Assembly: GCA_002951815.1 (NCBI GenBank)
Contig: CP019454.1
Coordinates: forward strand, 62,001 to 126,000
Direction: 5' to 3'
Length of the DNA stretch: 64,000 bases
From: Sulfobacillus thermotolerans
Lineage (GTDB): Bacteria; Bacillota; Sulfobacillia; Sulfobacillales; Sulfobacillaceae
Shown here: one piece after another, positions 1-64,000 of the stretch
How positions within the stretch are numbered: position 1 is the first letter of the stretch
Layout: the number at the start of each line of letters is the position of its first letter
Made by a program: the position numbers and the translations under genes
Notes under the pieces: generated by a model
Told to the model about the DNA's origin: nothing
Seen by the model: the letters and a program-made list of their open reading frames with translations, nothing else
The model's database searches: none

Positions 1-2
1 CG

Positions 3-548
3 TATTTAATCATGATGACGGTAGCTGTTGCCTGGCTTTACCCACACAACCTCCTGACTCACGGATCGCCAGACCATTCGTGGGCATGGGCTTTGTCAGC
101 ACTGCTTTATGTATCGTATAATTTGTTTACAGCGTTAATGGTGCTCCTAGCTCTGGGATCCCGTCTGACGTCTTTTAAATCGACGGGGATGGCCGCTGGA
201 CTCGGAGGGGCTATCCTAGGACTTTTGGCCTTTTTGGAACATGGGGTGCTTTTGCGCCTATTGGTGATTGGTGACCTGCCAATGCTGACTGCGGCTCACC
301 AGATTCATCCGGGTCTTGGGTTTTTATTTGCAGCAAGTCTTTGGTTGGCTCTGATGACAACCGGCATTGGGGGGGCCTTTGCCCTAGGAGAACGATTTGG
401 CCGCTCCCGTTTGTGGTGGCTGGTGTTCACGATAATTCTTACGCCTTTGAGTTTTAAAACACTAGTCAGTTTGCTGTATCCCGTGATGGGGGTGTTGGCG
501 GTTATGTTATGGCTTCCCCTATTTGTTACACCAACAAGGAGCGAGTGA
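3..548 (+). CDS. Polytopic membrane protein, C-terminal part (YkvI-like), cut by window edge
   Basis: The frame is open to the first base of the window, so the true start is probably upstream; an internal ATG lies at 12. The visible ~180 residues are almost entirely hydrophobic, with about five membrane segments and short polar loops, the pattern of an uncharacterised YkvI-type inner-membrane protein. The stop at 546-548 lies only a few bases before the start of the TPR gene, suggesting one operon. No catalytic motif is visible, so no function is assigned beyond a membrane protein. Confidence 0.6.
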   Translation, partial: YLIMMTVAVAWLYPHNLLTHGSPDHSWAWALSALLYVSYNLFTALMVLLALGSRLTSFKSTGMAAGLGGAILGLLAFLEHGVLLRLLVIGDLPMLTAAHQIHPGLGFLFAASLWLALMTTGIGGAFALGERFGRSRLWWLVFTIILTPLSFKTLVSLLYPVMGVLAVMLWLPLFVTPTRSE

Positions 549-553
549 GTCTT

Positions 554-1159
554 GTGAGTAATCATCAAACCGAAAGTCCGCCGTGGGACAGCCAAGGCCA
601 AACTTGGTTGATGCAGGGCACGCATGCGTGGGAGGGTGGCGAACGCGAGCAAGCGTTGGACATTTTCCACCGCATTATTGACGCCTATCCCGATCGCCCT
701 GAAGGTTATAATAAAATCGGCGTGATATACGCGGAAACGGGGCAACTTGACGACGCGGAAAAATATTTTTTGTATGCGTTATCCAAAGACCGTATGCATG
801 TCCCGGCGCTGACCAACTTGGGAAATATATACCTTGAACGGGGGCAGCTTACGGAAGCGATTCAGCACTATGCACTAGCCTTACAGGCGGATCCGGAATA
901 TCCTCCTGCCCACCGCAACTTGGGGGTCGCATATCGGCGCCAAGGACGCATTGCTGCTTCTGTGTCGCATCTGAAACGCTCGCAACGCCTTGAGGCGCGG
1001 AAGATTGACGAAAAAGCGCGCGCGGAACGGCGCTTGCAGCCGGGACCCGCTAAAAGCGGCCCCAAGAGGGAACTGTCACATTTCGGGGTCCGGTGGGCTC
1101 TGTGGATTCTCGCAGCCATCGTTGTCACCGGATGGTTGCTTACAAGGGGTAAACTATAA
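554..1159 (+). CDS. TPR-repeat protein with C-terminal membrane anchor
   Basis: This 201-residue protein starts at GTG 554, preceded by AAGGAG at 536-541. An earlier in-frame ATG at 509 would overlap the upstream gene by 40 bases and lacks a ribosome site. Three TPR-like helical pairs are visible in the first 130 residues (for example GYNKIGVIYAETGQLDDAEK and ALTNLGNIYLERGQLTEAI). A basic, Arg/Lys/Ala-rich linker follows, then one hydrophobic helix near the C terminus (WALWILAAIVVTGWLL). It is probably a cytoplasmic scaffold tethered to the membrane. The next gene begins immediately after its stop, implying coupled translation. Confidence 0.75.
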   Translation: MSNHQTESPPWDSQGQTWLMQGTHAWEGGEREQALDIFHRIIDAYPDRPEGYNKIGVIYAETGQLDDAEKYFLYALSKDRMHVPALTNLGNIYLERGQLTEAIQHYALALQADPEYPPAHRNLGVAYRRQGRIAASVSHLKRSQRLEARKIDEKARAERRLQPGPAKSGPKRELSHFGVRWALWILAAIVVTGWLLTRGKL

Positions 1160-1531
1160 ATGCGTCGTAAACCGCCCATGATCTTAAGGATTTTCGGTAT
1201 GGTTGTGACGGTGGTGTTGCCCATCGTGGTGCTTTCGTTATGGAGCGCATGGAGTGGTCCGCTTCCACTATGGGTCAAGGATTTGGTGGCATTCGTGTTG
1301 GCTTCAGCGGCTGCTCAACTAGGTTTTTTGCTCACAAAAGCTCGCGCGACCGCTATGATCGGACAAGACGTGGCGATAGCAGGTGTTGCGGGTGTGGGAT
1401 CGTGGCTGGCAGAAAAACTGGCATTGGCTCAAGGCGGGGGCGTAGCGAATACGGCTCTGATTGCTTTAATAGCGGCGTATGTCTTAGCTCTTTGGCCCCA
1501 TGACCGCCGCCGCCTTTCACCAAGACACTAA
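1160..1531 (+). CDS. Small membrane protein of unknown function
   Basis: The protein is 123 residues with three to four hydrophobic segments, and its ATG follows the upstream TAA with no gap. No recognised family motif is visible. The gene lies in a run of cell-envelope genes (TPR protein, CvpA, MscS-like) with overlapping or touching ends, so co-transcription is likely. The 3' end lies about 30 bases before the CvpA start. Confidence 0.6.
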   Translation: MRRKPPMILRIFGMVVTVVLPIVVLSLWSAWSGPLPLWVKDLVAFVLASAAAQLGFLLTKARATAMIGQDVAIAGVAGVGSWLAEKLALAQGGGVANTALIALIAAYVLALWPHDRRRLSPRH

Positions 1532-1562
1532 GGACCTATTGGTCCTGAAGGAGGACATCGGA

Positions 1563-2129
1563 ATGCGTTGGGTGGATATCGCAATTCTTCTCTACATCGC
1601 GGTTGGCGCGGTGAGTGGAATACGGCGTGGCCTTATTACGGTTCTATTTAGCCTAGCCGGTTATGTGATGGGGATTATTGTGGCCGCTCAGTATCAAGCT
1701 GGCCTCACTCAAACGCTTATGGCCTCGCTTCCGGTTACCACATGGGCTAGGCGGCTCTTGCCAGGGCCTGCCGCAAGTGTGCCTGGTTACACCCTGCAAG
1801 CCGACGACCTTATTCATACCTTGGTCGCGCTGTTGGTCTTTCTAGTTATCGTCGGGGCTATCGAGTTTCTCGGACGATTGCTGGGAGAGTTTTTAACCCG
1901 CATCGTTAAGACACTCAAAGTGACAGGATTTTTGAATAAAGTAGGAGGAGCCGCCGCGGGGTTGGCTGAACACGGAGTTTTGGTGGGATTAGTGATTACC
2001 CTGATGTTCGCCTTGCCCATTTTCCAGCATAGTCCCATTACCAATGACATGCGGCACGATGCGTTGGTCATGGCGCTGCGTGGGTGGTTTGGCCATCTTG
2101 CTAAATTACCAGGAGGGACATTTTTGTAA
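1563..2129 (+). CDS. cvpA: CvpA family membrane protein
   Basis: The 188-residue protein begins at ATG 1563 behind a strong AAGGAGG; the frame is open to 1500 but without another good start. The N terminus has the CvpA pattern (WVDIAILLYIAVGAVSGIRRG), followed by four hydrophobic helices with a GxxxG-rich second helix. CvpA proteins are inner-membrane proteins named for colicin V production; in other bacteria they affect envelope homeostasis. The stop codon overlaps the start of the downstream MscS-type gene (TAATG), so the two are translationally coupled. Confidence 0.75.
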   Translation: MRWVDIAILLYIAVGAVSGIRRGLITVLFSLAGYVMGIIVAAQYQAGLTQTLMASLPVTTWARRLLPGPAASVPGYTLQADDLIHTLVALLVFLVIVGAIEFLGRLLGEFLTRIVKTLKVTGFLNKVGGAAAGLAEHGVLVGLVITLMFALPIFQHSPITNDMRHDALVMALRGWFGHLAKLPGGTFL

Positions 2130-2935
2130 TGCATTGGCCACCACACATGCTTTGGGACCTCGCTGAGTCCGCTGTCATTATTCTTGTCGCCAGCATTTTC
2201 CTTCGGGTTATGGGGCGTGTATTTAAGCATATGGAAACTGGGCGAACCGGTAAACCCAGTCAGCGTAAAACGACCATTGCCCGCTTATTGACCTCTGTTG
2301 TCCGCTACGTGACAGATTTTGTAGTCATTGTCATGGTATTGGGACGTTTTCACGTGCAAACAACCTCCCTGATTGCGGGGGCAGGAATTTTAGGCTTGGC
2401 GGTTAGCTTTGGTGCGCAAGGCTTGGTACAAGACGTGGTTACCGGAATCTTTTTGTTGTACGAAGACCAATTTGGCGTTGGCGACCATGTCACGTTTCCC
2501 GCACTGACTTTGTCTGGCACCGTCCAGGAAGTGGGGATCCGTATAACGCGTCTCACCGGGTTGTCTGGGGAAACCGTCATTGTCCCGAATCGTCTGATTC
2601 TCGAAGTTAAAAACTACAGCCGGGGTTCGCTCGGCGTATCAGTCGTGATTCCGGTGTCTGCTGATGAGAATCCCGACCGGGTCCGGCGGGCATTGGACTA
2701 CGCGGTGCAAAACCTCCAAGATGTGGTGCCTGGAGCATCTTTGGTGGGTATTACCGGTTTTTCGAATGGCACGGTGGAGTGGACGATTAGTGCCTCCGCC
2801 ACGCTTGCGACACAATCCGCCGCCAGCCGTGATATTCGAGAATATGTGGCACAAGCGTTTTATGATGAACACATTCATTTCGCCGGCATGGGAAAGGGAC
2901 CTGTTAATTATGGCACCAGTTCAGTATCAAATTAA
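2129..2935 (+). CDS. MscS-family small-conductance mechanosensitive channel
   Basis: The 268-residue protein has two to three N-terminal membrane helices and the MscS beta domain. Signatures are the pore-helix run AGAGILGLAVSFGAQGLVQD at about residues 85-105, then the GIFLLYEDQFGVGDHV motif and the IPNR-type end of the domain (VIVPNRLILEVKNYS). Such channels open under membrane tension and release solutes on osmotic downshock. The ATG overlaps the cvpA stop. The last 26 bases overlap the start of the DUF951 gene in another frame. Confidence 0.88.
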   Translation: MHWPPHMLWDLAESAVIILVASIFLRVMGRVFKHMETGRTGKPSQRKTTIARLLTSVVRYVTDFVVIVMVLGRFHVQTTSLIAGAGILGLAVSFGAQGLVQDVVTGIFLLYEDQFGVGDHVTFPALTLSGTVQEVGIRITRLTGLSGETVIVPNRLILEVKNYSRGSLGVSVVIPVSADENPDRVRRALDYAVQNLQDVVPGASLVGITGFSNGTVEWTISASATLATQSAASRDIREYVAQAFYDEHIHFAGMGKGPVNYGTSSVSN

Positions 2936-3116
2936 CGATATTGTTGAACTGAAGAAACCGCATCCCTGTGGGAATAAACTGTGGATAATCACACGGACTG
3001 GAATCGATTTTGGCTTGAAATGCCAAAAATGTGGACACCGTGTCATGATTCCTCGCAAAACCTTTGAGCGCGCCGTGAAGCGTGTGGTCCCACCGGAAAA
3101 AAATACGGGGGCGTAA
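2910..3116 (+). CDS. DUF951 family protein with zinc-knuckle motif
   Basis: The 68-residue protein starts at ATG 2910, inside the 3' end of the mechanosensitive channel gene, with GGAAAGGGA just upstream. It carries DIVELKKPHPCG, then W.I.R.G.DF.LKCQKCGHRVMIPR, the diagnostic layout of DUF951, a small Firmicutes protein usually found beside mscS-like and ribosomal genes. The CxxC pair and the earlier Cys suggest zinc or nucleic-acid binding, but the function is unknown. The length matches the family (60-75 residues). Confidence 0.85.
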   Translation: MAPVQYQINDIVELKKPHPCGNKLWIITRTGIDFGLKCQKCGHRVMIPRKTFERAVKRVVPPEKNTGA

Positions 3117-3176
3117 GCGCTACGCACTGAATACAATAAGGGGCAACGCATCAACTACCAAAAAGGAGGAGTCAGC

Positions 3177-4220
3177 GTGGCAACAAAGCGGGTCGTAGTG
3201 CTGATGGGAGGCCCCTCCGCAGAATACAGTGTGTCCATGGCGAGTGGCGCAATGGTGATGGAGGCCCTTAAAAGTTTTGAGGACTTGGACGTCCAAGCGG
3301 TCATCATTCATGAAGATGGCGTATGGGAAAAGACCACGGCGGTGCCGCACGGCCATATGCGCCCTGCGGCCCTTATCCGCCCCAATCCTCCCAGGCGCCA
3401 CATCCTAGCGGGTCTAAGTTTATTGGAGGACGCCGATGTAGCGTTTGTTGCCCTTCATGGCAGTTTTGGGGAAGATGGGACCATGCAAGCGGTGCTGGAA
3501 ACCTTGCATTTACCGTATACAGGAAGCGGGCCTCTGGCATCGGCACTGGCCATGAACAAGCGCCGCGCCAAGGAGTTGTTCCAGTGGCACAGACTGCCCC
3601 TTGCCCCTGATTTTTACATTCCCTATCTTGATCCCAATGCCATACAGCAACTTCTGCCGCAAATTGAGAGCCGTCTGGGATATCCTCTCGTGGTTAAACC
3701 GAATGATGGCGGATCCAGTGTAGGCATTCATATGGCGTCTGATCGGGATAGTCTGCGTGAGGCCCTTTATGACCTTAAGGAATACCCAAGACCTTTGTTA
3801 ATTGAGAAACGGCTGTCCGGACGTGAGCTGACTTGCGCAGTTCTCGAAGAACCCGATGGGAGCGTGCGCCCGTTGCCCGTCATTGAGATTGTTCCCCACG
3901 CCGGGCAGTTTTTCGATTTCAATGCCAAGTATCAAGATCAAGGATCCGAGGAGATTTGTCCGGCTCAAATTGATGTGCGCAGTACGCGCCGAGTGCAAGA
4001 TTTAGCGGTAAGGGCGCATCAGATTCTTGGCTGCCGGGGATTTTCCCGAGCGGATTTTATTTTAACGGCGGATGGCCCGTATCTGCTGGAGGTTAACACC
4101 ATTCCGGGCATGACGCCCAACTCGCTTTTACCCAAGGCTGCTCAAGCGGCGGGCTTAGCCTTTCCGACCTTGATGCGGCAATTACTGGACCTTGCGCAAA
4201 ACCCTCGGGCATCGTCTTGA
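3177..4220 (+). CDS. ddl: D-alanine--D-alanine ligase
   Basis: The GTG start at 3177 follows AAAGGAGGA at a good distance. The 347-residue protein has the N-terminal Ddl fold (VVLMGGPSAEYSVSMASG), the FGEDGTMQAVLE substrate loop and the ATP-grasp core (PLVVKPNDGGSSVGI). The C-terminal metal-binding segment is LLEVNTIPGMTPNSLLPKAA. It joins two D-Ala molecules with ATP to make the dipeptide terminus of peptidoglycan precursors. Length and motif order are normal for the family. It is followed by about 200 bases with a promoter for the rpsF operon. Confidence 0.95.
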   Translation: MATKRVVVLMGGPSAEYSVSMASGAMVMEALKSFEDLDVQAVIIHEDGVWEKTTAVPHGHMRPAALIRPNPPRRHILAGLSLLEDADVAFVALHGSFGEDGTMQAVLETLHLPYTGSGPLASALAMNKRRAKELFQWHRLPLAPDFYIPYLDPNAIQQLLPQIESRLGYPLVVKPNDGGSSVGIHMASDRDSLREALYDLKEYPRPLLIEKRLSGRELTCAVLEEPDGSVRPLPVIEIVPHAGQFFDFNAKYQDQGSEEICPAQIDVRSTRRVQDLAVRAHQILGCRGFSRADFILTADGPYLLEVNTIPGMTPNSLLPKAAQAAGLAFPTLMRQLLDLAQNPRASS

Positions 4221-4318
4221 GCGTCCCACGAAAAAAGGGGGAGATCACCAACAAATTCAACAGGTTTTCTGTAACGCATGGCGATTATGATAGAGGAGCG
4301 GACACGCTTGAGCACGCA

Positions 4319-4347
4319 TTGCACCAGGCTGGCTATTTTGGTATAAT
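4319..4347 (+). promoter_or_regulatory. Sigma-A type promoter of the rpsF-ssb-rpsR operon
   Basis: TTGCAC at 4319-4324 and a perfect TATAAT at 4342-4347 are separated by 17 bases. Transcription would start near 4354, giving a leader of about 85 bases before rpsF. Confidence 0.75.
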
Positions 4348-4374
4348 CGCCTTTGTCTGGGTGAAAGCCCACAC

Positions 4375-4416
4375 CACCCTGCTCCGGTGAAGAACGGAGC
4401 CCCCAGTTGCTGGGTG
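4375..4416 (+). promoter_or_regulatory. Candidate S6:S18-type leader RNA before rpsF
   Basis: The leader holds two adjacent hairpins: GCTCCG (4381-4386) with CGGAGC (4395-4400), and CCCAG (4402-4406) with CTGGG (4410-4414). Outer bases CACCC (4375-4379) can instead pair with GGGTG (4412-4416). Many bacteria regulate rpsF operons through an S6:S18-binding leader containing a CCG element; here CCG is in the first stem. The position fits that role, but the consensus cannot be verified by eye. Confidence 0.35.
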
Positions 4417-4437
4417 ACCGTAGAGGAGGTGAAAAGT

Positions 4438-4725
4438 TTGGCTCAGTATGAGCTTATGTATATTTTAAAACCCGATTTGGGCGAAGAGCAGACACAGGCT
4501 GATATCGACCGTTTCAATGAGGTCATTACCGCCCAGAATGCAACCATTACCAAAGTGGATAAATGGGGCCGCCGTAAGTTAGCGTATGAAATTAACAAGC
4601 TAACCGAAGGTTTTTACATGCTAGTGACCTTTGAGGGTGCTGGCGACATTGCCAACGAGATAACCCGCGTGCTCAAAATTCATGACGACGTGGTCCGCTC
4701 CATTGTCGTGCGCTTGGATGAGTAG
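4438..4725 (+). CDS. rpsF: 30S ribosomal protein S6
   Basis: The 95-residue S6 starts at TTG 4438, just after GAGGAGGTG; the longer frame from 4387 runs through the leader hairpins and is not convincing. The sequence begins AQYELMYILKPDL and contains the conserved WGRRKLAYEINKLTEGFYMLV segment (split here as WGRRKLAYEINK and LTEGFYMLV). S6 binds S18 on the 30S platform. It heads the rpsF-ssb-rpsR operon and ends with TAG. Confidence 0.95.
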   Translation: MAQYELMYILKPDLGEEQTQADIDRFNEVITAQNATITKVDKWGRRKLAYEINKLTEGFYMLVTFEGAGDIANEITRVLKIHDDVVRSIVVRLDE

Positions 4726-4740
4726 AGAGGGAGGATCTCC

Positions 4741-5139
4741 ATGCTAAACCGCATTATTCTTATTGGCCGGCTGACCCGTGATCCGGAACTGCGCTACACT
4801 CCCCAAGGGGTGCCCGTGGCGTCTTTTTCTTTAGCAGTCGATCGGCCTTTCGCGAATCAGCAAGGCCAGCGTGAAGCGGATTTTATTGATTGTGTGGCAT
4901 GGAGAAAGCTTGGCGAAACTGTTGGCAATCACCTGACCAAGGGGCGTTTGGTCGCTGTGGAAGGGCGTTTACAAATTCGCAGTTACGAAGCGCAGGATGG
5001 CACCAAGCGCAAAGTCGCTGAAGTGATTGCTGATAGTGTGCGGTTTTTGGACCGTCCTCGAGATGGCCAAGTCCCCGGTAGTCCTGCAGACGTCGGAATG
5101 ACGGACGATGTGGCCTTTCCCGATGACCTTCCCTTTTAA
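4741..5139 (+). CDS. ssb: Single-stranded DNA-binding protein
   Basis: The 132-residue protein opens with [20 protein letters not shown], the standard bacterial SSB start. An OB fold follows ([31 protein letters not shown]), then a short acidic tail ending DDLPF, the partner-docking tip. It coats single-stranded DNA in replication and repair and acts as a tetramer in the family. The linker is short compared with many SSBs. It lies between the S6 and S18 genes, as in most Firmicutes. Confidence 0.95.
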
Positions 5140-5165
5140 AGCGAATCAGGAAGGAGGTATAAGCG

Positions 5166-5396
5166 ATGCGAAAAGAACGAGGGCGTCGGCCTAAAAAGAA
5201 AGTTTGTGGATTCTGTGTGGATAAAGTGGAGCATGTCGATTATAAAGAAGCGTCACGATTGCGGCGATACGTTACCGAACGTGGCAAAATACTCCCCCGC
5301 CGGATTTCCGGAAATTGCGCCAAGCATCAACGGCAGATGACAGTAGCCATCAAGCGTGCGCGGAACATGGCGCTTTTGCCATATACCATTGAATAG
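5166..5396 (+). CDS. rpsR: 30S ribosomal protein S18
   Basis: The 76-residue S18 follows AAGGAGG. Conserved parts are [20 protein letters not shown] and [20 protein letters not shown]. The N terminus keeps two Cys (CGFC) and a further Cys in the middle, the zinc-binding C+ form of S18. It binds S6 on the small subunit. A strong terminator follows the stop codon. Confidence 0.95.
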
Positions 5397-5400
5397 CGAC

Positions 5401-5428
5401 AAAGAGCACGCAGCGCGTGCTCTTTTTC
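5401..5428 (+). terminator. Rho-independent terminator after rpsR
   Basis: The perfect stem AAAGAGCACG / CGTGCTCTTT has a five-base loop and runs into a T-rich tract. It ends the rpsF operon. Confidence 0.85.
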
Positions 5429-5470
5429 TTCACGAGCCCTTGGCCTCGTGATAAAGGCAGGTGAAAGCGG

Positions 5471-6439
5471 ATGCTGCAAAACTTCGAACCGTTTGGAGAC
5501 ACGTGGTTGCGTCCGGAACGTTTCGATAAGATTACCGTTTTTCTAAGGCGTCTGGAACTTGTGTTGGAGTTCTTTTTTTTGACCTCCTATGCAGTGACTT
5601 TGGCAGGCCTTCTCGTCAACTTCCCAGGCAGTCAGCCTCTGGTGCGATTGGCCATGCCTTTAGGCATCAGTTACGCCGTCATGCGACGAGGATGGGCTAT
5701 CTCGTTCGCGGTCGCCATCTTCAGTGCGTTGGCCATCTTCTTATTCCCCAAGGCTACAACCGGGCCTGAGTTTTTTGCTTTGGCAGCTCTCCCCGTGTGG
5801 GCCGTCACCGGGTGGGCCTATAAAACCCATCAGAGAGCGGTGTGGCGCTGGATGGGTACGGTGTTGGCAATGGCTAGCAGTGATATCCTGATAGCCATGG
5901 CATTTTATCCCCACTGGCCTTCTGTTATTCTCAAATGGAGTACGGCGCCTATTGTCGCGAGCAGCGGGCAGTTGGCACTCCAACTCCCAAACGTTCCGCT
6001 CTATTGGCCCTTGTGGTTCATTCTTGAGCAAGTTCTCGAAGGTACCGCAATCTTTTTGGTCCTAGCATTTTTTGCTGATTTAGCCGCGCTCCCTCTCCCC
6101 CAAGTGCCTCGCTTTGGCACATGGGTCATGCCGAAAGGGGTCTTGGGTCTTTTAACGGTGTTGTTCTTAGCGGTGTTTTGGGGCCGTACCAGCCACCTTT
6201 TGCCTGCGGCTTTAGTGGAATCCATCATCATCTTATTGGTGAGTTACGCGGTCGTTGGGGTTAATGTGCTGTGGGGCTTGGGGCAAATCATTGGGGTACC
6301 GAAACCGATGCGTGTCGCGTTGTTGCTCTTACTCGCCGTGGGAGCATGGGTTGGAGTGGGACTTCTGACGTTAATCGGAATTTATGATAGTCTATGGGAT
6401 TTAAGGCAGTACGTGAGGACATTGAGGAGGTCATCGTAA
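5471..6439 (+). CDS. DUF2232 (YybS-like) membrane protein
   Basis: The 322-residue protein has about eight hydrophobic segments. Its position between rpsR and rplI is that of YybS/DUF2232 proteins in Firmicutes, and its N-terminal region ([20 protein letters not shown]) and length fit. The function is unknown; these resemble substrate-binding S components of ECF transporters or sporulation membrane proteins. The usual neighbouring GdpP gene is absent. Its TAA overlaps the rplI ATG (TAATG). Confidence 0.65.
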
Positions 6440-6879
6440 TGCGTGTTATTCTCTTGCAAGATGTGCGGGGCAGCGGCAAAAAGGGCGATATTATTGAGGT
6501 CAAGGATGGGTATGCGCGCAATTATTTAATTCCCAAAGGCCTGGCAGCCGAAGCGACCAAGGCTCGCGAATTAGAAATTAAGCAGCAAAAAGCTCGGGAG
6601 ACCGCCCAACATAACAAAGAGCTGGAGCAATACCGCAGTTTGGCGCAGGCTTTAAAAGGTCAGACTTTTGTCATGCGGGCCAAAGCAGGCGACCAGGGGC
6701 GGCTCTTTGGAGCCATTACCACCAGTGACGTGGCCGCTGTCTTGAACGACCGGGGATACAAGCTGGACCGAAAAAAGCTGGAGGTCGAACCGATCCGTCA
6801 CTTAGGCACGTATACCGTACGATGCCACTTTTATCAAGACATCGTTGCGGATTTTCAACTGCACGTCATGGCGGAATAA
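6439..6879 (+). CDS. rplI: 50S ribosomal protein L9
   Basis: The 146-residue L9 begins at ATG 6439 after GAGGAGG, overlapping the upstream stop. The N-terminal RNA-binding domain has [20 protein letters not shown] and [13 protein letters not shown], followed by the long connecting helix and a C-terminal domain ([16 protein letters not shown]). The longer frame to 6394 lies inside the upstream gene and is not used. L9 binds 23S rRNA near the L1 stalk. Confidence 0.95.
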
Positions 6880-6898
6880 CGGTACCGCAAGGAGGCCG

Positions 6899-8781
6899 AT
6901 GATGGAAGACAATATTAAAGACCAAGAACCTAAAGCGAAGAAGCGCGCCAATACCTTAGAGCGGCGAGTGGCAGCTTTGCATGATATTCTTATGCAAATC
7001 TATGGACCTGAGCGCCTCATCTTACGCGCAGGGAAATTGCAAGCGCTCAAATATCTGCGATCGGATGACATTGGGTTGCGGGCCCTAGCCCTCGCCAAGC
7101 TGGTCCGGGAAGATCCGTCATTAAACGAAGTGCCCACCCGTAAAGAAATAGGTCCCTTGCTTAACGATTTGGAAGATGAATTGGCGGACATTTTAGCGCG
7201 ACGGACCTTGGAGGATGACCTCGAGAAGCGGATTGCGGAAAAAATGCAGGAGAAGCATGAAGACTACGTCCGCGACATTCGTAATCAAATTCTGAAAGAG
7301 GATGTGGGTCCGGAATCTCCAGAAACCCTGAAGAAATTTGCAGCCTTAGTCAAGTTGGATGAAGGGGGCCTCACCCAATCAGCCCTTGAGGTCATGCGCC
7401 CGAGTCGCCTTGATGAGGTCATAGGTCAAGAGGACGCGATTGACAGCCTTTTGGCTAAACTCGCTTCGCCTTATCCGCAGCATGTCCTTCTCTATGGACC
7501 GCCGGGGGTGGGCAAAACAACGGTCGCCCGGCTGGTTTTGGCTGTAGCCCGCAAGCTGCCTCAAAGTCCTTTTAGTGAAGAGGCTCCGTTTGTGGAGGCG
7601 GACGGGACGACCCTGCGTTGGGACCCGCGTGAAATTACCAATCCCCTCTTGGGGTCTGTACACGACCCCATATATCAAGGCGCGCGCCGGGATTTGGCCG
7701 AAAGCGGCATTCCCGAACCCAAAACGGGTCTGGTTACAGACAGTCATGGGGGCGTGTTATTCATCGACGAAATCGGAGAAATGGATCCGATTTTGCAAAA
7801 TAAGTTGTTAAAAGTCTTAGAAGACAAACGCGTCTACTTTGACTCGCCATATTACGATCCGTTGGATCCGAACGTGCCTAAGTATGTGCATAAGCTGTTT
7901 GCCGAAGGAGCGCCTGCCGACTTCATTCTTATTGGTGCCACGACCAGAAGTCCTGAGGATATTTCGCCTGCCCTGCGTTCGCGCTGCGCGGAAATCTATT
8001 TTGAACCGCTCACGCCTAAAGACATTGCTCGCATTGTCATGCAAGCGGCCGAAAAGCTGCAAGTGCGCATCGACGACGGGGCGGTAGACTTGGTGGGCCA
8101 GTATACGCTTGAAGGGCGCAAGGCGGTGGGATTGGTGGCGGATGCGTTTTCTGTCGCGTACTTGCGGATGAACAAGCGGCCTGACGTCATTACGCCTGAG
8201 GTCATGAAGGATGTGATCAGCCGTTCGCGGCTCATCCCGGTAAAGCCACCTGTAATCAAAGAGCCGATGATAGGTCGGTCGCTCGGTCTAGCAGTTGCGG
8301 GATACCAAGGGATGGTCTTGGAAATTGAGGCCACCGTGTTCCCAACACTAAAAGAGGGAGAAGGGCGTTGGCGCTTTAATGATACTGCAGGGTCCATGGC
8401 AAAAGACTCTGTGTTTAATGCGGCGACGGTTTTACGACAATTGACGGGGCGGGACCTTACCCAATATGATGTTCATGTCAATGTGGTCGGGGGTGGCAAT
8501 ATTGATGGGCCCTCGGCGGGTGTCGCAATCTTTGCGGCTGTGTATAGTGCGCTTACCCAACGGCCGATCCGATCGACCGTGGCGATGACAGGGGAACTCT
8601 CCTTGACGGGAAGGGTTAAGCCTGTGGGTGGTATTCCGGAGAAGATTTTTGGGGCACGACAAATTGGCCTGACCACGGTGTTGGTGCCTGAGGACAACGC
8701 CGGCGATGTTCCGCCTGGTATTCGGGATATGCGCATTATTTTGGTCAAAACCGTGGAAGATGTGTTAACTGAGGTGCTAGT

Positions 8782-8785
<4 letters not shown>
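6899..8785 (+). CDS. lonC: LonC-type ATP-dependent protease
   Basis: The 628-residue protein starts at tandem ATGs (6899/6902) behind AAGGAGG. The N-terminal 160 residues are charged and helical and do not resemble the normal Lon substrate domain. The AAA+ module follows, with Walker A GPPGVGKTT near residue 200 and Walker B VLFIDEIGEM near 286. The S16 protease domain has the catalytic Ser in DGPSAGVA near 540 and Lys in GGIPEKIFGA near 582. This layout, beside dnaB and rplI, is that of the LonC subfamily of Firmicutes. Its stop overlaps the dnaB start. Confidence 0.85.
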
Positions 8786-11446
<2,661 letters not shown>

Positions 11447-11494
11447 ATTCGGCAGTTGCGTTTTAAGTTGAGCCGTGGTATCCTAACAAGTGAT

Positions 11495-11570
11495 GCGGAA
11501 GTAGTTCAGTTGGTAGAACGTCGGCTTCCCAAGCCGAAGGTCGCGGGTTCGAGACCCGTCTTCCGCTCCA
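11495..11570 (+). tRNA. tRNA-Gly (anticodon CCC)
   Basis: The 76-base cloverleaf has acceptor stem GCGGAAG/CTTCCGC, a D arm with AGTTCAGTTGGTAGAAC, an anticodon loop TTCCCAA flanked by TCGGC/GCCGA, a T arm with GGTTCGAGACC and an encoded CCA end. Loop positions 34-36 read CCC, decoding GGG. Confidence 0.95.
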
Positions 11571-11620
11571 TTTGTTATTTTCGCTCGACTTAATGTCGGC
11601 GATTTTTTGTTTTGCGCGCA

Positions 11621-11650
11621 TTGACATCGTGCCATTCCTCTCGGTATGAT
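11621..11650 (+). promoter_or_regulatory. Promoter before the class II aldolase gene
   Basis: TTGACA at 11621-11626 and TATGAT at 11645-11650 are 18 bases apart. The gene starts 33 bases downstream of the -10 box. Confidence 0.7.
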
Positions 11651-11682
11651 GGCGATACCGTTTCTTAAAAGGGGATGCTGTT

Positions 11683-12321
11683 GTGTCTCATACTGACCTT
11701 GTCACGTTTTCCCACAATATGATTACGGACCATTTGGCGTTCGGGACCTCAGGAAATCTCAGTGTTCGTGAAGGCGATCTGCTATGGATTACCCCTTCAG
11801 GTGTGCCTTTTGACGAGGTCACGGTCCAAGACTTGGTTGGCATTCACGTGGACACCGGTCAGCAGATCGCAGGCAGTACGCGCCCCTCCTCAGAATTGCC
11901 GCTACACCGGGCCGTATATCAGGCGCGTGCAGACGTCCAGGCCATCGTCCATACCCATTCCGAATATGCGGCTGTGTTTGCCGCCTGTAAAGAACCTGTG
12001 TTGCCTGTCCATTATCAGCTGGCTCCTTGGGAATATGAGATTGTGTGCGCCGATTATGCGACTTATGGCACCTACGAACTGGCACAAAATGCGGTAGCTG
12101 CTTTGGGTGCGGATCACCACGTCATTTTGTTGCAAAATCATGGGCTTTTGGCCGTCGCGGGAACGTTGGCCGATGCCTATCACATAGCCCGCGACGGGGA
12201 GTGGCTAGCGAAACTGTATTACCGGGCGCGGCAATTAGGACATCCCCAGGTTCTGTCACGCGAGGAAATAGCCGCGGTGCGCGAACAATTTCTCCATTAT
12301 GGCCAAACTCCTTCAGTTTAA
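11683..12321 (+). CDS. Class II aldolase/adducin family protein (fuculose-phosphate aldolase-like)
   Basis: The 212-residue protein starts at GTG 11683 after AAAAGGGG. It has the family order: FGTSGNLSVR for phosphate binding near residue 20, HTHSEYAAV with zinc-binding histidines near 86, and LQNHGLLAVAG with another zinc ligand near 152. Such zinc enzymes cleave or epimerise sugar phosphates such as L-fuculose-1-phosphate or L-ribulose-5-phosphate, or dehydrate methylthioribulose phosphate. The substrate cannot be read from sequence, and there are no pathway neighbours. It has its own promoter. Confidence 0.82.
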   Translation: MSHTDLVTFSHNMITDHLAFGTSGNLSVREGDLLWITPSGVPFDEVTVQDLVGIHVDTGQQIAGSTRPSSELPLHRAVYQARADVQAIVHTHSEYAAVFAACKEPVLPVHYQLAPWEYEIVCADYATYGTYELAQNAVAALGADHHVILLQNHGLLAVAGTLADAYHIARDGEWLAKLYYRARQLGHPQVLSREEIAAVREQFLHYGQTPSV

Positions 12322-12749
12322 GCAAACGGCAGGCGATGGCGCAGCCGTGCGCCAAACGCCATAGCGCCTCCCAAAGCACTATAGACCAACGCACTCCATG
12401 CAATCATCGCGTAAGGCCACCATGGCGAGAGCATATCCCAGCGGTACATTTGCGCGCCCAACACGCCATACATTTGAAAGGCGGCGGGCAAGGATGCCGA
12501 CCAACTGATGTGTAACAGCAATTGGGTCACGACAGATCCCGTGGCGCCGGCAAACCCTCCCACCCATATCGCATCGGAGGCCAAGGCGCCAGGATGGCGA
12601 GCTATAACGTACAACAAGCGCATCACTAGTAATGCGGCAAATACATGAAGAATCCACACGAGAGCCGGATCAATGCCCAGCGCCCAAAATACCGTAGGTA
12701 AGGAGAGCATCAGGCCCCCTATCAGTGTCAGAATGCTAAGCGGCCGCAT
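12318..12749 (-). CDS. Small polytopic membrane protein of unknown function
   Basis: The likely start is the ATG at 12749, preceded on this strand by GGGAGG; the frame is open further (to 13199) but that part is antisense to the next gene. The 143 residues form four hydrophobic segments with Trp-rich loops, and the C terminus is Arg-rich. No family is recognised. Its 3' end overlaps the convergent aldolase gene by four bases. Confidence 0.6.
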   Translation of the reverse strand: MRPLSILTLIGGLMLSLPTVFWALGIDPALVWILHVFAALLVMRLLYVIARHPGALASDAIWVGGFAGATGSVVTQLLLHISWSASLPAAFQMYGVLGAQMYRWDMLSPWWPYAMIAWSALVYSALGGAMAFGARLRHRLPFA

Positions 12750-12861
12750 GGATTGGCCTCCCTCGAACGAATTCAGACACCTTAGTGTATGCCAAAGTGG
12801 TGGGCGTATGCCTGGCATGAACAAGCTAGGGCGGACATACAGTGTGGTGAGGAGGATCGCC

Positions 12862-13257
12862 ATGCTGAGAAAAGTCACCGTGACACTTTCGTCAGTGCTC
12901 ATGATTGTCGGATTGGTCGTTCTGACATGGGGATTTCGAGACTTACCCCTCGATGAACGTCCTGAATGGATGTCGTGGCAAATGGTTCTGTGGCCCATCA
13001 TCGTCTTGGGCTTAGCCGATGTCACGCGATTCTTGAGATATTTTCGCCATGGATTGACCGTGCGCGCCGACCGGTTTCGGTTGGCGGTGCATGGGCTGCC
13101 CGCTTTCGTGATTGCTGTCGTTCCCGCTGGCACTTTCACAGATTGGCTGGGTCCAAGGAGTATGTGGGCGTTGCTGGATTTCCCCACAGCTAAAGTCATG
13201 GCCGCTTTGTGGCTGGCCTTTACCCTGTGGTCGGCGTGGGAGGTGCAGGCCCCATGA
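12862..13257 (+). CDS. Small membrane protein of unknown function
   Basis: The 131-residue protein starts at ATG 12862 behind GAGGAGG. It has four hydrophobic helices and a central basic loop (RFLRYFRHGLTVRADRFR). No family is recognised. Its stop overlaps the ATG of the L,D-transpeptidase gene, so both are probably translated together and it may act in the same envelope process. Confidence 0.6.
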   Translation: MLRKVTVTLSSVLMIVGLVVLTWGFRDLPLDERPEWMSWQMVLWPIIVLGLADVTRFLRYFRHGLTVRADRFRLAVHGLPAFVIAVVPAGTFTDWLGPRSMWALLDFPTAKVMAALWLAFTLWSAWEVQAP

Positions 13258-13973
13258 TGCAGCGAGTGGGCCGGAAATGGGCGTGGATTCTTGTCGCCGT
13301 CGGGGCCGCGTTAGTGGCGGGATACAGTACATTGGTATGGAGTATGCGCACGGTACAGGCAACCGTCCCCACGCGTATTGTCATTAATGTGGTGCAGCAT
13401 AAACTTTATCTATACAGAAATCATAAGCTCTTCCATACGTATCCCGTCGCCGTAGGCAAACCGGAAACACCGAGTCCCCGGGGAGAATTTGTGGTGACCC
13501 AAAAAGCTATTTGGGGGGATGGGTTTGGCACGCGCTGGATTCGCTTCTCGGCACCTTGGGGTATTTATGGCATTCATGGCACAAATAAGCCGTGGTCGGT
13601 GGGCACGGTGGCGTCTCACGGCTGTTTTCGGATGTACAATCACGATGTCGAACAAGTGTACGCCTTGGTGTCAATTGGCACCCCTGTGATTGTTGAGGGC
13701 ATTACTCCCTATGTGAAAATCCGGCGCCCCATAAATCCCGGACAAATTGGGCAAGATGTAGTAGAATTGCAACGGCTCTTGCGCCTTGCGCGGGTCTATT
13801 CTGGACCCTTGGGCGGCGTCTATACGCCAGAGGTGAAAAAAAGTGTGGAAACCTTTCAGACGATGGTGCATTTACCGGTCACAGGGGTTGCCACGCTTGA
13901 GACGACGGCGAAATTATTAGAGTATACGCATCAAACAGGGGCTAAGCCAGGCTACCTGGTACGACCGAGTTGA
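13254..13973 (+). CDS. L,D-transpeptidase with C-terminal peptidoglycan-binding domain
   Basis: The 239-residue protein has an N-terminal membrane anchor (residues 9-28), then a YkuD domain starting RIVINVVQHKLYLY. The domain holds the catalytic signature IHGT...SHGCFRM, with the nucleophile Cys near residue 124. The C-terminal third is a peptidoglycan-binding repeat (GQIGQDVVELQRLLRLARVY ... TPEVKKSVETFQ). It would form 3-3 peptidoglycan cross-links or attach proteins to the wall. It is coupled to the preceding membrane-protein gene. The promoter of the tRNA-Thr gene directly follows. Confidence 0.92.
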   Translation: MMQRVGRKWAWILVAVGAALVAGYSTLVWSMRTVQATVPTRIVINVVQHKLYLYRNHKLFHTYPVAVGKPETPSPRGEFVVTQKAIWGDGFGTRWIRFSAPWGIYGIHGTNKPWSVGTVASHGCFRMYNHDVEQVYALVSIGTPVIVEGITPYVKIRRPINPGQIGQDVVELQRLLRLARVYSGPLGGVYTPEVKKSVETFQTMVHLPVTGVATLETTAKLLEYTHQTGAKPGYLVRPS

Positions 13974-13976
13974 TAG

Positions 13977-14005
13977 TTGAAATTTAGAGCGAAACGGTGT
14001 ATAGT
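13977..14005 (+). promoter_or_regulatory. Promoter of tRNA-Thr
   Basis: TTGAAA (13977-13982) and TATAGT (14000-14005) are separated by 17 bases and placed 13 bases before the mature tRNA. Confidence 0.7.
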
Positions 14006-14018
14006 AGCCAATGGAACT

Positions 14019-14094
<76 letters not shown>

Positions 14095-14125
14095 TTGTAT
14101 TTTGCGCAGCATGGAGCAAATGAAA

Positions 14126-15238
14126 ATGGACATATTGATTGCCCCTACACGATTTCTTCCCAATGTTGGATCACAAGCCGTCGCAGACGCTTTGGAACGC
14201 GGCGTTAAACGCTGTCCTGATATTTCCCACGTAATATTACGACCAGTACCTGAAGGCGGACGCGGTACGATGGATACCGTGGTTCGTGCACTTTTTGGGC
14301 GTGTGCGCCGCAGCCACACGGTGAATGCCATGGGTCGTCCGGTCGATGCCCGCTGGGCTATGTTTCCGGACGGTACGGCTTGGGTGGATGCCGCTGAGAT
14401 CTTAGGAGGCAACGAAGTCACCGATGTGAGCCGAGCTAGCTCGTGGGGATTAGGCCAATTGATTGCCGAAATCGCGCGCTGGAAGCCTTCCCGTCTCGTG
14501 ATTGCACTCGGCGATGTGATGACCCATGATGGCGGTTTAGGCCTTTTAGACTTCTTTGGTGTCCATGGTTACGATGTCCACGGTCGGCCGCTTGTGAACG
14601 GAGTGCGCGCCGTGGAACTGCTGGACCATGTGGGCGGGATCGCCACCGTTCCCGACATTCCGATGATCGTACTCTATCCCCATGGGTGGCACATGACTGG
14701 CAATACCGGCACGACCTGGCAGCAGGGGTTATCCAAAGGCATCGCGCCCTTTCAATTGACAAGCCTTGAGAACCATATGCAGCACGTTTCCCAGCAGCTA
14801 GAACAGTTTTGGGGACGAGCGTTGTCTTCTCTAGAAGGTAGCGGAGAAGGAGGCGGGCTGGGTATGGCGCTAATGGGACTGGGAGCCGAAGCCCTGCCTG
14901 CAACCGAATACCTGTTAGACATTTTGCAGATGGAATCCTTCTGGCGCGATGTCGATTGGGTGCTGACGGCACAGCCCACACTCGAAGCAACGCAACCTTT
15001 TAGTCTCGCTCCTGCATTGGCCCGGCGTTTGAGGGCAACAAAGATCCCCCTAATTGCGATTACGGAGCGCGTAGGCCAACACTATGAACAATTTTACGAC
15101 ATAGGCCTAAGCGGTATTTACCCCTTAACAGATAAGCCGCGTAGTGCCAAAGAGACAGAGCGCAGTCGGATTCATCTGCTCGAACAGGCGGCTTTTCGTG
15201 TGGCTATGTGGATGCGCGCCCTCCCTAATCACATGTGA
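14126..15238 (+). CDS. Glycerate kinase (GlxK/GarK type)
   Basis: ATG 14126 is chosen because GGAG lies nine bases upstream; earlier in-frame ATGs (14111, 14120) are too near the tRNA or the ribosome site. The ~370-residue protein starts MDILIAPTRFLPNVGSQAVA, matching the family start IAPDSFKGSLSA, and has PVPEGGRGTMD for the PVADGGEGT motif. A Gly/Asp-rich active-site block is seen later (ALGDVMTHDGGLGLLDFFG). These enzymes phosphorylate D-glycerate. The start motif is less conserved than usual, so substrate specificity may differ. Confidence 0.78.
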   Translation: MDILIAPTRFLPNVGSQAVADALERGVKRCPDISHVILRPVPEGGRGTMDTVVRALFGRVRRSHTVNAMGRPVDARWAMFPDGTAWVDAAEILGGNEVTDVSRASSWGLGQLIAEIARWKPSRLVIALGDVMTHDGGLGLLDFFGVHGYDVHGRPLVNGVRAVELLDHVGGIATVPDIPMIVLYPHGWHMTGNTGTTWQQGLSKGIAPFQLTSLENHMQHVSQQLEQFWGRALSSLEGSGEGGGLGMALMGLGAEALPATEYLLDILQMESFWRDVDWVLTAQPTLEATQPFSLAPALARRLRATKIPLIAITERVGQHYEQFYDIGLSGIYPLTDKPRSAKETERSRIHLLEQAAFRVAMWMRALPNHM

Positions 15239-15248
15239 CCGCACGCTG

Positions 15249-16214
15249 TTAGGGTGTAAGACGCACGTAGCGCGTCACGGAATCCGTGGTGATGCATGTG
15301 ACTTGGCCGCGCAGGCGCAGATATTCCAAATGGGCCAGCGTCTCACTCAAGGCAAAACGCCATTGCGAGGGTGTCAGGGGTCGGCGAAACAGAGACTGCG
15401 CAACTTCGTAAGCGGTGTGGGGTTGGCTAATGCGGGTTAGCACCTGCTGAGCTCGCTCATGGTGATGCGCGACAATTTCATCAATCCGGTCTGACAAGGC
15501 AACAATGAGGGCTTCGTGGGCGGGTAAGGCCAGCTTAACGGGTAGGGTTTGTAAGGTTTTAAGCGAGGTCAAATAGGACGCTAGGGGATCGGGATCCGCG
15601 TCAGGCCAGAAGCTAATGTTGGGCGTGATGCGGTCAAGGACTTGATCGCCCGTAAACAGCAACTCGCGACTGGGCCAATATAAAACCAACTGATGATCGG
15701 TGTGCCCCTTTTGTTCTATCACCTGCAAGTCGCCAAGATAGGTATTGGCATGTAGGCCTTGAATAACCGCCGGCAGTTTGACGCCCTGGGCCCAAGTGCG
15801 TTCCTCATCCAGGACGTGAACATCTGTGGCGGGCAACCCATGCTGCGTAAAGAAAGAGGAAAACGACAAATGCTCGGTAAACACCTGATAGGCGGTGTCT
15901 TTTTCTTCCTCTAACATCATGACCGGGCACTCCCATAAGGCTTGGGCAAAGCTTGACAAGCCAATATGGTCGGGGTGAAAGTGAGTGATGACAATACCCC
16001 AGACCCGGCCGGGTCTTAGTCCCAGGGTTTCGGACGCACGCTGCCACACATCACGCGCTTCGGGAGTGTCCATGCCCAGATCTACCACCAACACTCCTTG
16101 GGGCAAGGTGATGACATAACTGTAGACGAACCGTAAGGGCAACGGGACCGGAATCGCCACGCGAAAAATGCCTTCTTCTGGTTCCGTAATCATAGGGGGG
16201 AGGGTGCTACCCAT
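15249..16214 (-). CDS. Metallo-beta-lactamase-fold hydrolase
   Basis: The 321-residue protein starts at ATG 16214, preceded by GGAGATG. The metal-binding motif THFHPDHIGL is near residue 80, a further His ligand lies in the GHTDHQLVLYW segment, and the domain closes with FTGDQVL and PAHEAL. The C-terminal ~90 residues resemble the winged-helix tail of LACTB2-like hydrolases (HERAQQVLTRISQPHTAYEV). The family cleaves thioesters, nucleic acids or lactones; no substrate is inferred. It is convergent with the glycerate kinase gene. Confidence 0.85.
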   Translation of the reverse strand: MGSTLPPMITEPEEGIFRVAIPVPLPLRFVYSYVITLPQGVLVVDLGMDTPEARDVWQRASETLGLRPGRVWGIVITHFHPDHIGLSSFAQALWECPVMMLEEEKDTAYQVFTEHLSFSSFFTQHGLPATDVHVLDEERTWAQGVKLPAVIQGLHANTYLGDLQVIEQKGHTDHQLVLYWPSRELLFTGDQVLDRITPNISFWPDADPDPLASYLTSLKTLQTLPVKLALPAHEALIVALSDRIDEIVAHHHERAQQVLTRISQPHTAYEVAQSLFRRPLTPSQWRFALSETLAHLEYLRLRGQVTCITTDSVTRYVRLTP

Positions 16215-16338
16215 GCCATCATCTCCTTCACAAACATTAGTAACACCCTATATGAAAATGTTGATCTTGGCAAGTAATTGACTCCTTGTACTAAGGCGGT
16301 GGGACCTGTCATATCTTCTCGCGATAGGAGGAATTCCC

Positions 16339-17025
16339 ATGCCGCGTTTAAGAGAGTGGAAGCCTTTTCTCATTGGATTTATAGGCGTTGTGGTGGGGGC
16401 TCTCTTGGTTTTTATGACCGTCGCTAGGGCACCCCAAACCTTGAATTGGCCGGTCACCCAGATTGTCAAAAAGGTTGATCCATCCGTAGTGATTGTGCTG
16501 AATAGTCAGCAGCAGGGACAGCAGTTAAAAGTCCGCGGGATTGGTTCGGGGGTCGTGTTAAACCGAGCGGGCGATATTGTGACCAACGACCATGTTGTAG
16601 CGGGCGCAACGCGGTTGGTTGTGGTGTTATCAAATGGTCACCGCTACCGGGCGACCCTCGTGGGTACTGACGCCCTCACCGACCTCGCCGTCATTCACAT
16701 TCATGCCAAGCATTTGCAGCCTATTGCATTTGCCTCATCGAAGACCATTGAACCAGGTGAACTGGTGGTGGCGATTGGCAATGCCCTAGGGCTCTCCCAC
16801 ACGGTGACCACAGGGATTATTTCCGCTAAAGACCGGGTGATGTTTCATGACGGATGGGAATATCATCTCATTCAAACCGATGCGGCCATTAATCCCGGCA
16901 ACAGCGGGGGGGCGTTGGTCAATGCCCGGGGTGAACTCATTGGCCTCAATTCCAGTAAGATTGCACAAGCTGGCGTGGAAGGGATTGGATTAGCGATTCC
17001 ATACCTAGTGATTATTGCGGCATAA
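16339..17025 (+). CDS. HtrA/DegP-type serine protease lacking the PDZ domain
   Basis: The 228-residue protein has an N-terminal membrane anchor (residues 10-30) and a complete trypsin-like domain. The catalytic triad is visible: His in TNDHVVAG (~83), Asp in LTDLAVIHI (~114) and Ser in GNSGGAL (~190). The protein stops just after GIGLAIP, where normal HtrA proteins continue into a helix and one or two PDZ domains. It is either a minimal protease or truncated by the insertion of the foreign element that begins here. A strong terminator follows, which favours a stable gene. Confidence 0.85.
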   Translation: MPRLREWKPFLIGFIGVVVGALLVFMTVARAPQTLNWPVTQIVKKVDPSVVIVLNSQQQGQQLKVRGIGSGVVLNRAGDIVTNDHVVAGATRLVVVLSNGHRYRATLVGTDALTDLAVIHIHAKHLQPIAFASSKTIEPGELVVAIGNALGLSHTVTTGIISAKDRVMFHDGWEYHLIQTDAAINPGNSGGALVNARGELIGLNSSKIAQAGVEGIGLAIPYLVIIAA

Positions 17026-17046
17026 GCGTTTCGCAGTTTGCCGTTC

Positions 17047-17077
17047 AGCGGCGCTCCTATCGATTAGGGGCGCCGCT
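17047..17077 (+). terminator. Strong hairpin after the HtrA-like gene
   Basis: AGCGGCGC (17047-17054) pairs with GCGCCGCT (17070-17077), extended by inner C-G pairs around a TATCGATTA loop. The T tract is weak (ACTCTT), so termination efficiency is uncertain. Confidence 0.6.
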
Positions 17078-17287
17078 ACTCTTAGTGCTATAACCTCATC
17101 CCTATTTGGACAACAATTTGGTAATAGTATAAATAACCTTTTAGAAATACCGAGACTTCACCTAAGACGATTGCAAAGAGTGTGGGCTAAGAAGCCCCTA
17201 CTATGCATTGTCTGTTATTGTCGATTTGGGCAGAACGATTCTTGAGGCAGGTTAAAGGAAAATCGATCCCCTCGCGGAATATACACA

Positions 17288-17305
17288 TTGAGACCATGGT
17301 CTCAA
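17288..17305. promoter_or_regulatory. Perfect 18-bp palindrome in the left intergenic region
   Basis: TTGAGACCATGGTCTCAA is a perfect palindrome, the size of an operator for a dimeric regulator. It lies in the 508-base gap 17026-17533, which otherwise holds the hairpin at 17047-17077 and a weak promoter-like pair (TTGGAC 17106, TATAAA 17128). Reading frames in the gap show no protein-like sequence. Confidence 0.45.
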
Positions 17306-17533
17306 CTCCGAGGGCCGCGGGTAGGGGTGTCTCGCGAAGGACCCGGAACGACCTTTTCAGGGCTACCAAGGGGATTCAGGGTGATCTCAGTTGCGACCGT
17401 TGGACTGCTAGCGCTTGTTCCAATCGAAAACACAGGTGGCACTCCCGCCCGGCAAAATGCTTACGTAGCTTCATCGCATTTAAAACTGGGATTCAGCACG
17501 TAGAGACTCGTGCGGCGAAAGGATGTGTGATAT

Positions 17534-18112
17534 ATGCAAAGAAAAAAGATTCTCTTGATTGTTACCAGTTCCCTATTCTCGCTGTCGGTATCGGGAAGTG
17601 CACTCGGGGCGTCACTTCCCGCGGGACCTTCTGCTACCCAACCTGCTGTTGTCCGTACCGGACCTGGTGGATATTCGTATCCACCGACTTCAATATTTTA
17701 TGTGTATCAAAACTATCAAGGTAGTAATGGCGTTGACGTTCCCTATCGCCAAGGGCAAGCGCAATCTGGTTCGGGAGTTGGTGCGTTTGGGTTATTGCAC
17801 GTCTTGGATAAGCACGGTACTGCGACCAGCATCGTGGCAAGGACGGTGGAATACGGGGAGGCCGAACCCTTTTATAATAATGTGAATTACAAAGCATGGT
17901 ACTACAATCCGAATCTGCCGATTGGCGATCCGGATCGCGATGTTACTGTCGTGGTGGGAGTGAACCCATCCACTAAGGCGGGCAGCACATCTCTTCTAGA
18001 CGGGCTCCCTCAAGGGATTTTAACAGCCTATGCCGTAAATTGGCCCGGGCAAGTACCAGGCTGGCTTGCTTATCCCAATATTTACAACTGTGTTTGGGGT
18101 GGCCCAGGATAA
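17534..18112 (+). CDS. Exported protein of unknown function
   Basis: The 192-residue protein has a classic signal peptide: basic QRKK, a hydrophobic core to about residue 24 and an AxA-like site near ALGA-SLPAG. The mature part is rich in Tyr, Gly, Pro and Asn (YVYQNYQGSNG, NVNYKAWYYNPN), with one Cys near the end, like an adhesive or surface-associated protein. No family is recognised. GCGAAAGGATG lies just upstream of the start. It is the first gene of the foreign region. Confidence 0.6.
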   Translation: MQRKKILLIVTSSLFSLSVSGSALGASLPAGPSATQPAVVRTGPGGYSYPPTSIFYVYQNYQGSNGVDVPYRQGQAQSGSGVGAFGLLHVLDKHGTATSIVARTVEYGEAEPFYNNVNYKAWYYNPNLPIGDPDRDVTVVVGVNPSTKAGSTSLLDGLPQGILTAYAVNWPGQVPGWLAYPNIYNCVWGGPG

Positions 18113-18156
18113 TGCTGGCACGAGGAACGCCAATGATGGAGACAGGAGGGTAGACG

Positions 18157-18906
18157 ATGGCGACGGTGTCTCATGCTGTGGTTCAATTACGTAATCGGGT
18201 CTGCCCGTTTCTGCAGCCCTCTTCGTGGGTCTTGTCCCGATCACCATATGTGTGTGAAGCCATTCAGGCAACCCCCGCGCCGATGAATGGCCTACGCGTC
18301 CAGTTTGCGCACGACATACTCCCCGCCAGTCATCGCCTCATCTTCTTCATTCCTGCCACGATGGTGACAACACATCCTGACGACGACTTCGACGACTGGG
18401 TTCAGATCATGCGCTCCGAACTGGATTCCAGTCACCATCAATCCCAATGGCTCTACGATCCCGGCACGGATGGCATGTGGGTGAATATCGCAGGCTTCCT
18501 TCACGAAAGACCCAGGCGACAGGTCCGGCCTCTTGTCGCGGGACAGGGAGGTCAGACGGTTACCTTGGCCGACCCCATTCTGGCGTCCGCCTGTGCCGAA
18601 CTGCGCCAGGCCTTGACGGCAGGATGGGGCACCGCGAGGTCCCGGAACATGGAAGACTCCTCGATCCTCTTAGAGGATGTGACTGTGACGACAACGCCAA
18701 AAGAGGGTGTCGTGGTCACGTTATGGTACGCGAATATACCGGGGACGCATTGGTTGCGGATTATCGTGCCTAAAGAGATCATCATGGTTTCGGAACTTTG
18801 GGATCAATTTCCCCTGCAACTCGATGAAGATGTGCGGACGTATGGGCACCGGGACCGATGGCAGTTTGATCCCGACACCGGAGGTATGCAATTCATATGG
18901 ACCTAA
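18157..18906 (+). CDS. Protein of unknown function
   Basis: The 249-residue protein is preceded by ACAGGAGGG. It is soluble-looking, with acidic stretches (HPDDDFDDWVQIM), several Trp residues and two similar closing motifs, QWLYDPGTDGMW and RWQFDPDTGGMQFIW, which suggest a duplicated segment of about 125 residues. Its last ten bases overlap the next gene. No family is recognised; the neighbours are exported proteins. Confidence 0.5.
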   Translation: MATVSHAVVQLRNRVCPFLQPSSWVLSRSPYVCEAIQATPAPMNGLRVQFAHDILPASHRLIFFIPATMVTTHPDDDFDDWVQIMRSELDSSHHQSQWLYDPGTDGMWVNIAGFLHERPRRQVRPLVAGQGGQTVTLADPILASACAELRQALTAGWGTARSRNMEDSSILLEDVTVTTTPKEGVVVTLWYANIPGTHWLRIIVPKEIIMVSELWDQFPLQLDEDVRTYGHRDRWQFDPDTGGMQFIWT

Positions 18907-19529
18907 CCCGCACGCTGCGCACCTTAATCACAGGAGCTACGCTTCTAGGACTACTAGCTGGGTGTGGGAGGTCCGCTACTTTCTCTTACCACAGTCATTA
19001 TACAGTTCGGACCGAACCCGTACCTCGCTCATTTCAACATGGCCTACCCGACCCAATTTGGTTTCCCGAAAATTCCCGTCAACTTAATCCCGCGCCGACG
19101 ACACGGTATCGTCCGTCGCTTGTCGGTGTGCGCGTGCCCCACGGAAACCCTACGCGAGCGATTCTAAAGACAGTCAATGCGCTGGCCCATGCCAATACTC
19201 TTGTGCAAGCTGAAGACCAAGTCGTGAGTGCTGACCGATCATGGGTACATCAAGAATGGGATCGCGGCATCTGGCGACCATCCGCACCTCAGTACCCGGC
19301 TGTACATCTTTGGGAAATCAAAAGCATGCCCGCGTCCGCTGCGCCATTTTCTTGGGTCGTTCGTGACCGATTTGGCACGCGCGTGTGGCGCGATTCTTGG
19401 GTCATTGCGGGCGGCATGCCGGGAACCACCTATGCCCATTCATTACAGCTCTATGGGCCACGGTCCATCAGTTGGGACTATTTTCTCAACGTGGATGGTC
19501 ATTGGCTACTCTATCAAATTTGTAATTGA
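18897..19529 (+). CDS. Putative lipoprotein of unknown function
   Basis: The 210-residue protein has a type II signal peptide ending in the lipobox LLAGC (Cys near residue 23), predicting lipid anchoring outside the membrane. The mature part is Trp/Tyr-rich with no recognised motif. It overlaps the upstream gene, so both are probably one operon. Confidence 0.55.
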   Translation: MDLTRTLRTLITGATLLGLLAGCGRSATFSYHSHYTVRTEPVPRSFQHGLPDPIWFPENSRQLNPAPTTRYRPSLVGVRVPHGNPTRAILKTVNALAHANTLVQAEDQVVSADRSWVHQEWDRGIWRPSAPQYPAVHLWEIKSMPASAAPFSWVVRDRFGTRVWRDSWVIAGGMPGTTYAHSLQLYGPRSISWDYFLNVDGHWLLYQICN

Positions 19530-19568
19530 CCTCCGCATATTGCAGAACATAGAAGGGAGTGCTTCCAC

Positions 19569-19778
19569 ATGTCAGACAAATCTATTCGTCCCGTGAGCGT
19601 TGAAATTGAACGGTCCTTTAATCCAGTGACCAAAGTCTGGCAACATCAGGTAGCTATCAAACTCGACGCGGGAGCGTTGGCTAACGGTGTGTTGTCGCAG
19701 ATGTCGGATAGGGAGTGGAAAAATCTTTGCCTCTCCGCTGTAGAAAAGGCAATTCAGGGACCTCCACTTAGAGGTTAA
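19569..19778 (+). CDS. Short paralogue of the replication initiator N terminus
   Basis: The 69-residue protein follows GAAGGGAG. It aligns along its length with residues ~8-65 of the initiator at 19984-21180: both have VxI, a W.HQ pair, KL, AL..G, SDR[ED]WK.LC and a final QG. It ends just where the initiator enters its helix-turn-helix. It could be a degenerate copy or a small regulator that pairs with the initiator. A terminator follows. Confidence 0.6.
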   Translation: MSDKSIRPVSVEIERSFNPVTKVWQHQVAIKLDAGALANGVLSQMSDREWKNLCLSAVEKAIQGPPLRG

Positions 19779-19810
19779 TATCGGTCAACTGTGAAATAGG
19801 GAATAAGCAC

Positions 19811-19842
19811 AAAGGACTATGCCGTGAAGGTATAGTCCTTTC
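19811..19842 (+). terminator. Rho-independent terminator
   Basis: AAAGGACTAT and ATAGTCCTTT form a ten-base stem around GCCGTGAAGGT, running into TTTCTTG. It isolates the initiator gene from the genes upstream. Confidence 0.75.
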
Positions 19843-19983
19843 TTGATCTTTGATGCGAAGCGCCCAACGACTTTATGCACAGGTTATCCCCAATCTTATC
19901 CGCACGCTAACGACGCATCCACGGCTAGACCCCTAGTGATCACTTCAGTACGGACTGTTCGTGAAAGGAGAGATTTTTTAACC

Positions 19984-21180
19984 ATGGCTACGATGACTCC
20001 GCCACCCTTCACCGTGAATATTGCGCAGTCCCTCGACACCGGGACGGAGGGATGGCACCACCAGATCTTTGTGAAGCTCTATACGGCTGCCCTAACCACT
20101 GGATTTTTTGCGGAGATTTCTGACCGGGACTGGAAGACCCTATGCGTGCTGGCGCTGCACATGGATGCCCAAGGGCAGTGTTATCCCTCTCGGGATGCGA
20201 TTGCGCGGGCGCTCGGGGTCAACAAAAGTACGGCATCCGACCGGATTCGCAGTCTGTTGGCGTTCCGCTGGCAGGATCAACCGATTGTGCAGGCAACCCG
20301 GCCTCGGCGGCCCGATGGCACGTTGGGCCGCCAAGTCTATACGATTCTGCCGATTGCCCCCTTTGGGTTTGGCCCCAACCCAGCGCGCCCCGCCGCCGCA
20401 ATCCCATCATCTGAATCCGAGGTATCTATCCGTCCAGCCATGTCGGGAAATGGCGACATGGCTCCCGATCACCATGTCGGGGTTTCCCAACTTGGATTGT
20501 TCCAACTTGGGGAATCCCGACCTCTACAAACAAGATCCAGGATAAACAAGAACCAGCGTAAACAAGATCCAGGATCCAGGGAAAAAGATCTCCCCCCAGA
20601 TCCTTCGACTCCTTCGGAGTCTCAGGATCTGACCCCCCAAGGGGTGCCCGGCCCCATCGCGGTTCCAGCCTCTGACACAGAACGAGCCCGTAGTGTCAAA
20701 GGTCTGCGCAGTCTAACACCGGCTCCAGGGACAGACCCACGCCATAATGTTTCCCAACGGGACAACAGGGATACGAAGCCATCGTCACAGGGGTCGGGCC
20801 GGCCCCTGTCTTCGGCGGTGACCGTATTGGCCGAGCGGCTCAAACAGCGGTTGCAGGACCATGGGGTGACGATTTTTCCGAGGAATTGGCATGCCAAGGC
20901 GTCAACTGGCGCCGAGGTTCTTCTGCAATCACTGTCCGTCGCGGAGGCGGAGGAGTTGATGGATTGGGCGTTGGCGCACCCCTATTGGGGGGCTAAAACG
21001 ACGTCCATGCAACGTCTCGTGGGGCTCGCCGCTGAATGGCAGCAATCCCGTGCTCGCCCCTCGCGGGCTGTACCCCTTCGGACGCCTGGTTCCACGACGG
21101 TTGAAGCACAGAATATGGCGTTGTTGCGCCGCTTGTATACGGAATCGCTACCCCAGAGGGAGGAGGCGCAGGGCCAATGA
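19984..21180 (+). CDS. HTH replication-initiator-like protein of the element
   Basis: The 398-residue protein is read from ATG 19984, behind AAAGGAGAG. After an N-terminal ~65-residue domain comes a winged helix-turn-helix (YPSRDAIARALGVNKSTASD, residues ~65-85), as in plasmid and phage initiators. A long Pro/Ser-rich, poorly structured linker contains tandem DNA repeats. The C-terminal helical domain has WALAHPYWGAKTTSMQRLVG. An adjoining helicase-loader gene overlaps by four bases (ATGA), matching phage-like O/P initiation modules. The replication role is inferred from domain layout and neighbour. Confidence 0.65.
   Translation: MATMTPPPFTVNIAQSLDTGTEGWHHQIFVKLYTAALTTGFFAEISDRDWKTLCVLALHMDAQGQCYPSRDAIARALGVNKSTASDRIRSLLAFRWQDQPIVQATRPRRPDGTLGRQVYTILPIAPFGFGPNPARPAAAIPSSESEVSIRPAMSGNGDMAPDHHVGVSQLGLFQLGESRPLQTRSRINKNQRKQDPGSREKDLPPDPSTPSESQDLTPQGVPGPIAVPASDTERARSVKGLRSLTPAPGTDPRHNVSQRDNRDTKPSSQGSGRPLSSAVTVLAERLKQRLQDHGVTIFPRNWHAKASTGAEVLLQSLSVAEAEELMDWALAHPYWGAKTTSMQRLVGLAAEWQQSRARPSRAVPLRTPGSTTVEAQNMALLRRLYTESLPQREEAQGQ
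20476..20521. repeat. 15-bp imperfect inverted repeat in the initiator gene
   Basis: The arm at 20476-20490 (GTCGGGGTTTCCCAA) and the arm at 20507-20521 (TTGGGGAATCCCGAC) match as inverted copies at 13 of 15 positions with a 16-base loop. CCAACTTGG is also repeated inside. It lies seven bases before the tandem repeats and may be part of an origin. Confidence 0.5.
20528..20575. repeat. Three tandem 16-bp repeats (candidate iterons)
   Basis: AAACAAGATCCAGGAT at 20528-20543 is followed directly by AAACAAGAACCAGCGT (20544-20559) and AAACAAGATCCAGGAT (20560-20575). The 16-bp period is not a multiple of three, so the repeat is not explained by a peptide repeat; it lies in the low-complexity linker of the initiator gene, a common place for a phage-like origin. 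Confidence 0.6.
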
Positions 21181-21683
21181 CCCGGCAGGATAGTCTGGCA
21201 TTATTTGCGATTTTAGCCGCCGCGTATCCCCGGGAACCGCTGACTGAAGCGCAAATCGCGCTCTACGAAGCCTACTGGGCTGACTATCCGTTTGCGGCGG
21301 TGCGCGCAGCGGTCTTGCGCCATATTGCCCAGTCTCCGTGGTTTCCGCGGGTGAGTGATTTGCTCGCCCTTATTTGTGCCGATGATGGGATCGACGTGGA
21401 CAGAGCGTGGGCCGTCGTCCGACAGCAGATTCGTGCGGTCGGCGTTTACGGTCACCCGGAGTGGCCGCATCCGGCCATCGCAGCGGCGGTGGAAGCGCTG
21501 GGTTGGGATACTCTGTGTCTGTCTACGAATCCCGAAGCCGACCGCGCTCATTTCCTACGGTTTTTTGAGGTGGCGCAGCGGCGTTACCGTGCGCAACAAC
21601 AGTGGGATGAGTTACCCGTCCGCTTGCGGCAGGCGCTCAGCGCGCTAGGCACCGGAGACGCAAGTACAACAGGTGCCCCCTAA
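21177..21683 (+). CDS. G39P-like replicative helicase loader
   Basis: The 168-residue protein overlaps the initiator gene by four bases. Residues 5-65 (FAILAAAYPREPLTEAQIAL, YEAYWADYPFAAVRAAV, PWFPRVSDLLALI) match the helical layout of the loader/inhibitor of phage G40P helicase (G39P). Such loaders bring a DnaB-type hexamer to a melted origin. The target could be the host DnaB, as no helicase is encoded in the element. The C-terminal half is Trp/Ala-rich and not recognised. Confidence 0.6.
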   Translation: MTRQDSLALFAILAAAYPREPLTEAQIALYEAYWADYPFAAVRAAVLRHIAQSPWFPRVSDLLALICADDGIDVDRAWAVVRQQIRAVGVYGHPEWPHPAIAAAVEALGWDTLCLSTNPEADRAHFLRFFEVAQRRYRAQQQWDELPVRLRQALSALGTGDASTTGAP

Positions 21684-21752
21684 GGCATGGGCCTTAGGGT
21701 ACTCGCTGAGGGGGCGGCAGGATGGGGTGTGTGAGATTGGGAGGTAAAGATC

Positions 21753-22163
21753 ATGGGACATTCAGATGATCTCGGCCGTGCTTTGGACGCGCTGTACTGG
21801 CTGCGGCGGGTCGAACGGGATGTGACGGAACTTGCCGAACGACTCGCGCGGCAAGATGCTCTTCCGCTGTCGGTCGATCAGCGTCTTGAGAATATGAGAA
21901 CAAACCGTCAACGGATCATGACGGCGATGGACGGCAACTACCTACCCATGACCGCAGGCCAGCAATTTGCGGAGGCCGTACGGTACGTGGCGCAAGGGCT
22001 GGATCCTCTGGGGGTGGCCGTCGCGTTACAAGAGGTGGTGGGCCGTTCTGCGACCCTCCCCGACTGGATTCATGCTTTGGGAAGTCGGGCCTATGCGGGC
22101 GAAGGCAAACAGCCCAATCCTTTTGAGCAAGGGCAACCGAAGTTCTTCGACCGCCATCGTTAA
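21753..22163 (+). CDS. Unknown protein with shared PNPFE C-terminal tail
   Basis: The 136-residue protein follows GGGAGGTAAAG. Residues 1-60 form a charged, helical region (LRRVERDVTELAERLARQ), probably a coiled coil. The tail GKQPNPFEQGQPKFFDRHR matches the tails of the proteins at 44291-44647 and 52952-54073. No family is recognised. Its place just after the replication genes suggests a replication or transfer accessory role. Confidence 0.6.
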   Translation: MGHSDDLGRALDALYWLRRVERDVTELAERLARQDALPLSVDQRLENMRTNRQRIMTAMDGNYLPMTAGQQFAEAVRYVAQGLDPLGVAVALQEVVGRSATLPDWIHALGSRAYAGEGKQPNPFEQGQPKFFDRHR

Positions 22164-22205
22164 GTGGTCTTCACGGTTCTCGCGGGGAAAGGGAGGTGAC
22201 AGACT

Positions 22206-23441
22206 GTGCAGATTTTGTTTGTGGGCTACGATTCGTCGGATGCCCGCCTCGAAGAGGCCCGTGAGGCTGGCCATGCAGTGGACCACCATGCTGGACTGCT
22301 CGATGCTCCCGCGCAAGGGCAGTTGTGGAAAGGCTTAATGTTGGCGCCACCCGATGTCGTGTGGGTGCGATGGAGTGCTGTGAGTCCTCTCGACGTCGCG
22401 TCCCTTCGGCGCTTCCGGGTGGCCCGACCTACCGTACGCCTGGTTATCGATATTCCCGAGACCTTACAGCCTCCAGACACCACCCTAGGGGAACTGGTGG
22501 CGATGGGGATCTATGATATCGTGGGCCCGATGCAATCCTTACGGGACAGTCTTCGGAAGACCCCGACATATGCGGACGCGGCCCGTTGGCAGTGGGGGGG
22601 AGTCACCGAGTCAGACGCGGTGACTCCGACCGACAAACGACGGCCCGTTATCGAAAAGAAAATTGCGAGTACGCGGCGACCGGCTTTAATTACCGTGCGG
22701 GGTTTACTACCGGGGGCGGGAACCACGCTGTTAGCGATAGCAGTGGCGCGGTGGTTGGCGGAACATGGGTATCCGACGGCTTTGCTCGAGTATTTCGCTC
22801 CGGATCAACACAAGCCTAGTGATTTAGCCCGCATGATGGCGGATGATCGCCATCAATGGCCCTCCGTATTGCACGTATTCCCGAGTGGTCCCACGTTCGG
22901 ACCCCGGCAGCCCGCCGCCCTGTTAGTGACTGTGATGGCCGCCCGTCAGGCGGCTTATATTGTGCTGGACCTGGGGGCGGGGGTGAGCGCGGACGTTCCG
23001 ATGCTGGTCGATTTAGAACTGAGTGTGTGTCCACCACCGACGCGCTGGGCCCAAGTCCCGGCCCTGGCGCAATCGGATACGTTGTTACCGTTGTCGCGGG
23101 CCGAGCCCGTAATTTGGATGCCGGGGACACCGAACGAGGCGGTGAAAGCCCGCTGTCGCCATGTACTTCCTCTGCCGGACTCCAATTTCCCCGCACTATC
23201 CCCGGCGTTGGATATGGCCCTGGGAAGGCTTTTGGCACCCATTCGGCCCGACGTGGTCGTGCCGTGGTGGAAATTATGGTGGCATAAGCATCATGATCGC
23301 ATCCGGCCTTGGGCGTTATCCGTCGGGGGGCTTGGCGTCTTGGGTTTGTTAGTGTATGCGGTCGCCATTCATTGGTCCCATGGACCCTGGCCCCACTGGC
23401 ACTTCACGCGCTGGATTCAGATGGGGCGCCACACCGTGTAA
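22206..23441 (+). CDS. CpaE/TadZ-like ATPase with degenerate P-loop and C-terminal membrane helix
   Basis: The 411-residue protein starts at GTG 22206 after GGGAGGTGA. The first ~120 residues resemble a receiver-like domain (MQILFVGYDSSDARLEEA, VRLVIDIPE). The next domain is MinD/ParA-like: GLLPGAGTTLLAIAVARWL near residue 170 is in the Walker A position but lacks the signature and catalytic lysines. Residues ~375-392 form a membrane helix. TadZ/CpaE proteins position Tad pilus machines; membrane anchoring is unusual. A second, intact copy lies at 24015. Confidence 0.6.
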   Translation: MQILFVGYDSSDARLEEAREAGHAVDHHAGLLDAPAQGQLWKGLMLAPPDVVWVRWSAVSPLDVASLRRFRVARPTVRLVIDIPETLQPPDTTLGELVAMGIYDIVGPMQSLRDSLRKTPTYADAARWQWGGVTESDAVTPTDKRRPVIEKKIASTRRPALITVRGLLPGAGTTLLAIAVARWLAEHGYPTALLEYFAPDQHKPSDLARMMADDRHQWPSVLHVFPSGPTFGPRQPAALLVTVMAARQAAYIVLDLGAGVSADVPMLVDLELSVCPPPTRWAQVPALAQSDTLLPLSRAEPVIWMPGTPNEAVKARCRHVLPLPDSNFPALSPALDMALGRLLAPIRPDVVVPWWKLWWHKHHDRIRPWALSVGGLGVLGLLVYAVAIHWSHGPWPHWHFTRWIQMGRHTV

Positions 23442-23577
23442 TGGCCAGCGGTCAGGCAGTGCAAGACAGATCAAAGTTCCTGAGGTTTTATCTGTAAAGT
23501 GTCTCCCAATAACGAGGGCGGGTCCTGCCCCGAAGGTGTGACCCAAAGAAATTCTAGAGGAAGAGAGGACACTATTT

Positions 23578-23949
23578 ATGACACCGCAACGCGCTGAAAC
23601 GTTCGCGCCGGCATCCCCAATAACACGGGAATGGACGGCCCAAACAACAGCCTTTACCGAGAAATTTCAGGCCATGGTGCAGCAGCTCATGCTCGGCACA
23701 TGGGCTGTCTGTGAGGAGGATATCGTGGCTATCCACGAGATGGTGCGGAAGTTAGCCGCCTTAGACACAGAACGCGAAGCTCTTTGGGGAGGATTACAAC
23801 AACGCGTGCAACATCTGGCCAGCTTAGTGGAATCCATTAAGGCGCCATCGGAGACCGATTCGGGGAGAGAATCGCGTTCCACACGGGGCGAGGGGAATAA
23901 ACCCGAGGAGGCTAGCACGGGAGATCCCGTCTTACCGAAACTGCTGTAA
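23578..23949 (+). CDS. Small helical protein of unknown function
   Basis: The 123-residue protein starts at ATG 23578. Residues 20-85 are helical and heptad-like (TEKFQAMVQQLMLG, EMVRKLAALDTEREALWGGL), followed by a charged, disordered tail. No family is recognised. It sits between two CpaE-like ATPases and may link them or be a pilus-operon accessory. Confidence 0.5.
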   Translation: MTPQRAETFAPASPITREWTAQTTAFTEKFQAMVQQLMLGTWAVCEEDIVAIHEMVRKLAALDTEREALWGGLQQRVQHLASLVESIKAPSETDSGRESRSTRGEGNKPEEASTGDPVLPKLL

Positions 23950-24014
23950 CGATGTTGAGAGGTTGGCGCCGCGCCCTAGACAGATCATGGGGCGGCGCAA
24001 GAAAGGAGTACACG

Positions 24015-25388
24015 ATGCAGCCATCCGCTCAGACGATGGAAGCCGCGGTGTGTGGGGTCATTCTTGGAGAGGTGTCGGAATCTTTTCGCGCACAGCTTAT
24101 GGATCAGTTGCCAGGAGCCTTACAACAGGTGGCACCGACTTGGACTCTCGACGTGTTGGACGACAACACCGATGCCTTAATGGCCTTATTGGATCAAGAT
24201 CCGGGAGCGCCGCCGCCGTGGACGGCGCTCCTCGTGACGTCGGAATTGACGGGCACATGGTCATTAGCGGACACCTTAGTCGCGTTGAAACAACGCTGGC
24301 CGACGATTCGCTACAGTCTGCTGGTGCCACGCCTCACGGCGACCACTCGCGAATTGATTGCGCTCTGTGCGGCGTACCGGTGTTACAACATCGCGGTCGG
24401 GGAGGCTTTTCCTTTGTCCCGCATTGTGCAATTGATTACGGAAGATCAAGCGTGGGACAGTATTGCCCCGTATCTCGCCTCGGAGGCCCCTCCGATCATC
24501 GCCACCCCCTCATGGGTCGGCACCGAATCGTCTGGGGTTCTGCCCACCCCGACCTATACGGTCGCGGTGATTTCCGGAAAAGGCGGAGTCGGCAAAACCG
24601 GACTGATTGCCAACTTACTGATGTCAAGCGCCCCGTGGGACAGTGTGGGCATTGACTTGGATTACATCAAGCCGTCATTGCCGCTCTATTTTCATGAAGC
24701 TCAGGAGGCGCCGACCCTCGATTTGCGCAGCTTGCTGATGCAAATTGCCACCCATCACCGGGCCCCGATGCAAGCCGCGCATTTGACCGTCATCGAAGGT
24801 CTGACCTCCGATGACCGGCAAGATATCGAGCAATATGTGCGGCAGGCCGAAACCGTGAGCCCGAGCGCGCGCATTGTGCCCGGGGCGTCGCGCTTTGAAA
24901 CGGTGATGCCTGTGCCCCCGACGGTCGTGATGTCGGCCATCTTGGAAGCCTGTCAGCGACACGCCCGCTTCATTTTTGTGGATACGCCCGGGGTGCCGAC
25001 GGATCCGGTGTGGATTCACAGTGTGCAACACGCGGATTTTGTCGTCATTGTGACCACCCCGGAGTATGCGGTCGTGCTGGAAACCATTGATTTGGTCCGC
25101 AAGCTGGACTTATTACAAGTGCCGCGCGCGAAACGCGGGCTGGTGATTAACAAACGCAGTAAATGGGGCTTCTCGACCGAGTCGATTTGTGGCACCCAAC
25201 TGCCTGGCATTCCCTTGTTGGGCACGATTCCCTATGATCCGGTGCGCTGGGAACGATCCTTGCAACAGCATCGCCCCTTAGCCCTCGATCACCCCAAGCC
25301 CTGGCACCATCTGTTCCAGGCCATTACGCAGGTCACGCCGCCCCGGTCCCGCCGCGGATGGTTTCGTCGGCACAAGGAGTCCGGATGA
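24015..25388 (+). CDS. CpaE/TadZ-like MinD-family ATPase
   Basis: The 457-residue protein starts at ATG 24015 behind AAAGGAG. An N-terminal receiver-like half (VCGVILGEVSESFRAQ ... YRCYNIAVGEAFPL) precedes a complete MinD/ParA domain with Walker A VISGKGGVGKTGLIANL near residue 195. The switch segment FIFVDTPG is near 320, and an Arg/Lys-rich C terminus (SRRGWFRRHKESG) follows. It would localise or license assembly of the Tad pilus encoded next to it. The stop overlaps the VKOR gene start (ATGA). Confidence 0.75.
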   Translation: MQPSAQTMEAAVCGVILGEVSESFRAQLMDQLPGALQQVAPTWTLDVLDDNTDALMALLDQDPGAPPPWTALLVTSELTGTWSLADTLVALKQRWPTIRYSLLVPRLTATTRELIALCAAYRCYNIAVGEAFPLSRIVQLITEDQAWDSIAPYLASEAPPIIATPSWVGTESSGVLPTPTYTVAVISGKGGVGKTGLIANLLMSSAPWDSVGIDLDYIKPSLPLYFHEAQEAPTLDLRSLLMQIATHHRAPMQAAHLTVIEGLTSDDRQDIEQYVRQAETVSPSARIVPGASRFETVMPVPPTVVMSAILEACQRHARFIFVDTPGVPTDPVWIHSVQHADFVVIVTTPEYAVVLETIDLVRKLDLLQVPRAKRGLVINKRSKWGFSTESICGTQLPGIPLLGTIPYDPVRWERSLQQHRPLALDHPKPWHHLFQAITQVTPPRSRRGWFRRHKESG

Positions 25389-25615
25389 GGCCGGGGCCCA
25401 GCGTGTTGCGCGGCCTGATCGGGCTCATTGTGGGCCTCGGCAGTTATGTGACGGGGGCCGCGTGGACCGATCGCCCCGTCGCGTGTCCCGCTACCGGGAT
25501 TATTCATTGCCAGACGGTCCTGACCGGTCCGGGTCATCGCGTCGCCGGGTTGCCCCTCGCCTTCTGGGGGGTGCTATGGGCGCTGGCGGGGCTCAAGTGG
25601 CCGGGCAGGCTCTAG
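25385..25615 (+). CDS. VKOR-like disulfide oxidase, N-terminal half
   Basis: The 76-residue polypeptide overlaps the upstream gene (ATGA). It has two membrane helices and the first VKOR cysteine pair with its following motif: ACPATGIIHCQTVL, then GLPLAFWG (family: C....dC..V, G.P....G). It stops at TAG 25613-25615. The same frame then continues open and encodes the missing CxxC half. VKOR proteins reoxidise thioredoxin-like disulfide carriers using quinone; the thioredoxin-like gene lies directly downstream. Confidence 0.65.
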   Translation: MRPGPSVLRGLIGLIVGLGSYVTGAAWTDRPVACPATGIIHCQTVLTGPGHRVAGLPLAFWGVLWALAGLKWPGRL

Positions 25616-25639
25616 CGTCTCGCCGGAGGGGGCGGGCTT

Positions 25640-25768
25640 TTGTGGGCCTGGGCCCATGAATGGGGGGATGGCGCGGTGTGTTTATGGTGTACCGCTTTGC
25701 AACTCAGCATTCTCTTGGCTATCGGGGTGTCATGGATGATGACACGCCGGGCCCGAAAGGAGTCTTGA
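25640..25768 (+). CDS. VKOR-like C-terminal half with CLWC active site, after in-frame TAG
   Basis: In the same frame as the preceding gene, after the amber codon, the sequence reads on to a TGA at 25766-25768. It contains AVCLWCTALQLSILLAIGVSWM, which is the VKOR redox CxxC followed by its last membrane helix (written here as AVCLWCTALQ plus LSILLAIGVSWM). A TTG at 25640 with GGAGG at 25625-25629 could restart translation and give a 42-residue chain. Otherwise it is read-through or decay. The half lacks any other known explanation. Confidence 0.5.
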   Translation: MWAWAHEWGDGAVCLWCTALQLSILLAIGVSWMMTRRARKES

Positions 25769-25770
25769 AC

Positions 25771-26472
25771 ATGGCATTTTCTTGGACAACCTTAGCCCCG
25801 GCCACGCGCCGGTTGGCGTCCGTGGGGATTGGCGTCGCCGTGCTGGGGTGGATGGGGTTAGGCTTTACGGCCGGGGCGTGGCTGGCGCCGCACACCACGA
25901 CGCCGGCCGCGACGCCCTCGACGCCGGGGACGACCCCGGCCGCCGCGCCGGATCCTCAGACCCCATGGACCGTGGGGCACCCGGCTCCGTGGTCCGCGGC
26001 GCTGACCACGCTGTCCGGGCAGACGACCCATTTAGCGCGGGGACCCCACGGCACGATTGTGATGGCGATGGCCTCGTGGTGTCTCTTCTGCGGGTATGAA
26101 GACCGGTGGGTCTGGCCGTCTGTGGCCCGCGAGCATCCGCAGTGGGCGATTGACATTGTGGACGTGTCCCCGCAAGGCGGCATTGCCGATCCGGGACCGC
26201 AAAATCCTCCGTTTCATGGGCATGACGGCGTGGGCGGACCCTTAAGCGTGGCCCAGATGCAAACGACGATGCAGCACTATGTGCAGACCTATGGGCTGCA
26301 TGCGCCCAATATCCATGTCTACGTCGCCCCGACCGCCACCCAATCGGCGTGGGCGGTCCAAAGCTTTCCGGATATTTTTGTCATCAACGCCGCCGGGCAG
26401 ATCGTGCAACAGTCCCCCGGCGCGATTACGGCGTCGGGCGTGCCAGGGCTGCTCGCGGCGGCTCAGAAGTGA
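25771..26472 (+). CDS. Membrane-anchored thioredoxin-like protein
   Basis: The 233-residue protein starts at ATG 25771 behind AAAGGAG. An N-terminal membrane helix (residues ~17-38) is followed by a Thr/Pro/Ala-rich spacer and an extracytoplasmic thioredoxin-like domain: MAMASWCLFCGYEDRW places CLFC at the redox site near residue 105. The cis-Pro region is probably QSFPDIFVINAAG. It is likely a DsbA-like oxidant paired with the adjacent VKOR halves, serving Cys-rich pilus proteins downstream. Confidence 0.72.
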   Translation: MAFSWTTLAPATRRLASVGIGVAVLGWMGLGFTAGAWLAPHTTTPAATPSTPGTTPAAAPDPQTPWTVGHPAPWSAALTTLSGQTTHLARGPHGTIVMAMASWCLFCGYEDRWVWPSVAREHPQWAIDIVDVSPQGGIADPGPQNPPFHGHDGVGGPLSVAQMQTTMQHYVQTYGLHAPNIHVYVAPTATQSAWAVQSFPDIFVINAAGQIVQQSPGAITASGVPGLLAAAQK

Positions 26473-26489
26473 GTGCAGGAGGGCCCATC

Positions 26490-27815
26490 ATGACAGAGAA
26501 TCCCCTCATTCAAACCTTTGGCGGCACGCCCTCCCGCAATCCCTTGCAACAGCGGGATCCGCTGTCCCCGCCTGGAGAGGCCCTGCACGAGCGGGGGACC
26601 GCGCTGAGTCTGCACGCGGACGGCCCCTATGCCTCCGTGTTAGCCCAAGCGAGTACGTTACTGCGGGACCGGTATACGGCCCTCATTGCCCATGTGCAGC
26701 CGCACCAGCGGCAAGCGGTCCGGCAAGCCATCGCGGACGTGGTGCTCTCCTTGCATCCGGCGCAGAATGTTGCCGTGTGGCTCACCGAAACGTTGGAAGC
26801 GCAACTGCTCGGTGCCGGGCTGATTGAACCCTTGATGCAAGATCCGCGCATCTCCGAAATCATGGTGACGGGGCCGCACGTCTTTGTCGACGACGGCGGC
26901 CGCTTGCGCCCGGCGATGACCTTACCCCACCCTGAGGACAGCATCCGCCTCGCGCAGCATCTGGCCCGGCATTGCGGGCGCGAGTATCGCGAAACGCAGC
27001 CGTTGATGGATCTGACCTGGCCGGAGAATGGCGCCCGCATCAATATTACCCATCATCATGTCGCCCAAACGGGACCGGCTATCACCATTCGCAAACACAA
27101 TATGGGGGCGCTGCTCCAACTGGCTACGCTGATTGAGCGGGGCATGATTAGCGCCGAACCGGCGGACTTGATTGTCCGCGTCATGCGGCACAAAGGCAAT
27201 GTGTTATTTGTAGGGCCGACGCGCTCCGGGAAAACGACCCTCATGCGGGCCTTTATTATCGAAGCCGTCGGACCCGATGAACGCCTCATTGTGCTGGAAG
27301 ACACCGAAGAACTGCGCTTGCCCCATCGCCACCAAATTGCGCTGATCGGCCAAGCCCGGCTGGTGACGCCGGAGGAACGCGACCAAGGGATGGTGTCGTT
27401 GCTGGACCTGTTTCGCAATGCGCTGCGGCAAAGCCCCGACCGCATTATTATGGGCGAACTGCGGGGCCCCGAAGCCTTCGACTTTATTGAAACGGGCCTG
27501 ACCGAACGCGGCGGCAGCGTGAGTTCCTTTCACATTCGCGAACCGGAATATCTCGTGACCCGGCTGTACTGGATTGCCCAAAAGTCCGGGCTGGCCATTC
27601 CGGCGGACCTCATTTTTCGCTCGACGTACCAAGCGTTAGATCTCATTGTCCAAGTCGACCGCGATGACACGGGGTTTCGCTGGGTGCGCCGGATTGTCGA
27701 ACCGCAGGATGATGGCACCGTGGCCGATCTCTTTGTGGGCGATCCCCGCGATCACACGTGGCAGGCCCTCACCCCGCCCTCACCCAAACTGCGGCGGCTG
27801 TGGGAAGGAGGCTAA
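26490..27815 (+). CDS. cpaF: CpaF/TadA secretion ATPase
   Basis: The 441-residue protein starts at ATG 26490 after GCAGGAGGG. The N-terminal part has the CpaF features LMQDPRISEIMVTGP and NGARINITHH. The RecA-like domain has Walker A GPTRSGKTTLMRA near residue 241, an Asp box (LIVLEDTEELRLP) and Walker B RIIMGELRGPEAFD. TadA/CpaF hexamers power extension and retraction of Tad pili. It is followed by TadB and TadC homologues in the usual order. Confidence 0.92.
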   Translation: MTENPLIQTFGGTPSRNPLQQRDPLSPPGEALHERGTALSLHADGPYASVLAQASTLLRDRYTALIAHVQPHQRQAVRQAIADVVLSLHPAQNVAVWLTETLEAQLLGAGLIEPLMQDPRISEIMVTGPHVFVDDGGRLRPAMTLPHPEDSIRLAQHLARHCGREYRETQPLMDLTWPENGARINITHHHVAQTGPAITIRKHNMGALLQLATLIERGMISAEPADLIVRVMRHKGNVLFVGPTRSGKTTLMRAFIIEAVGPDERLIVLEDTEELRLPHRHQIALIGQARLVTPEERDQGMVSLLDLFRNALRQSPDRIIMGELRGPEAFDFIETGLTERGGSVSSFHIREPEYLVTRLYWIAQKSGLAIPADLIFRSTYQALDLIVQVDRDDTGFRWVRRIVEPQDDGTVADLFVGDPRDHTWQALTPPSPKLRRLWEGG

Positions 27816-27819
27816 GGCC

Positions 27820-28692
27820 ATGCATTCCCTCATGTTATGGGGCGTCGCGGTGCTGGGGTTGCTGTTGATGGGCTGGGGGGTGTGGCAATGGCGATCCGTG
27901 CCAGTGGCCCTCTCGTGGCAACCGCCGCCGGTCACGGTGCCTCCGGTCTTGGGCCTCAATGCCTCCTGGCTGGCGCTCACGGGATGGCCCTTAACCCCCC
28001 GGCGCTTGCAGATCGTAAATGGGGCGGCGGCGGGGCTGGCGCTGATCGGGGTCACCGTGGTCACACGTAATCCGCTGGTGGGCATCGCGGGCGGGGTGTT
28101 TGCCTTGGGCATTCCGGAAGGCATTGTGCGCTGGCAAGCCCGCCGGCGCTGGAAAATGCTCGACGAGACAGCGCTCAGTGCCTGTACGAGCCTCCGTTTT
28201 GCCCTCGAAGACCATCAGCCGGTCTTGCCCACGTGGCAACGGCTCTATGCGTATAGCACCGGAGCCTGGCGGACCTTTCTGGCCCCCTGTTTGACCGCGG
28301 AAGCGACCGGCCAGCAAGCCTTCGAAACGGTCTTTAAGCAGACGGCGCGGGCCATTCATCACGTGGAATTGCAACTGGTGGGCGATATTGTCGCGACCGA
28401 ACGCACCCGCGGCAATACCGTGGATCTGTTGGCGACCATTTTACACTTGTGGAGCCAGCGTCTGGAAGCCGATGCCCGGCGTCGGGGGCAAATTCATGCC
28501 GGGGCCTGGCTGTCGCGGGTGCTGCTCTGGGGGGGCGTCGTTGGGTTTGTGCTGATCTGGACGCAATCCCCGGCCGTGGCCCACGGAGCGCAGCACGGCA
28601 TCGGTTTCGTGGTTGTCGGCGCAGGCGCTTTGGTGATTGCCTTGGGCGCCTGGGTCCAGCGCCAAGCCGAACGCAAAGCCGAACAAGTCTAA
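27820..28692 (+). CDS. tadB: TadB-like pilus platform protein
   Basis: The 290-residue protein starts at ATG 27820 after GGAAGGAGG. It has one N-terminal membrane helix, a helix pair around residues 60-90, the T2SSF-type cytoplasmic helical domain (residues ~120-210) and two C-terminal membrane segments. The middle segment EATGQQAFETVFKQTARAI resembles other TadB proteins. TadB and TadC form the inner-membrane platform driven by CpaF. Assignment relies on topology, position and length as much as motifs. Confidence 0.7.
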   Translation: MHSLMLWGVAVLGLLLMGWGVWQWRSVPVALSWQPPPVTVPPVLGLNASWLALTGWPLTPRRLQIVNGAAAGLALIGVTVVTRNPLVGIAGGVFALGIPEGIVRWQARRRWKMLDETALSACTSLRFALEDHQPVLPTWQRLYAYSTGAWRTFLAPCLTAEATGQQAFETVFKQTARAIHHVELQLVGDIVATERTRGNTVDLLATILHLWSQRLEADARRRGQIHAGAWLSRVLLWGGVVGFVLIWTQSPAVAHGAQHGIGFVVVGAGALVIALGAWVQRQAERKAEQV

Positions 28693-28721
28693 CGCATTCT
28701 CCGAAGGAGGTCCTGGCGTCT

Positions 28722-29549
28722 ATGTCGATTTCGTCGCTTCCCCTGATTGTCGGTGTGGCCGGGGTGAGTCTGTGGGGCTGGGGCTGGTGGCGGTTGTGGC
28801 ATCAGGCCCCGGTGCTGTCCTTTACGCCCCGCGACCGCTGGAGTACACGGCTGCGCAATGGGCTCTTAACCGCCCTGCAACAACGCTGGGCGCACCGGGT
28901 CCGTCAAGAACTCGCGGTGCTGGGCTGGACGCCCGCCACCGTGGCGATCTGGACGGTCTTCTTTGCCGCCTTTGCGGGCATTCCGGTGCTCATTGTCACC
29001 CATCATCTCCTCTGGAGCCTGCTCACAGCCGCCCTGGGCGCGTGGTTTGGCCCGCAATTCTGGATTCATCGCCATTTTGTGAGCTGGCAGCAGGAGCTTT
29101 TGCGGGATTTTGTGCCGCTGACGTTACTGCTGAGTGTCTATTTCGACCTGGGATTTTCGCCCGAAGCCGCGTTGACCGAAACCCTGCCGGCCTTAGGCGA
29201 AGTCACGGCGACACAAGTCCGCCGCCTCGTGGCGCAATGGCGGCAACAAGACGGCACCCCGGCCGAAGCGGTGCAACACTGGGCCCAGCGCTTACAGCTC
29301 TTGCCCTATCAGCAGTTGGCCGATGTGTTAGCCAATAACCTCGACCGAGGGCTCAGCGGGGCGGCCTTAAAGCCCTTGCACACCTTGGTCTCAGCGCAAC
29401 AGCAACAAGGGGCGCGCGCCTTGGCCGACCGCGTCGATCAACAAATGACGGTGGTTCCCGCGTTGGCGATGCTGGGGCTGATGCTCGTCGGGCTGTATGC
29501 ATTCTTTGCCCATGGCTTAGCCGGGCAAGGCGGGCTCACAGTGCTCTAA
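28722..29549 (+). CDS. tadC: TadC-like pilus platform protein
   Basis: The 275-residue protein starts at ATG 28722 behind GAAGGAGG. It has an N-terminal helix, a helix pair near residues 75-105, a T2SSF-like cytoplasmic domain (LLSVYFDLGFSPEAALTETL, residues ~135-155) and a C-terminal membrane helix (ALAMLGLMLVGLYAFFAHGL). The order CpaF-TadB-TadC is that of Tad loci. Two platform proteins rather than one distinguish Tad from type II secretion. Confidence 0.7.
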   Translation: MSISSLPLIVGVAGVSLWGWGWWRLWHQAPVLSFTPRDRWSTRLRNGLLTALQQRWAHRVRQELAVLGWTPATVAIWTVFFAAFAGIPVLIVTHHLLWSLLTAALGAWFGPQFWIHRHFVSWQQELLRDFVPLTLLLSVYFDLGFSPEAALTETLPALGEVTATQVRRLVAQWRQQDGTPAEAVQHWAQRLQLLPYQQLADVLANNLDRGLSGAALKPLHTLVSAQQQQGARALADRVDQQMTVVPALAMLGLMLVGLYAFFAHGLAGQGGLTVL

Positions 29550-29559
29550 GGAGGATCCG

Positions 29560-30225
29560 ATGATGTGGCGATATGGCACCTCGCTCTTTTGGATGGTGCG
29601 GTGGCAAGGGGTGTTCCGTGCGCTAGGCGTAGCGGCCGTCCTAGCGGCGTATGGCCTGGGGGCTCCCGGGTTGGGAGACGGGCTCTTACTGCTCGTCTTA
29701 GCCCCCTCCCTGTATTTTTTGTGGGCCCCCTTGCATTGGGCGCGGCGGCATCATCAGCGGGCCATTTGGGCGACGCCGGTGCCGCCTGGGTGGATGCAGC
29801 GGCAGCTTCCGACGCCGATGCGCTTAGGGCCGGTGGTCTGGGAAGTGCATGCCCAAGACGGGCGGCGCTGGCACGCGGACACGCCGCACGCCGCCGCCCG
29901 CCAATATCGGCACACGTATGCCGCGGAGATCATCGATCTGATTCAGACCCGGCCTGCCACGGTCGCGTTGGTCTCGTCGGGCTTTAACCGCTTAACGCCC
30001 GCGGAAGCCGACGCCATTACAGCGGCGGGCGGGCAGATCTGGGACGGTCCGTTATGGCCGCGTCTCTTACGCCGCTATCCTCCGTGGATCATGCGGGCGA
30101 CTCAAAAACACATGTTTGGGGGCGTCGTGTCGACCACAGACCGCCGGGTGGCGGCCACCTGGGTGACGTGGGCCGTGCCCGCCCGCCGTATGACGACCCC
30201 GCGTGTCGCGGAAAGGAGTGTCTAA
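29560..30225 (+). CDS. Tad-locus membrane protein of unknown function
   Basis: The 221-residue protein has GGAGG nine bases before the start. Two or three N-terminal helices (residues ~17-60) precede a soluble, Trp/Arg-rich domain of about 150 residues (WHADTPHAAARQYRHTYAAE) with no recognised motif. It sits between TadC and the pilin gene, so a pilus-assembly role is inferred from position only. Confidence 0.55.
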   Translation: MMWRYGTSLFWMVRWQGVFRALGVAAVLAAYGLGAPGLGDGLLLLVLAPSLYFLWAPLHWARRHHQRAIWATPVPPGWMQRQLPTPMRLGPVVWEVHAQDGRRWHADTPHAAARQYRHTYAAEIIDLIQTRPATVALVSSGFNRLTPAEADAITAAGGQIWDGPLWPRLLRRYPPWIMRATQKHMFGGVVSTTDRRVAATWVTWAVPARRMTTPRVAERSV

Positions 30226-30226
30226 T

Positions 30227-30286
30227 ATGTTGGATCGGCTGGGGTGGCACCGCCGCGATGGGCCGGCGGGAGCTTTGAGCGCCTGA
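30227..30286 (+). CDS. Very small ORF between Tad genes
   Basis: ATG 30227 follows GAAAGGAGTG and opens a 19-codon frame (MLDRLGWHRRDGPAGALSA) ending TGA. It starts immediately after the upstream stop. It could be a leader that couples pilin translation or a chance ORF; only the good ribosome site supports it. Confidence 0.3.
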   Translation: MLDRLGWHRRDGPAGALSA

Positions 30287-30351
30287 CGCGACTGCGGCGA
30301 TCTGCAGCGGTTGTCCATCACATTATTGATTCTCAAGGAGGTTTTTCATCC

Positions 30352-30615
30352 ATGATCATCACACGCACACACACGTTCCGTTCTTTCCGGTCCCGCGCTC
30401 TGGCGGTCCTGATGCTTTTGATGGCGTTGCCCGTCACGTTCCGCCGGTCGTTGACCCGCCGTATGCCGGCGGCTTCGGGGCACACCCAAGAAATTATCTG
30501 GATCGTGATTGCTGTCATTGTTGGATTGATCGCTTATGCCTTCTTTGGCAACGGGGGGGGCGGATGGACCTGGTTCCACAACCAGTTGAACAGCATCACG
30601 CAATTTAGCGACTAA
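30352..30615 (+). CDS. Flp-like type IVb prepilin
   Basis: The 87-residue protein starts at ATG 30352 behind CAAGGAGG. It has a long basic leader (~42 residues) and then SGHTQEIIWIVIAVIVGLIA: a Gly processing site, a Glu a few residues later and a single hydrophobic helix, as in Flp pilins. A short Gly/Trp-rich tail follows. The leader is longer than in typical Flp (about 20). Prepilin peptidase is encoded at 33198. A hairpin directly follows, as expected for a highly expressed pilin. Confidence 0.65.
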   Translation: MIITRTHTFRSFRSRALAVLMLLMALPVTFRRSLTRRMPAASGHTQEIIWIVIAVIVGLIAYAFFGNGGGGWTWFHNQLNSITQFSD

Positions 30616-30625
30616 CGGCAACAAC

Positions 30626-30655
30626 GAGCCGGGGGACGCGCACGTCTTCCGGCTC
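30626..30655 (+). terminator. Hairpin after the pilin gene (partial terminator or mRNA stabiliser)
   Basis: GAGCCGG and CCGGCTC form the outer stem, with GACG/CGTC inside. There is no clean T run (CCATTCTATTCT), so read-through to the next Tad gene is likely. It could help keep pilin mRNA in excess. Confidence 0.5.
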
Positions 30656-30684
30656 CCATTCTATTCTCCCAGGAGGTGAAACCG

Positions 30685-31743
30685 ATGCGACGAGGACCCG
30701 GTGGGCGCGTCCGCGTGTTAGCCGCCGCCGATACGATTGGCACGGTATTAGGCCTCGTGCTCGTCTTGATGGGGGTGACGGGCGGCATTGCGGGCTACCG
30801 GTTATGGCATGTCCAACAGACCTTGAACCGCGCGGCCAGTGCGGCCGCCACGTCCGAAGCCCAAAACGGGTGTTGGACCGCGCAAACGTCGCAAATTGTC
30901 GCGCAGGTGCTGCAAGGCGGCGGCTTGCCCATTTCTGGCGCGAATGCCGTCCAAGTGACGCACTACAGTAACCCGCAAGGGACGACGACGCCCTATGGGC
31001 AGATGGTCACGGCCCAATTGCATTGGGCCGTGCCGATTAGCGTGGTGCGCTTGCAATTGCCCACCACGGTGCCGTTAAGCAGTGCGGTGGTCCAGCCCTC
31101 GCAGTATGTGGCCTTGGGCGGGAACACCGCGCAAAGCAATGGGGCCTGTACGCCGCCAGATTTGACGGTCACGGCCCAGACGGTGGCGGCGGCTAATGAC
31201 GACGCGGCGGCCGCCACCACTAATACGGCGGCCGATACGCCGACGACGACGTGTACGCCCACGACGGTGGAGGTCACCAAAACGGTGCCGCAATCGGAAT
31301 CGTGTACGCCCGAGACCCATACAGAGTGCTCCCCGGTGTCTCATGAAACGTGGGTCGATTCGACCTACGAAGCGTGTGGGGATACCACCCAATATGAATA
31401 CACGTGCCGCGAGGTTAATAGTTGCACACCGCAATCCGTTTGTTCCACACACTATCAAACATGGTGTGACCTTTATAATGATGGGGCCTATGGTTCATCG
31501 CCTTCTCATCCTGTCACGCATTGTGTATCTGTGCCGATTTCGACTTGCTCAACGGAAACGGTGTGTTCCACTCACAATGTGTGTGGGAGTTCCCCAGTCA
31601 CTACGTATAGTTGCCATCCCGTCACCACGGGCCATTGGCAAACCGAGACGACGCAGTCGTGCCATGACGTCACGACGACACAATGCCAGACCATTGCGGC
31701 GCATACCGAACAGGTGCCGGAAACGGTGGAACAATGTTCGTAA
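30685..31743 (+). CDS. TadE-like pilus protein with Cys-rich extracellular domain
   Basis: The 352-residue protein starts at ATG 30685 behind AGGAGGTGA. An N-terminal helix (residues ~15-35) and the following RLWHVQQTLNRAASAAA resemble TadE minor pseudopilins. From about residue 155 the protein is Thr/Ser/Cys-rich, with about 18 cysteines overall, many in repeats such as SCTPETHTEC and TVCSTHNVC. That tail is far longer than in normal TadE and implies an oxidised, rigid surface domain. The last ten bases overlap the next gene. Confidence 0.6.
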   Translation: MRRGPGGRVRVLAAADTIGTVLGLVLVLMGVTGGIAGYRLWHVQQTLNRAASAAATSEAQNGCWTAQTSQIVAQVLQGGGLPISGANAVQVTHYSNPQGTTTPYGQMVTAQLHWAVPISVVRLQLPTTVPLSSAVVQPSQYVALGGNTAQSNGACTPPDLTVTAQTVAAANDDAAAATTNTAADTPTTTCTPTTVEVTKTVPQSESCTPETHTECSPVSHETWVDSTYEACGDTTQYEYTCREVNSCTPQSVCSTHYQTWCDLYNDGAYGSSPSHPVTHCVSVPISTCSTETVCSTHNVCGSSPVTTYSCHPVTTGHWQTETTQSCHDVTTTQCQTIAAHTEQVPETVEQCS

Positions 31744-32354
31744 CGGAGGGGCGGCGCATCCGCCGCAACCCGGAGCACCGGGTGCCGGCCGTGGCTACGC
31801 TGCTCTTTGCGATCGAGATGTTGGTGCTGTTGCTGTTGGTGATGACGGTCTGGCTGGTCTATACCCAAATTCACGACGAAGAACATCTCATCAATGCGGC
31901 TTTGACGGCCGGATTGGAACGCGCCGCCGTGACGCCTGTCACTCAAGCCGGAGCCTACGACAATGTCGGGTGGAATGGCGCCGGCGTCACGTTGACGTCC
32001 AGCCAATTGCCCGTCGCTTTAAGCACGACGTTGCAAAGCGCCGTCCCCGGCAGTACGACGCAGGTCGAAGGCCAATCGGTACAATGGCAGTTACCCGCGG
32101 CGACGGCGGCGGCCTGGCATGTTACGGCCCCTATCACCATCTCGGCCTTACAAGCCACGTCCGGTCCGGACCAACCTGTCACCGTAGGGTCGCAGACGAC
32201 AACGTATGGCTATCCCGTCATCGCGGGGGCTGTCAAGGTCCCCGTTCACGTCGTCTCGCTGGACCAGTTTCAGTGGACGGCGACGCTGACCGAATCGTTT
32301 GTGCTGCCCCTCGCGGGCCGCGAAAATCCGACGACGATTCGGCCCTTAGGCTAA
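31734..32354 (+). CDS. TadE/TadG-like minor pilus protein
   Basis: The 206-residue protein starts at ATG 31734 within the upstream gene. Residues ~20-42 form a strong membrane helix (PAVATLLFAIEMLVLLLLVM), followed by EEHLINAALTAGLERAAV, the layout of TadE-type pseudopilins. The rest is Thr/Val-rich beta sequence without Cys, unlike its upstream neighbour. A strong GC hairpin follows. Confidence 0.55.
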   Translation: MFVTEGRRIRRNPEHRVPAVATLLFAIEMLVLLLLVMTVWLVYTQIHDEEHLINAALTAGLERAAVTPVTQAGAYDNVGWNGAGVTLTSSQLPVALSTTLQSAVPGSTTQVEGQSVQWQLPAATAAAWHVTAPITISALQATSGPDQPVTVGSQTTTYGYPVIAGAVKVPVHVVSLDQFQWTATLTESFVLPLAGRENPTTIRPLG

Positions 32355-32391
32355 CAGCGTCGGGTGGGAACTGCGAATGATTCGATGCTGG

Positions 32392-32417
32392 GCCCGGCGG
32401 GCGAAGGTCCGCCGGGC
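32392..32417 (+). terminator. GC-rich hairpin between TadE-like and CpaB genes
   Basis: GCCCGGCGG (32392-32400) pairs perfectly with CCGCCGGGC (32409-32417) around an eight-base loop, followed by TTCTTGG. The poor T tract suggests attenuation rather than full termination. Confidence 0.5.
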
Positions 32418-32451
32418 TTCTTGGTGATCAACGAAAGGAGTGACGCGCATC

Positions 32452-33201
32452 ATGATGCAAGGATCGGTGGCCTCCACGCCTCCGGCCAAAGTCCAGACGG
32501 GACGCCGGCCGCTCGGCCGGGTCTTAAAACTGGTGGCGAGTTTTGGCGGCGGGCTCGTGCTCTTAGGCATCGCCCATAGCTTGACCTTGCCCCCGCATCC
32601 TCATACGGTGTGGGTGGTGAAAACAGCGGTCAGTCCGGGCACGCCCATTACGCCGCAAACGGTGACGCCCCTGAAAACCTTATCGGCGTGGCCGCACGCG
32701 CTCACGACGGTGCCCACGGGCTGGGTCGCCAAAACCGCCTTAGCGCCGGGTCAGCCCCTCTTAGCCTCGGCGGTCACCCCGGCCGCTGGCTTTCGCGGCT
32801 TAAAAGCGCACGAAGCGGTCTGGACGATTCCGGTCAGCGCCGTCGGTAGTGGCATGGTTCAACCGGGGGATCGCGTGGACGTGTGGAGTGATCCGCAAAG
32901 TCAACCCACGAGTGGGAATACGGCTTCGACGGGCTTTGCCACCGAATGGGCCACGGGAGTCCGCGTGCTGGGGATCTACTCGAGTTCGGGGACGCCGGTT
33001 TCCGGCCAAACGGCGATTGGGATCGTGACGCTCGCGGTGCCGACGTCCGCCTTGCCCATTTTACTGACGATTGCCAATCCGGCGTTGGTGATGACGCCCG
33101 CGGCGACGCACTTTGCCCTGGTGGTCAATACGGCGCCCGTGTCGACCACGGCGCCAGCGCCCACGAAGGCGGCGGCGCATGCGTCGAGGCCCAAAGGATG
33201 A
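32452..33201 (+). CDS. cpaB: CpaB-like pilus assembly protein (SAF domain)
   Basis: The 249-residue protein is read from ATG 32452, with AAAGGAG at 32434-32440. It has a membrane helix at residues ~27-45 and then a SAF-like domain: VWVVKTAVSPGTPITPQTVT and GWVAKTALAPGQPLLASAVT, the hallmark of CpaB/RcpC. The following part has VGSGMVQPGDRVDVW. CpaB is a periplasmic or cell-wall-facing gate component in Tad systems. The end overlaps the peptidase gene (ATGA). Confidence 0.82.
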   Translation: MMQGSVASTPPAKVQTGRRPLGRVLKLVASFGGGLVLLGIAHSLTLPPHPHTVWVVKTAVSPGTPITPQTVTPLKTLSAWPHALTTVPTGWVAKTALAPGQPLLASAVTPAAGFRGLKAHEAVWTIPVSAVGSGMVQPGDRVDVWSDPQSQPTSGNTASTGFATEWATGVRVLGIYSSSGTPVSGQTAIGIVTLAVPTSALPILLTIANPALVMTPAATHFALVVNTAPVSTTAPAPTKAAAHASRPKG

Positions 33202-33638
33202 TCACGGGCCTCTGGACGCTGGTCTTAGCCGGACTCGCGTGGGCCGATTGGCGCCAGCGCAGTGTGGCCCTGTATACGCTGGTGGGGAGTACGCTGTTGA
33301 CCATTCTGGTCTTTCCGCCATGGCATTATGCCGCCGCTTGGGAAGCGGCGGCGATCACGTGGGGCCTCTGGGCGGGTTACGTGGGATTGCGCCGTCTGCG
33401 GCCACCGCATCCGGTCATTTGGGGCGGAGCAGATTACACGGTTGCCAGTCTCACGGTGCTCTGGATGCACGGCGTGTGGCTGTCGGTGTGGTGGATGACG
33501 ATCGCGGCCTTTGGCGTGCAGCTTCTGGTCACCGGGCTCTTGGGGCTCTGTCACCGTCCAGTGCCCATCCCATGGCCGTGGCTGGTGGGGTTCAGCGGGG
33601 TCTGGCTGATCTGGCACGCCGTCCCCGGCGTGCATTAG
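33198..33638 (+). CDS. Minimal A24 prepilin peptidase (CpaA/TadV-like)
   Basis: The 146-residue protein overlaps the CpaB stop. It has four to five membrane helices and both aspartates of the A24 family: Asp17 in AWADWRQRSV and Asp near residue 77 in GGADYTVASL (the GxGD motif with Ala for the second Gly). These enzymes cleave Flp leaders. The size suits TadV, which lacks the N-methylation domain. The non-canonical GGAD leaves some doubt about activity. Confidence 0.7.
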   Translation: MITGLWTLVLAGLAWADWRQRSVALYTLVGSTLLTILVFPPWHYAAAWEAAAITWGLWAGYVGLRRLRPPHPVIWGGADYTVASLTVLWMHGVWLSVWWMTIAAFGVQLLVTGLLGLCHRPVPIPWPWLVGFSGVWLIWHAVPGVH

Positions 33639-33727
33639 TCCCCGTCGCAAGCAGGAATTTTGTATCCTGTGGGCGAATGATGAGTCCTCAGAAGCGTTGA
33701 GGCTTCGGACACTTTAAGGAGGATATT

Positions 33728-35248
33728 ATGAACACATTGATGCATCGTATGACCAGCGGCCTGGCAGTGCTGGCATTGAGCGCCGCGAGTGTGGGAGCCA
33801 GTGTTCCCACCCAAGCGGCAAGCCTTCCGGCTTTGACCCTCTCGGCCACGGGCTCCAATACGGTCGGGGGTACGGTGACGCTGACGGCCCACCAATCCGG
33901 GCCCACGTGGTATGACTGGTGGGTGCAAGACGCCAACGGGCAATGGCAACAAGTTGCGGCGGGATTGAATCAGGCTACCTATACGATGAAAGATTTACAG
34001 CCCGGCAGTTATCTCGTTGTCGTCAAAACCTTAACCCCGGCCCAACTCGCGGCGCACGACTGGGGCGCCGCACAAGCGGCGCAACAAACGGTCAATGTGG
34101 ACACGTCCGTGACGTTTACCCAAATGACCGACCCTAATCCTCCGAGTGCATATGGTACGGGCTATGCAGCGGCAGGGCATCAAGAAGTGATTACCGCCCA
34201 AGCCCACCACATCACGAACCCTGTCTATCAGTTTTGGATTGAACAAAATGGGCATTGGACCGGCAGTAACTATACGGCGAACAATACGTATACGTTTACG
34301 CCGACCACCTCGAATTTTGAAGTCGCCGTCTACGCCAAAACCGTAGCCGAACCGACGAATGCGGGAGCCGGGGTGGGCCTGACGGCTAGCGCGGCGACCA
34401 CGCAACGGCTCTTTAATACGCAAGAGGCTCTTCAAGATGCCGAGACAACGGTTGTTGGAGTTTTACGCAATCCTCAAATTGAGCGCTACACCTTTACGGC
34501 GATGCCGGTTAACAATAATGGTACGTTACCGCCGTCGTTTTATGGCCCTATCCCTTCAGCCTCCGTTATTGATCCCCACATTCCGTCGACGTTGCCGGCC
34601 AACGGGAGTATTACCGGAGCTCAGGCCTTACTCGCCGCGAATCCCTCGTTGCTCAGTCAAGCGCAGGCGATTGTGGGTCCAGAAGGCTACTCAGTGACCA
34701 ATCAAACCTTGATAGCGGGAATGCACTCGGCGGCGCAGGCGGTCTTAGATCGCAATAGTAACGACCCGATGACGCTGCTAAATATGGCTGTTCCCTCGTC
34801 ATTGCCGGTTGGCGAAACTTTCGAAGGTCCTCAACCATCGCTGATCCAATCAGTGTTGAATCAATACGCGTCGCCTAATTACAGTATTCTCGCGGATAAG
34901 CTCTATACGTATGATGAATCAGCTACCATTCAAACGAACGCTCAAGCGTCAACCGCCACAGTGTCTAAGCCGCAAGCGCCTAACGGGGCGTACTATCAGA
35001 CGCCGAATTCACCGTACTATCCCCAATGGTTGCTGACGATGACGGTACCGGTGACGGCGGACGTTGTGGTGTATGGGCAAAATGCAAATACTGCCTCGTC
35101 AGGAACGGTCGGAGAATTCCCAATTACTACCCAAGTAACCGTCTCCTTATTTGTCGATCCTTTAGCGTCAGGAGGAGTCCAGTGGGGATATAATGGAGAA
35201 ACCTCTCCACAGCTTGGTACATTTACGCCATATTGGCAGGCGAACTAA
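33728..35248 (+). CDS. Large exported protein of unknown function
   Basis: The 506-residue protein has AAGGAGG just before its ATG and a signal peptide ending near TQAASLPA. The mature part begins with an Ig-like or beta-sandwich-type segment (TVTLTAHQSGPTWYDWW, then QPGSYLVVVKTLTPA), repeated loosely near residue 150 (HQEVITAQAHHITNPVYQFW). The remainder is Thr/Asn/Ser/Tyr-rich, typical of surface adhesins. No Cys is obvious. It is the first gene after the Tad operon and could be its tip or associated cell-surface protein. Confidence 0.6.
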   Translation: MNTLMHRMTSGLAVLALSAASVGASVPTQAASLPALTLSATGSNTVGGTVTLTAHQSGPTWYDWWVQDANGQWQQVAAGLNQATYTMKDLQPGSYLVVVKTLTPAQLAAHDWGAAQAAQQTVNVDTSVTFTQMTDPNPPSAYGTGYAAAGHQEVITAQAHHITNPVYQFWIEQNGHWTGSNYTANNTYTFTPTTSNFEVAVYAKTVAEPTNAGAGVGLTASAATTQRLFNTQEALQDAETTVVGVLRNPQIERYTFTAMPVNNNGTLPPSFYGPIPSASVIDPHIPSTLPANGSITGAQALLAANPSLLSQAQAIVGPEGYSVTNQTLIAGMHSAAQAVLDRNSNDPMTLLNMAVPSSLPVGETFEGPQPSLIQSVLNQYASPNYSILADKLYTYDESATIQTNAQASTATVSKPQAPNGAYYQTPNSPYYPQWLLTMTVPVTADVVVYGQNANTASSGTVGEFPITTQVTVSLFVDPLASGGVQWGYNGETSPQLGTFTPYWQAN

Positions 35249-35269
35249 GCGTCACAATTGACGACAAGC

Positions 35270-35303
35270 GGACCCCCCTAGCAGATGTCTAGGGGGGTCT
35301 CCG
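35270..35303 (+). terminator. Strong hairpin after the exported-protein gene
   Basis: GACCCCCCTAG (35271-35281) pairs with CTAGGGGGGTC (35289-35299), an 11-bp perfect stem. No U-run follows immediately, so it may act as a bidirectional block. Confidence 0.6.
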
Positions 35304-35333
35304 TATTAGGTATTAGTATTATAGGAGGGTTTT

Positions 35334-36194
35334 ATGAACAAATCGACGATGCTCGTTCTCGGAAGCTTGATGGGTTTGGGTCTTGTTACAGGTGTGATCC
35401 TTACCAGCCATCACTCTAAGCCAGTGGCTCGCGGGCACACTTCAATACATCGAGACGCCATCTCGCGATTCTATAGGAAGTCTTCCTCGACTTCTCTCCT
35501 AGAAAACCTTCGGCGTGCGAATCAACACGAAACACAACAGGTTATGCAGACGATAGACCCAAGTTATCCCGCACTCCGACAGACCAAGGGGTTCATTACC
35601 CCAACCATGGCGGAAATTAGCCTCACAGGTTTTACCCCACATCCTCCTGTCGTTACGGGGACGCATGCTTTATGGAGGATGTTGCGTACCTCCTTAGCTC
35701 ATCCCCCGGCGCGAATTCTCTCTCATCCCCTCCCGGCATCGGTCTGGATCGATGGATGGCAACAAGCTGAAGACGATGTGATGACCGTGTTAGGCAATGA
35801 TCCGATTGCGGTCTTATCTCATGCGGGACCGGGCGCTGCGCCTGCATTTGCTCAATTAGAACGGATTGCGTATACCGGATCGGGCGATGAAATCCGCGGG
35901 CATCACTGGGCTGTGTCGATGATCGCATCGCTTTCGCCACATGTGACGTTTTATCCTCCTACTAAGCCGATTGCGGGAGAGCCTCCGACGCTCGTGCAGA
36001 TGCGCGTACCTGTTACGGTCACGGAATATATGGCCATCGCCAACCCCGGAAATACACAGCGTACCGTCGCATTTACCGCATTACAAACGGGCGTGGCCCT
36101 GATGGTCTTAACTCAAGACCGTGGACGTTATCATTGGTGGGTAGATGCTCTGTCAACCACGCGTCCGCAACCGATTACATTTCCCGCTCATTAA
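35334..36194 (+). CDS. Exported or membrane-anchored protein of unknown function
   Basis: The 286-residue protein starts at ATG 35334 after GGAGGG. Residues ~7-25 are hydrophobic (signal or anchor), followed by a polar region rich in His, Ser and Pro. No motif is recognised. It sits in the exported-protein cluster (33.7-37.5 kb). An inverted repeat follows about 45 bases after its stop. Confidence 0.5.
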   Translation: MNKSTMLVLGSLMGLGLVTGVILTSHHSKPVARGHTSIHRDAISRFYRKSSSTSLLENLRRANQHETQQVMQTIDPSYPALRQTKGFITPTMAEISLTGFTPHPPVVTGTHALWRMLRTSLAHPPARILSHPLPASVWIDGWQQAEDDVMTVLGNDPIAVLSHAGPGAAPAFAQLERIAYTGSGDEIRGHHWAVSMIASLSPHVTFYPPTKPIAGEPPTLVQMRVPVTVTEYMAIANPGNTQRTVAFTALQTGVALMVLTQDRGRYHWWVDALSTTRPQPITFPAH

Positions 36195-36238
36195 GCCCTA
36201 GCGTATCAGCGGATACCTTGGCGTAAACTCTCCTCTTA

Positions 36239-36280
36239 TGCCTTCTTAATCGACGGCCAAACGAATGATAAGAAGGCATT
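36239..36280 (+). terminator. Inverted repeat, possible terminator
   Basis: ATGCCTTCTTA (36239-36249) and TAAGAAGGCAT (36270-36280) form an 11-bp perfect stem around a 20-base loop. The large loop and missing T tract make termination uncertain. Confidence 0.4.
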
Positions 36281-36409
36281 GGCGTGACCGGCAAACAGAC
36301 AACGCAGGTCGAAGCCAGACTATCGACGTGATTAGATTCAATATATAGGGATTTAGAACGCTTGCGTGCGCTATCTATAGTTTCGATATTTTACGAGGAG
36401 CGTGATGAC

Positions 36410-37477
36410 ATGGCTAGGAAACACGGAACTCCGTTAGGGTCTTTACGATTGTTAACTTATGCCATAGGACTGGGTGTCATGGGTCTGGCGAGCCACGCTA
36501 TTTTTAGATCTGTGCCGGTCTTCGCGTATACGTATCAGTGTGCAAATGGTAGCACGACAACAAATCCCTTCGGCTGTGAGACTTCAGATTCGTATCAATC
36601 ACCTACGACAACTACGTCGACAACCCCAAATACTACGGACACTTGGACGCCTGCCTCAGGATATCAACAGAACCTCACGAGTCAAATCACCAGTACGACA
36701 GCGGGCTTCAATTCCGATGCGACTAACGAAGCGGGTGGTTATACGTATAATGGATGTGCTGCTTATGGAGAGGTCACCGCGTATAACACCACTAGTAAGC
36801 AATCCTATTGTTCGCATACGGGCTGTCCAGCAGGAGAAAAGCAAATCAATAACGACGGCGTCTGTCAAGGAACAGGGAGTGACAATGCCGGCACGTATGC
36901 GCAATGGACTTTTTCGGCGTGTGTGAATGGCCATCAGACCGAATACACACATAACGTGAACTCGGGGGCTGTGGTGGACAGTAACACCATCAGTTGTATT
37001 GCCAACACCGCGTCCAATCCTACGTCAAGCCCCTCTCATGCGTCGACGGTTCACAACACAGCGGCCGCGTGTTCGGCACCCGGCGCTTCTTCCCACAGTC
37101 AACCGGCCGGCTCTTCCTTTGCCCCTACGGGGTGCGCGGGGTCGTGTACCACCAGTGGATGCACCGGGACAGGCACCGAATCAGGCATTGAGACAGATTA
37201 TACCCGCATTTGTACGACTAGCTATTCCTGCCCCGGCCCGACGGCTAACACGTCGTGTTCCACTTCGAGCTATTCGTCTAGTGCGACGCAAACGTCTTCG
37301 ACCCAATGCCAAGAAAAGGAAGTCTTGTTGGATCAGTGTATGCCGCAAGAGCCCGGGAACCGCGAAGCCGAATATTGTCTGACGTTTAACGGCGGCACCA
37401 CGAACTGTTCAGCCCCGTTTGGTGTGTACGATCCCACGAATTGCCCCATTCCGGTGGGCGTCGGCAGTGGGTCGTAA
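36410..37477 (+). CDS. Cys-rich exported protein
   Basis: The 355-residue protein is read from ATG 36410, nine bases after GAGGAG. A hydrophobic N terminus (residues ~12-40) ends near VFAYTYQ, a plausible signal cleavage. The mature part is dominated by Thr, Ser, Gly and Asn, with about 20 cysteines, for example GCAGSCTTSGCTG. This echoes the composition of the Cys-rich TadE-like protein at 30685. Correct folding outside the cell would need disulfide formation, which the VKOR/thioredoxin pair could supply. No family is recognised. Confidence 0.6.
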   Translation: MARKHGTPLGSLRLLTYAIGLGVMGLASHAIFRSVPVFAYTYQCANGSTTTNPFGCETSDSYQSPTTTTSTTPNTTDTWTPASGYQQNLTSQITSTTAGFNSDATNEAGGYTYNGCAAYGEVTAYNTTSKQSYCSHTGCPAGEKQINNDGVCQGTGSDNAGTYAQWTFSACVNGHQTEYTHNVNSGAVVDSNTISCIANTASNPTSSPSHASTVHNTAAACSAPGASSHSQPAGSSFAPTGCAGSCTTSGCTGTGTESGIETDYTRICTTSYSCPGPTANTSCSTSSYSSSATQTSSTQCQEKEVLLDQCMPQEPGNREAEYCLTFNGGTTNCSAPFGVYDPTNCPIPVGVGSGS

Positions 37478-37523
37478 GGCCTGGTTGGTTCCCGGCCTGA
37501 TCACCAGCTTTTCACCGTTCACA

Positions 37524-37546
37524 GCCTCTGTTGTTATGACAGAGGC
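37524..37546 (+). terminator. Hairpin terminator downstream of the Cys-rich protein
   Basis: GCCTCTG (37524-37530) and CAGAGGC (37540-37546) flank a nine-base loop, followed by GATTTCT. A moderate terminator at the start of the 616-base gap 37478-38093. Confidence 0.5.
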
Positions 37547-37584
37547 GATTTCTATCGAGATCTTTAAGGAGGAAATCCTGGTGG

Positions 37585-37800
37585 ATTGTTGTTAACCGCT
37601 CTTTCACCACCCTATTAGGGAATTGGCAAAACCAGACGAAGGCCACCGGGGGAGTCGGAACCATCACGCCATCCCCTCAGGTCTTAGAAATTCTCGACCA
37701 CGCACTATCCGAGTACCCAGAAAAAGGAATGGTTGTCTCCCGGCCCCCTATCGTCAGTCCTAAGCGGAATGCTGATGAGATTCTTTTCCCCAGGCCGTGA
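37585..37800 (+). other. Open frame without a normal start codon
   Basis: After AAGGAGG (37566-37572) the frame from ATT 37585 stays open for 71 codons to TGA 37798-37800, and its codon choice and composition look protein-like (QVLEILDHALSEYPEKGMVV). GTG 37581 in another frame gives only a four-residue peptide. It may be a gene fragment or a rare ATT start. Apart from this and the hairpins at 37524 and 38052, nothing else was seen in the 37478-38093 gap. Confidence 0.25.
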
Positions 37801-38051
37801 TAGCTTTAATCGTCGCGCCCCATCGTCCGACGGCCGCTGTCTGACGCAAACAACTCGCCCAAATGATTGCCAGTGGCCGACCTATAATGCATGGGACAGT
37901 CATTAGGCGGTACTCATTCAATTGGGTCAAGCAACAATAGATGAAAGCGTGATGTCACTAGGACACAATGTCCCTTACGCTCAAGGGGCTCCGCGAATGG
38001 ATGAGCCGGTTGCGTTATCCCCTATTGACGATCACACCGTACGAAGAAACG

Positions 38052-38075
38052 AGGGGGCTCGGACCATGGCCCCCT
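38052..38075 (+). promoter_or_regulatory. Hairpin just upstream of the ParM-like gene
   Basis: AGGGGGC (38052-38058) pairs with GCCCCCT (38069-38075), ending four bases before the AAAGGAGG ribosome site. It could attenuate transcription or translation of the segregation operon. Confidence 0.35.
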
Positions 38076-38093
38076 ATAAAGGAGGCCAATTTC

Positions 38094-39047
38094 ATGATAA
38101 AAATTGCGATTGACGCCGGGCACGGCTATACAAAAGCACTGGCCGCCACCGGTCAACGCGTAATGTTTCCTTCTTTAATCGCTGCTGTTGCGCCTGGAAT
38201 GGACTTGGTGGATTTAGGGCAGTGGGACCGGAAAAGCCAACGCGGACGGGTGTTGCTGGACAACCATGAATTTGTGTATGGAGAGGATGCCCGCCGCCTA
38301 GCGACCCCGTTGTGGAGTCGGGAAAAAGCTGCCGATCCGGATGCGGCACGTTTTATCTTGATTGCCGCTGGACTTCTCGGCGCCACCGGCCCGATCCAAA
38401 TCGCTGTCGGACTGCCGCTCAGTTGGTTTGCCGCGCAACGCAAGGAATTCAAAGCCGCGCTCATGGGGTACGGTGCTCAAGTAGCATTCCCCGAACAAGG
38501 TCGAGGGAGCCAACGCATCTGGATTGATGCGGTGACGGTGTTGCCGCAAGGAGTCGCCGCCGCAGTCTCCACCTTGGGCACGGCGCTCAGTACCGTTCCG
38601 GAATCGTGGATCGTGTTGGACATTGGCTACCGCACCTCGGATTTTTGTTGGATCGACCGGACTGCGACGGGGGAACTGGATTTTGAACGGGACCGGGCAG
38701 GCACGTTAGAAATTGGCTACCACGATGTCGTGGATCAGGCCCGCCAAGAAATGGAACGCACCTACCATCTTCCCTTTCGCGAGGCCGAACTCGAATCCGC
38801 CCCGTCGGTGATTGTCCGGGGGCACATGGTGGATGTGAGTGCGTTGCGACACATGGCGACCCGTGCAGTGGCCCACCGGATGGCGCAAGAATTGCAGATC
38901 CGGTTGGGAGACGGACTAGAGCGCGTTACGGGGGTATTGCTGGTAGGGGGAGCCGCAGAACAGTTCAGCGATCGTTTTCCCTGGCCAACCCAAGTCGCGA
39001 ATGACAGCCAATGGGCCAATGCCATTGGCTACTTGGCCGTGCTGTAG
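38094..39047 (+). CDS. ParM/Alp-like actin ATPase
   Basis: The 317-residue protein starts at ATG 38094 behind AAAGGAGG. Actin-fold nucleotide motifs are in place: IAIDAGHGYTKALA (phosphate 1) at the N terminus, IVLDIGYRTSDFCWI (phosphate 2) near residue 180 and GVLLVGGAAEQF (adenosine motif) near 285. These ATPases polymerise to push plasmid copies apart. Palindromic sites and a small ParR-like protein follow directly, supporting a segregation module. Presence on an integrated element suggests plasmid ancestry or an excised, replicating stage. Confidence 0.82.
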   Translation: MIKIAIDAGHGYTKALAATGQRVMFPSLIAAVAPGMDLVDLGQWDRKSQRGRVLLDNHEFVYGEDARRLATPLWSREKAADPDAARFILIAAGLLGATGPIQIAVGLPLSWFAAQRKEFKAALMGYGAQVAFPEQGRGSQRIWIDAVTVLPQGVAAAVSTLGTALSTVPESWIVLDIGYRTSDFCWIDRTATGELDFERDRAGTLEIGYHDVVDQARQEMERTYHLPFREAELESAPSVIVRGHMVDVSALRHMATRAVAHRMAQELQIRLGDGLERVTGVLLVGGAAEQFSDRFPWPTQVANDSQWANAIGYLAVL

Positions 39048-39111
39048 TCCATTAGGAGCGTCACCCCCAATGCCTTGTCCTGCAGGGCTTGCGCCGGATT
39101 TGACAGGCATA

Positions 39112-39165
39112 TGTGACGTCACTCTACCGAAAATCGGACGGATTCAAGCCTTTTGTGACGTCACT
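39112..39165. repeat. Two GTGACGTCAC palindromes, 42 bp apart (candidate parC/operator)
   Basis: TGTGACGTCACT occurs at 39112-39123 and again at 39154-39165, exactly 42 bases (four helix turns) apart, between the ParM-like and ParR-like genes. A degenerate third copy (GTGACGCTCAC) is at 39213-39223. The spacing suits cooperative binding by a dimeric ribbon-helix-helix protein. Confidence 0.6.
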
Positions 39166-39244
39166 TTCGCATCAACATCGCCTGCGACCCCTTGCGCGAG
39201 AACCGTTTGGGCGTGACGCTCACCGCAGAAAAGAGGGAAGAGCC

Positions 39245-39556
39245 GTGGGAAAATACACCTTGCGGATTCACGATCCCTGTCTCGATCAGATTCTTCAGGC
39301 GTTGCCCGCAGGACAGCGCAATGCCCAGATCGAGCGGGCATTACGGGCGCATTTCCTGCCCGGAGGATTGGCCGACCTGTTAGAGCGAGTAGATGCGGTG
39401 ATAGCGATAGCGAACAAAGGGGTCATTGATCGCCCGACCGAACCCCAATCTCTTACCCCAACAGACCGCGCCTTTACGCCGTCTGTGACACCAGCCGTAG
39501 CCGAGGGGATGCATATGGCGTTGGGAAAAATGTTTGTAAATGACTTGGACGACTGA
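39245..39556 (+). CDS. ParR-like small DNA-binding partner of ParM
   Basis: The 103-residue protein is read from GTG 39245 with GAGGGAAGAG upstream; the frame is open from 39113 but that part covers the palindromes. Residues 3-40 (YTLRIHDPCLDQILQALP, NAQIERALRAHF) have the beta-strand then helix pattern of a ribbon-helix-helix. The remainder is a helical or disordered tail. ParR proteins bind repeats at parC and cap ParM filaments. Assignment rests on gene order, size and the nearby repeats. Confidence 0.55.
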   Translation: MGKYTLRIHDPCLDQILQALPAGQRNAQIERALRAHFLPGGLADLLERVDAVIAIANKGVIDRPTEPQSLTPTDRAFTPSVTPAVAEGMHMALGKMFVNDLDD

Positions 39557-39632
39557 ACCACGACTGAACCCCATCCCCCCGACCGTGTGGCCCCACGCTC
39601 TGCATAGCCTCGCGTAAGCCACACCGTCTCCC

Positions 39633-39934
39633 CCCTTCCCCGAAATTGAGAGCGGGGAAGGGCGTATGGAGAAGAACCACGAATCCCTACCCAAAAATTG
39701 CCAGTGCAGAATCCTAGAAGAAATACACACACAGGATAAGGGGAAACTGATATCACACCCGCGGCAGAGCCTCGGGGAAAACCCAATAAGAATGCGGGAT
39801 TGTGAGTTTTTGTCGAGTCCCCACACGTGAGGTCACGCACCTATTTCCCAGCGATTTGTGGGGACTTCCCGCAGTTACACACCGCACAACCACGCCATTT
39901 ATGGGCGTCCCCACTCCGGTCCCAAAGTCCCCAC
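39633..39934. other. Candidate oriT/relaxosome region
   Basis: The 400-base gap 39557-39957 has no protein-like frame but dense signals: a 10-bp perfect hairpin CCCTTCCCCG/CGGGGAAGGG (39633-39642 and 39653-39662), and four GTCCCCAC boxes at 39817, 39858 (inverted, GTGGGGAC), 39907 and 39927. The last two are 20 bases apart. It lies just upstream of two small DNA-binding genes and the relaxase, the usual place of an origin of transfer. Confidence 0.5.
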
Positions 39935-39957
39935 ATCACCGAAAGGAGTGACCAATT

Positions 39958-40425
39958 TTGGCAGAAGATTCCAATGATCGCCATGACGGCGTCCAAATCA
40001 AAGTCTGGGTGCCCGAAGGGTTCTATGACATGCTGAAAGCTCTCGCGGCCCGTCACCAAACGTCGGTTGCCGCTGAAGCGCGGCGCTTGATGGTGGCGGG
40101 TGTGGAGCCGAGCGAGGCTCTTGATACCGTCGTCGAGGGTTTGTCCGACCTGAATCGGTTTCTTCGGCTGCACCTCGAACCGCTCGCTTTTGTGTCCGCG
40201 ATGGACAGCGCCAAGTCTGCGGCTTACTGGAAACGCCGGGTCTATCTGGAGAGCCACCAGCGGGGCAGCGCGAAAGACGAGGCGAAGGCCCTGATGGAGC
40301 AGATGGAGCGCGATATGTCCGATCAGGCCACCCGGCGCATCAAGCGCGTCTTGCGTGAAATCGAAATCGACGAGATCCCTGCGGACTCGCAGGAATGGGA
40401 GGATGACAATGTCGATGAAGAATAA
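39958..40425 (+). CDS. Ribbon-helix-helix mobilisation accessory protein
   Basis: The 155-residue protein starts at TTG 39958 after GAAAGGAGTG. Residues 12-50 (IKVWVPEGFYDMLKALAARH, SVAAEARRLMVAG) match a ribbon-helix-helix DNA-binding domain; the C-terminal two thirds are helical and highly charged, ending in an acidic tail. Such proteins bind oriT and help the relaxase. The GTCCCCAC boxes just upstream are its likely targets. It overlaps the next gene by 17 bases. Confidence 0.6.
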   Translation: MAEDSNDRHDGVQIKVWVPEGFYDMLKALAARHQTSVAAEARRLMVAGVEPSEALDTVVEGLSDLNRFLRLHLEPLAFVSAMDSAKSAAYWKRRVYLESHQRGSAKDEAKALMEQMERDMSDQATRRIKRVLREIEIDEIPADSQEWEDDNVDEE

Positions 40426-40870
40426 CACGAGCTACCCTTTGCGCTTGCCAGAAGACACATGGGCTTCGGTTAAGCAGATTACGCAAGCCCGCGGCCGGGC
40501 GATTTCGGACTACATTCGGGACGCCGTGCGGCTCAAGCTCATGGTGGATGGCGTGGGCATGAACGCGGACACACTCGCGCAACTGATTCAAAATGCGAAC
40601 ACCTCGCTGACCGAATCGGTCAACTTTGCGGCGGTTCACGCGGCGGCCACCTTGGCCTTCTTGCGGGAATTCGCCCACACCATGTTTCAGGAACAAGGCT
40701 TACCGGAGCATTTGGCCCAGGAGAAGGCTGAGGTGCTGGCAGACAATGCTCTGGCGGAGGCGGTCAACACCTTTGAAAATCCGCAAAACCGCGTGCAGTT
40801 TGGCTGGATTGAGCGGTTCGACGACGACACGTTGGCGCTGTTGGAAGACGACGACGGCGCTGACGAATAA
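40409..40870 (+). CDS. Second ribbon-helix-helix-like relaxosome protein
   Basis: The 153-residue protein starts at ATG 40409, inside the end of the preceding gene, after GGGAGG. Residues 5-45 (YPLRLPEDTWASVKQITQAR, AISDYIRDAVRLKLM) form a typical RHH domain. A helical domain and an acidic tail (DDDTLALLEDDDGADE) follow. The tail resembles that of the preceding protein, so the pair may be ancient duplicates or partners. It stands directly before the relaxase. Confidence 0.6.
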   Translation: MSMKNNTSYPLRLPEDTWASVKQITQARGRAISDYIRDAVRLKLMVDGVGMNADTLAQLIQNANTSLTESVNFAAVHAAATLAFLREFAHTMFQEQGLPEHLAQEKAEVLADNALAEAVNTFENPQNRVQFGWIERFDDDTLALLEDDDGADE

Positions 40871-40899
40871 CCATGGGCAGGGGAGAAGGGAGCCGAGCG

Positions 40900-42105
40900 A
40901 TGCCCCAAAAACCGTTCGTCATGCGGGTCCATTTTTATCTCCCTGAGGGAACCGGTCGGCAGTCGCTCCGGTCCGGCGCGCATCACGTGGAGTACATGGG
41001 GTCCAAGGAAAAGGGCGAATTGTTGATCGACGGCTTAATGAGCGAAGAAGTCAACGACCGCTCCCTCCGCAGCGCGGCCATTCATGCCAAATATGCCGGA
41101 GAGCGCGAAGGCTCTCTCGGTTACCTCGGTTCCATGTCCTCCAACCCCAAACGCGCCCAAGAAAGTATCTTGAATGCCCAGGGCCCGGTCTGGCGGGTGA
41201 TTGCGAGCGTCGGGGAGGCGGATGTCGTCGCGATGGGGGGTGCACTGCTCACGAAAGCCGGATGGGAAAAAGCCGCCGCGCCGACCGTGGAGAAAATGGT
41301 GGCGACTCTCGGGTTGGACCCGGCCAAAACCCAATGGATCGCCGCGGTGCATCGGCACCAGCACCACGAACAAAACCCGCATATCCACCTGCTCGTGTGG
41401 GAAGAAGGCCCGCCGACGCGCAAAACGGCCCAGTGGAGTCGCGATGAACTCCGGATCATTAAGCGGGATTGGGTGTCTTCCTTGTATGCCCCCGAACGCC
41501 AACAACTCGGCCAAATCAAAACAGCGGCGCGTACCCAAGCCCGTCAACAGGTCATCGACCTCATGACCTACCGGAATCGCCAACAAGGGTTTGAGCAAGA
41601 GTTCACCCAACGGTTGGCCGCCATCGGCGTCGGGTTGCCGGGCCAAGGCCGACTGGCGTATGCGTACATGCCACCCGCAACCAAAGCCCAGGTGGCCGAT
41701 ACCATCCGCTGGCTGTGGTCACAAGACCCCGGACTCAGAAAAGCGCATGATGACTATCTGAAAGCGGCCGAACGCATGGGTACATTTTATTGGCACCAAG
41801 ACGAGTCGAAAACGCAAAATACCCCCGGACGCCAGCAAGCCCTCGAACGCATTCGCGCCCGCGCCGAGCACGACCTGATTCAGCGGTTGGCGGCACCTGT
41901 GTTGAAAGCCGCCCGACAACAGCAACAGCAGACCGACAACAGGCCTGCGTCTTCCGTGCATCTCCCCGCCGTGCTGACTCACCTCATACGCGGGGACATT
42001 GCCCAGGGGCGCGCTAGTGCCTATGCCCTGGAAGAAGTTCAGTGGCGGCGCAAGCAAGCCGAACTCGCCATCGCCCGCAACACCGGGCAACACATTGTCT
42101 TATAA
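40900..42105 (+). CDS. MobP-type conjugative relaxase
   Basis: The 401-residue protein is read from ATG 40900 after GGGAGCC; ATG 40873 is possible. The central HxHxxxxNPHIHLLVW motif (residues ~150-166) is the metal-binding three-His signature of MobP relaxases. An N-terminal Tyr for DNA attachment is probably within YLPEGTG or EYMGSK. The C-terminal half is helical and Gln/Arg-rich, as in Firmicutes MobP proteins. It would nick oriT and lead the strand to the coupling protein encoded next. Confidence 0.8.
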   Translation: MPQKPFVMRVHFYLPEGTGRQSLRSGAHHVEYMGSKEKGELLIDGLMSEEVNDRSLRSAAIHAKYAGEREGSLGYLGSMSSNPKRAQESILNAQGPVWRVIASVGEADVVAMGGALLTKAGWEKAAAPTVEKMVATLGLDPAKTQWIAAVHRHQHHEQNPHIHLLVWEEGPPTRKTAQWSRDELRIIKRDWVSSLYAPERQQLGQIKTAARTQARQQVIDLMTYRNRQQGFEQEFTQRLAAIGVGLPGQGRLAYAYMPPATKAQVADTIRWLWSQDPGLRKAHDDYLKAAERMGTFYWHQDESKTQNTPGRQQALERIRARAEHDLIQRLAAPVLKAARQQQQQTDNRPASSVHLPAVLTHLIRGDIAQGRASAYALEEVQWRRKQAELAIARNTGQHIVL

Positions 42106-42110
42106 GGGAG

Positions 42111-44258
42111 GTGAATGCGCTGAAACTCGAAACAAAACGCGCTCTGGTGAGCGCCAGCTTTCTCACGTTCCCGGTGGGTCTTTTGACCCTCGAACTGGCC
42201 GATCTCATCGCGGGCGTGGTCGAACCCATCGGAACCTTTATCCAACAAGCCAAGCGCCATCCCCCGTCTCCGACCGCCCCCCCGCCGGTGAGCCACATCC
42301 CCAAGATATGGCACTCGTGGGTTCATGCAGGTGGCTATCTGCCGTGGCGGGGTTGGCCGTCATTGATGCATCATCCCTTCTTGCTCTTGGGAGCCGTGGG
42401 CCTCACCGGCCTCGTCGGCCTCGGGATGGCGTGGAAGGCCAGCCGTGTCCAGTCGGTAGACTGGGGCGGTCCCAAAGCCGCGGGGAAAGGTCAGCATGGG
42501 ACCGCCCACTGGCGGCGTGACCTCACCGATGGCCTGTATCGTTGGACCCCGCCGGAACGCGGCTCGCAAGCACCCGCGAAAACCTCCGATGGTCGAAGCC
42601 TGCCACAATATGGGTTTTATGTCGCGGCGGCTTCGCTCCAACCCAAAAAGGAAACGCTGTGGATCTCGAACCGCGACGAACACATGCTCTTGATTGGCAC
42701 CACGGGCGCCGGCAAAACGCGGCGGGAATATCTTCCGGCCATTGGCATTTTGGGTTCCCAAAAGCAAACCAGTTTTGTCATCTCCGACCTCAAGGGCGAG
42801 ATTTATGGCCACACGGCCCAATGGCTGAAATCGCAAGGCTATGACATCTTGCGCATCGACCTCCGTAATCCCCGCCAAGGGGGAGCCATCAGCCGATTCA
42901 ATCCGGTTCAAGCGGTATCCGATGCCCTCGAACGCGGGGACGACGGCCAAGCGGCCCGCATTGCGTGGTCGACTGCCCATGCCGTCGCCTTTCAAGACGC
43001 GGCCCACAGCGATCCGTTTTGGCCGCAGGCGAGTGAGGCCGTCATTGCGGCCTTGATTTTAGGCGTGGCGCAAGGCGCGCCAGCGGGCTGGGAAGCCCGG
43101 TGGCACACCTTCCGCGAAAAATATTCGGTGGGGCACCCGGACTGGACCCATTTTCCGCACGCGGAAGAAAAACACATGGGTACGGTCTACCGGAGTCTGG
43201 TGCATTGCGGCGATAACGGCAGTTTGCTGGATGAGTGGTTTCAAGTTCTGCTCCCGGATGGGCATCCCGCGCAAGATGCGTGGGCCACCGCCGCCAAAAG
43301 TCAAGACCGCACGCGGGCCAGCATTCTCACCAGCGCCCAAGCCGCGATGCGGCTGTGGAGTGAGCCGGAAATTCGGTGGCTCACGGCCGCGCAAGGCCAC
43401 CAGATCGACGACGTAGGGCGCAAGCTCACGGCAGTCTTTCTCGTTTTGGATGACCTTGATGGCACGCGGTATCCCCTGGCGACGTTGTACCTGACCCAAA
43501 TGCTCCAAGCCTTGGGCCGTCTGGCCGACAGCCACGCAGGGCGATTGCCTGTGCCCATCATGTTCCTTTTGGATGAATTTGGTAATTTTCCCCCCATCGC
43601 GGACTTTGACCATGTGGTCACGATGGCGCGGTCTCGTGGGATGCGGTTCTTGATTGCCCTTCAGAGCTTTGCCCAACTGGATCATCGGTATGGCAAAGAA
43701 GTGAGTGCCATTATTCGTCAAAATTTGACGTTGTGGCAGTACCTGTTGACTAGCGACCCGGTGATGGCGAAAGAAATCTCGGATCGCTTGGGGCAGTACA
43801 CCACCCAGACCCACAGTAGTCAAATGCCCAAGGTAAGCTTGTGGTCCGCCAGTTCCACGATAGGTCATAGCTCGGAAGGCCAATCGCTGACCGGACGCCC
43901 TTTATTGACCCCCGATGAGATTATGCGGTGGCCGGAAGGGTATGCACTCGTGTTGCAACAGCGCAAAAGCCCGGCCAAGCTCACGTTGCCCGACATTAGC
44001 GCCTACCGGAGCCTGTGGCCGGATATTCAAACGCGGCAAATGGACCCCGTGATGGACACGCCGACGCCGGCGGTGACGATTTGGCATCCCCCGGATCGTC
44101 CAGAGAACGCGGCCCCACGAGAGACACCACGAGAACCCGACACGACCGGGGAAGGAAAGGAGGGGAGGGGAGTGGAGGTCACCTTTGCCGATAATGCTAC
44201 AGCCGACCTTTTTGTGGATCAAGCCGAACCCATTGACTGGACCGATATGCCGGAATAA
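42111..44258 (+). CDS. VirD4/TraG-type coupling protein
   Basis: About 715 residues if read from GTG 42111, though this overlaps the ribosome site; a CTG at 42120, six bases after GGGAGGTG, is an alternative. Two N-terminal membrane helices (about residues 10-30 and 87-107) precede the ATPase: Walker A GTTGAGKTR near 195, SDLKGEIYG, Walker B IMFLLDEFGNF near 484 and LIALQSFAQL. The C-terminal 60 residues are acidic and disordered. It feeds the relaxase-DNA complex into the type IV secretion channel. Confidence 0.9.
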   Translation: MNALKLETKRALVSASFLTFPVGLLTLELADLIAGVVEPIGTFIQQAKRHPPSPTAPPPVSHIPKIWHSWVHAGGYLPWRGWPSLMHHPFLLLGAVGLTGLVGLGMAWKASRVQSVDWGGPKAAGKGQHGTAHWRRDLTDGLYRWTPPERGSQAPAKTSDGRSLPQYGFYVAAASLQPKKETLWISNRDEHMLLIGTTGAGKTRREYLPAIGILGSQKQTSFVISDLKGEIYGHTAQWLKSQGYDILRIDLRNPRQGGAISRFNPVQAVSDALERGDDGQAARIAWSTAHAVAFQDAAHSDPFWPQASEAVIAALILGVAQGAPAGWEARWHTFREKYSVGHPDWTHFPHAEEKHMGTVYRSLVHCGDNGSLLDEWFQVLLPDGHPAQDAWATAAKSQDRTRASILTSAQAAMRLWSEPEIRWLTAAQGHQIDDVGRKLTAVFLVLDDLDGTRYPLATLYLTQMLQALGRLADSHAGRLPVPIMFLLDEFGNFPPIADFDHVVTMARSRGMRFLIALQSFAQLDHRYGKEVSAIIRQNLTLWQYLLTSDPVMAKEISDRLGQYTTQTHSSQMPKVSLWSASSTIGHSSEGQSLTGRPLLTPDEIMRWPEGYALVLQQRKSPAKLTLPDISAYRSLWPDIQTRQMDPVMDTPTPAVTIWHPPDRPENAAPRETPREPDTTGEGKEGRGVEVTFADNATADLFVDQAEPIDWTDMPE

Positions 44259-44290
44259 GCGTCTCACAGTGTATTAGGAGGTGATATTAC

Positions 44291-44647
44291 TTGGGGTATC
44301 CCTGGTACGCCAAAGACAATCTTTTCGCAGGGGAGCATCTTCAAGCGGGCCTGCGTGTTGACCAGCACGCTGAAACACATGGCGAACGCTGGCGCATTCA
44401 CTTCATTGTGCATGGAAAGACGTATAACGTGACCGGCTTAACCGCCGACCAGCTTCAAGACGCGGTATGGGTTCGCTTGGATCGCATGAAGGTTCCGGCG
44501 GACGCTCCCGTCCGGGCCGACGTGGCGCAGTGCATTGCCAAAGCGCACGCATTGGATGGCCGGCATTTTCTGTCGCCCGCCGCCCCGTCCGAGAAACTGC
44601 CGAACCCCTATGAGGCGCGCCACAACACGAACGCCGTTGAACGCTAA
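44291..44647 (+). CDS. Unknown protein with shared PNPYE C-terminal tail
   Basis: The 118-residue protein starts at TTG 44291 behind AGGAGGTGA. A beta-rich segment (RWRIHFIVHGKTYNVTGLTA) is followed by helices and the tail SEKLPNPYEARHNTNAVER. That tail matches those at 22100-22160 (KQPNPFEQ...) and 54030-54070 (KQPNPFERIHDSALER). The family is not recognised. Placed after the coupling protein, it could be a transferred or docking protein. Confidence 0.6.
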   Translation: MGYPWYAKDNLFAGEHLQAGLRVDQHAETHGERWRIHFIVHGKTYNVTGLTADQLQDAVWVRLDRMKVPADAPVRADVAQCIAKAHALDGRHFLSPAAPSEKLPNPYEARHNTNAVER

Positions 44648-44667
44648 ATTGGGTTAACGATTATGTC

Positions 44668-44691
44668 CCCCGACGCCCCACGGTGTCGGGG
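44668..44691 (+). terminator. Rho-independent terminator
   Basis: CCCCGAC (44668-44674) pairs with GTCGGGG (44685-44691), followed by CTTTGCTATTT. It separates the coupling-protein operon from the ArdC gene. Confidence 0.7.
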
Positions 44692-44716
44692 CTTTGCTAT
44701 TTATAGGAGGTGAATC

Positions 44717-45607
44717 ATGACCAGCCAAGAAGCCCAAGCCCTTGTGGATCAAGGGATTCAGCAACTCACCGAAAACCCCGATCAATGGAAACAATGGGCG
44801 GATACGATGGCCCAGTTTCCCAAATATAGTCCCGGCAATGCGCTCCTCATCATGCAACAACGCCCGGACGCGACGCTCGTGATGGGCTACCGGGCGTGGC
44901 AAACCCTCGACCGTCACGTGATGAGAGGGGAACACGGGATCACAATTATTGCCCCCATGCTCCGCCGCGTGACCGACGAGGACGCGCCGGAGCCTTCCTC
45001 CGTGCCGTCCGCCTCCCAGCGCGTCATTGCCGGCTTCAAAGCGGCGACGGTCTTTGACATCAGCCAAACCGATGGCAAAGCGCTGGACGTGCCGCGTCCG
45101 CAGGAGCTCCGGGGTGAGGCGATGCGGGAACTCTTGAACCACGTCATCCAAAACGCCATTCCCGTGCCGGTACGGTTTGGGGCCATGCCCGGCGGCGCTT
45201 ACGGGGTGTGGGAACCCGCCAAGGGGCAGATTACGATCCGCTCGGATATTGAGCCGAACCACCAGTTCAAAACCCTGCTCCACGAATGGAGTCATGCTAT
45301 CGGGGTGCCCGATGCATCATCCTTCCCTGACATTCACCGTGGCACCGAAGAAGTCACCGCCGAAACTACGGCCTACGTCACGGCCAAACTCCTGGGCCTC
45401 GACACGTCGGACTACAGTACCGCCTATGTCGGGCATTGGAGCCACGGCGATCCTCAGCAGGTCATCGCCGTGACCCAAGCGGTGGGCCAACGGGTGCATC
45501 AGATTGTGCAAACGTTGGAAGCTGCCGCGTCGCATGACCCGGTGATTGCCCAGACGATTGCGCCGTGGAGCGCACAAGCGCAACGACAAGAGACGTTCAC
45601 GCGGTAA
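44717..45607 (+). CDS. ArdC-like antirestriction protein
   Basis: The 296-residue protein follows TAGGAGGTG. The N-terminal ~130 residues match the ArdC single-strand DNA-binding domain (YSPGNALLIMQQRPDATLVM and the GYRAWQTLDRHVMRGEHGI segment). The C-terminal part is a zinc metallopeptidase-like domain with HEWSHAIG near residue 190 and a downstream Glu in EEVTAETTAY. ArdC proteins enter recipient cells with transferred DNA and protect it from restriction. This is consistent with the conjugative neighbours. Confidence 0.85.
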   Translation: MTSQEAQALVDQGIQQLTENPDQWKQWADTMAQFPKYSPGNALLIMQQRPDATLVMGYRAWQTLDRHVMRGEHGITIIAPMLRRVTDEDAPEPSSVPSASQRVIAGFKAATVFDISQTDGKALDVPRPQELRGEAMRELLNHVIQNAIPVPVRFGAMPGGAYGVWEPAKGQITIRSDIEPNHQFKTLLHEWSHAIGVPDASSFPDIHRGTEEVTAETTAYVTAKLLGLDTSDYSTAYVGHWSHGDPQQVIAVTQAVGQRVHQIVQTLEAAASHDPVIAQTIAPWSAQAQRQETFTR

Positions 45608-45686
45608 GCAGACCACGGCTCTGGACCTGCGACCTCTACCAGAGCCGAACGTGTGGGAGGTCAAAAAATCCTAAGGAGGACTTGCT

Positions 45687-45977
45687 ATGTTTGGTACATT
45701 GCATCACGTTTACATGGCGGCAGCCCCCAACATCGCGAACACCGCGGCCGGGAAGGATATTTCGTCGCTCATCACAAGCACGGGCACGTGGATTGCGGGG
45801 CTTGGGATTCCCGCCGGGGGCCTGATGGTCGCATATCACGCGATTATGCGCAATATGTCCGGGGGCGATGCTCAAACCGACGCTCACCATTTAAGCGCAA
45901 TGAAAAAAGTCCTCGTCGGGACGATTATTGTGGCCGGGGCTGGCGGGATTGCCCACTTCGCCGGCGGCCTGTTTTAA
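45687..45977 (+). CDS. VirB2/TrbC-like two-helix membrane protein
   Basis: The 96-residue protein starts at ATG 45687 behind AAGGAGG. It has two hydrophobic helices (ITSTGTWIAGLGIPAGGLMV and VLVGTIIVAGAGGIAHFAGG) separated by a basic loop, the layout of VirB2/TrbC conjugative subunits. It directly precedes the VirB6-like gene. No cleavable signal is clear. Confidence 0.55.
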   Translation: MFGTLHHVYMAAAPNIANTAAGKDISSLITSTGTWIAGLGIPAGGLMVAYHAIMRNMSGGDAQTDAHHLSAMKKVLVGTIIVAGAGGIAHFAGGLF

Positions 45978-46049
45978 GCCACAGCGACACCGCGAGGCAG
46001 GACGCCCTGTCTCGCGGGTGTCTGATGACAGGGAGACAAGGAGGAGCCG

Positions 46050-47033
46050 ATGAATCACCTCATCTTTGGGGGCATTGATTATGTGGTGAACGAGATCGTG
46101 CAGTGGATCATTTGGGCCGTCGGCTGGATCGCCGTGGGCATTGGACATTTGGCCTTGCTCCAATCGCACTTGCCGTGGGTCCGCAACATGCGGACCGATA
46201 CCGACGCGGTCGCGGTCGCACTGCTGGGCGTGTATGCGGCGTATAAAGCGTTTCATGCCTATATTGCCTGGAACGAAGGAACCGCGGACCCCGATGGGTC
46301 GGTGTTCGTCAAGAGCCTGCTGCGCACCCTGATCTATATCGCGATCAGCGGCACGTTGGCGATTGCGGTGTTTAACTGGGGCCTCGCGTTCTCGGCCTAT
46401 CTCACCAGCACCACGATGCTCCATGCCGCGCAATCTTTCCATGGCGTGCTCGGCAATATTCTTGCCTTGCCGGGTGCGCTCATTGGCGCGCAATTGGCCT
46501 TTGACCTGGCGGTCTTAGGCGGAGTCGTGCTGTTGGTCATTGTGAGTGTGCAAGTCGCCATTCGGGCCGCGGAACTCGCGGTTTACGTGGTCGCCGCGCC
46601 GTTGGTGGCGTTGGGCCAGATGAACCCCGACGGCGGCACCTGGTCGAGTTGGTGGACGAATCTCGTGATTTTGAGCCTCTCGCAAGCGGTGCAGATGTTG
46701 TGTTTTGTGGGCATGGTGGAGAGTACCCAAGTCTTAACGACCCCCGCTGACACCCGGTGGCTCCAGACGTTGCTCGTTCACGCGCCGGTGGCCGCTCCGG
46801 TGGTCATGCAAGGGGATATCCTGATGGCGGCGGTAAATATTATTTTTACCGTGCTGTTGATGATCGGCTGGCTCGTCGTAGCCGTGCGCGGGCCGCATCT
46901 GCTCAAGCAATGGGCGTACCACAGTGGCGTGGGTGGGGGGATGATGTATGTTGGAACCAGCGTGGGGCGGGCCATGGGACAACAAGCCGGAGCCACAATG
47001 GGGGGGCGGATTGGAGCGTTTTTCAAACCCTAA
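46050..47033 (+). CDS. VirB6/TrbL-like polytopic channel protein
   Basis: The 327-residue protein follows CAAGGAGG. Seven or eight membrane segments with a large central hydrophobic block (residues ~95-220) and a Gly/Met-rich C terminus match the VirB6/TrbL class of inner-membrane channel components. The segment APLVALGQMNPDGGTWSSWW resembles this class in Gram-positive systems. It is placed between the VirB2-like and VirB3-like genes. Confidence 0.7.
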   Translation: MNHLIFGGIDYVVNEIVQWIIWAVGWIAVGIGHLALLQSHLPWVRNMRTDTDAVAVALLGVYAAYKAFHAYIAWNEGTADPDGSVFVKSLLRTLIYIAISGTLAIAVFNWGLAFSAYLTSTTMLHAAQSFHGVLGNILALPGALIGAQLAFDLAVLGGVVLLVIVSVQVAIRAAELAVYVVAAPLVALGQMNPDGGTWSSWWTNLVILSLSQAVQMLCFVGMVESTQVLTTPADTRWLQTLLVHAPVAAPVVMQGDILMAAVNIIFTVLLMIGWLVVAVRGPHLLKQWAYHSGVGGGMMYVGTSVGRAMGQQAGATMGGRIGAFFKP

Positions 47034-47059
47034 CACGCTAAAAGGGAGGAAGGATTTGC

Positions 47060-47377
47060 ATGGCGAAAGCACCCGATATGGTGGTTGATGATAGGATGAA
47101 GCCGATTCGTGAGTACTGCACGTGCCCCGCATGCCAAGTGGTGTGGGCGCATAAGGAGTGGGGCACCTACCGCGATAATGAACGGGAGGCGAAACGCCGC
47201 TATGGTGGACGGATCACCTGCCCGGAGTGCGGAGCCATCAGTGAACCGGCCACCAAAGAAAACGCGAAGTGGTGGCGACGGATGTTTACAAATTGGCGGG
47301 TACTGGTGAAGGAGTCGGTGAAGACGCCTGACCCCTTCACCGCGCACCCACACCGGGACGAAGGACGGGATCGCTAA
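47060..47377 (+). CDS. Small zinc-ribbon-like protein
   Basis: The 105-residue protein follows GGGAGGAAGG. Two Cys clusters, CTCPAC near residue 21 and CPEC near residue 54, suggest a zinc ribbon. The C terminus is basic. The stop overlaps the start of the PrgI-like gene (TAATG). It lies inside the secretion operon but no transfer protein of this type is recognised. Confidence 0.5.
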   Translation: MAKAPDMVVDDRMKPIREYCTCPACQVVWAHKEWGTYRDNEREAKRRYGGRITCPECGAISEPATKENAKWWRRMFTNWRVLVKESVKTPDPFTAHPHRDEGRDR

Positions 47378-47712
47378 TGGCGCGGTATCTGATTCCGAAA
47401 CCCATCGCCAAAAAATATGAACTGTTCCCCGGGTCGGGTTGGGGTCTGACCGAAGCGGGGATTGTCGTCGCGGGCCTCGGCATCGCGGCCGCCGTTTTTC
47501 TCGCGTTCACGCTAATCGGCATCCCTGTGGCCGTGCGGTTGCTGGGGGCCGTCATCATCGCGGCCAGTGGCGTCGGCATTGCCTATCCGCCTCCACTGGG
47601 CGAGCCGTTTTTTCGCGTGGGCCAGCGCTGGTGGCAGTACCAGCATCACCCGCATCGGTATCTCTATGATGTCACGCAATCGGATTGGCCGGACAATCTG
47701 AACCCGCAGTAA
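47377..47712 (+). CDS. PrgI/VirB3-like membrane protein
   Basis: The 111-residue protein starts on the overlapping ATG. It has an N-terminal ELFPGSGWGLTEAG segment, then two hydrophobic helices and the tail FRVGQRWWQYQHHPHRYLYD. This matches the small PrgI family in Gram-positive type IV secretion loci, the equivalent of VirB3, usually encoded just before VirB4. VirB4 follows here after a terminator. Confidence 0.7.
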   Translation: MARYLIPKPIAKKYELFPGSGWGLTEAGIVVAGLGIAAAVFLAFTLIGIPVAVRLLGAVIIAASGVGIAYPPPLGEPFFRVGQRWWQYQHHPHRYLYDVTQSDWPDNLNPQ

Positions 47713-47722
47713 CGCTGGCACG

Positions 47723-47752
47723 AAAAGCCCCTCGTGATGAGGGGCTTTTTTT
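47723..47752 (+). terminator. Rho-independent terminator
   Basis: AAAAGCCCCTC and GAGGGGCTTTT form an 11-bp stem with a five-base loop, continuing into T7. It sits between the PrgI-like and VirB4 genes. Confidence 0.85.
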
Positions 47753-47776
47753 ATTGGATGAAAGGAGGTTTTACCT

Positions 47777-48436
47777 GTGCCAAAAATGGGCTTTCCTAAA
47801 GCCATAAAGCAAGGCAGAAAGACGGTGGCCCCGGTGCCGACTCCGGCCCAACTGACCGCCCAATCGTGGCTACCCATTCAGGATCTGCATGACGGCTGCC
47901 TGATCCGGACTGATGGGGGCGTGGTGGCGGGGGTACAAATTGCCCCATTTTCGCTGGCCTTAAAATCCGAACGGGAACAAGAGAGCGCTATTCGCGGCTT
48001 TCAAGCGATGCTCAGTGGGCTGAGCGTCCCGTGGGAACTCGTGTCGCTGTACCGCCCGACCGACTTGGATAGCTATCTCGCGGCGCTGGATAACCGGACG
48101 GCTGACGCCTCGGGTCCGCGCCGTCACATTTTACACGAATATGCCCGGTGGGTCCGCACCACCATTCAAAGCGGGGAGAGCGTGGAACGGCGGTATTATT
48201 TGTTGTTGACCCGCACCGGGAAAGATGCCGTCGCGGAACATCAGCAAACTTTGCGGAGCCTGGTCGAAGATGCGGGCCGCATTCGCGGGTTTCGTGTCGA
48301 TATTTTGACGGATGCTTTGTGGCGTGAACTCCTGTTTTTACTCTTTCACGCCGCCCAAGCATCGGTCGAAGCCGTCCCCGAGGATGGCTTTCGTCCGACA
48401 CCCTTGTACCGAAGAAAGGAGAACACGCATGGCTAA
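47777..48436 (+). CDS. VirB4 N-terminal domain as a separate gene
   Basis: The 219-residue protein starts at GTG 47777 behind AAAGGAGG. LPIQDLHDGCLIRTDGGVVA and the following EREQESAIRGFQAMLSGLSV match the N-terminal domain of VirB4/TrsE-like ATPases, but no P-loop is present. The ATPase half is the next gene, which overlaps by eight bases. A split VirB4 is a natural arrangement in some Gram-positive loci. Confidence 0.65.
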   Translation: MPKMGFPKAIKQGRKTVAPVPTPAQLTAQSWLPIQDLHDGCLIRTDGGVVAGVQIAPFSLALKSEREQESAIRGFQAMLSGLSVPWELVSLYRPTDLDSYLAALDNRTADASGPRRHILHEYARWVRTTIQSGESVERRYYLLLTRTGKDAVAEHQQTLRSLVEDAGRIRGFRVDILTDALWRELLFLLFHAAQASVEAVPEDGFRPTPLYRRKENTHG

Positions 48437-50216
48437 ACCCCCTTCTACTTCCCTGTCGATGACCAATGCCCTTGCGAATCTTTTTGCCCCCGATGCCTTG
48501 GACTTTGGCCCGCGCGATTTGTGGGCGGGCACTGAATGGCGCCGGGTGTATCAGGTGATCGCGTTTCCGCCCGACGTGGGCGACGGCTGGCTGACGCAAG
48601 CGGCGAACATCCCCGGGGTCACCATGGCGCTCCATGGCGTACCCGAAGATGCGTATCAACTCACCCAAGCGTTGAACCGCCGCATTGGGGCGATTCAAGG
48701 CCAGTTGGCCTTGGGCAAAAATGCCGCCTTGTCCGAACAACGCCTGACGCACGAACTCGAAGACGCGCTGGCACTCATGCAGCAGATTGATGCCGAACAG
48801 CAGCCCGTCTTTCAGACGGGCTTGTTCTTTGTGGTGTCCGCCCCCGATGCCGAAACGGGCGGACGCCGCGCCAAACGGCTCGAAGGCTTCTTAGCTGCGC
48901 AAGGGATGCGGGCCCGCCCCTTGCTCTTTCGCCAACACGAGGGGTTGCTGGCTGCCGCCCCCTTTGGGGTGTGGCCGGTGGCTTTACGCAGCGCACAAGA
49001 ATGGCCGGCCGCGACCGTCGCGGCGAGTTGGCCCTTTGGAGGTGGGGGCATTAACCACGGTCATGGCATTCTGCTGGGGCATGACACGGATGGAGGCCTC
49101 GTGCTCTTTGACCGCTGGAATCCTCCGGCGGACGCGGGGATCACCAACAAAAACTTTACCATCATGGCGCAACCCGGGGGCGGTAAATCTCATGCCACCA
49201 AACTCATGATGCTCCGCGAGTGGGCGCTGGGGGCCAAAGTGTTTGTGCTCGACCCCGAACGGGAATATCGGCCTTTAGTCAAGGCTACGGGCGGGGTGAG
49301 CCTCAATGCGGCCGGGGGCGGCACCCGGATTAATCCCTTGCAACCGCCCACATGGGTTGATTTCGACGAGGATACCGAGACCTCAGGGAGTGGACTGGGC
49401 ACCCATATCCAGCGAGTGCTGGACTTTTTCAAGACGTACCTGCCCCAAATCACCCCGATGCAACGCGCTTTACTCGAACATGCAGTGGAAGCTGTCTACC
49501 GCGCTAAAGGTGTGACGACGACAGATGACCCCCTCACCTGGCAATCGCGCACCGCCGACCAATGGCCGCACGTCGGGGACGTGTATCGCTATTGCCAAGC
49601 CCAACCCGGCGAAGACTGGGAGATTCTCACGGCGCTCTTGCGCACCGTAGGGGAAGGGGTCTTAGCGGACCTTTGGGCTGGGCCTTCCACAGTCCCGCCC
49701 ACCCAAAACGCCGATTTTGTGGTGCTGGATATTCACGATCTCCAGGATGCGCCCGATAACGTCAGACGCGCCCAATACTTAAACATCCTCGGATATCTCT
49801 GGGACTTGGTGCGGGCAGACCGGAGCGAACGCAAGCTCTTGGTGGTGGACGAAGCCTGGATGCTCATTGACCCCCAAGCCCCCGAAGCCTTGCGCTTTAT
49901 GAAGGCGCTCTCCAAGCGCATTCGCAAGTACGGGGGGAGTTTGATGGTGGTCACCCAAAACGTGGTGGACTTTCTCGCGGAGGCCGTCGCGGGCGATGGC
50001 GAACAAGTGCTCACCAATGCGGCGTTGACGCTGTTGCTCCGGCAGGGAGGAAAGGACTTACAGGCCCTCACGGACCTCTTTTCCCTCTCCGATGCGGAAC
50101 AAGACAAGCTCACGAATGCCCGCGTCGGGGAAGGATTGTTGATTGCCGGCAACCAACGGGCGTGGGTCACCGTGGACACGGCTCCGCATGAAGCCGCGCT
50201 GATGTATGGGCGATAA
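48429..50216 (+). CDS. VirB4-family conjugation ATPase
   Basis: The 595-residue protein starts at ATG 48429 after AAAGGAG. Walker A QPGGGKSHATKLM is near residue 247, the following VFVLDPEREYRPL is typical of VirB4, and Walker B KLLVVDEAWMLI is near 470. The Q motif is VVTQNVVDFL. It powers assembly and transport through the conjugation channel. Its N-terminal domain is provided by the preceding overlapping gene. Confidence 0.9.
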   Translation: MAKPPSTSLSMTNALANLFAPDALDFGPRDLWAGTEWRRVYQVIAFPPDVGDGWLTQAANIPGVTMALHGVPEDAYQLTQALNRRIGAIQGQLALGKNAALSEQRLTHELEDALALMQQIDAEQQPVFQTGLFFVVSAPDAETGGRRAKRLEGFLAAQGMRARPLLFRQHEGLLAAAPFGVWPVALRSAQEWPAATVAASWPFGGGGINHGHGILLGHDTDGGLVLFDRWNPPADAGITNKNFTIMAQPGGGKSHATKLMMLREWALGAKVFVLDPEREYRPLVKATGGVSLNAAGGGTRINPLQPPTWVDFDEDTETSGSGLGTHIQRVLDFFKTYLPQITPMQRALLEHAVEAVYRAKGVTTTDDPLTWQSRTADQWPHVGDVYRYCQAQPGEDWEILTALLRTVGEGVLADLWAGPSTVPPTQNADFVVLDIHDLQDAPDNVRRAQYLNILGYLWDLVRADRSERKLLVVDEAWMLIDPQAPEALRFMKALSKRIRKYGGSLMVVTQNVVDFLAEAVAGDGEQVLTNAALTLLLRQGGKDLQALTDLFSLSDAEQDKLTNARVGEGLLIAGNQRAWVTVDTAPHEAALMYGR

Positions 50217-50242
50217 CGAATAGACTCTCAGCGAGAAGAAAA

Positions 50243-50270
50243 GGCCGTCTCCGGTGCATGGGAGGCGGCC
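50243..50270 (+). terminator. Rho-independent terminator after VirB4
   Basis: GGCCGTCTCC (50243-50252) pairs with GGGAGGCGGCC (50260-50270), with one mismatch, followed by TTTGG. Confidence 0.6.
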
Positions 50271-50296
50271 TTTGGTATGGAAGGGAGGCTCAGAGT

Positions 50297-52018
50297 GTGA
50301 CAGAAGACCGGAATCGGGGCGAAGACTGGCTCCGCTGGGGCGCGCAGGTCGGCACCCAGCGGGCGATCGGGGGGCTCGTGGGCGGCGGCTTGGCGGTCAT
50401 CGCGCCGTTTGGGCTGATCCTCATGGCGGTTATCGCCGGGGTAACACTGCTCGCCGGGGCCGGCGATTGGCTGTCAAGCTTTTTCGGCCCGCATCCCCCG
50501 GCGATTGCCACGGACGCCAGCCGTCCCGCCGAATGGCTGACACCCATCACGCGACAGGCCGTGACGCTCGGTATCCCCAATAGTCTGGTGTTGGCCGTGA
50601 TCAACCAAGCGTCGGACGGCCAAGTCTATGGCGACCGGTGGTATTGCTCCAACGGACACACGACCGGGGAAGCGTGTCACACGGCGTACCATAAAGGAAT
50701 GCTCGGCATCGGTCCGCAAGGCGTGCATCATGTGGGTATTGGCTATAGCCTGATGGGTCTCAACGGCAAAGATGTCCCGATCCCCACGGGCGACCATCAC
50801 AACATCGCGTGGAATCTCCACACGGGCGTGTCGCTGTTAGCGGGCATCCTGAACGGAGCGGCCTATTGGCAACCCGCGTTGACCACGTTTCATGCCCGCT
50901 TTCAAGTGCCACCACACTGGCAGGGAACCGAAAACTACGCGGCAACCATTGAAGGCGACCTCGGCAGTTATGAAACCGTGTCGGTCAATGGCGGACCGCC
51001 CCAGAAGCAAGACGTGGTGCAAGGGCTATATGATAGCGGACCGGACCTTGGCGCATGGGCCTTAGCGAATTGGAGCCATAAAACCGGGCAGTGGGACGAC
51101 CCACAAAACCTACCCGAGTGGGTGTTTGTCGTCGGAGCCGCACCGACGGGGCCTTTGTGGGCGCATCCATGGGTGCCCAAAACCGTACAGGTCATCCCGC
51201 CGCCGCCACACAGCGCGGGGCCTGCGACTATTACCACCACCCGCTATTATCTTTGGGGGCACACCATGGTGTCTCCTGTGTCGGTGGTCGGCACGTTGAA
51301 GGACGGCCGCCAAGTACCCTTCGACTTATCCACCGAGAATCCCGCAATTCCCGTGTGGACAGACGGCACCGTATTTGGGGCCCAAGTCCCGTTGACGGGT
51401 CCAAACGCCCTCACCCGCATCACGGCGACGTGGCCGAATCCATTGGGACACAATACCACGACCGAGACCATTCCATGGCCGGAACAGCCGAGTGGGGCGG
51501 TATCCGCCGTGGGCCACGTGGCGGATACCGAGACCGTGGCCCAATGGTGGCCGGACATTTTGGTGGCGAGTCAGCGGACAGGCGTTCCGGCTCCATGGAT
51601 TGCGGCGGAGATGGCCAACGAAAGCGGAGGTAATGCCGCTGACGCGGGCCCCAACGGCCTTGCCGGGGCCTATGGCCTGATGCAACTCATCCCGTCGACC
51701 GCACGGGCTTTACCCGGCTGGTATCCCGGAGCGCGGCAAAACGCGCAAGAAAATCTGATACTGGGAGCCGAATTGCTGGACGAGAACTACCGCCAATTCG
51801 GCTCCTGGCGGATTGCGAGTGCCGCCTACTACGGAGGCCCAGGGAGTGTCGAAAACGATGGCGTGCATGGCGCAATGCCGTGGAGGCAAGCGGGACCGCT
51901 ACTGGATACCATCCCTTTTGCGTCGGCGGGCAATAATCTTACGATGGAACAATATGCCAATAATATTGCCGCGACGAGTCGGGTGATCGCGCAATCCCAG
52001 AAAGGAGCCACATCATGA
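50297..52018 (+). CDS. VirB1-like lytic transglycosylase
   Basis: The 573-residue protein is read from GTG 50297, preceded by AGGGAGG. An N-terminal region has two hydrophobic helices (residues ~25-65) and a second transglycosylase-like half (NSLVLAVINQASDGQ, near residue 95). The C-terminal SLT domain starts VPAPWIAAEMANESGGN near residue 430, with the catalytic Glu in ESGGN, then GAYGLMQLIPSTA and AAYYGGPGSV. It opens peptidoglycan for the secretion channel, as VirB1 does. The order VirB4 then VirB1-like is typical of Gram-positive elements. Confidence 0.82.
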   Translation: MTEDRNRGEDWLRWGAQVGTQRAIGGLVGGGLAVIAPFGLILMAVIAGVTLLAGAGDWLSSFFGPHPPAIATDASRPAEWLTPITRQAVTLGIPNSLVLAVINQASDGQVYGDRWYCSNGHTTGEACHTAYHKGMLGIGPQGVHHVGIGYSLMGLNGKDVPIPTGDHHNIAWNLHTGVSLLAGILNGAAYWQPALTTFHARFQVPPHWQGTENYAATIEGDLGSYETVSVNGGPPQKQDVVQGLYDSGPDLGAWALANWSHKTGQWDDPQNLPEWVFVVGAAPTGPLWAHPWVPKTVQVIPPPPHSAGPATITTTRYYLWGHTMVSPVSVVGTLKDGRQVPFDLSTENPAIPVWTDGTVFGAQVPLTGPNALTRITATWPNPLGHNTTTETIPWPEQPSGAVSAVGHVADTETVAQWWPDILVASQRTGVPAPWIAAEMANESGGNAADAGPNGLAGAYGLMQLIPSTARALPGWYPGARQNAQENLILGAELLDENYRQFGSWRIASAAYYGGPGSVENDGVHGAMPWRQAGPLLDTIPFASAGNNLTMEQYANNIAATSRVIAQSQKGATS

Positions 52019-52046
52019 CGAATCTTGCCACCGGAGGGCGCACGAC

Positions 52047-52844
52047 ATGACGATGAATAAAAAGGTCGTGATCGGAATCGGCGTTGTGGTTGTGGGCGTG
52101 GGGGCCGGGGTGGTGTTAGGACCGGCCCGACCTCAGGCCCACCCGCTTGCGGGAAAGCCCGTGTCCCACCAAAAAGCGACGCCGAAAAAGATTCTGACGA
52201 AGGAAGACAAGCGGGTGTCCACTAAAAAGGCCACAATGTCGCCGCCCAAGACCCCGGTTATTCCCAGTGCCGAGCAGTCGAGCGGGACCAGTGCCCAAGC
52301 CAGTCTCGCGGCGATCACACAAAAAGAAGGCGTGGCAACGCCCAGCGGACCGATTGACGTCGTAGCAAATCTCGCCAATCCCACCCAAACGTGGGCCTTT
52401 GCGACCGAAGCGGCGCATAGCGCATCCACGGGCTATACCCTCTGGTTCGGGGAACAGGATACACCCCACGGCCCGTGGGCATGGATTCCCAGTACGTTGC
52501 CGGGCGCGTTATCCTCCAAACTGCCGCCAGCGGTCTACAGTGCGCTCCAGTGGGCTTGGGACTTGAATCAAGGCCAGCCGGGGCCGACGCTGTTCGGTAC
52601 GGTGTCCTGGAATGGCATTACCGGACACGTGGGCCTACCGGAGGGCTGGACAGCGCAAGAAAGCGAGGGGCAACTCACGATCACTACGTGGGCTCCGAGC
52701 TACACGGGGACGTATGCGGGCTTTTATGGTGTGCAGTCGGCCTGGCATGCCAACACCATGGCGGCCGGGAAGAGGGGGCTTTCCATGATTGTCCCGGGCG
52801 GTGCCGAATCCCTTGACCAACTGGTATCCCATGCCAATCTTTAA
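52047..52844 (+). CDS. Membrane-anchored exported protein of unknown function
   Basis: The 265-residue protein starts at ATG 52047 after GGAGGG. An 11-codon ORF upstream (ATG 52015) ends on its ATG region, suggesting coupling. Residues ~6-24 are a signal or anchor (VVIGIGVVVVGVGAGVVLG), then a Lys/Pro/Ser-rich spacer and a Trp-rich domain (WAFATEAAHSASTGYTLWF). The last part resembles a secretion-channel wall protein only in position, so function is unknown. Confidence 0.5.
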   Translation: MTMNKKVVIGIGVVVVGVGAGVVLGPARPQAHPLAGKPVSHQKATPKKILTKEDKRVSTKKATMSPPKTPVIPSAEQSSGTSAQASLAAITQKEGVATPSGPIDVVANLANPTQTWAFATEAAHSASTGYTLWFGEQDTPHGPWAWIPSTLPGALSSKLPPAVYSALQWAWDLNQGQPGPTLFGTVSWNGITGHVGLPEGWTAQESEGQLTITTWAPSYTGTYAGFYGVQSAWHANTMAAGKRGLSMIVPGGAESLDQLVSHANL

Positions 52845-52895
52845 AGCGGATCAACCAACGCCTGGAACCCTTACGCTAAGAGCGCTCGCAAACCC

Positions 52896-52926
52896 AACCC
52901 CTGCCTTTCCGGTGGGGGCTTTTTTT
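52896..52926 (+). terminator. Rho-independent terminator
   Basis: ACCCCTGCC and GGTGGGGG pair imperfectly around TTTCC, followed by seven Ts (GGGGGCTTTTTTT). Confidence 0.7.
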
Positions 52927-52951
52927 ATGCCTATAGATAGGAGGTGATTTT

Positions 52952-54073
52952 ATGGCAATCAATCCCCGTAATCCCGACTGGGAGCGGCAAGACGCGGTGT
53001 TACGATCCCTCAAGCTTAATGCAGTTATCCCAGCGTTGTGGCCCGAAGCGCAAGGACCGCACTCTGACGGCAGTGGGGTCATGCAGTGGCAATGGCCCGA
53101 TGGGCTCAAGGTGAACGTGTTACGCGACGAGACGGGGTTTGTCGCATGGGACCATCGCGACGGTGGGGGACGTGTCAATAGTCGCGGACCATCCAAAGGC
53201 ATGTATGCCGCCATGTTGGTGCAGGCGATCGAAGGCGGGCGTTTTCCCGACGCGATCCGGCGGTTGAAAGCAGCAGGAATGCTCGATGGGAGGTTTGTCG
53301 TCCAGCAACCCAAGCCGCAAACACAGGGAGAGAAAAAACGCGAGTTCGTTTGGCGCTACGACTACAGCAGGCCATTTCGCCCGGTTCGCGACTACCTCGT
53401 CGAACAACGGGGAATTCCAGAAAGCGTGGTCAAAACGGCGTGGGCGCAAAGACAAGTCGAAGTGGGTTTCGGTCCCACACAACGGCATTATATATTGTTT
53501 CCTTGTCGTGATTGGTCGATGACGGCCCCCATCGCCCAAGGGCCTGCTCCGACGGGAGCCCTCAAACGCTGGATGGAGTCCTACCCGCCCGATAATCCGG
53601 CTTACATGAAGATGGCGATGACGGGGACGGATAAAAAGGCGGGCTGGTGGCAGTTTGCTTTAGGCAACGTCCCGAAGGATATTGTGATTCTCACGGAACA
53701 ACCCATTGATGCGTTATCGGTGATGGCGGCGGCTCAGATGTTAGGCCGGGACAACGATATCGCCGTGGTCGGATTCGGGGGCCAAGGGGGGGTAACGGAA
53801 AAACTCGTGGGAATGGGGGCTCATGTTGTGATTGCTACGGACCATGATGCAGCGGGCTTGGGTTACGCGAACGAAATTGAGCGGATGGTGGGGACGCGCC
53901 GGGAGGGGCAAACCATGGCCCGCTGTTTGCCTCCCCCTGAGATGGATTGGAACGAGTGGTGGCAAGCAGATCCGCAGGCCGCGTCGCACGCCTTAGGTAA
54001 CACTTTACATCAAGTCCGGGGGAAACAACCCAATCCGTTTGAACGCATCCATGACTCCGCGTTAGAACGCTAA
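52952..54073 (+). CDS. Toprim-domain primase-like protein with PNPFE tail
   Basis: The 373-residue protein follows ATAGGAGGTGA. The N-terminal half resembles the DUF3991-type region of conjugative primases (VAWDHRDGGGRVNSRG). A Toprim domain follows, with Glu in VILTEQPIDALSVM near residue 247 and the DxD in VVIATDHDAAGLGYA near 295. The last residues are GKQPNPFERIHDSALER, the tail shared with two other proteins. It probably primes complementary strand synthesis in recipients. Conjugative primases are often transferred, so a common export tail would fit. Confidence 0.72.
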   Translation: MAINPRNPDWERQDAVLRSLKLNAVIPALWPEAQGPHSDGSGVMQWQWPDGLKVNVLRDETGFVAWDHRDGGGRVNSRGPSKGMYAAMLVQAIEGGRFPDAIRRLKAAGMLDGRFVVQQPKPQTQGEKKREFVWRYDYSRPFRPVRDYLVEQRGIPESVVKTAWAQRQVEVGFGPTQRHYILFPCRDWSMTAPIAQGPAPTGALKRWMESYPPDNPAYMKMAMTGTDKKAGWWQFALGNVPKDIVILTEQPIDALSVMAAAQMLGRDNDIAVVGFGGQGGVTEKLVGMGAHVVIATDHDAAGLGYANEIERMVGTRREGQTMARCLPPPEMDWNEWWQADPQAASHALGNTLHQVRGKQPNPFERIHDSALER

Positions 54074-54126
54074 TTAGCACGGCTTGACACCTATAGGACA
54101 AGTCGTGGAAAGGAGGATAGGATTCG

Positions 54127-54402
54127 ATGTCGCGACCAGGACTCGAACATCCTTTGATACTTTCGTATCGCTTTTGTCGCCAGCGGGACCGTTTGGCCCC
54201 GCCGGCGCAAGTTGCCGTCGACAAAGTATTAATCAAATTATCTGGGGGTTCCTGTAAACTCAAAAAATTGTCGGCCTATCCCGGCCTTTATGAAATTCGG
54301 ATCTCACCCAGTTTGCGTCTGATTATCGAACGCCCCTTTGCCAATGCCGGCACGATTGTCCGGAGCGTCGGCCCACACGGTCCGATTTTACGCAGACCCT
54401 AG
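54127..54402 (+). CDS. RelE/ParE-superfamily toxin-like protein without partner
   Basis: The 91-residue protein starts at ATG 54127 with AAAGGAGG upstream. The conserved layout VDKVLIKLSGG ... LKKLSAYPGLYEIRISPSLR LIIERP matches the RelE/ParE fold, with basic residues where RNases or gyrase inhibitors have them. No antitoxin gene is adjacent; the upstream gene ends 53 bases before. It could be an orphan, or its antitoxin could be elsewhere. TTGACA at 54084 may be its promoter. Confidence 0.55.
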   Translation: MSRPGLEHPLILSYRFCRQRDRLAPPAQVAVDKVLIKLSGGSCKLKKLSAYPGLYEIRISPSLRLIIERPFANAGTIVRSVGPHGPILRRP

Positions 54403-54562
54403 AGGGTGTGTGGAACTCTACAGGGCTCTTAGTCCCTAATCGCAGCGGGGCGGTTTGACGACGGGAGCACCCAAAGCTCCACGAAGTCTTTTTTAACGGG
54501 CCCTAGGCTTGCTAGTCTACTCCGCACGGGGGATGGGTCACCGCCATAGGAAGGAGGATTTC

Positions 54563-55693
54563 TTGTTAAAGCGTCCCTTAGAAGCAAGGCGCATCGCAGT
54601 CCGGTGGGGGTGGAGCGTGGTCCTGGGCAGTGCCCTCTGTCTCTCCGGTTGTGGTATGCGCCCGGTGGTTGGCAAAGCGCATGCAAGCTCGGCAGCCAGC
54701 GCGCCAAGACGCGCGATGACCTTTATTACCGAACCGGAGGAGGGTTTTGCACCTTGGCGCGAGGCACTCGCTGCGGCCAAAACCGGCGTGGACGTGAATG
54801 CGTATTTGTTGACCGACCGTACGTACATTCATCAACTGATCCAACTTGCTGCGCGAGGGATTCCCGTCCGCGTGCTCTTAGACCGTGATCCCTATGGCGA
54901 TTCTCGGGCACCCCATCAAGAATTTCGAGCCTTTGCTGGCACACGGGTCAAGGTGCGTTGGGCGCCGGCGCGTTTCTCGGGTTCTTATGCTTTTGACCAT
55001 GCGAAGTATCTGGTCGTAAATCCGGGGACTCCCCAGGCGATTGCGATCCTCGGGAGTGCCAACGGCACAGCGAGTGCACTGGATGGCGATAATGTCGAAG
55101 ATGACCTCGAAACCACCGAACCGGATGTAACGGAAGCGCTCGATCAGGTGTTTCAGGCGGATTGGACGAATCGGCCCGTGGGAGCGTCGCCTCGGCACGT
55201 CCTAGTGGTCTCGCCCGGGAGTCAATCGGCCCTAGCGACGCTGTTGAGGGTTTCCAGTACGCACCCTATCGCCGTGATGATGGAAGAACTGGGCACGGAT
55301 TTCGTCGCTTATCACGCATTAGCCAGTGCAGGACCGCGGGCCCGGGTCTTAATTCCTTATACAGGCCATCAGACGGTCCGAGAACAGGACATCATTACCT
55401 ATTTGCAGGCCGCTGGCGTCCACGTACGTGGCTTGCGCCAGCCCTACCTGCACGCGAAACTCATTGTCGGCGCAGGGCAAACTTTTATAGGATCACAAAA
55501 TTTTTCTGTGACATCCATGGAATCTAATCGGGAGGTCGGCCTCATCACCACCAGTCCTGCGATTCATGCCAGTGCACTCGCGTGGTTTAATCATTGGTGG
55601 GCGCAAGCCCAACCATTAGGGCCTTCATGCAACGACAACGGTCTATGGGAAAACGAGAAGAAAGAGGGACGATTATGCGAACGATGGTCGTGA
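54563..55693 (+). CDS. Phospholipase-D-family lipoprotein
   Basis: The 376-residue protein starts at TTG 54563 behind GAAGGAGG. A signal peptide with lipobox LCLSGC (Cys near residue 30) predicts a lipoprotein. Two HKD-like motifs follow: HAKYLVV with GSANGT near residue 146-175 and HAKLIVG with GSQNFS near 296-320. This pair is diagnostic of PLD enzymes (nuclease, phosphodiesterase, cardiolipin synthase). A secreted enzyme could act on DNA or lipids at the cell surface. The link to conjugation is by position only. Confidence 0.82.
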   Translation: MLKRPLEARRIAVRWGWSVVLGSALCLSGCGMRPVVGKAHASSAASAPRRAMTFITEPEEGFAPWREALAAAKTGVDVNAYLLTDRTYIHQLIQLAARGIPVRVLLDRDPYGDSRAPHQEFRAFAGTRVKVRWAPARFSGSYAFDHAKYLVVNPGTPQAIAILGSANGTASALDGDNVEDDLETTEPDVTEALDQVFQADWTNRPVGASPRHVLVVSPGSQSALATLLRVSSTHPIAVMMEELGTDFVAYHALASAGPRARVLIPYTGHQTVREQDIITYLQAAGVHVRGLRQPYLHAKLIVGAGQTFIGSQNFSVTSMESNREVGLITTSPAIHASALAWFNHWWAQAQPLGPSCNDNGLWENEKKEGRLCERWS

Positions 55694-55893
55694 CGCTCCA
55701 GGAGCTCGTGGTGGCGGCCCGTGATTATGGGATAGAGGATGTGGCGGAAGCCGAGAGTCTAGCCCAGCAAGCGTTTAATACGGGACTCGCGAGTGCGACG
55801 GTGATAATGTTTGATACCTTACGCACGTTGGTGGCGACGTCCGCGCAGCGGCGTCGAGACGAAGCCGAACGGATTCGGCAGGAGATCTTGTGA
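55675..55893 (+). CDS. Small helical protein of unknown function
   Basis: The 72-residue protein starts at ATG 55675, inside the end of the PLD gene, after AGAGGGACG. It is helical and Ala/Arg-rich (ATSAQRRRDEAERIRQEIL), with no recognised motif. The overlap suggests coupled translation with the lipoprotein. Confidence 0.45.
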   Translation: MRTMVVTLQELVVAARDYGIEDVAEAESLAQQAFNTGLASATVIMFDTLRTLVATSAQRRRDEAERIRQEIL

Positions 55894-55911
55894 AGCCCGG
55901 GTAGGGCGGGG

Positions 55912-56195
55912 GGTGATGTGAGTGGCTGCCTTGTTCCCAAAACAAGGTCCCTTGGTTCTTGTGAGATATACAACGGATATTTAAGAGGAGTCCATCCAAT
56001 TGAGCAACTAAAGCTTGCGAACCTCGGGAGACCGCTCGCAAGGGCGTACAACACAGTGACGTTGATGGATGACCAATATTAATGGCAGTGTGGCTGGACT
56101 AATCGTCGAGTCTCCAGTCACGCATGGCATGGAGAAGTTGAAGCAAATTAAGCATGGAGATGTACGGTTCCATGGTCATTAGGGCTTATATAGAA
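55912..56195 (+). ncRNA. Possible group II intron remnant or other structured RNA
   Basis: The gap 55894-56255 has no protein-like frame. Its sequence has blocks resembling group II intron domain I (TTGAGCAACTAAAGC and GCGTACAACACAGTGACG), a hairpin CCTTG TTCCCAAAA CAAGG, and a GTACGGTTC near 56160 like the 3' half of domain V. A complete catalytic core is not evident and no reverse transcriptase is present, so it may be a deletion remnant. This is recognition by eye only. Confidence 0.3.
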
Positions 56196-56255
56196 ACCAT
56201 CACGCCAATAGGACGGATAGCTTCATCACTCTGTGAAGATTAAGATACAGTAGTA

Positions 56256-56738
56256 CTACATGCATTTCTTGGCCAATTGAACATTCAACCCTTGACGGGC
56301 ACCCAGTAGTGACACCGTATTATCATCACTGGGAGCAAATAACACATTATCTTTAGAGTGACACCGGGGATTGACACATCGGTATGCTTCAATTCGCGCA
56401 TTGGCAACGATCGACAAAGCACCTTCGGGTTTTAGTGGCATGTGACAGTGTGGGCAACACCACGAGCTATGCAAAAATTCTCCTTCGAACTGAGCGTTTG
56501 GCATGTCCGCAAATCGGTATACGTCTCCAGAGGTGGTCTCTACTTGCCATGCATGAATGTGGGGTACTTCATAGACCAATCCATACGTTTCTTGACCATT
56601 GACCAGAATATGTACTAGCCGCCCTCCCGGTGCATGTTGTTCCGCACGGCACTGGTCGTCTGCGGCGAACACTTCGACGACATACGGGGGCACTTTTGAA
56701 TTCCCTTCAGAAGTTACTAGTCGAAGTAAGGTGTTCAT
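56256..56738 (-). CDS. Protein of unknown function with CxxC zinc-like motifs
   Basis: The 160-residue protein is read from ATG 56738, with AGGAGA upstream on this strand. Two Cys pairs, CCPHCH and RCVNPRCH, suggest a zinc-binding C-terminal half. The N terminus is beta-rich (VEVFAADDQC). No family is recognised. It is in the AT-richer right part of the element and lies between the intron-like region and the restriction genes. Confidence 0.5.
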   Translation of the reverse strand: MNTLLRLVTSEGNSKVPPYVVEVFAADDQCRAEQHAPGGRLVHILVNGQETYGLVYEVPHIHAWQVETTSGDVYRFADMPNAQFEGEFLHSSWCCPHCHMPLKPEGALSIVANARIEAYRCVNPRCHSKDNVLFAPSDDNTVSLLGARQGLNVQLAKKCM

Positions 56739-56940
56739 AACTGACTCTCCTATCATCGTTCTTAACAATGGAATCCACTTGTTTCAATACTCTTTAATTA
56801 TAGTGGCAGACGAGAATGTTTGCTTCGAAGTCTGAACCAAAAATTTGGAAAAAATAACTACTGCAAAGGTTTGACGATGCCCATTGGGGTTAGAATCCCA
56901 TCAGAAATGTCATTATCATTTTAAGTAGTAATAATGCCAT

Positions 56941-58056
56941 CTAATCAAAAATCCTTACCAGAATATTTGCATAATCGTTTCGATCTTTGAAATCTAGGCG
57001 AAATTCTTCTAAGGCTTTTCCGATTTCCCCTAGGAACAATAGTCGTCCATCTTCGCCGACTAAAGTAAGGACTTGTTGGATGAAGATGTCAACATGGATT
57101 AAATAAATATTTTGACCGCTTAGAAACTCCCTTTGGGCGCGTTCAATGACCGCGTTGTTTTCGACAATCGGTTCTGAACGAATAAGGAATAGTAACTCTT
57201 TAATGTGAGCAACACGCGTTGTAGTAATTTTATCTTCGAGAAGTTGTAGAGTTACGGTACGATCCTTTACTTCAACGGCTAAAATACTTCTTCCCTCTTT
57301 GCGGCAATCAATATCTGCCGGCCGATTGCTTGAGGCGTCGGATGCATTGACCACTTCGCTTAAAACCTGATCATAAATGCCCCATAATTGGCCTATTGTT
57401 CTGAGCAACGCCACACAAACCGCTTGAAGTCTACTACCGCCGGTTCGTGGCTTCAAAAACTCATCTACCATGCGCAATGTATGCTGCAAGCTACTACGTT
57501 GCGGAACCGAATATATAATCAGTTGTTCTTGCTGAATTCTTCTGATCTCTAACAGCACTTGTTTTAATGTTCGTTGTGAAAATTGATCATTGTCACATTC
57601 TTGTATTCGGTTGAGGACTAGACACAGTTGATCCCATCCATCCTTATCTTTTTGTGCCATACGGTGCTCTGAACTCACTTCGGGAACTCGTAAAGGGTTA
57701 TTTACATATGGTTCCGGCGAGCCTCCCAATGGTGTTCCGTGTGACCTCTCAAAAGGAACAATAACTTTGTGACAGAGTGAACGTGCATCAAACCGACCAA
57801 CCACATTACTTTTTTTCTGTAAGCAGATGGCATTGGCATTTGAATTGACGACCTTAGCCAAAAGTTGCGTTGGTAATACATATCGATAGCTTTTTGTATT
57901 ACTTCTTAACAGCGTAGCGATTTCGGAGGCTAATGAGGGCTCTATATCGGTGCCCAATTCTGCTTGCTCAATCTGCAACCACATGGCATTGAGGGCCTTT
58001 TGAGCATCTTCGACATTAATCCTAATTTCCTTTTCCACGCACTCAACCCTTATCAC
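56941..58056 (-). CDS. SacI-family type II restriction endonuclease
   Basis: The 371-residue protein has the segment FDARSLCHKVIVPFERSHG followed by LGGSPEPYVNNPLRVPEVS, which I recognise as characteristic of the SacI endonuclease family. Length also matches (SacI itself is about 360). It starts next to the methylase gene and shares its direction, forming a restriction-modification operon. If specificity were that of SacI, the site would be GAGCTC, but this is only inference. AT-richer codon use contrasts with the transfer genes. Confidence 0.65.
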   Translation of the reverse strand: MIRVECVEKEIRINVEDAQKALNAMWLQIEQAELGTDIEPSLASEIATLLRSNTKSYRYVLPTQLLAKVVNSNANAICLQKKSNVVGRFDARSLCHKVIVPFERSHGTPLGGSPEPYVNNPLRVPEVSSEHRMAQKDKDGWDQLCLVLNRIQECDNDQFSQRTLKQVLLEIRRIQQEQLIIYSVPQRSSLQHTLRMVDEFLKPRTGGSRLQAVCVALLRTIGQLWGIYDQVLSEVVNASDASSNRPADIDCRKEGRSILAVEVKDRTVTLQLLEDKITTTRVAHIKELLFLIRSEPIVENNAVIERAQREFLSGQNIYLIHVDIFIQQVLTLVGEDGRLLFLGEIGKALEEFRLDFKDRNDYANILVRIFD

Positions 58057-58929
58057 TTAAAGTTCATAGTTAACCCATAGCGATTCCTGACGTTCTCCTT
58101 TAACGGAATGGCAAACGGCTGGGTCTGCATCAATCCGTTTCCAATCACCATAAAGTTCGTCCATTAAATCACACCGATATCCTGAAATCGCCACACAACC
58201 CCTGACATCGTGTAATACTTTAGCCAATACCACATGTTCCTTGTCTGTCATTTCGTATCGATATGCCTTATTGTCGCCACGGGATTCATGCGGATACGGC
58301 GGATCGCAATAGAACAAAGTATCTGGACTATCATAGGCATGAATGACATCGATAGCCGGACGGTGGTCAATTTGAACACGAATCAATCGTGCTGCAATTT
58401 CCACCAAATCCTGTGGGCTGCCTAGCCAACGCGACACAGCACCACCCATTCCACGTCTGCTGGTGTTGCGGCATGTGGCCCACCGACCAGGAGACGCGGT
58501 TTGCGCTAATCCTGTTCTCGCTTGTCGCGCACGAATATAGAATCTTCTAGCCCGTTCAAGATTTGACAGACCATCTATCGATTCTTGGATCGCTAAGACA
58601 AATTCTTCACGACTAAAGGGTGTTAGTCCAATTGCTTCAATTAACTCATCCCGTTGATCTCGGAGAACACGAAAGAAATTAACTACTTCACCATCTAAAT
58701 CATTATATGTTTCTACAGGTGACGGTTTTCGATTAATCAAGGTTGCGGCTGACCCGCCAAATGGCTCACAAAAGTGATTGGTCTCAGGCAATAAGGGAAG
58801 TAGCCATGACAGATGACTATATTTACCACCATACCATCCAAACGCAATCTTCTTCTTGTTTTTATGGGTGGGACGAATCCCCGCTTCTTCGAGTACCGCA
58901 TTCAAGAACATTGAAGATGTCTCTGCCAT
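58057..58929 (-). CDS. D12-class DNA adenine methyltransferase
   Basis: The 290-residue protein has the Dam-like N terminus FGWYGGKYSHLSWLLPLLP and CEPFGGSAATL, for AdoMet binding, and the catalytic FYCDPPYP near residue 206. It would methylate adenine and so protect the site cut by the adjacent endonuclease. The start ATG is preceded by GGAAGGGGA on this strand. It is the upstream gene of the operon. Confidence 0.85.
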   Translation of the reverse strand: MAETSSMFLNAVLEEAGIRPTHKNKKKIAFGWYGGKYSHLSWLLPLLPETNHFCEPFGGSAATLINRKPSPVETYNDLDGEVVNFFRVLRDQRDELIEAIGLTPFSREEFVLAIQESIDGLSNLERARRFYIRARQARTGLAQTASPGRWATCRNTSRRGMGGAVSRWLGSPQDLVEIAARLIRVQIDHRPAIDVIHAYDSPDTLFYCDPPYPHESRGDNKAYRYEMTDKEHVVLAKVLHDVRGCVAISGYRCDLMDELYGDWKRIDADPAVCHSVKGERQESLWVNYEL

Positions 58930-59390
58930 TTTCTATTCCCCTTCCATTAAAACTATAACCGATAAGACTACATATATCAAAAAATCTAAGGCCTTCCTTG
59001 GCGGCCACTAATCTTTTCACTAGTTTGGCGAATGAGCTTGGAATCGCTAAAACCCCTTGAATTCCCATTTCCAAGAACCTCTACCCCAAATCATGGTGGT
59101 AAAACCACTATTTGTAAATATAAGGCACTACAATTTAAAGTGTCAACAAATATTGGCCGTATGACCACCTTATGTTACGATGTAACTATTATTATGGGGT
59201 TAGATTTGGGGCTGTTTCCTGACATCTACTCCTGAAATCTCTAATTTTCAGCTATAGAGTTGGGTTTTGGGATGAGCGTGGATACTTTTTGGATAAAAAC
59301 GCTTTTCACATTCATTCATCGATGGGACCAGTGGCTCGTCTTTGAAGACAATTATCTGCCACTGAGACTAACCAATAAGGGAAAAAAACT
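58930..59390. other. AT-rich intergenic region
   Basis: No protein-like frame was found over these 460 bases. It should hold the leftward promoter of the methylase operon and a rightward promoter for the small RHH gene, but no clear -35/-10 pair stands out. It is visibly richer in A+T than the transfer region. Confidence 0.4.
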
Positions 59391-59570
59391 ATGCCAAACC
59401 AGCATGCTCACAACAATCAACGGATTATCGGGATTCGGGCACGAGATGAATGGATAGTGCGCCTCGATGCAGCCGCGAGAGCTGCTGGACAGTCCCGGAT
59501 GGCCTATATTCGGCAAGCGATCGAGGAACGCATGGCACGGGAACAGAGAAAAGAAATATCAGGGGAATAA
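59391..59570 (+). CDS. Small ribbon-helix-helix DNA-binding protein
   Basis: The 59-residue protein starts at ATG 59391 and has RIIGIRARDEWIVRLDAAAR followed by QSRMAYIRQAIEERM, the strand-helix-helix pattern of the Arc/MetJ (RHH) family. Its charged C-terminal tail ends ISGE. A possible role is antitoxin or regulator of neighbouring restriction genes. It ends directly at the IS remnant. Confidence 0.55.
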   Translation: MPNQHAHNNQRIIGIRARDEWIVRLDAAARAAGQSRMAYIRQAIEERMAREQRKEISGE

Positions 59571-59572
59571 TT

Positions 59573-59708
59573 GCCTGTGTTCGCGGGAAATTAGTGCGCC
59601 GCTGGGCCCAACGGCAGGCTGGCTAACGTCATCGGTCCGCGAAATGTAGTCCTAGGCCTATAACCCCCAGAGAGGTTCCTAAACACAAAGAGACTTTTTC
59701 AGCAAAAA
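59573..59708 (+). mobile_element. Remnant of an IS related to the intact copy at 61101-62728
   Basis: In one frame, 59591-59626 reads LVRRWAQRQAG then stop, matching the last residues of the intact transposase (VRRWAQRHIA). About 70 bases later GACTTTTTCAGCA (59692-59704) matches the terminal inverted repeat of the intact IS. Everything between is degenerate. Only the 3' end of the IS survives. Confidence 0.65.
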
Positions 59709-60025
59709 CTATCTAGAAAAACCTCATTTACGGAGTTGAGAGCAATCCGTCCGAGAAACTCTTGTTGTTCTTCTAAGGTTAAAGGCGGACCAATGGGCCG
59801 TGGGGCCGTATCTACGGCAATATCTTCGATGTGAGGGCGGGCCTTGGACAGGGGGCGATTTGTTGATGTTAGCGTAACCCGCGAAAATACAACCAGGTCC
59901 TTAACATCATCCAGTGAATAATGTTGTCTTGGTGGAATAGGGCGATAATAGCACTTCTGTTCAAGATCGTAGACACTCATACAAACTCCTGTATGCATTT
60001 TTGTTAAGCCAGTTACGACAAACAA
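59699..60025 (-). CDS. Dual-OB domain protein, truncated
   Basis: The 108-residue protein starts at TTG 60025 behind GGGAGGG on this strand. The opening FVVTGLTKMHTGVCMSVYDL matches the dual-OB (DuOB) domain protein found beside DUF488 genes. The usual protein is about 200 residues; here the last codons, FLDSFC then TGA, lie in the terminal repeat of the IS remnant, so the C-terminal half is lost. It is probably non-functional or reduced. Confidence 0.6.
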   Translation of the reverse strand: MFVVTGLTKMHTGVCMSVYDLEQKCYYRPIPPRQHYSLDDVKDLVVFSRVTLTSTNRPLSKARPHIEDIAVDTAPRPIGPPLTLEEQQEFLGRIALNSVNEVFLDSFC

Positions 60026-60044
60026 CCATAAACCCTCCCCGTAA

Positions 60045-60533
60045 CTATTTTAAAATATGACGAATAGTGACTTCAGGTGCCTCGCGTAGTTTTTCGGCAA
60101 CTAAACTCCGATGACATGCTTCTGGGCGAGCTTCTACGCAAAACAATAATAAATTCACCTCAGGGTCAAACTGCTGCACAAACCGACGCACATCAAAAGA
60201 ATCAAGACATGCAGCCTTGTATTCGTGAATAAAGTGATCGCTCAGTGCTACTCTTTTTTGTTTGGATGTGCCCTCTTTACGGTCGTCTTCCTTTTGAAGG
60301 GCGCGAATTGCTTGTGATGGTGCTAAGGTCTTATCGTATAAGTACCGTATTCCGCGTTTCGACAATTCAGTCTGCAAATAAACTTTGTTTACGAACGCAT
60401 ATTGATTCCCTCGCATTCCACGCCGACGTCGAATATCTATAAATACGTTAATGTGAAGTTCGGCTAGCGTCTGAAAAAATTCACGTTCTGTAAACCCATA
60501 AACACCCATCGTGAAAACGTTAATAGGGCTCAC
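60045..60533 (-). CDS. DUF488 family protein
   Basis: The 162-residue protein starts with a YGFTEREFFQTLAELHINVF region and has the DUF488 hallmarks FIDIRRRRGMRGNQYAF and LLFCVEARPEACHRSLVAEKL near the C terminus. The Cys-His-Arg set (EACHRS) is the conserved putative active site. It overlaps the upstream DUF488 gene by 14 bases. DUF488-DuOB clusters are proposed to act in defence, but the biochemical role is unknown. Confidence 0.85.
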   Translation of the reverse strand: MSPINVFTMGVYGFTEREFFQTLAELHINVFIDIRRRRGMRGNQYAFVNKVYLQTELSKRGIRYLYDKTLAPSQAIRALQKEDDRKEGTSKQKRVALSDHFIHEYKAACLDSFDVRRFVQQFDPEVNLLLFCVEARPEACHRSLVAEKLREAPEVTIRHILK

Positions 60534-61071
60534 CCGACTTCACGTAGCGTTTTCTGGAGGTTAAGGATGATTCAAACCATGATAATTGTCCCTGCGTCAA
60601 ACGCTGAATCACTTCCTGTTGGGTCACAAGGTCCCCATTGACATCTATATGTGCCACCGGTATGTTGAGACGGCTCAATGTTTGTCCAATTAATTTACTT
60701 CGATGACATGCTTCAGGTTTACCCTCGGCACACATCACCACCAGGGGAATATGTTTATTCCATGCCGTTTGGAGACGACCAATGCCGTATTGATAGCTAT
60801 CCAACATCTCGACTTTTGCATAGTCTACTCTTCCATTCACATAACACCTATTATCTGATGGCAAGCCGCCTAGCGTATCTCCCATCCATAGGTATCGGAT
60901 ATGATAGCGACTTAGAAAGGAGTCTAACCGCTCCCTTGTAAAGTCCGGGTTGAACCGTGACGTAGGCTTAGTTCTTACGTCAACTAAATAGTCAATATGG
61001 TAGGGTTGTAATGCATCCATAAACTCTAAAATAGTTCTTTTGCCGTATCCTATCGTGTATATGCAATGCAT
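60520..61071 (-). CDS. DUF488 family protein
   Basis: The 183-residue protein starts IYTIGYGKRTILEFMDAL, then LVDVRTKPTSRFNPDF, and ends its core with VVMCAEGKPEACHRSKLIGQ, all typical of DUF488. It is the first gene of the three-gene operon (DUF488, DUF488, DuOB). The two DUF488 copies differ in length and so are not a recent duplication. The IS begins just 30 bases upstream of its start, possibly separating it from its promoter. Confidence 0.88.
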   Translation of the reverse strand: MHCIYTIGYGKRTILEFMDALQPYHIDYLVDVRTKPTSRFNPDFTRERLDSFLSRYHIRYLWMGDTLGGLPSDNRCYVNGRVDYAKVEMLDSYQYGIGRLQTAWNKHIPLVVMCAEGKPEACHRSKLIGQTLSRLNIPVAHIDVNGDLVTQQEVIQRLTQGQLSWFESSLTSRKRYVKSGEPY

Positions 61072-61100
61072 GGCACCACCCCGCCTCTCATTCCTACCTA

Positions 61101-62728
61101 GATTCTGCTGAAAAAGTCACCCGCTTCCGATCCCCGAAAACCGCATAAAAGAAGGGATTTCCGGCCCCTTTGTCGAATTTATCCAGTGACGAAACCATCC
61201 AAATTCGAGAGGGGGAAATCCCGATAGCAGAGGTATTCGCGCTAACGGGTGCCATTTCCTGCTTCGGGATCACATGCAACGTGAGGACCAGGTGCAATTA
61301 GACTTTTTGACGGCGGCAATGCCGCCGGACGTGTGGACATTACCGGCGGAATTGGCCTCTGTTGATCGCCTCCTCGGGGATCCCCGTATTCTCGCTCCTC
61401 TCTTGAGCAAGCTCGACCCCGTCCGGGGTCGGCCCTCCGTGCCGGCCGCGCAAGTTCTACGTTTGTTTTACTTGAAGGAACGGTATCAGTTGTCGGACCG
61501 CGATCTCATCCAGGAGGTCTCCGACAGCTTTCACTGGCGGCGGTTCTGCCACTTTGGAGTGGCCGATCGGTTGCTGCACCCCACCACGTTGACCTATTGG
61601 CGCCGACGGCTGGGCTCGGAGGGCGTGGCGGCCATCAACCGGGCCGTAACGGCCCGGCTGCAGGCGGAGAAAATCATCCGCGGTCGCCGATTGCGCATGG
61701 ACTCGACCGTCATCGAAGCCGATATTCATCACCCGACCGATTCCGGTCTGATTGCGGATGGCATTCGTCGGGTCACGCGCGTCGCCCGACAGTTAGGAGC
61801 CACGCTTGAAGGAGCTTCGGTCCCCATCCGCGATCGAGCGCGCGCCATCAAACACCGCATTCTCGCCATCGGCAAGGTCTTGCGGCGTCGCACCGGGGAA
61901 GCCGTCGCGGAGGTGCGACGGATTACCGAAGAACTCGCACGCATCGGCGAGGCGCAAGGCCGAGCGATCGCCCAGTTGGTTGACAGCGCCAAGCAGCAGA
62001 TCACCGTCCTCGACCCGTCCCGAGCTCGTCGGGTGGCCCAGGTGGAACAAGCGCTCCAGGATCTCCAGACGGTCATTCGGCAGAGCCGCGCGGCCACGGA
62101 TGGCGAACGCATTGCTGAGCGCGTCGTGAGTCTGGCCGACCCGGATGCCCGGCCCATTAAGAAAGGGAAACTCGGTCAGCCGGTTCAATTGGGCTACAAA
62201 GTCCAGATCATCGAGGCGGAAGACGGGTTCGTCACCGGCTACACCGTGAGCATGGGAAATCCACCCGATACGGATGCCCTCGGCCCAGCCCTGGACCAGC
62301 ATCGCGCCCACTTTGGCCGCGATCCGGACATCGTCGCGACCGACCGGGGCTACGACAGTGCGGCAAATCAACGCGATTGTGGCCATCGCGGCATTAAAAC
62401 GATCGCCATCCCGAAACGCGGTAAGAAATCGGCCACCCGCCTGGCCGAGGAACGGCGTCCCGCCTTTCGCCGGGCGCAACGCTGGCGCGCCGGCGGTGAA
62501 GGCACGATTAGCCGGTTGAAACGAAAATACGGGCTGCGCCGAAGTCGTTATCGTGAATACGAGGCTGTCTCTACCGGCATTGGCCTCGGAATTTTTACCC
62601 ACAATGTGCGCCGCTGGGCCCAGCGGCACATCGCGTAGGAATCCACCCCGGATGGAAATGCCATAAAGCGGCACTTTCCTCTGTCGGGTTCGTCGACGTC
62701 GCGGTCTCCGGACTTTTTCAGCAGAATC
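61101..62728 (+). mobile_element. Intact IS (DUF772/DDE transposase), 1,628 bp
   Basis: GATTCTGCTGAAAAAGTC at the left end is exactly inverted at the right end (GACTTTTTCAGCAGAATC). The six bases TACCTA flank it on both sides (61095-61100 and 62729-62734), a target duplication showing a recent insertion. It contains one transposase gene. Confidence 0.88.
61274..62638 (+). CDS. IS5/IS1182-like transposase
   Basis: The 454-residue protein has the N-terminal DUF772 region (VLRLFYLKERYQLSDRDLIQ, then WRRFCHFGVADRLLHPTTLT). The catalytic acids of the DDE fold are visible: Asp in RLRMDSTVIEADIHHPTD, Asp in IVATDRGYDSAANQRD and Glu in GGEGTISRLKRKYGLRR. Length is normal and no frameshift is present, so it should be active. 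Its C-terminal VRRWAQRHIA matches the remnant at 59.6 kb. Confidence 0.85.
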   Translation: MQREDQVQLDFLTAAMPPDVWTLPAELASVDRLLGDPRILAPLLSKLDPVRGRPSVPAAQVLRLFYLKERYQLSDRDLIQEVSDSFHWRRFCHFGVADRLLHPTTLTYWRRRLGSEGVAAINRAVTARLQAEKIIRGRRLRMDSTVIEADIHHPTDSGLIADGIRRVTRVARQLGATLEGASVPIRDRARAIKHRILAIGKVLRRRTGEAVAEVRRITEELARIGEAQGRAIAQLVDSAKQQITVLDPSRARRVAQVEQALQDLQTVIRQSRAATDGERIAERVVSLADPDARPIKKGKLGQPVQLGYKVQIIEAEDGFVTGYTVSMGNPPDTDALGPALDQHRAHFGRDPDIVATDRGYDSAANQRDCGHRGIKTIAIPKRGKKSATRLAEERRPAFRRAQRWRAGGEGTISRLKRKYGLRRSRYREYEAVSTGIGLGIFTHNVRRWAQRHIA

Positions 62729-62997
62729 TACCTATGCGCCAATTGGTCATGCGTTAATGTCGCTTACACAGGCTTCGAGCAGACTTCTCTGTACGCTTGT
62801 CACGACTTATCATACCATGTAACGTGTCACAAGCCACACCGATAGTCGCGTTTTGCGGGCTTATTGTTGCCATGGAATATGATGATTGCTTTCGGGGCGG
62901 TTGCGGATGATAGCTGCTGTTGTGAAGGCATCATTGACTGGTTGTGAGAGTACACCCCACTTTTCACGGAGGTTGACAGCAACTGCACACAGCGGAT
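62639..62997. other. IS 3' end and intergenic region without genes
   Basis: The first 90 bases are the right end of the IS. The remainder (62735-62997) has several short palindromic stretches and CGGAGG near 62970, but no protein-like frame before the resolvase fragment. Confidence 0.4.
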
Positions 62998-63150
62998 ATG
63001 GAGTTCCGGAGTCTCCAAGAAAACATGGACACCATAACATCCGGCGGACAGCTCATCTTCCACATTTTTGGGACCTTGGCCGAGTTTGAACGCGCGCTGA
63101 TTCGGGAGCGCACTCGGGCGGGGTTAACCGGCATTCAGGTTGTCAGGTAG
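62998..63150 (+). pseudogene. Serine recombinase (resolvase) fragment
   Basis: The 50-codon frame reads MEFRSLQENMDTITSGGQLI then FHIFGTLAEFERALIRERTR, the well-known end of the catalytic domain of Tn3-type resolvases and invertases (LIFHIFGALAEFERDLIRERT). The N-terminal catalytic Ser region and the DNA-binding C terminus are both missing. It is the only recombinase trace in the window apart from the IS. Confidence 0.75.
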
Positions 63151-63222
63151 GATCTGTGCGGGGCATATCAAGGGTGGGCAGACTTGACATGATAACGCGT
63201 CACACAGCCGGTACTTGCCCGA

Positions 63223-63606
63223 ATGCCAGCGGGTCGGATGAGCAGAAGACTCAAGATTGCTATTGGAAGGGCTAGCATATTAGCGCCGCTCGCCATTGTT
63301 ATCGATGTATTGGGTCTGGGCGTGATTTGTTTGGCGGAATTTTTGACCGCATTTATCGAAGCCATGCCGGTCGTCAATGTCTCCCTGCAAATGCGGCGAC
63401 TGCAACATCAAAACCCTCAACGCCAATGGCACCCTAATAATCATTATGATATTGAAGGATCGTCTGTAGTCGTGGTTCATTGCGATATTATTGTTACGGA
63501 ACGCCATTGGGCTCATAGGCTTCAACGTGCCAAATTGCCCGAGCGCCATCGGACAACAGTGTTAAGGAACATTCCCGACCTAATCGCCCATCTCGTTCGC
63601 GCTTGA
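63223..63606 (+). CDS. Hypothetical protein, weakly supported
   Basis: The 127-residue frame has a hydrophobic stretch (ILAPLAIVIDVLGLGVICLA) and then a His/Arg-rich part. No ribosome site or family is evident, and open frames on the other strand cover the same bases. It may be a remnant of transposition history. Confidence 0.25.
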   Translation: MPAGRMSRRLKIAIGRASILAPLAIVIDVLGLGVICLAEFLTAFIEAMPVVNVSLQMRRLQHQNPQRQWHPNNHYDIEGSSVVVVHCDIIVTERHWAHRLQRAKLPERHRTTVLRNIPDLIAHLVRA

Positions 63607-63784
63607 CCGCATCATTGATCCGGTGGTGATTGGTGTAGCATCACATAGTGTAAACCGTGTGATATCTTCTTGTTCCCCATTGCGTCTTTCGCTTTCAGCC
63701 GCGCTCACGGGTTCGTCTCCACTTATGAGCTACCCGTTCCTATTGGTGGTTATTCAATGCTTCATTCCGCAATGACTCCAACCG

Positions 63785-63838
63785 TTATCCGCCAAGATAG
63801 CCCAGTACCGTGCTAATGGGATCCGGCCCGTTTGGCAT
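63785..63838 (-). CDS. Tiny ORF with strong ribosome site
   Basis: On the minus strand ACAGGAGGT stands seven bases before an ATG (63838) that opens a 17-codon frame, MPNGPDPISTVLGYLGG, ending TAA. No hydrophobic membrane helix or known motif is present. It could be a peptide signal or a chance ORF. It lies in the gene-poor stretch 63607-63932, where nothing else was recognised. Confidence 0.3.
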   Translation of the reverse strand: MPNGPDPISTVLGYLGG

Positions 63839-63862
63839 TTTCTATACCTCCTGTTTTAGGCA

Positions 63863-63874
63863 CCAGTATACTGG
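63863..63874. promoter_or_regulatory. 12-bp palindrome between divergent genes
   Basis: CCAGTATACTGG is a perfect palindrome between the tiny minus-strand ORF and the gene starting at 63933. TATACT within it could serve as a -10 box for the minus strand and TAAGAT (63885-63890) for the plus strand. A small operator is possible. Confidence 0.3.
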
Positions 63875-63932
63875 CCCATTCTGGTAAGATAAGGGTACAT
63901 GGTTACGACGTCAAAAGGGGAGAAAACAGCGG

Positions 63933-64000
63933 TTGAAAGTAGGGGTGCTCAGCAGGCCAGGATGGCCGATCCCATATGCCAACGCCGTCCATGTCGCTTG
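63933..64000 (+). CDS. Start of a gene cut by the window edge
   Basis: After AAAAGGGGAG the frame from TTG 63933 reads KVGVLSRPGWPIPYANAVHV and runs off the end. The sequence looks like the N terminus of a nucleotide- or sugar-binding protein such as a glycosyltransferase, but about 20 residues are not enough to be sure. It is probably the return of host chromosomal genes. Confidence 0.45.
   Translation, partial: MKVGVLSRPGWPIPYANAVHVA

Follow-up and report, generated by a model that had tools for sequence, protein, structure and literature searches.

We tentatively propose, at somewhat less than even confidence, that Tad filaments are a standing partner of VirB4-type translocases in the Sulfobacillaceae, with every VirB4-type locus in the complete or near-complete genomes, mobile or chromosomal, built with a Tad machine. 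Such loci would form a hybrid Tad–T4SS class in which a fixed chromosomal VirB6–VirB4–CpaB–CpaE–CpaF–TadB–TadC locus stands alongside Gram-positive conjugative elements that bear pili. A candidate for the latter kind lies in the window, the whole 64,000-nucleotide stretch of DNA analysed here, from the acid-loving bacterium Sulfobacillus thermotolerans. The window is the Kr1 region described in 2019 as a putative integrated conjugative plasmid, for which CpaF, TadB and TadC (as 'T2SS') and a T4SS were listed (PMC6803676). Because this gene content was published earlier, the novelty of the element itself is limited; what is new is the family-wide Tad–VirB4 pattern.

The Tad set occupies positions 23952–37477 and is followed by genes for ParM, a MobP-type relaxase, VirD4, VirB6, VirB4 and a transglycosylase. 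Profile searches of the ORFs and the spacing of the genes bear out the positions and order that a first-pass annotation had assigned to the Tad and transfer genes. The left part of the element and the Tad module comprise:

19984–21180, + strand: HTH_36 replication-initiator-like protein, marking the left part of the plasmid-like element
22206–23441, + strand: CpaE1, CpaE/MinD-like, with an atypical Walker A motif (GAGTT) and a C-terminal TM helix
23952–25388, + strand: CpaE2, TadZ/CpaE-like MinD ATPase with a ParA/CbiA match, first gene of the Tad module
25385–25615, + strand: vitamin K epoxide reductase-like fragment, truncated (76 aa versus about 300 aa in pL15/pY0017)
25771–26472, + strand: exported thioredoxin/ResA-like protein, CxxC motif CLFC
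26490–27815, + strand: CpaF/TadA assembly ATPase (T2SSE 3e-22; TadA-family ATPase TIGR03819 8e-58)
27820–28692, + strand: TadB-like platform protein, by position and homology to relatives
28722–29549, + strand: TadC-like platform protein, by position and homology to relatives
29560–30225, + strand: conserved membrane protein of this Tad group, kept in pL15, pY0017, G018, G019 and G024
30352–30615, + strand: Flp-like major pilin, 87 aa, GHTQEIIWIVIAVIVGLIAYAFF, with a non-canonical cleavage site
30685–31743, + strand: TadE1, TadE-like minor pilin (weak TadE match, 1.3e-3, below cut-off)
31734–32354, + strand: TadE2, second TadE-like minor pilin, by homology to relatives
32452–33201, + strand: CpaB/RcpC (SAF/RcpC, SAF 1e-6; TIGR03177 1.4e-11)
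33198–33638, + strand: probable minimal prepilin peptidase, predicted to have six helices and carrying conserved Asp residues in the motifs ADWR and GGAD
33728–35248, + strand: exported protein without Cys, kept in the G019 Tad module (64%)
35334–36194, + strand: exported protein, kept in the G019 Tad module (48%)
36410–37477, + strand: exported Thr/Ser-rich protein with 20 Cys, kept in G018/G019 (62–64%)

The Tad genes all lie on the + strand and are tightly packed, with ribosome-binding sites at their starts and overlaps or gaps of at most 30 bp at CpaE2/orf25385, CpaF/TadB, TadB/TadC, TadC/orf29560, TadE1/TadE2 and CpaB/peptidase. The set is nearly complete for a monoderm bacterium (CpaE, CpaF, TadB, TadC, Flp, two TadE proteins, CpaB and the probable prepilin peptidase) and also includes Cys-rich exported proteins and the thioredoxin. 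The earlier description of the locus as complete holds in this monoderm sense and needs three qualifications: no secretin (RcpA/CpaC) was found among the Pfam-scanned ORFs of the Tad block, the Flp processing site is non-canonical, and the peptidase is no better than probable. The absent secretin does not count against Tad membership, since secretins belong to diderm Tad systems only and their absence is expected in a monoderm.

Orthologues of the Flp pilin and of the other Tad genes occur in the same order in related elements. The CpaE2 orthologue in G018/G019 is 61–63% identical, and the thioredoxin/ResA-like protein is kept in the Tad blocks of pL15, pY0017, G018, G019, G020, G024 and G025. 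TadB and TadC of the window are too divergent to match Pfam by themselves, and T2SSF is matched by 4 of 16 of their relatives (best 8e-6). Pfam likewise returned nothing useful for Flp and the peptidase searched individually. The Flp-like pilin and its TM helix are conserved in related Tad blocks; relative to the G/XXXXE(Y/F) processing site, the Glu is present in Kr1, G018 and G019 with its register to the Gly off by one, and is absent in pL15, pY0017 and G020. The exported head of TadE1 contains 18 Cys, 14 of them invariant across aligned relatives, and is a probable disulfide-bonded tip; its structure model is of low confidence (pLDDT 54) and features a long N-terminal helix. The second Asp motif of the peptidase candidate reads GGAD or GLAD across relatives, the reference for A24 aspartyl peptidases being GxGD. 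Its structure model (pLDDT 63) had no PDB match in Foldseek, and we retain the assignment as probable on the strength of the conserved motifs and the predicted helices.

The first-pass annotation had placed two CpaE-like proteins in the Tad run. CpaE2 keeps this place, whereas CpaE1 is probably associated with the T4SS backbone, since its relatives stand near VirB4 in the Tad-less G070, G131 and G145; others lie near VirB4/SLT in G001, G003, G017, G022 and G025. At the left part of the element the GC content climbs from 53% to 60%, and the HTH_36 protein has relatives in G025:C138, where the gene lies upstream of Tad, and in G022:C345, where it precedes the relaxase. A search from −20 kb to 104 kb, counted in positions of the window, yielded no direct repeat flanking the element.

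Downstream of the Tad module, the transfer region comprises:

38094–39047, + strand: ParM/StbA-like actin for plasmid segregation (ALP_N/MreB-like), in the same place in pL15 and pY0017
39958–40870, + strand: two small proteins before the relaxase, conserved in position, ribbon-helix-helix by eye, candidate relaxosome accessory proteins
40900–42105, + strand: MobP-type relaxase (MobP3 3e-37, below the curated cut-off; MobL 2e-4), whose pL15 orthologue is annotated as a MobL relaxase
42111–44258, + strand: VirD4 coupling protein, CD1115 family (NF045973, above cut-off)
44717–45607, + strand: ArdC-like antirestriction protein, by domain match
46050–47033, + strand: TrbL/VirB6-like channel protein (TrbL_4 3e-29)
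47377–47712, + strand: PrgI/VirB3-like small membrane protein, no Pfam match, named by position (conserved in related elements) and size
48429–50216, + strand: VirB4 ATPase (P-loop_TraG 1e-16)
50258–52018, + strand: VirB1-like lytic transglycosylase (SLT 6e-15)
52952–54073, + strand: Toprim protein (primase-like), by domain match

The order Tad–ParM–relaxase–VirD4–ArdC–TrbL–VirB4–SLT is shared with pL15 and pY0017, two free circular plasmids of S. thermotolerans that are typed as conjugative and represent the same element type. This shared order, together with the published description of the region (PMC6803676), supports the earlier claim that the Tad locus is carried by a conjugative element. 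Kr1 differs from both plasmids in its distinct Tad module, its extra exported proteins and its truncated VKOR. Between pL15 and pY0017, dN/dS is 0.09–0.12 for CpaE, CpaF, TadB, TadC and CpaB and 0.10 for VirB4; the Tad genes of the free plasmids are under purifying selection, at the same constraint as VirB4.

The Kr1 CpaF is 44–45% identical to those of pL15/pY0017 versus 62–64% to those of G018/G019, whose Tad blocks, the closest to that of Kr1, adjoin genes of a different T4SS type; no MobP3 relaxase was found in G018, G019 or G020, and G018:C2 carries a Replic_Relax protein. In the phylogenetic tree, the Kr1 Tad is sister to the type-B Tad (support 0.995), whereas the Kr1 VirB4 groups with G001/G025 and pL15, far from type-B VirB4. 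As the Tad module and the T4SS of Kr1 have different closest relatives, the Tad module has been exchanged between transfer systems, yet remains with one. Relatives carrying this block as a stable chromosomal locus free of transfer genes had been named as the finding that would count against an element-borne pilus; the nearest relatives, G018:C2 and G019:C1, instead have transfer ATPases beside Tad. The plain chromosomal Tad locus of the host, at 2.68 Mb, is separate, and its CpaF is only about 36% identical to that of the element.

A search for Tad-plus-VirB4 elements in related genomes revealed a recurrent pairing within the family. In four complete or near-complete Sulfobacillaceae genomes, all 10 VirB4-type loci detected have a Tad CpaF ATPase no more than 31 kb away, a threshold chosen from the data and a count that includes non-independent orthologous loci of about five kinds. 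The census used the PF19044 profile, which is independent of Tad, in place of the Kr1 VirB4 query, which had missed the divergent VirB4s of G018, G019 and G020. Random placement brought at most 6 of the 10 loci near CpaF in 200,000 trials, and census and simulation together reject a chance neighbourhood of Tad and transfer genes for the Sulfobacillaceae. The loci include four mobile-looking architectures, in which Tad accompanies transfer ATPases (VirB4 together with a VirD4 or FtsK-type ATPase), and a family-wide chromosomal locus in which VirB6–VirB4N–VirB4–CpaB–CpaE–CpaF–TadB–TadC form one gene run. No relaxase, VirD4 or recognisable pilin was found in the chromosomal locus; the Tad–VirB4 partnership is therefore not confined to mobile elements, and linkage alone does not equate to mating. 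Nor is Tad obligatory for the Kr1-type T4SS, since Tad-less contigs carry the same type (G022:C345, G017:C123 and G025:C1; VirB4 about 50–55% identical). Beyond the Sulfobacillaceae, the matches listed placed no Tad CpaF within 40 kb on the same contig for any of 17 close VirB4 relatives, which come from 16 genomes.

The chromosomal gene run also speaks for a different, rather unlikely reading, in which Tad and a VirB4/VirB6 core would form a single envelope-spanning apparatus, with Tad as an extracellular conduit or pseudopilus; on mobile elements this apparatus would transfer DNA, and in its chromosomal form it would serve some other kind of transport. This reading agrees with the close spacing of VirB4 and CpaF (at most 7 kb apart on a single contig in 19 of the 34 family genomes, counted manually), with architectures B, C and D, where Tad genes run straight into VirB2/3/4/6-like genes, and with a model combining a type IV pilus and VirB4/VirD4 already proposed for PAPI-1 (PMC12857230). 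In the Kr1/pL15 type, however, ParM and relaxosome genes separate the Tad module from the T4SS, and the same T4SS type occurs elsewhere without Tad.

With about even confidence, we favor the interpretation that the element-borne Tad pilus serves mating contact, by analogy with the type IV pili of R64 and PAPI-1, which act in conjugation (PMC12857230). The element would encode its own monoderm Tad (Flp, type IVc) pilus, with CpaF, TadB and TadC polymerising Flp pilin that the small peptidase encoded on the element has processed, and with CpaE2 and CpaB positioning the machine. TadE1, TadE2 and the Cys-rich exported proteins may form a disulfide-hardened tip, whose folding the exported thioredoxin would assist. 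The pilus would attach to a recipient cell and keep it in place, and the adjoining T4SS (MobP relaxase, VirD4, VirB4, VirB6-like protein and transglycosylase) would then pass single-stranded plasmid DNA. We infer from the genes that cells assemble this pilus, touch other cells with it and need it for transfer.

Such a system would be a Gram-positive, Tad-based counterpart of the accessory type IV pilus of IncI/R64 or PAPI-1. The IncI R64 thin pilus and the PAPI-1 pilus are likewise type IV filaments encoded on mobile elements besides T4SS ATPases, there as an aid to mating contact (PMC12857230); those are Gram-negative type IV pili with type II-like machinery, whereas the Kr1 pilus would be a Tad filament in a monoderm. 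The Kil Tad pilus of Myxococcus xanthus is likewise a Tad filament with TadE/F/G-like minor-pilin tips, which contact other bacteria (PMC12075869), but it serves predation, partners a needleless T3SS and belongs to a diderm. The transfer genes themselves resemble Gram-positive T4SSs of the pCF10 and pIP501 types (relaxase, VirD4, VirB4, VirB6-like and VirB1-like proteins), systems reviewed as having no conjugative pili and often wall-anchored adhesins instead (PMC12857230).

The linear Flp/tad plasmids of Cutibacterium acnes offer another comparison, being Gram-positive plasmids with a tad locus plus VirB4/TcpC/FtsK-type transfer genes; unlike Kr1 they are actinobacterial, and no relaxase is named in the available part of the report (PMC5696575). 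They suggest a further reading, also of low probability, in which the pilus serves the host as an adhesin on mineral surfaces or in biofilm and rides the conjugative plasmid, taking no part in mating. That report discusses the C. acnes plasmids as adhesion factors and states the link to conjugation as unclear (PMC5696575), plasmids carry Tad more often than any other type IV filament system (PMC6668835), and the T4SS has Tad-less relatives. One would not expect cargo, however, beside every VirB4 locus of every type in the complete or near-complete family genomes, nor to be re-paired with different T4SSs, and the host already has its separate chromosomal Tad locus.

It is highly improbable that the 'Tad' genes form a T2SS-like system secreting the exported proteins at 33728–37477 with no pilus: TadB and TadC were labelled putative T2SS (PMC6803676) and three exported proteins travel with the module, but the genes conserved together include the Tad markers Flp pilin, TadE, CpaB and TadA-type ATPase, and the Tad block showed no further recognisable T2SS component. 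DNA import by Tad plus VirB4/VirB6, after the Tad-dependent transformation of Micrococcus luteus (cited in PMC5696575), can be all but set aside, as the window's mobile version is accompanied by a relaxase and a coupling protein, which serve donation, although the chromosomal hybrid locus would allow it in having neither.

If the Tad pilus does bring mating cells into contact, a pilus has a place in Gram-positive conjugation too, drawn from a filament family other than that of the T4SS pilus. The recurrent VirB4–Tad pairing, including its fixed chromosomal version, also joins PAPI-1 as an independent second example of a type IV filament coupled with T4SS ATPases, and its recurrence across the family makes a Gram-positive 'mating pilus' directly testable.

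The window covers positions 62001-126000 of the single 3,317,203-base Kr1 chromosome, and at 20 kb its GC content climbs from 53% to about 60%. A published description of this chromosome reports an integrated plasmid-like region of 83,269 bases that is richer in GC and has homology to two free plasmids, pL15 and pY0017; its CpaF/TadB/TadC genes are labelled there as a putative type II system, alongside a type IV system with MOBP relaxase, TraG and VirB4 (PMC6803676). Gene calls, domain searches and relatives confirmed the run of Tad and transfer genes noticed in the first-pass annotation; because that study reports the region, this gene list is real and the element's gene content is already published. 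An 82-residue ORF at 19530-19775 resembles part of the downstream replication-initiator-like gene and is possibly a remnant near the element's left end. An AT-rich (44%), minus-strand stretch (56256-62638) holds a D12-class adenine methyltransferase (58057-58929), two small similar-looking proteins (60045-61071) and then a transposase-like ORF at 61274.

The Tad genes lie on one strand, overlap or are separated by short gaps, and have ribosome-binding sites.

Tad module of the Kr1 element (window coordinates, all on one strand)
From 23952: CpaE2, first gene of the module
From 25771: thioredoxin-like exported protein
From 26490: CpaF (strong domain evidence)
From 27820: TadB (indirect evidence: T2SSF in 4 of 16 TadB/TadC relatives)
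From 28722: TadC (same indirect evidence)
From 29560: conserved membrane protein
From 30352: Flp-like pilin (circumstantial cleavage-site evidence)
From 30685: TadE1 (weak domain evidence)
From 31734: TadE2
From 32452: CpaB (strong domain evidence)
From 33198: probable minimal prepilin peptidase (circumstantial evidence)
33728-37477: three exported proteins

The locus had been taken to span 22206-37477, of which 23952-37477, the unit common to Kr1 and genome G019, is retained as the Tad module proper. CpaE1 (22206-23441) more likely belongs to the transfer backbone, as judged from relatives that sit downstream of VirB4/SLT in G001, G003, G017, G022 and G025 and near VirB4 even in Tad-less elements of G070, G131 and G145. 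Domain searches found no secretin in the Tad block, which is normal for a monoderm. Of the 18 cysteines of TadE1, 14 are invariant among aligned relatives; orf36410 contains 20 cysteines, most related Tad blocks encode an exported thioredoxin, and those of pL15 and pY0017 include a full-length VKOR gene; we reasonably infer from these features that the pilus tip of this extreme acidophile would be hardened by disulfides. The Kr1 VKOR homologue (25385-25615) is truncated to 76 residues, without the CxxC half kept by pL15 and pY0017.

The transfer block lies 3' of the Tad block, at 38-52 kb. It opens with ParM and two small proteins whose position suggests relaxosome accessory factors; then come a MobP-type relaxase, a VirD4 of the CD1115 family (above cut-off), ArdC, a TrbL/VirB6-like protein, a small PrgI/VirB3-like protein named by position, VirB4 and a lytic transglycosylase (SLT). 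The order Tad-ParM-relaxase-VirD4-ArdC-TrbL-VirB4-SLT is identical in pL15 and pY0017, both typed as conjugative and MOBP in PLSDB. Group II introns (reverse transcriptase/maturase) interrupt TadE1 in pY0017 (L043:22415-25257) and VirD4 in pL15 (L044:29012-33853). Between these plasmids dN/dS is 0.09 for CpaE and CpaF, 0.12 for TadB and TadC, and 0.10 for CpaB and VirB4; by these values, constraint on the Tad genes of the free plasmids matches that on the transfer ATPase.

Four mobile-looking architectures combining Tad with transfer ATPases emerged when the retrieved neighbourhoods were searched with profiles.

Architectures of mobile-looking Tad-transfer elements
A: Kr1, pL15, pY0017 and apparently G024 (split over two contigs)
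B: G018:C2 and G019:C1 near 0.37 Mb; Tad block sharing about 62% identity with that of Kr1, adjoining a different VirB4-VirB3-VirB6 set, VirD4 and SLT; Replic_Relax protein in the G018 copy
C: G018:C1 near 0.16 Mb and G019:C1 near 0.65 Mb; ParM-CpaE-CpaF-TadB-TadC-TadE-CpaB, then VirB6/3/4-like genes and SLT; FtsK-type ATPase (seen in G018)
D: G020:C1 1.158-1.206 Mb (1158320-1206364; L068/L069/L070); two different Tad loci flanking the VirB4/SLT genes of one element with FtsK-type genes and a tyrosine integrase

In G018:C2, TadE1 is broken by an IS3-like insertion (L064/L065, 155644-158490). Contig G025:C55, without CpaF, carries a lone TadE1-like ORF (L047:17352-17864) downstream of a VirB4/SLT/CpaE1 block.

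Kr1 CpaF is sister to type B (support 0.995), apart from pL15, pY0017, G024 and G025, and shares 63-64% identity with type B versus 44-45% with the two plasmids. Kr1 VirB4 instead groups with G001 and G025, near pL15, with type B in a distant clade (56-57% identity to pL15/pY0017 versus 23% to type B). From these conflicting trees, with which the identities agree, a Tad module has moved between unrelated transfer systems, yet stayed with one.

A Tad-independent census (Pfam PF19044, above cut-off) of four (near-)complete family genomes found 10 VirB4-type loci, all at 4-31 kb from a CpaF, and random placement put at most 6 of 10 near one in 200,000 trials, with a distance threshold derived from the same data; the 10 loci represent about five kinds, so independent events number fewer than 10. 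In 16 genomes outside the family, none of 17 close relatives of VirB4 had a Tad CpaF (E <= 1e-60) within 40 kb on the same contig among the matches listed. A family-wide chromosomal hybrid locus also occurs, in G011:C32 (137233-144631; L113:7233-14631) as a single run of TrbL_4/VirB6-like, VirB4 partner, VirB4, SAF/CpaB-like, CpaE-like, CpaF, TadB-like and TadC-like genes, with the same order in G008 (L117) and a further copy in G020 (L111). Hand counting over 34 family genomes gave 19 in which its VirB4 and CpaF share a contig at a distance of <=7 kb. In five Sulfobacillus genomes the two are separated by 22-32 kb; Kr1 is one of these, and its locus is split by about 30 kb (chromosome 1738076-1742960 and 1771495-1774089). 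Relaxase, VirD4 and any recognisable pilin are missing from the hybrid locus, and its VirB4 has high-scoring matches inside Sulfobacillaceae only. A separate Kr1 Tad locus (chromosome 2666989-2685532; L122, L077; two CpaE, CpaF, TadB, TadC, CpaB, TadE-like) has no VirB4 nearby; about 10 kb off, on its low-coordinate side, lie a TraG/VirD4-like 515-residue ORF and a possible Replic_Relax-like ORF. As far as our searches of the open-access literature show, neither the pairing of VirB4 with Tad across the family, nor the hybrid locus, nor the exchange of modules has been described.

The Tad gene set is confirmed, and the proposal of a mating pilus on a conjugative element is partly supported: carriage on such an element is supported, and the role in mating is putative, with Tad-less relatives counting against it. 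Because contigs with the Kr1 type of T4SS and no Tad exist (G022:C345, G017:C123, G025:C1), Tad is an addition to this system, not a necessity. Such a non-obligatory addition also fits Tad as adhesion cargo, which we consider improbable; a chimeric apparatus built from Tad and T4SS together is likewise unlikely. In Cutibacterium acnes, a linear plasmid carries tad and transfer genes, the linkage between them being called unclear (PMC5696575). Tad pili of Myxococcus with TadE/F/G-like tips contact other bacteria (PMC12075869). The nearest working models are R64, whose type IV pilus aids mating in liquid, and PAPI-1, whose type IV pilus is essential for mating (PMC12857230). We rank a mating-contact pilus ahead of both alternatives, with about an even chance of being correct. 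Tad as an addition to the T4SS suits an accessory filament that would bring mating cells into contact.
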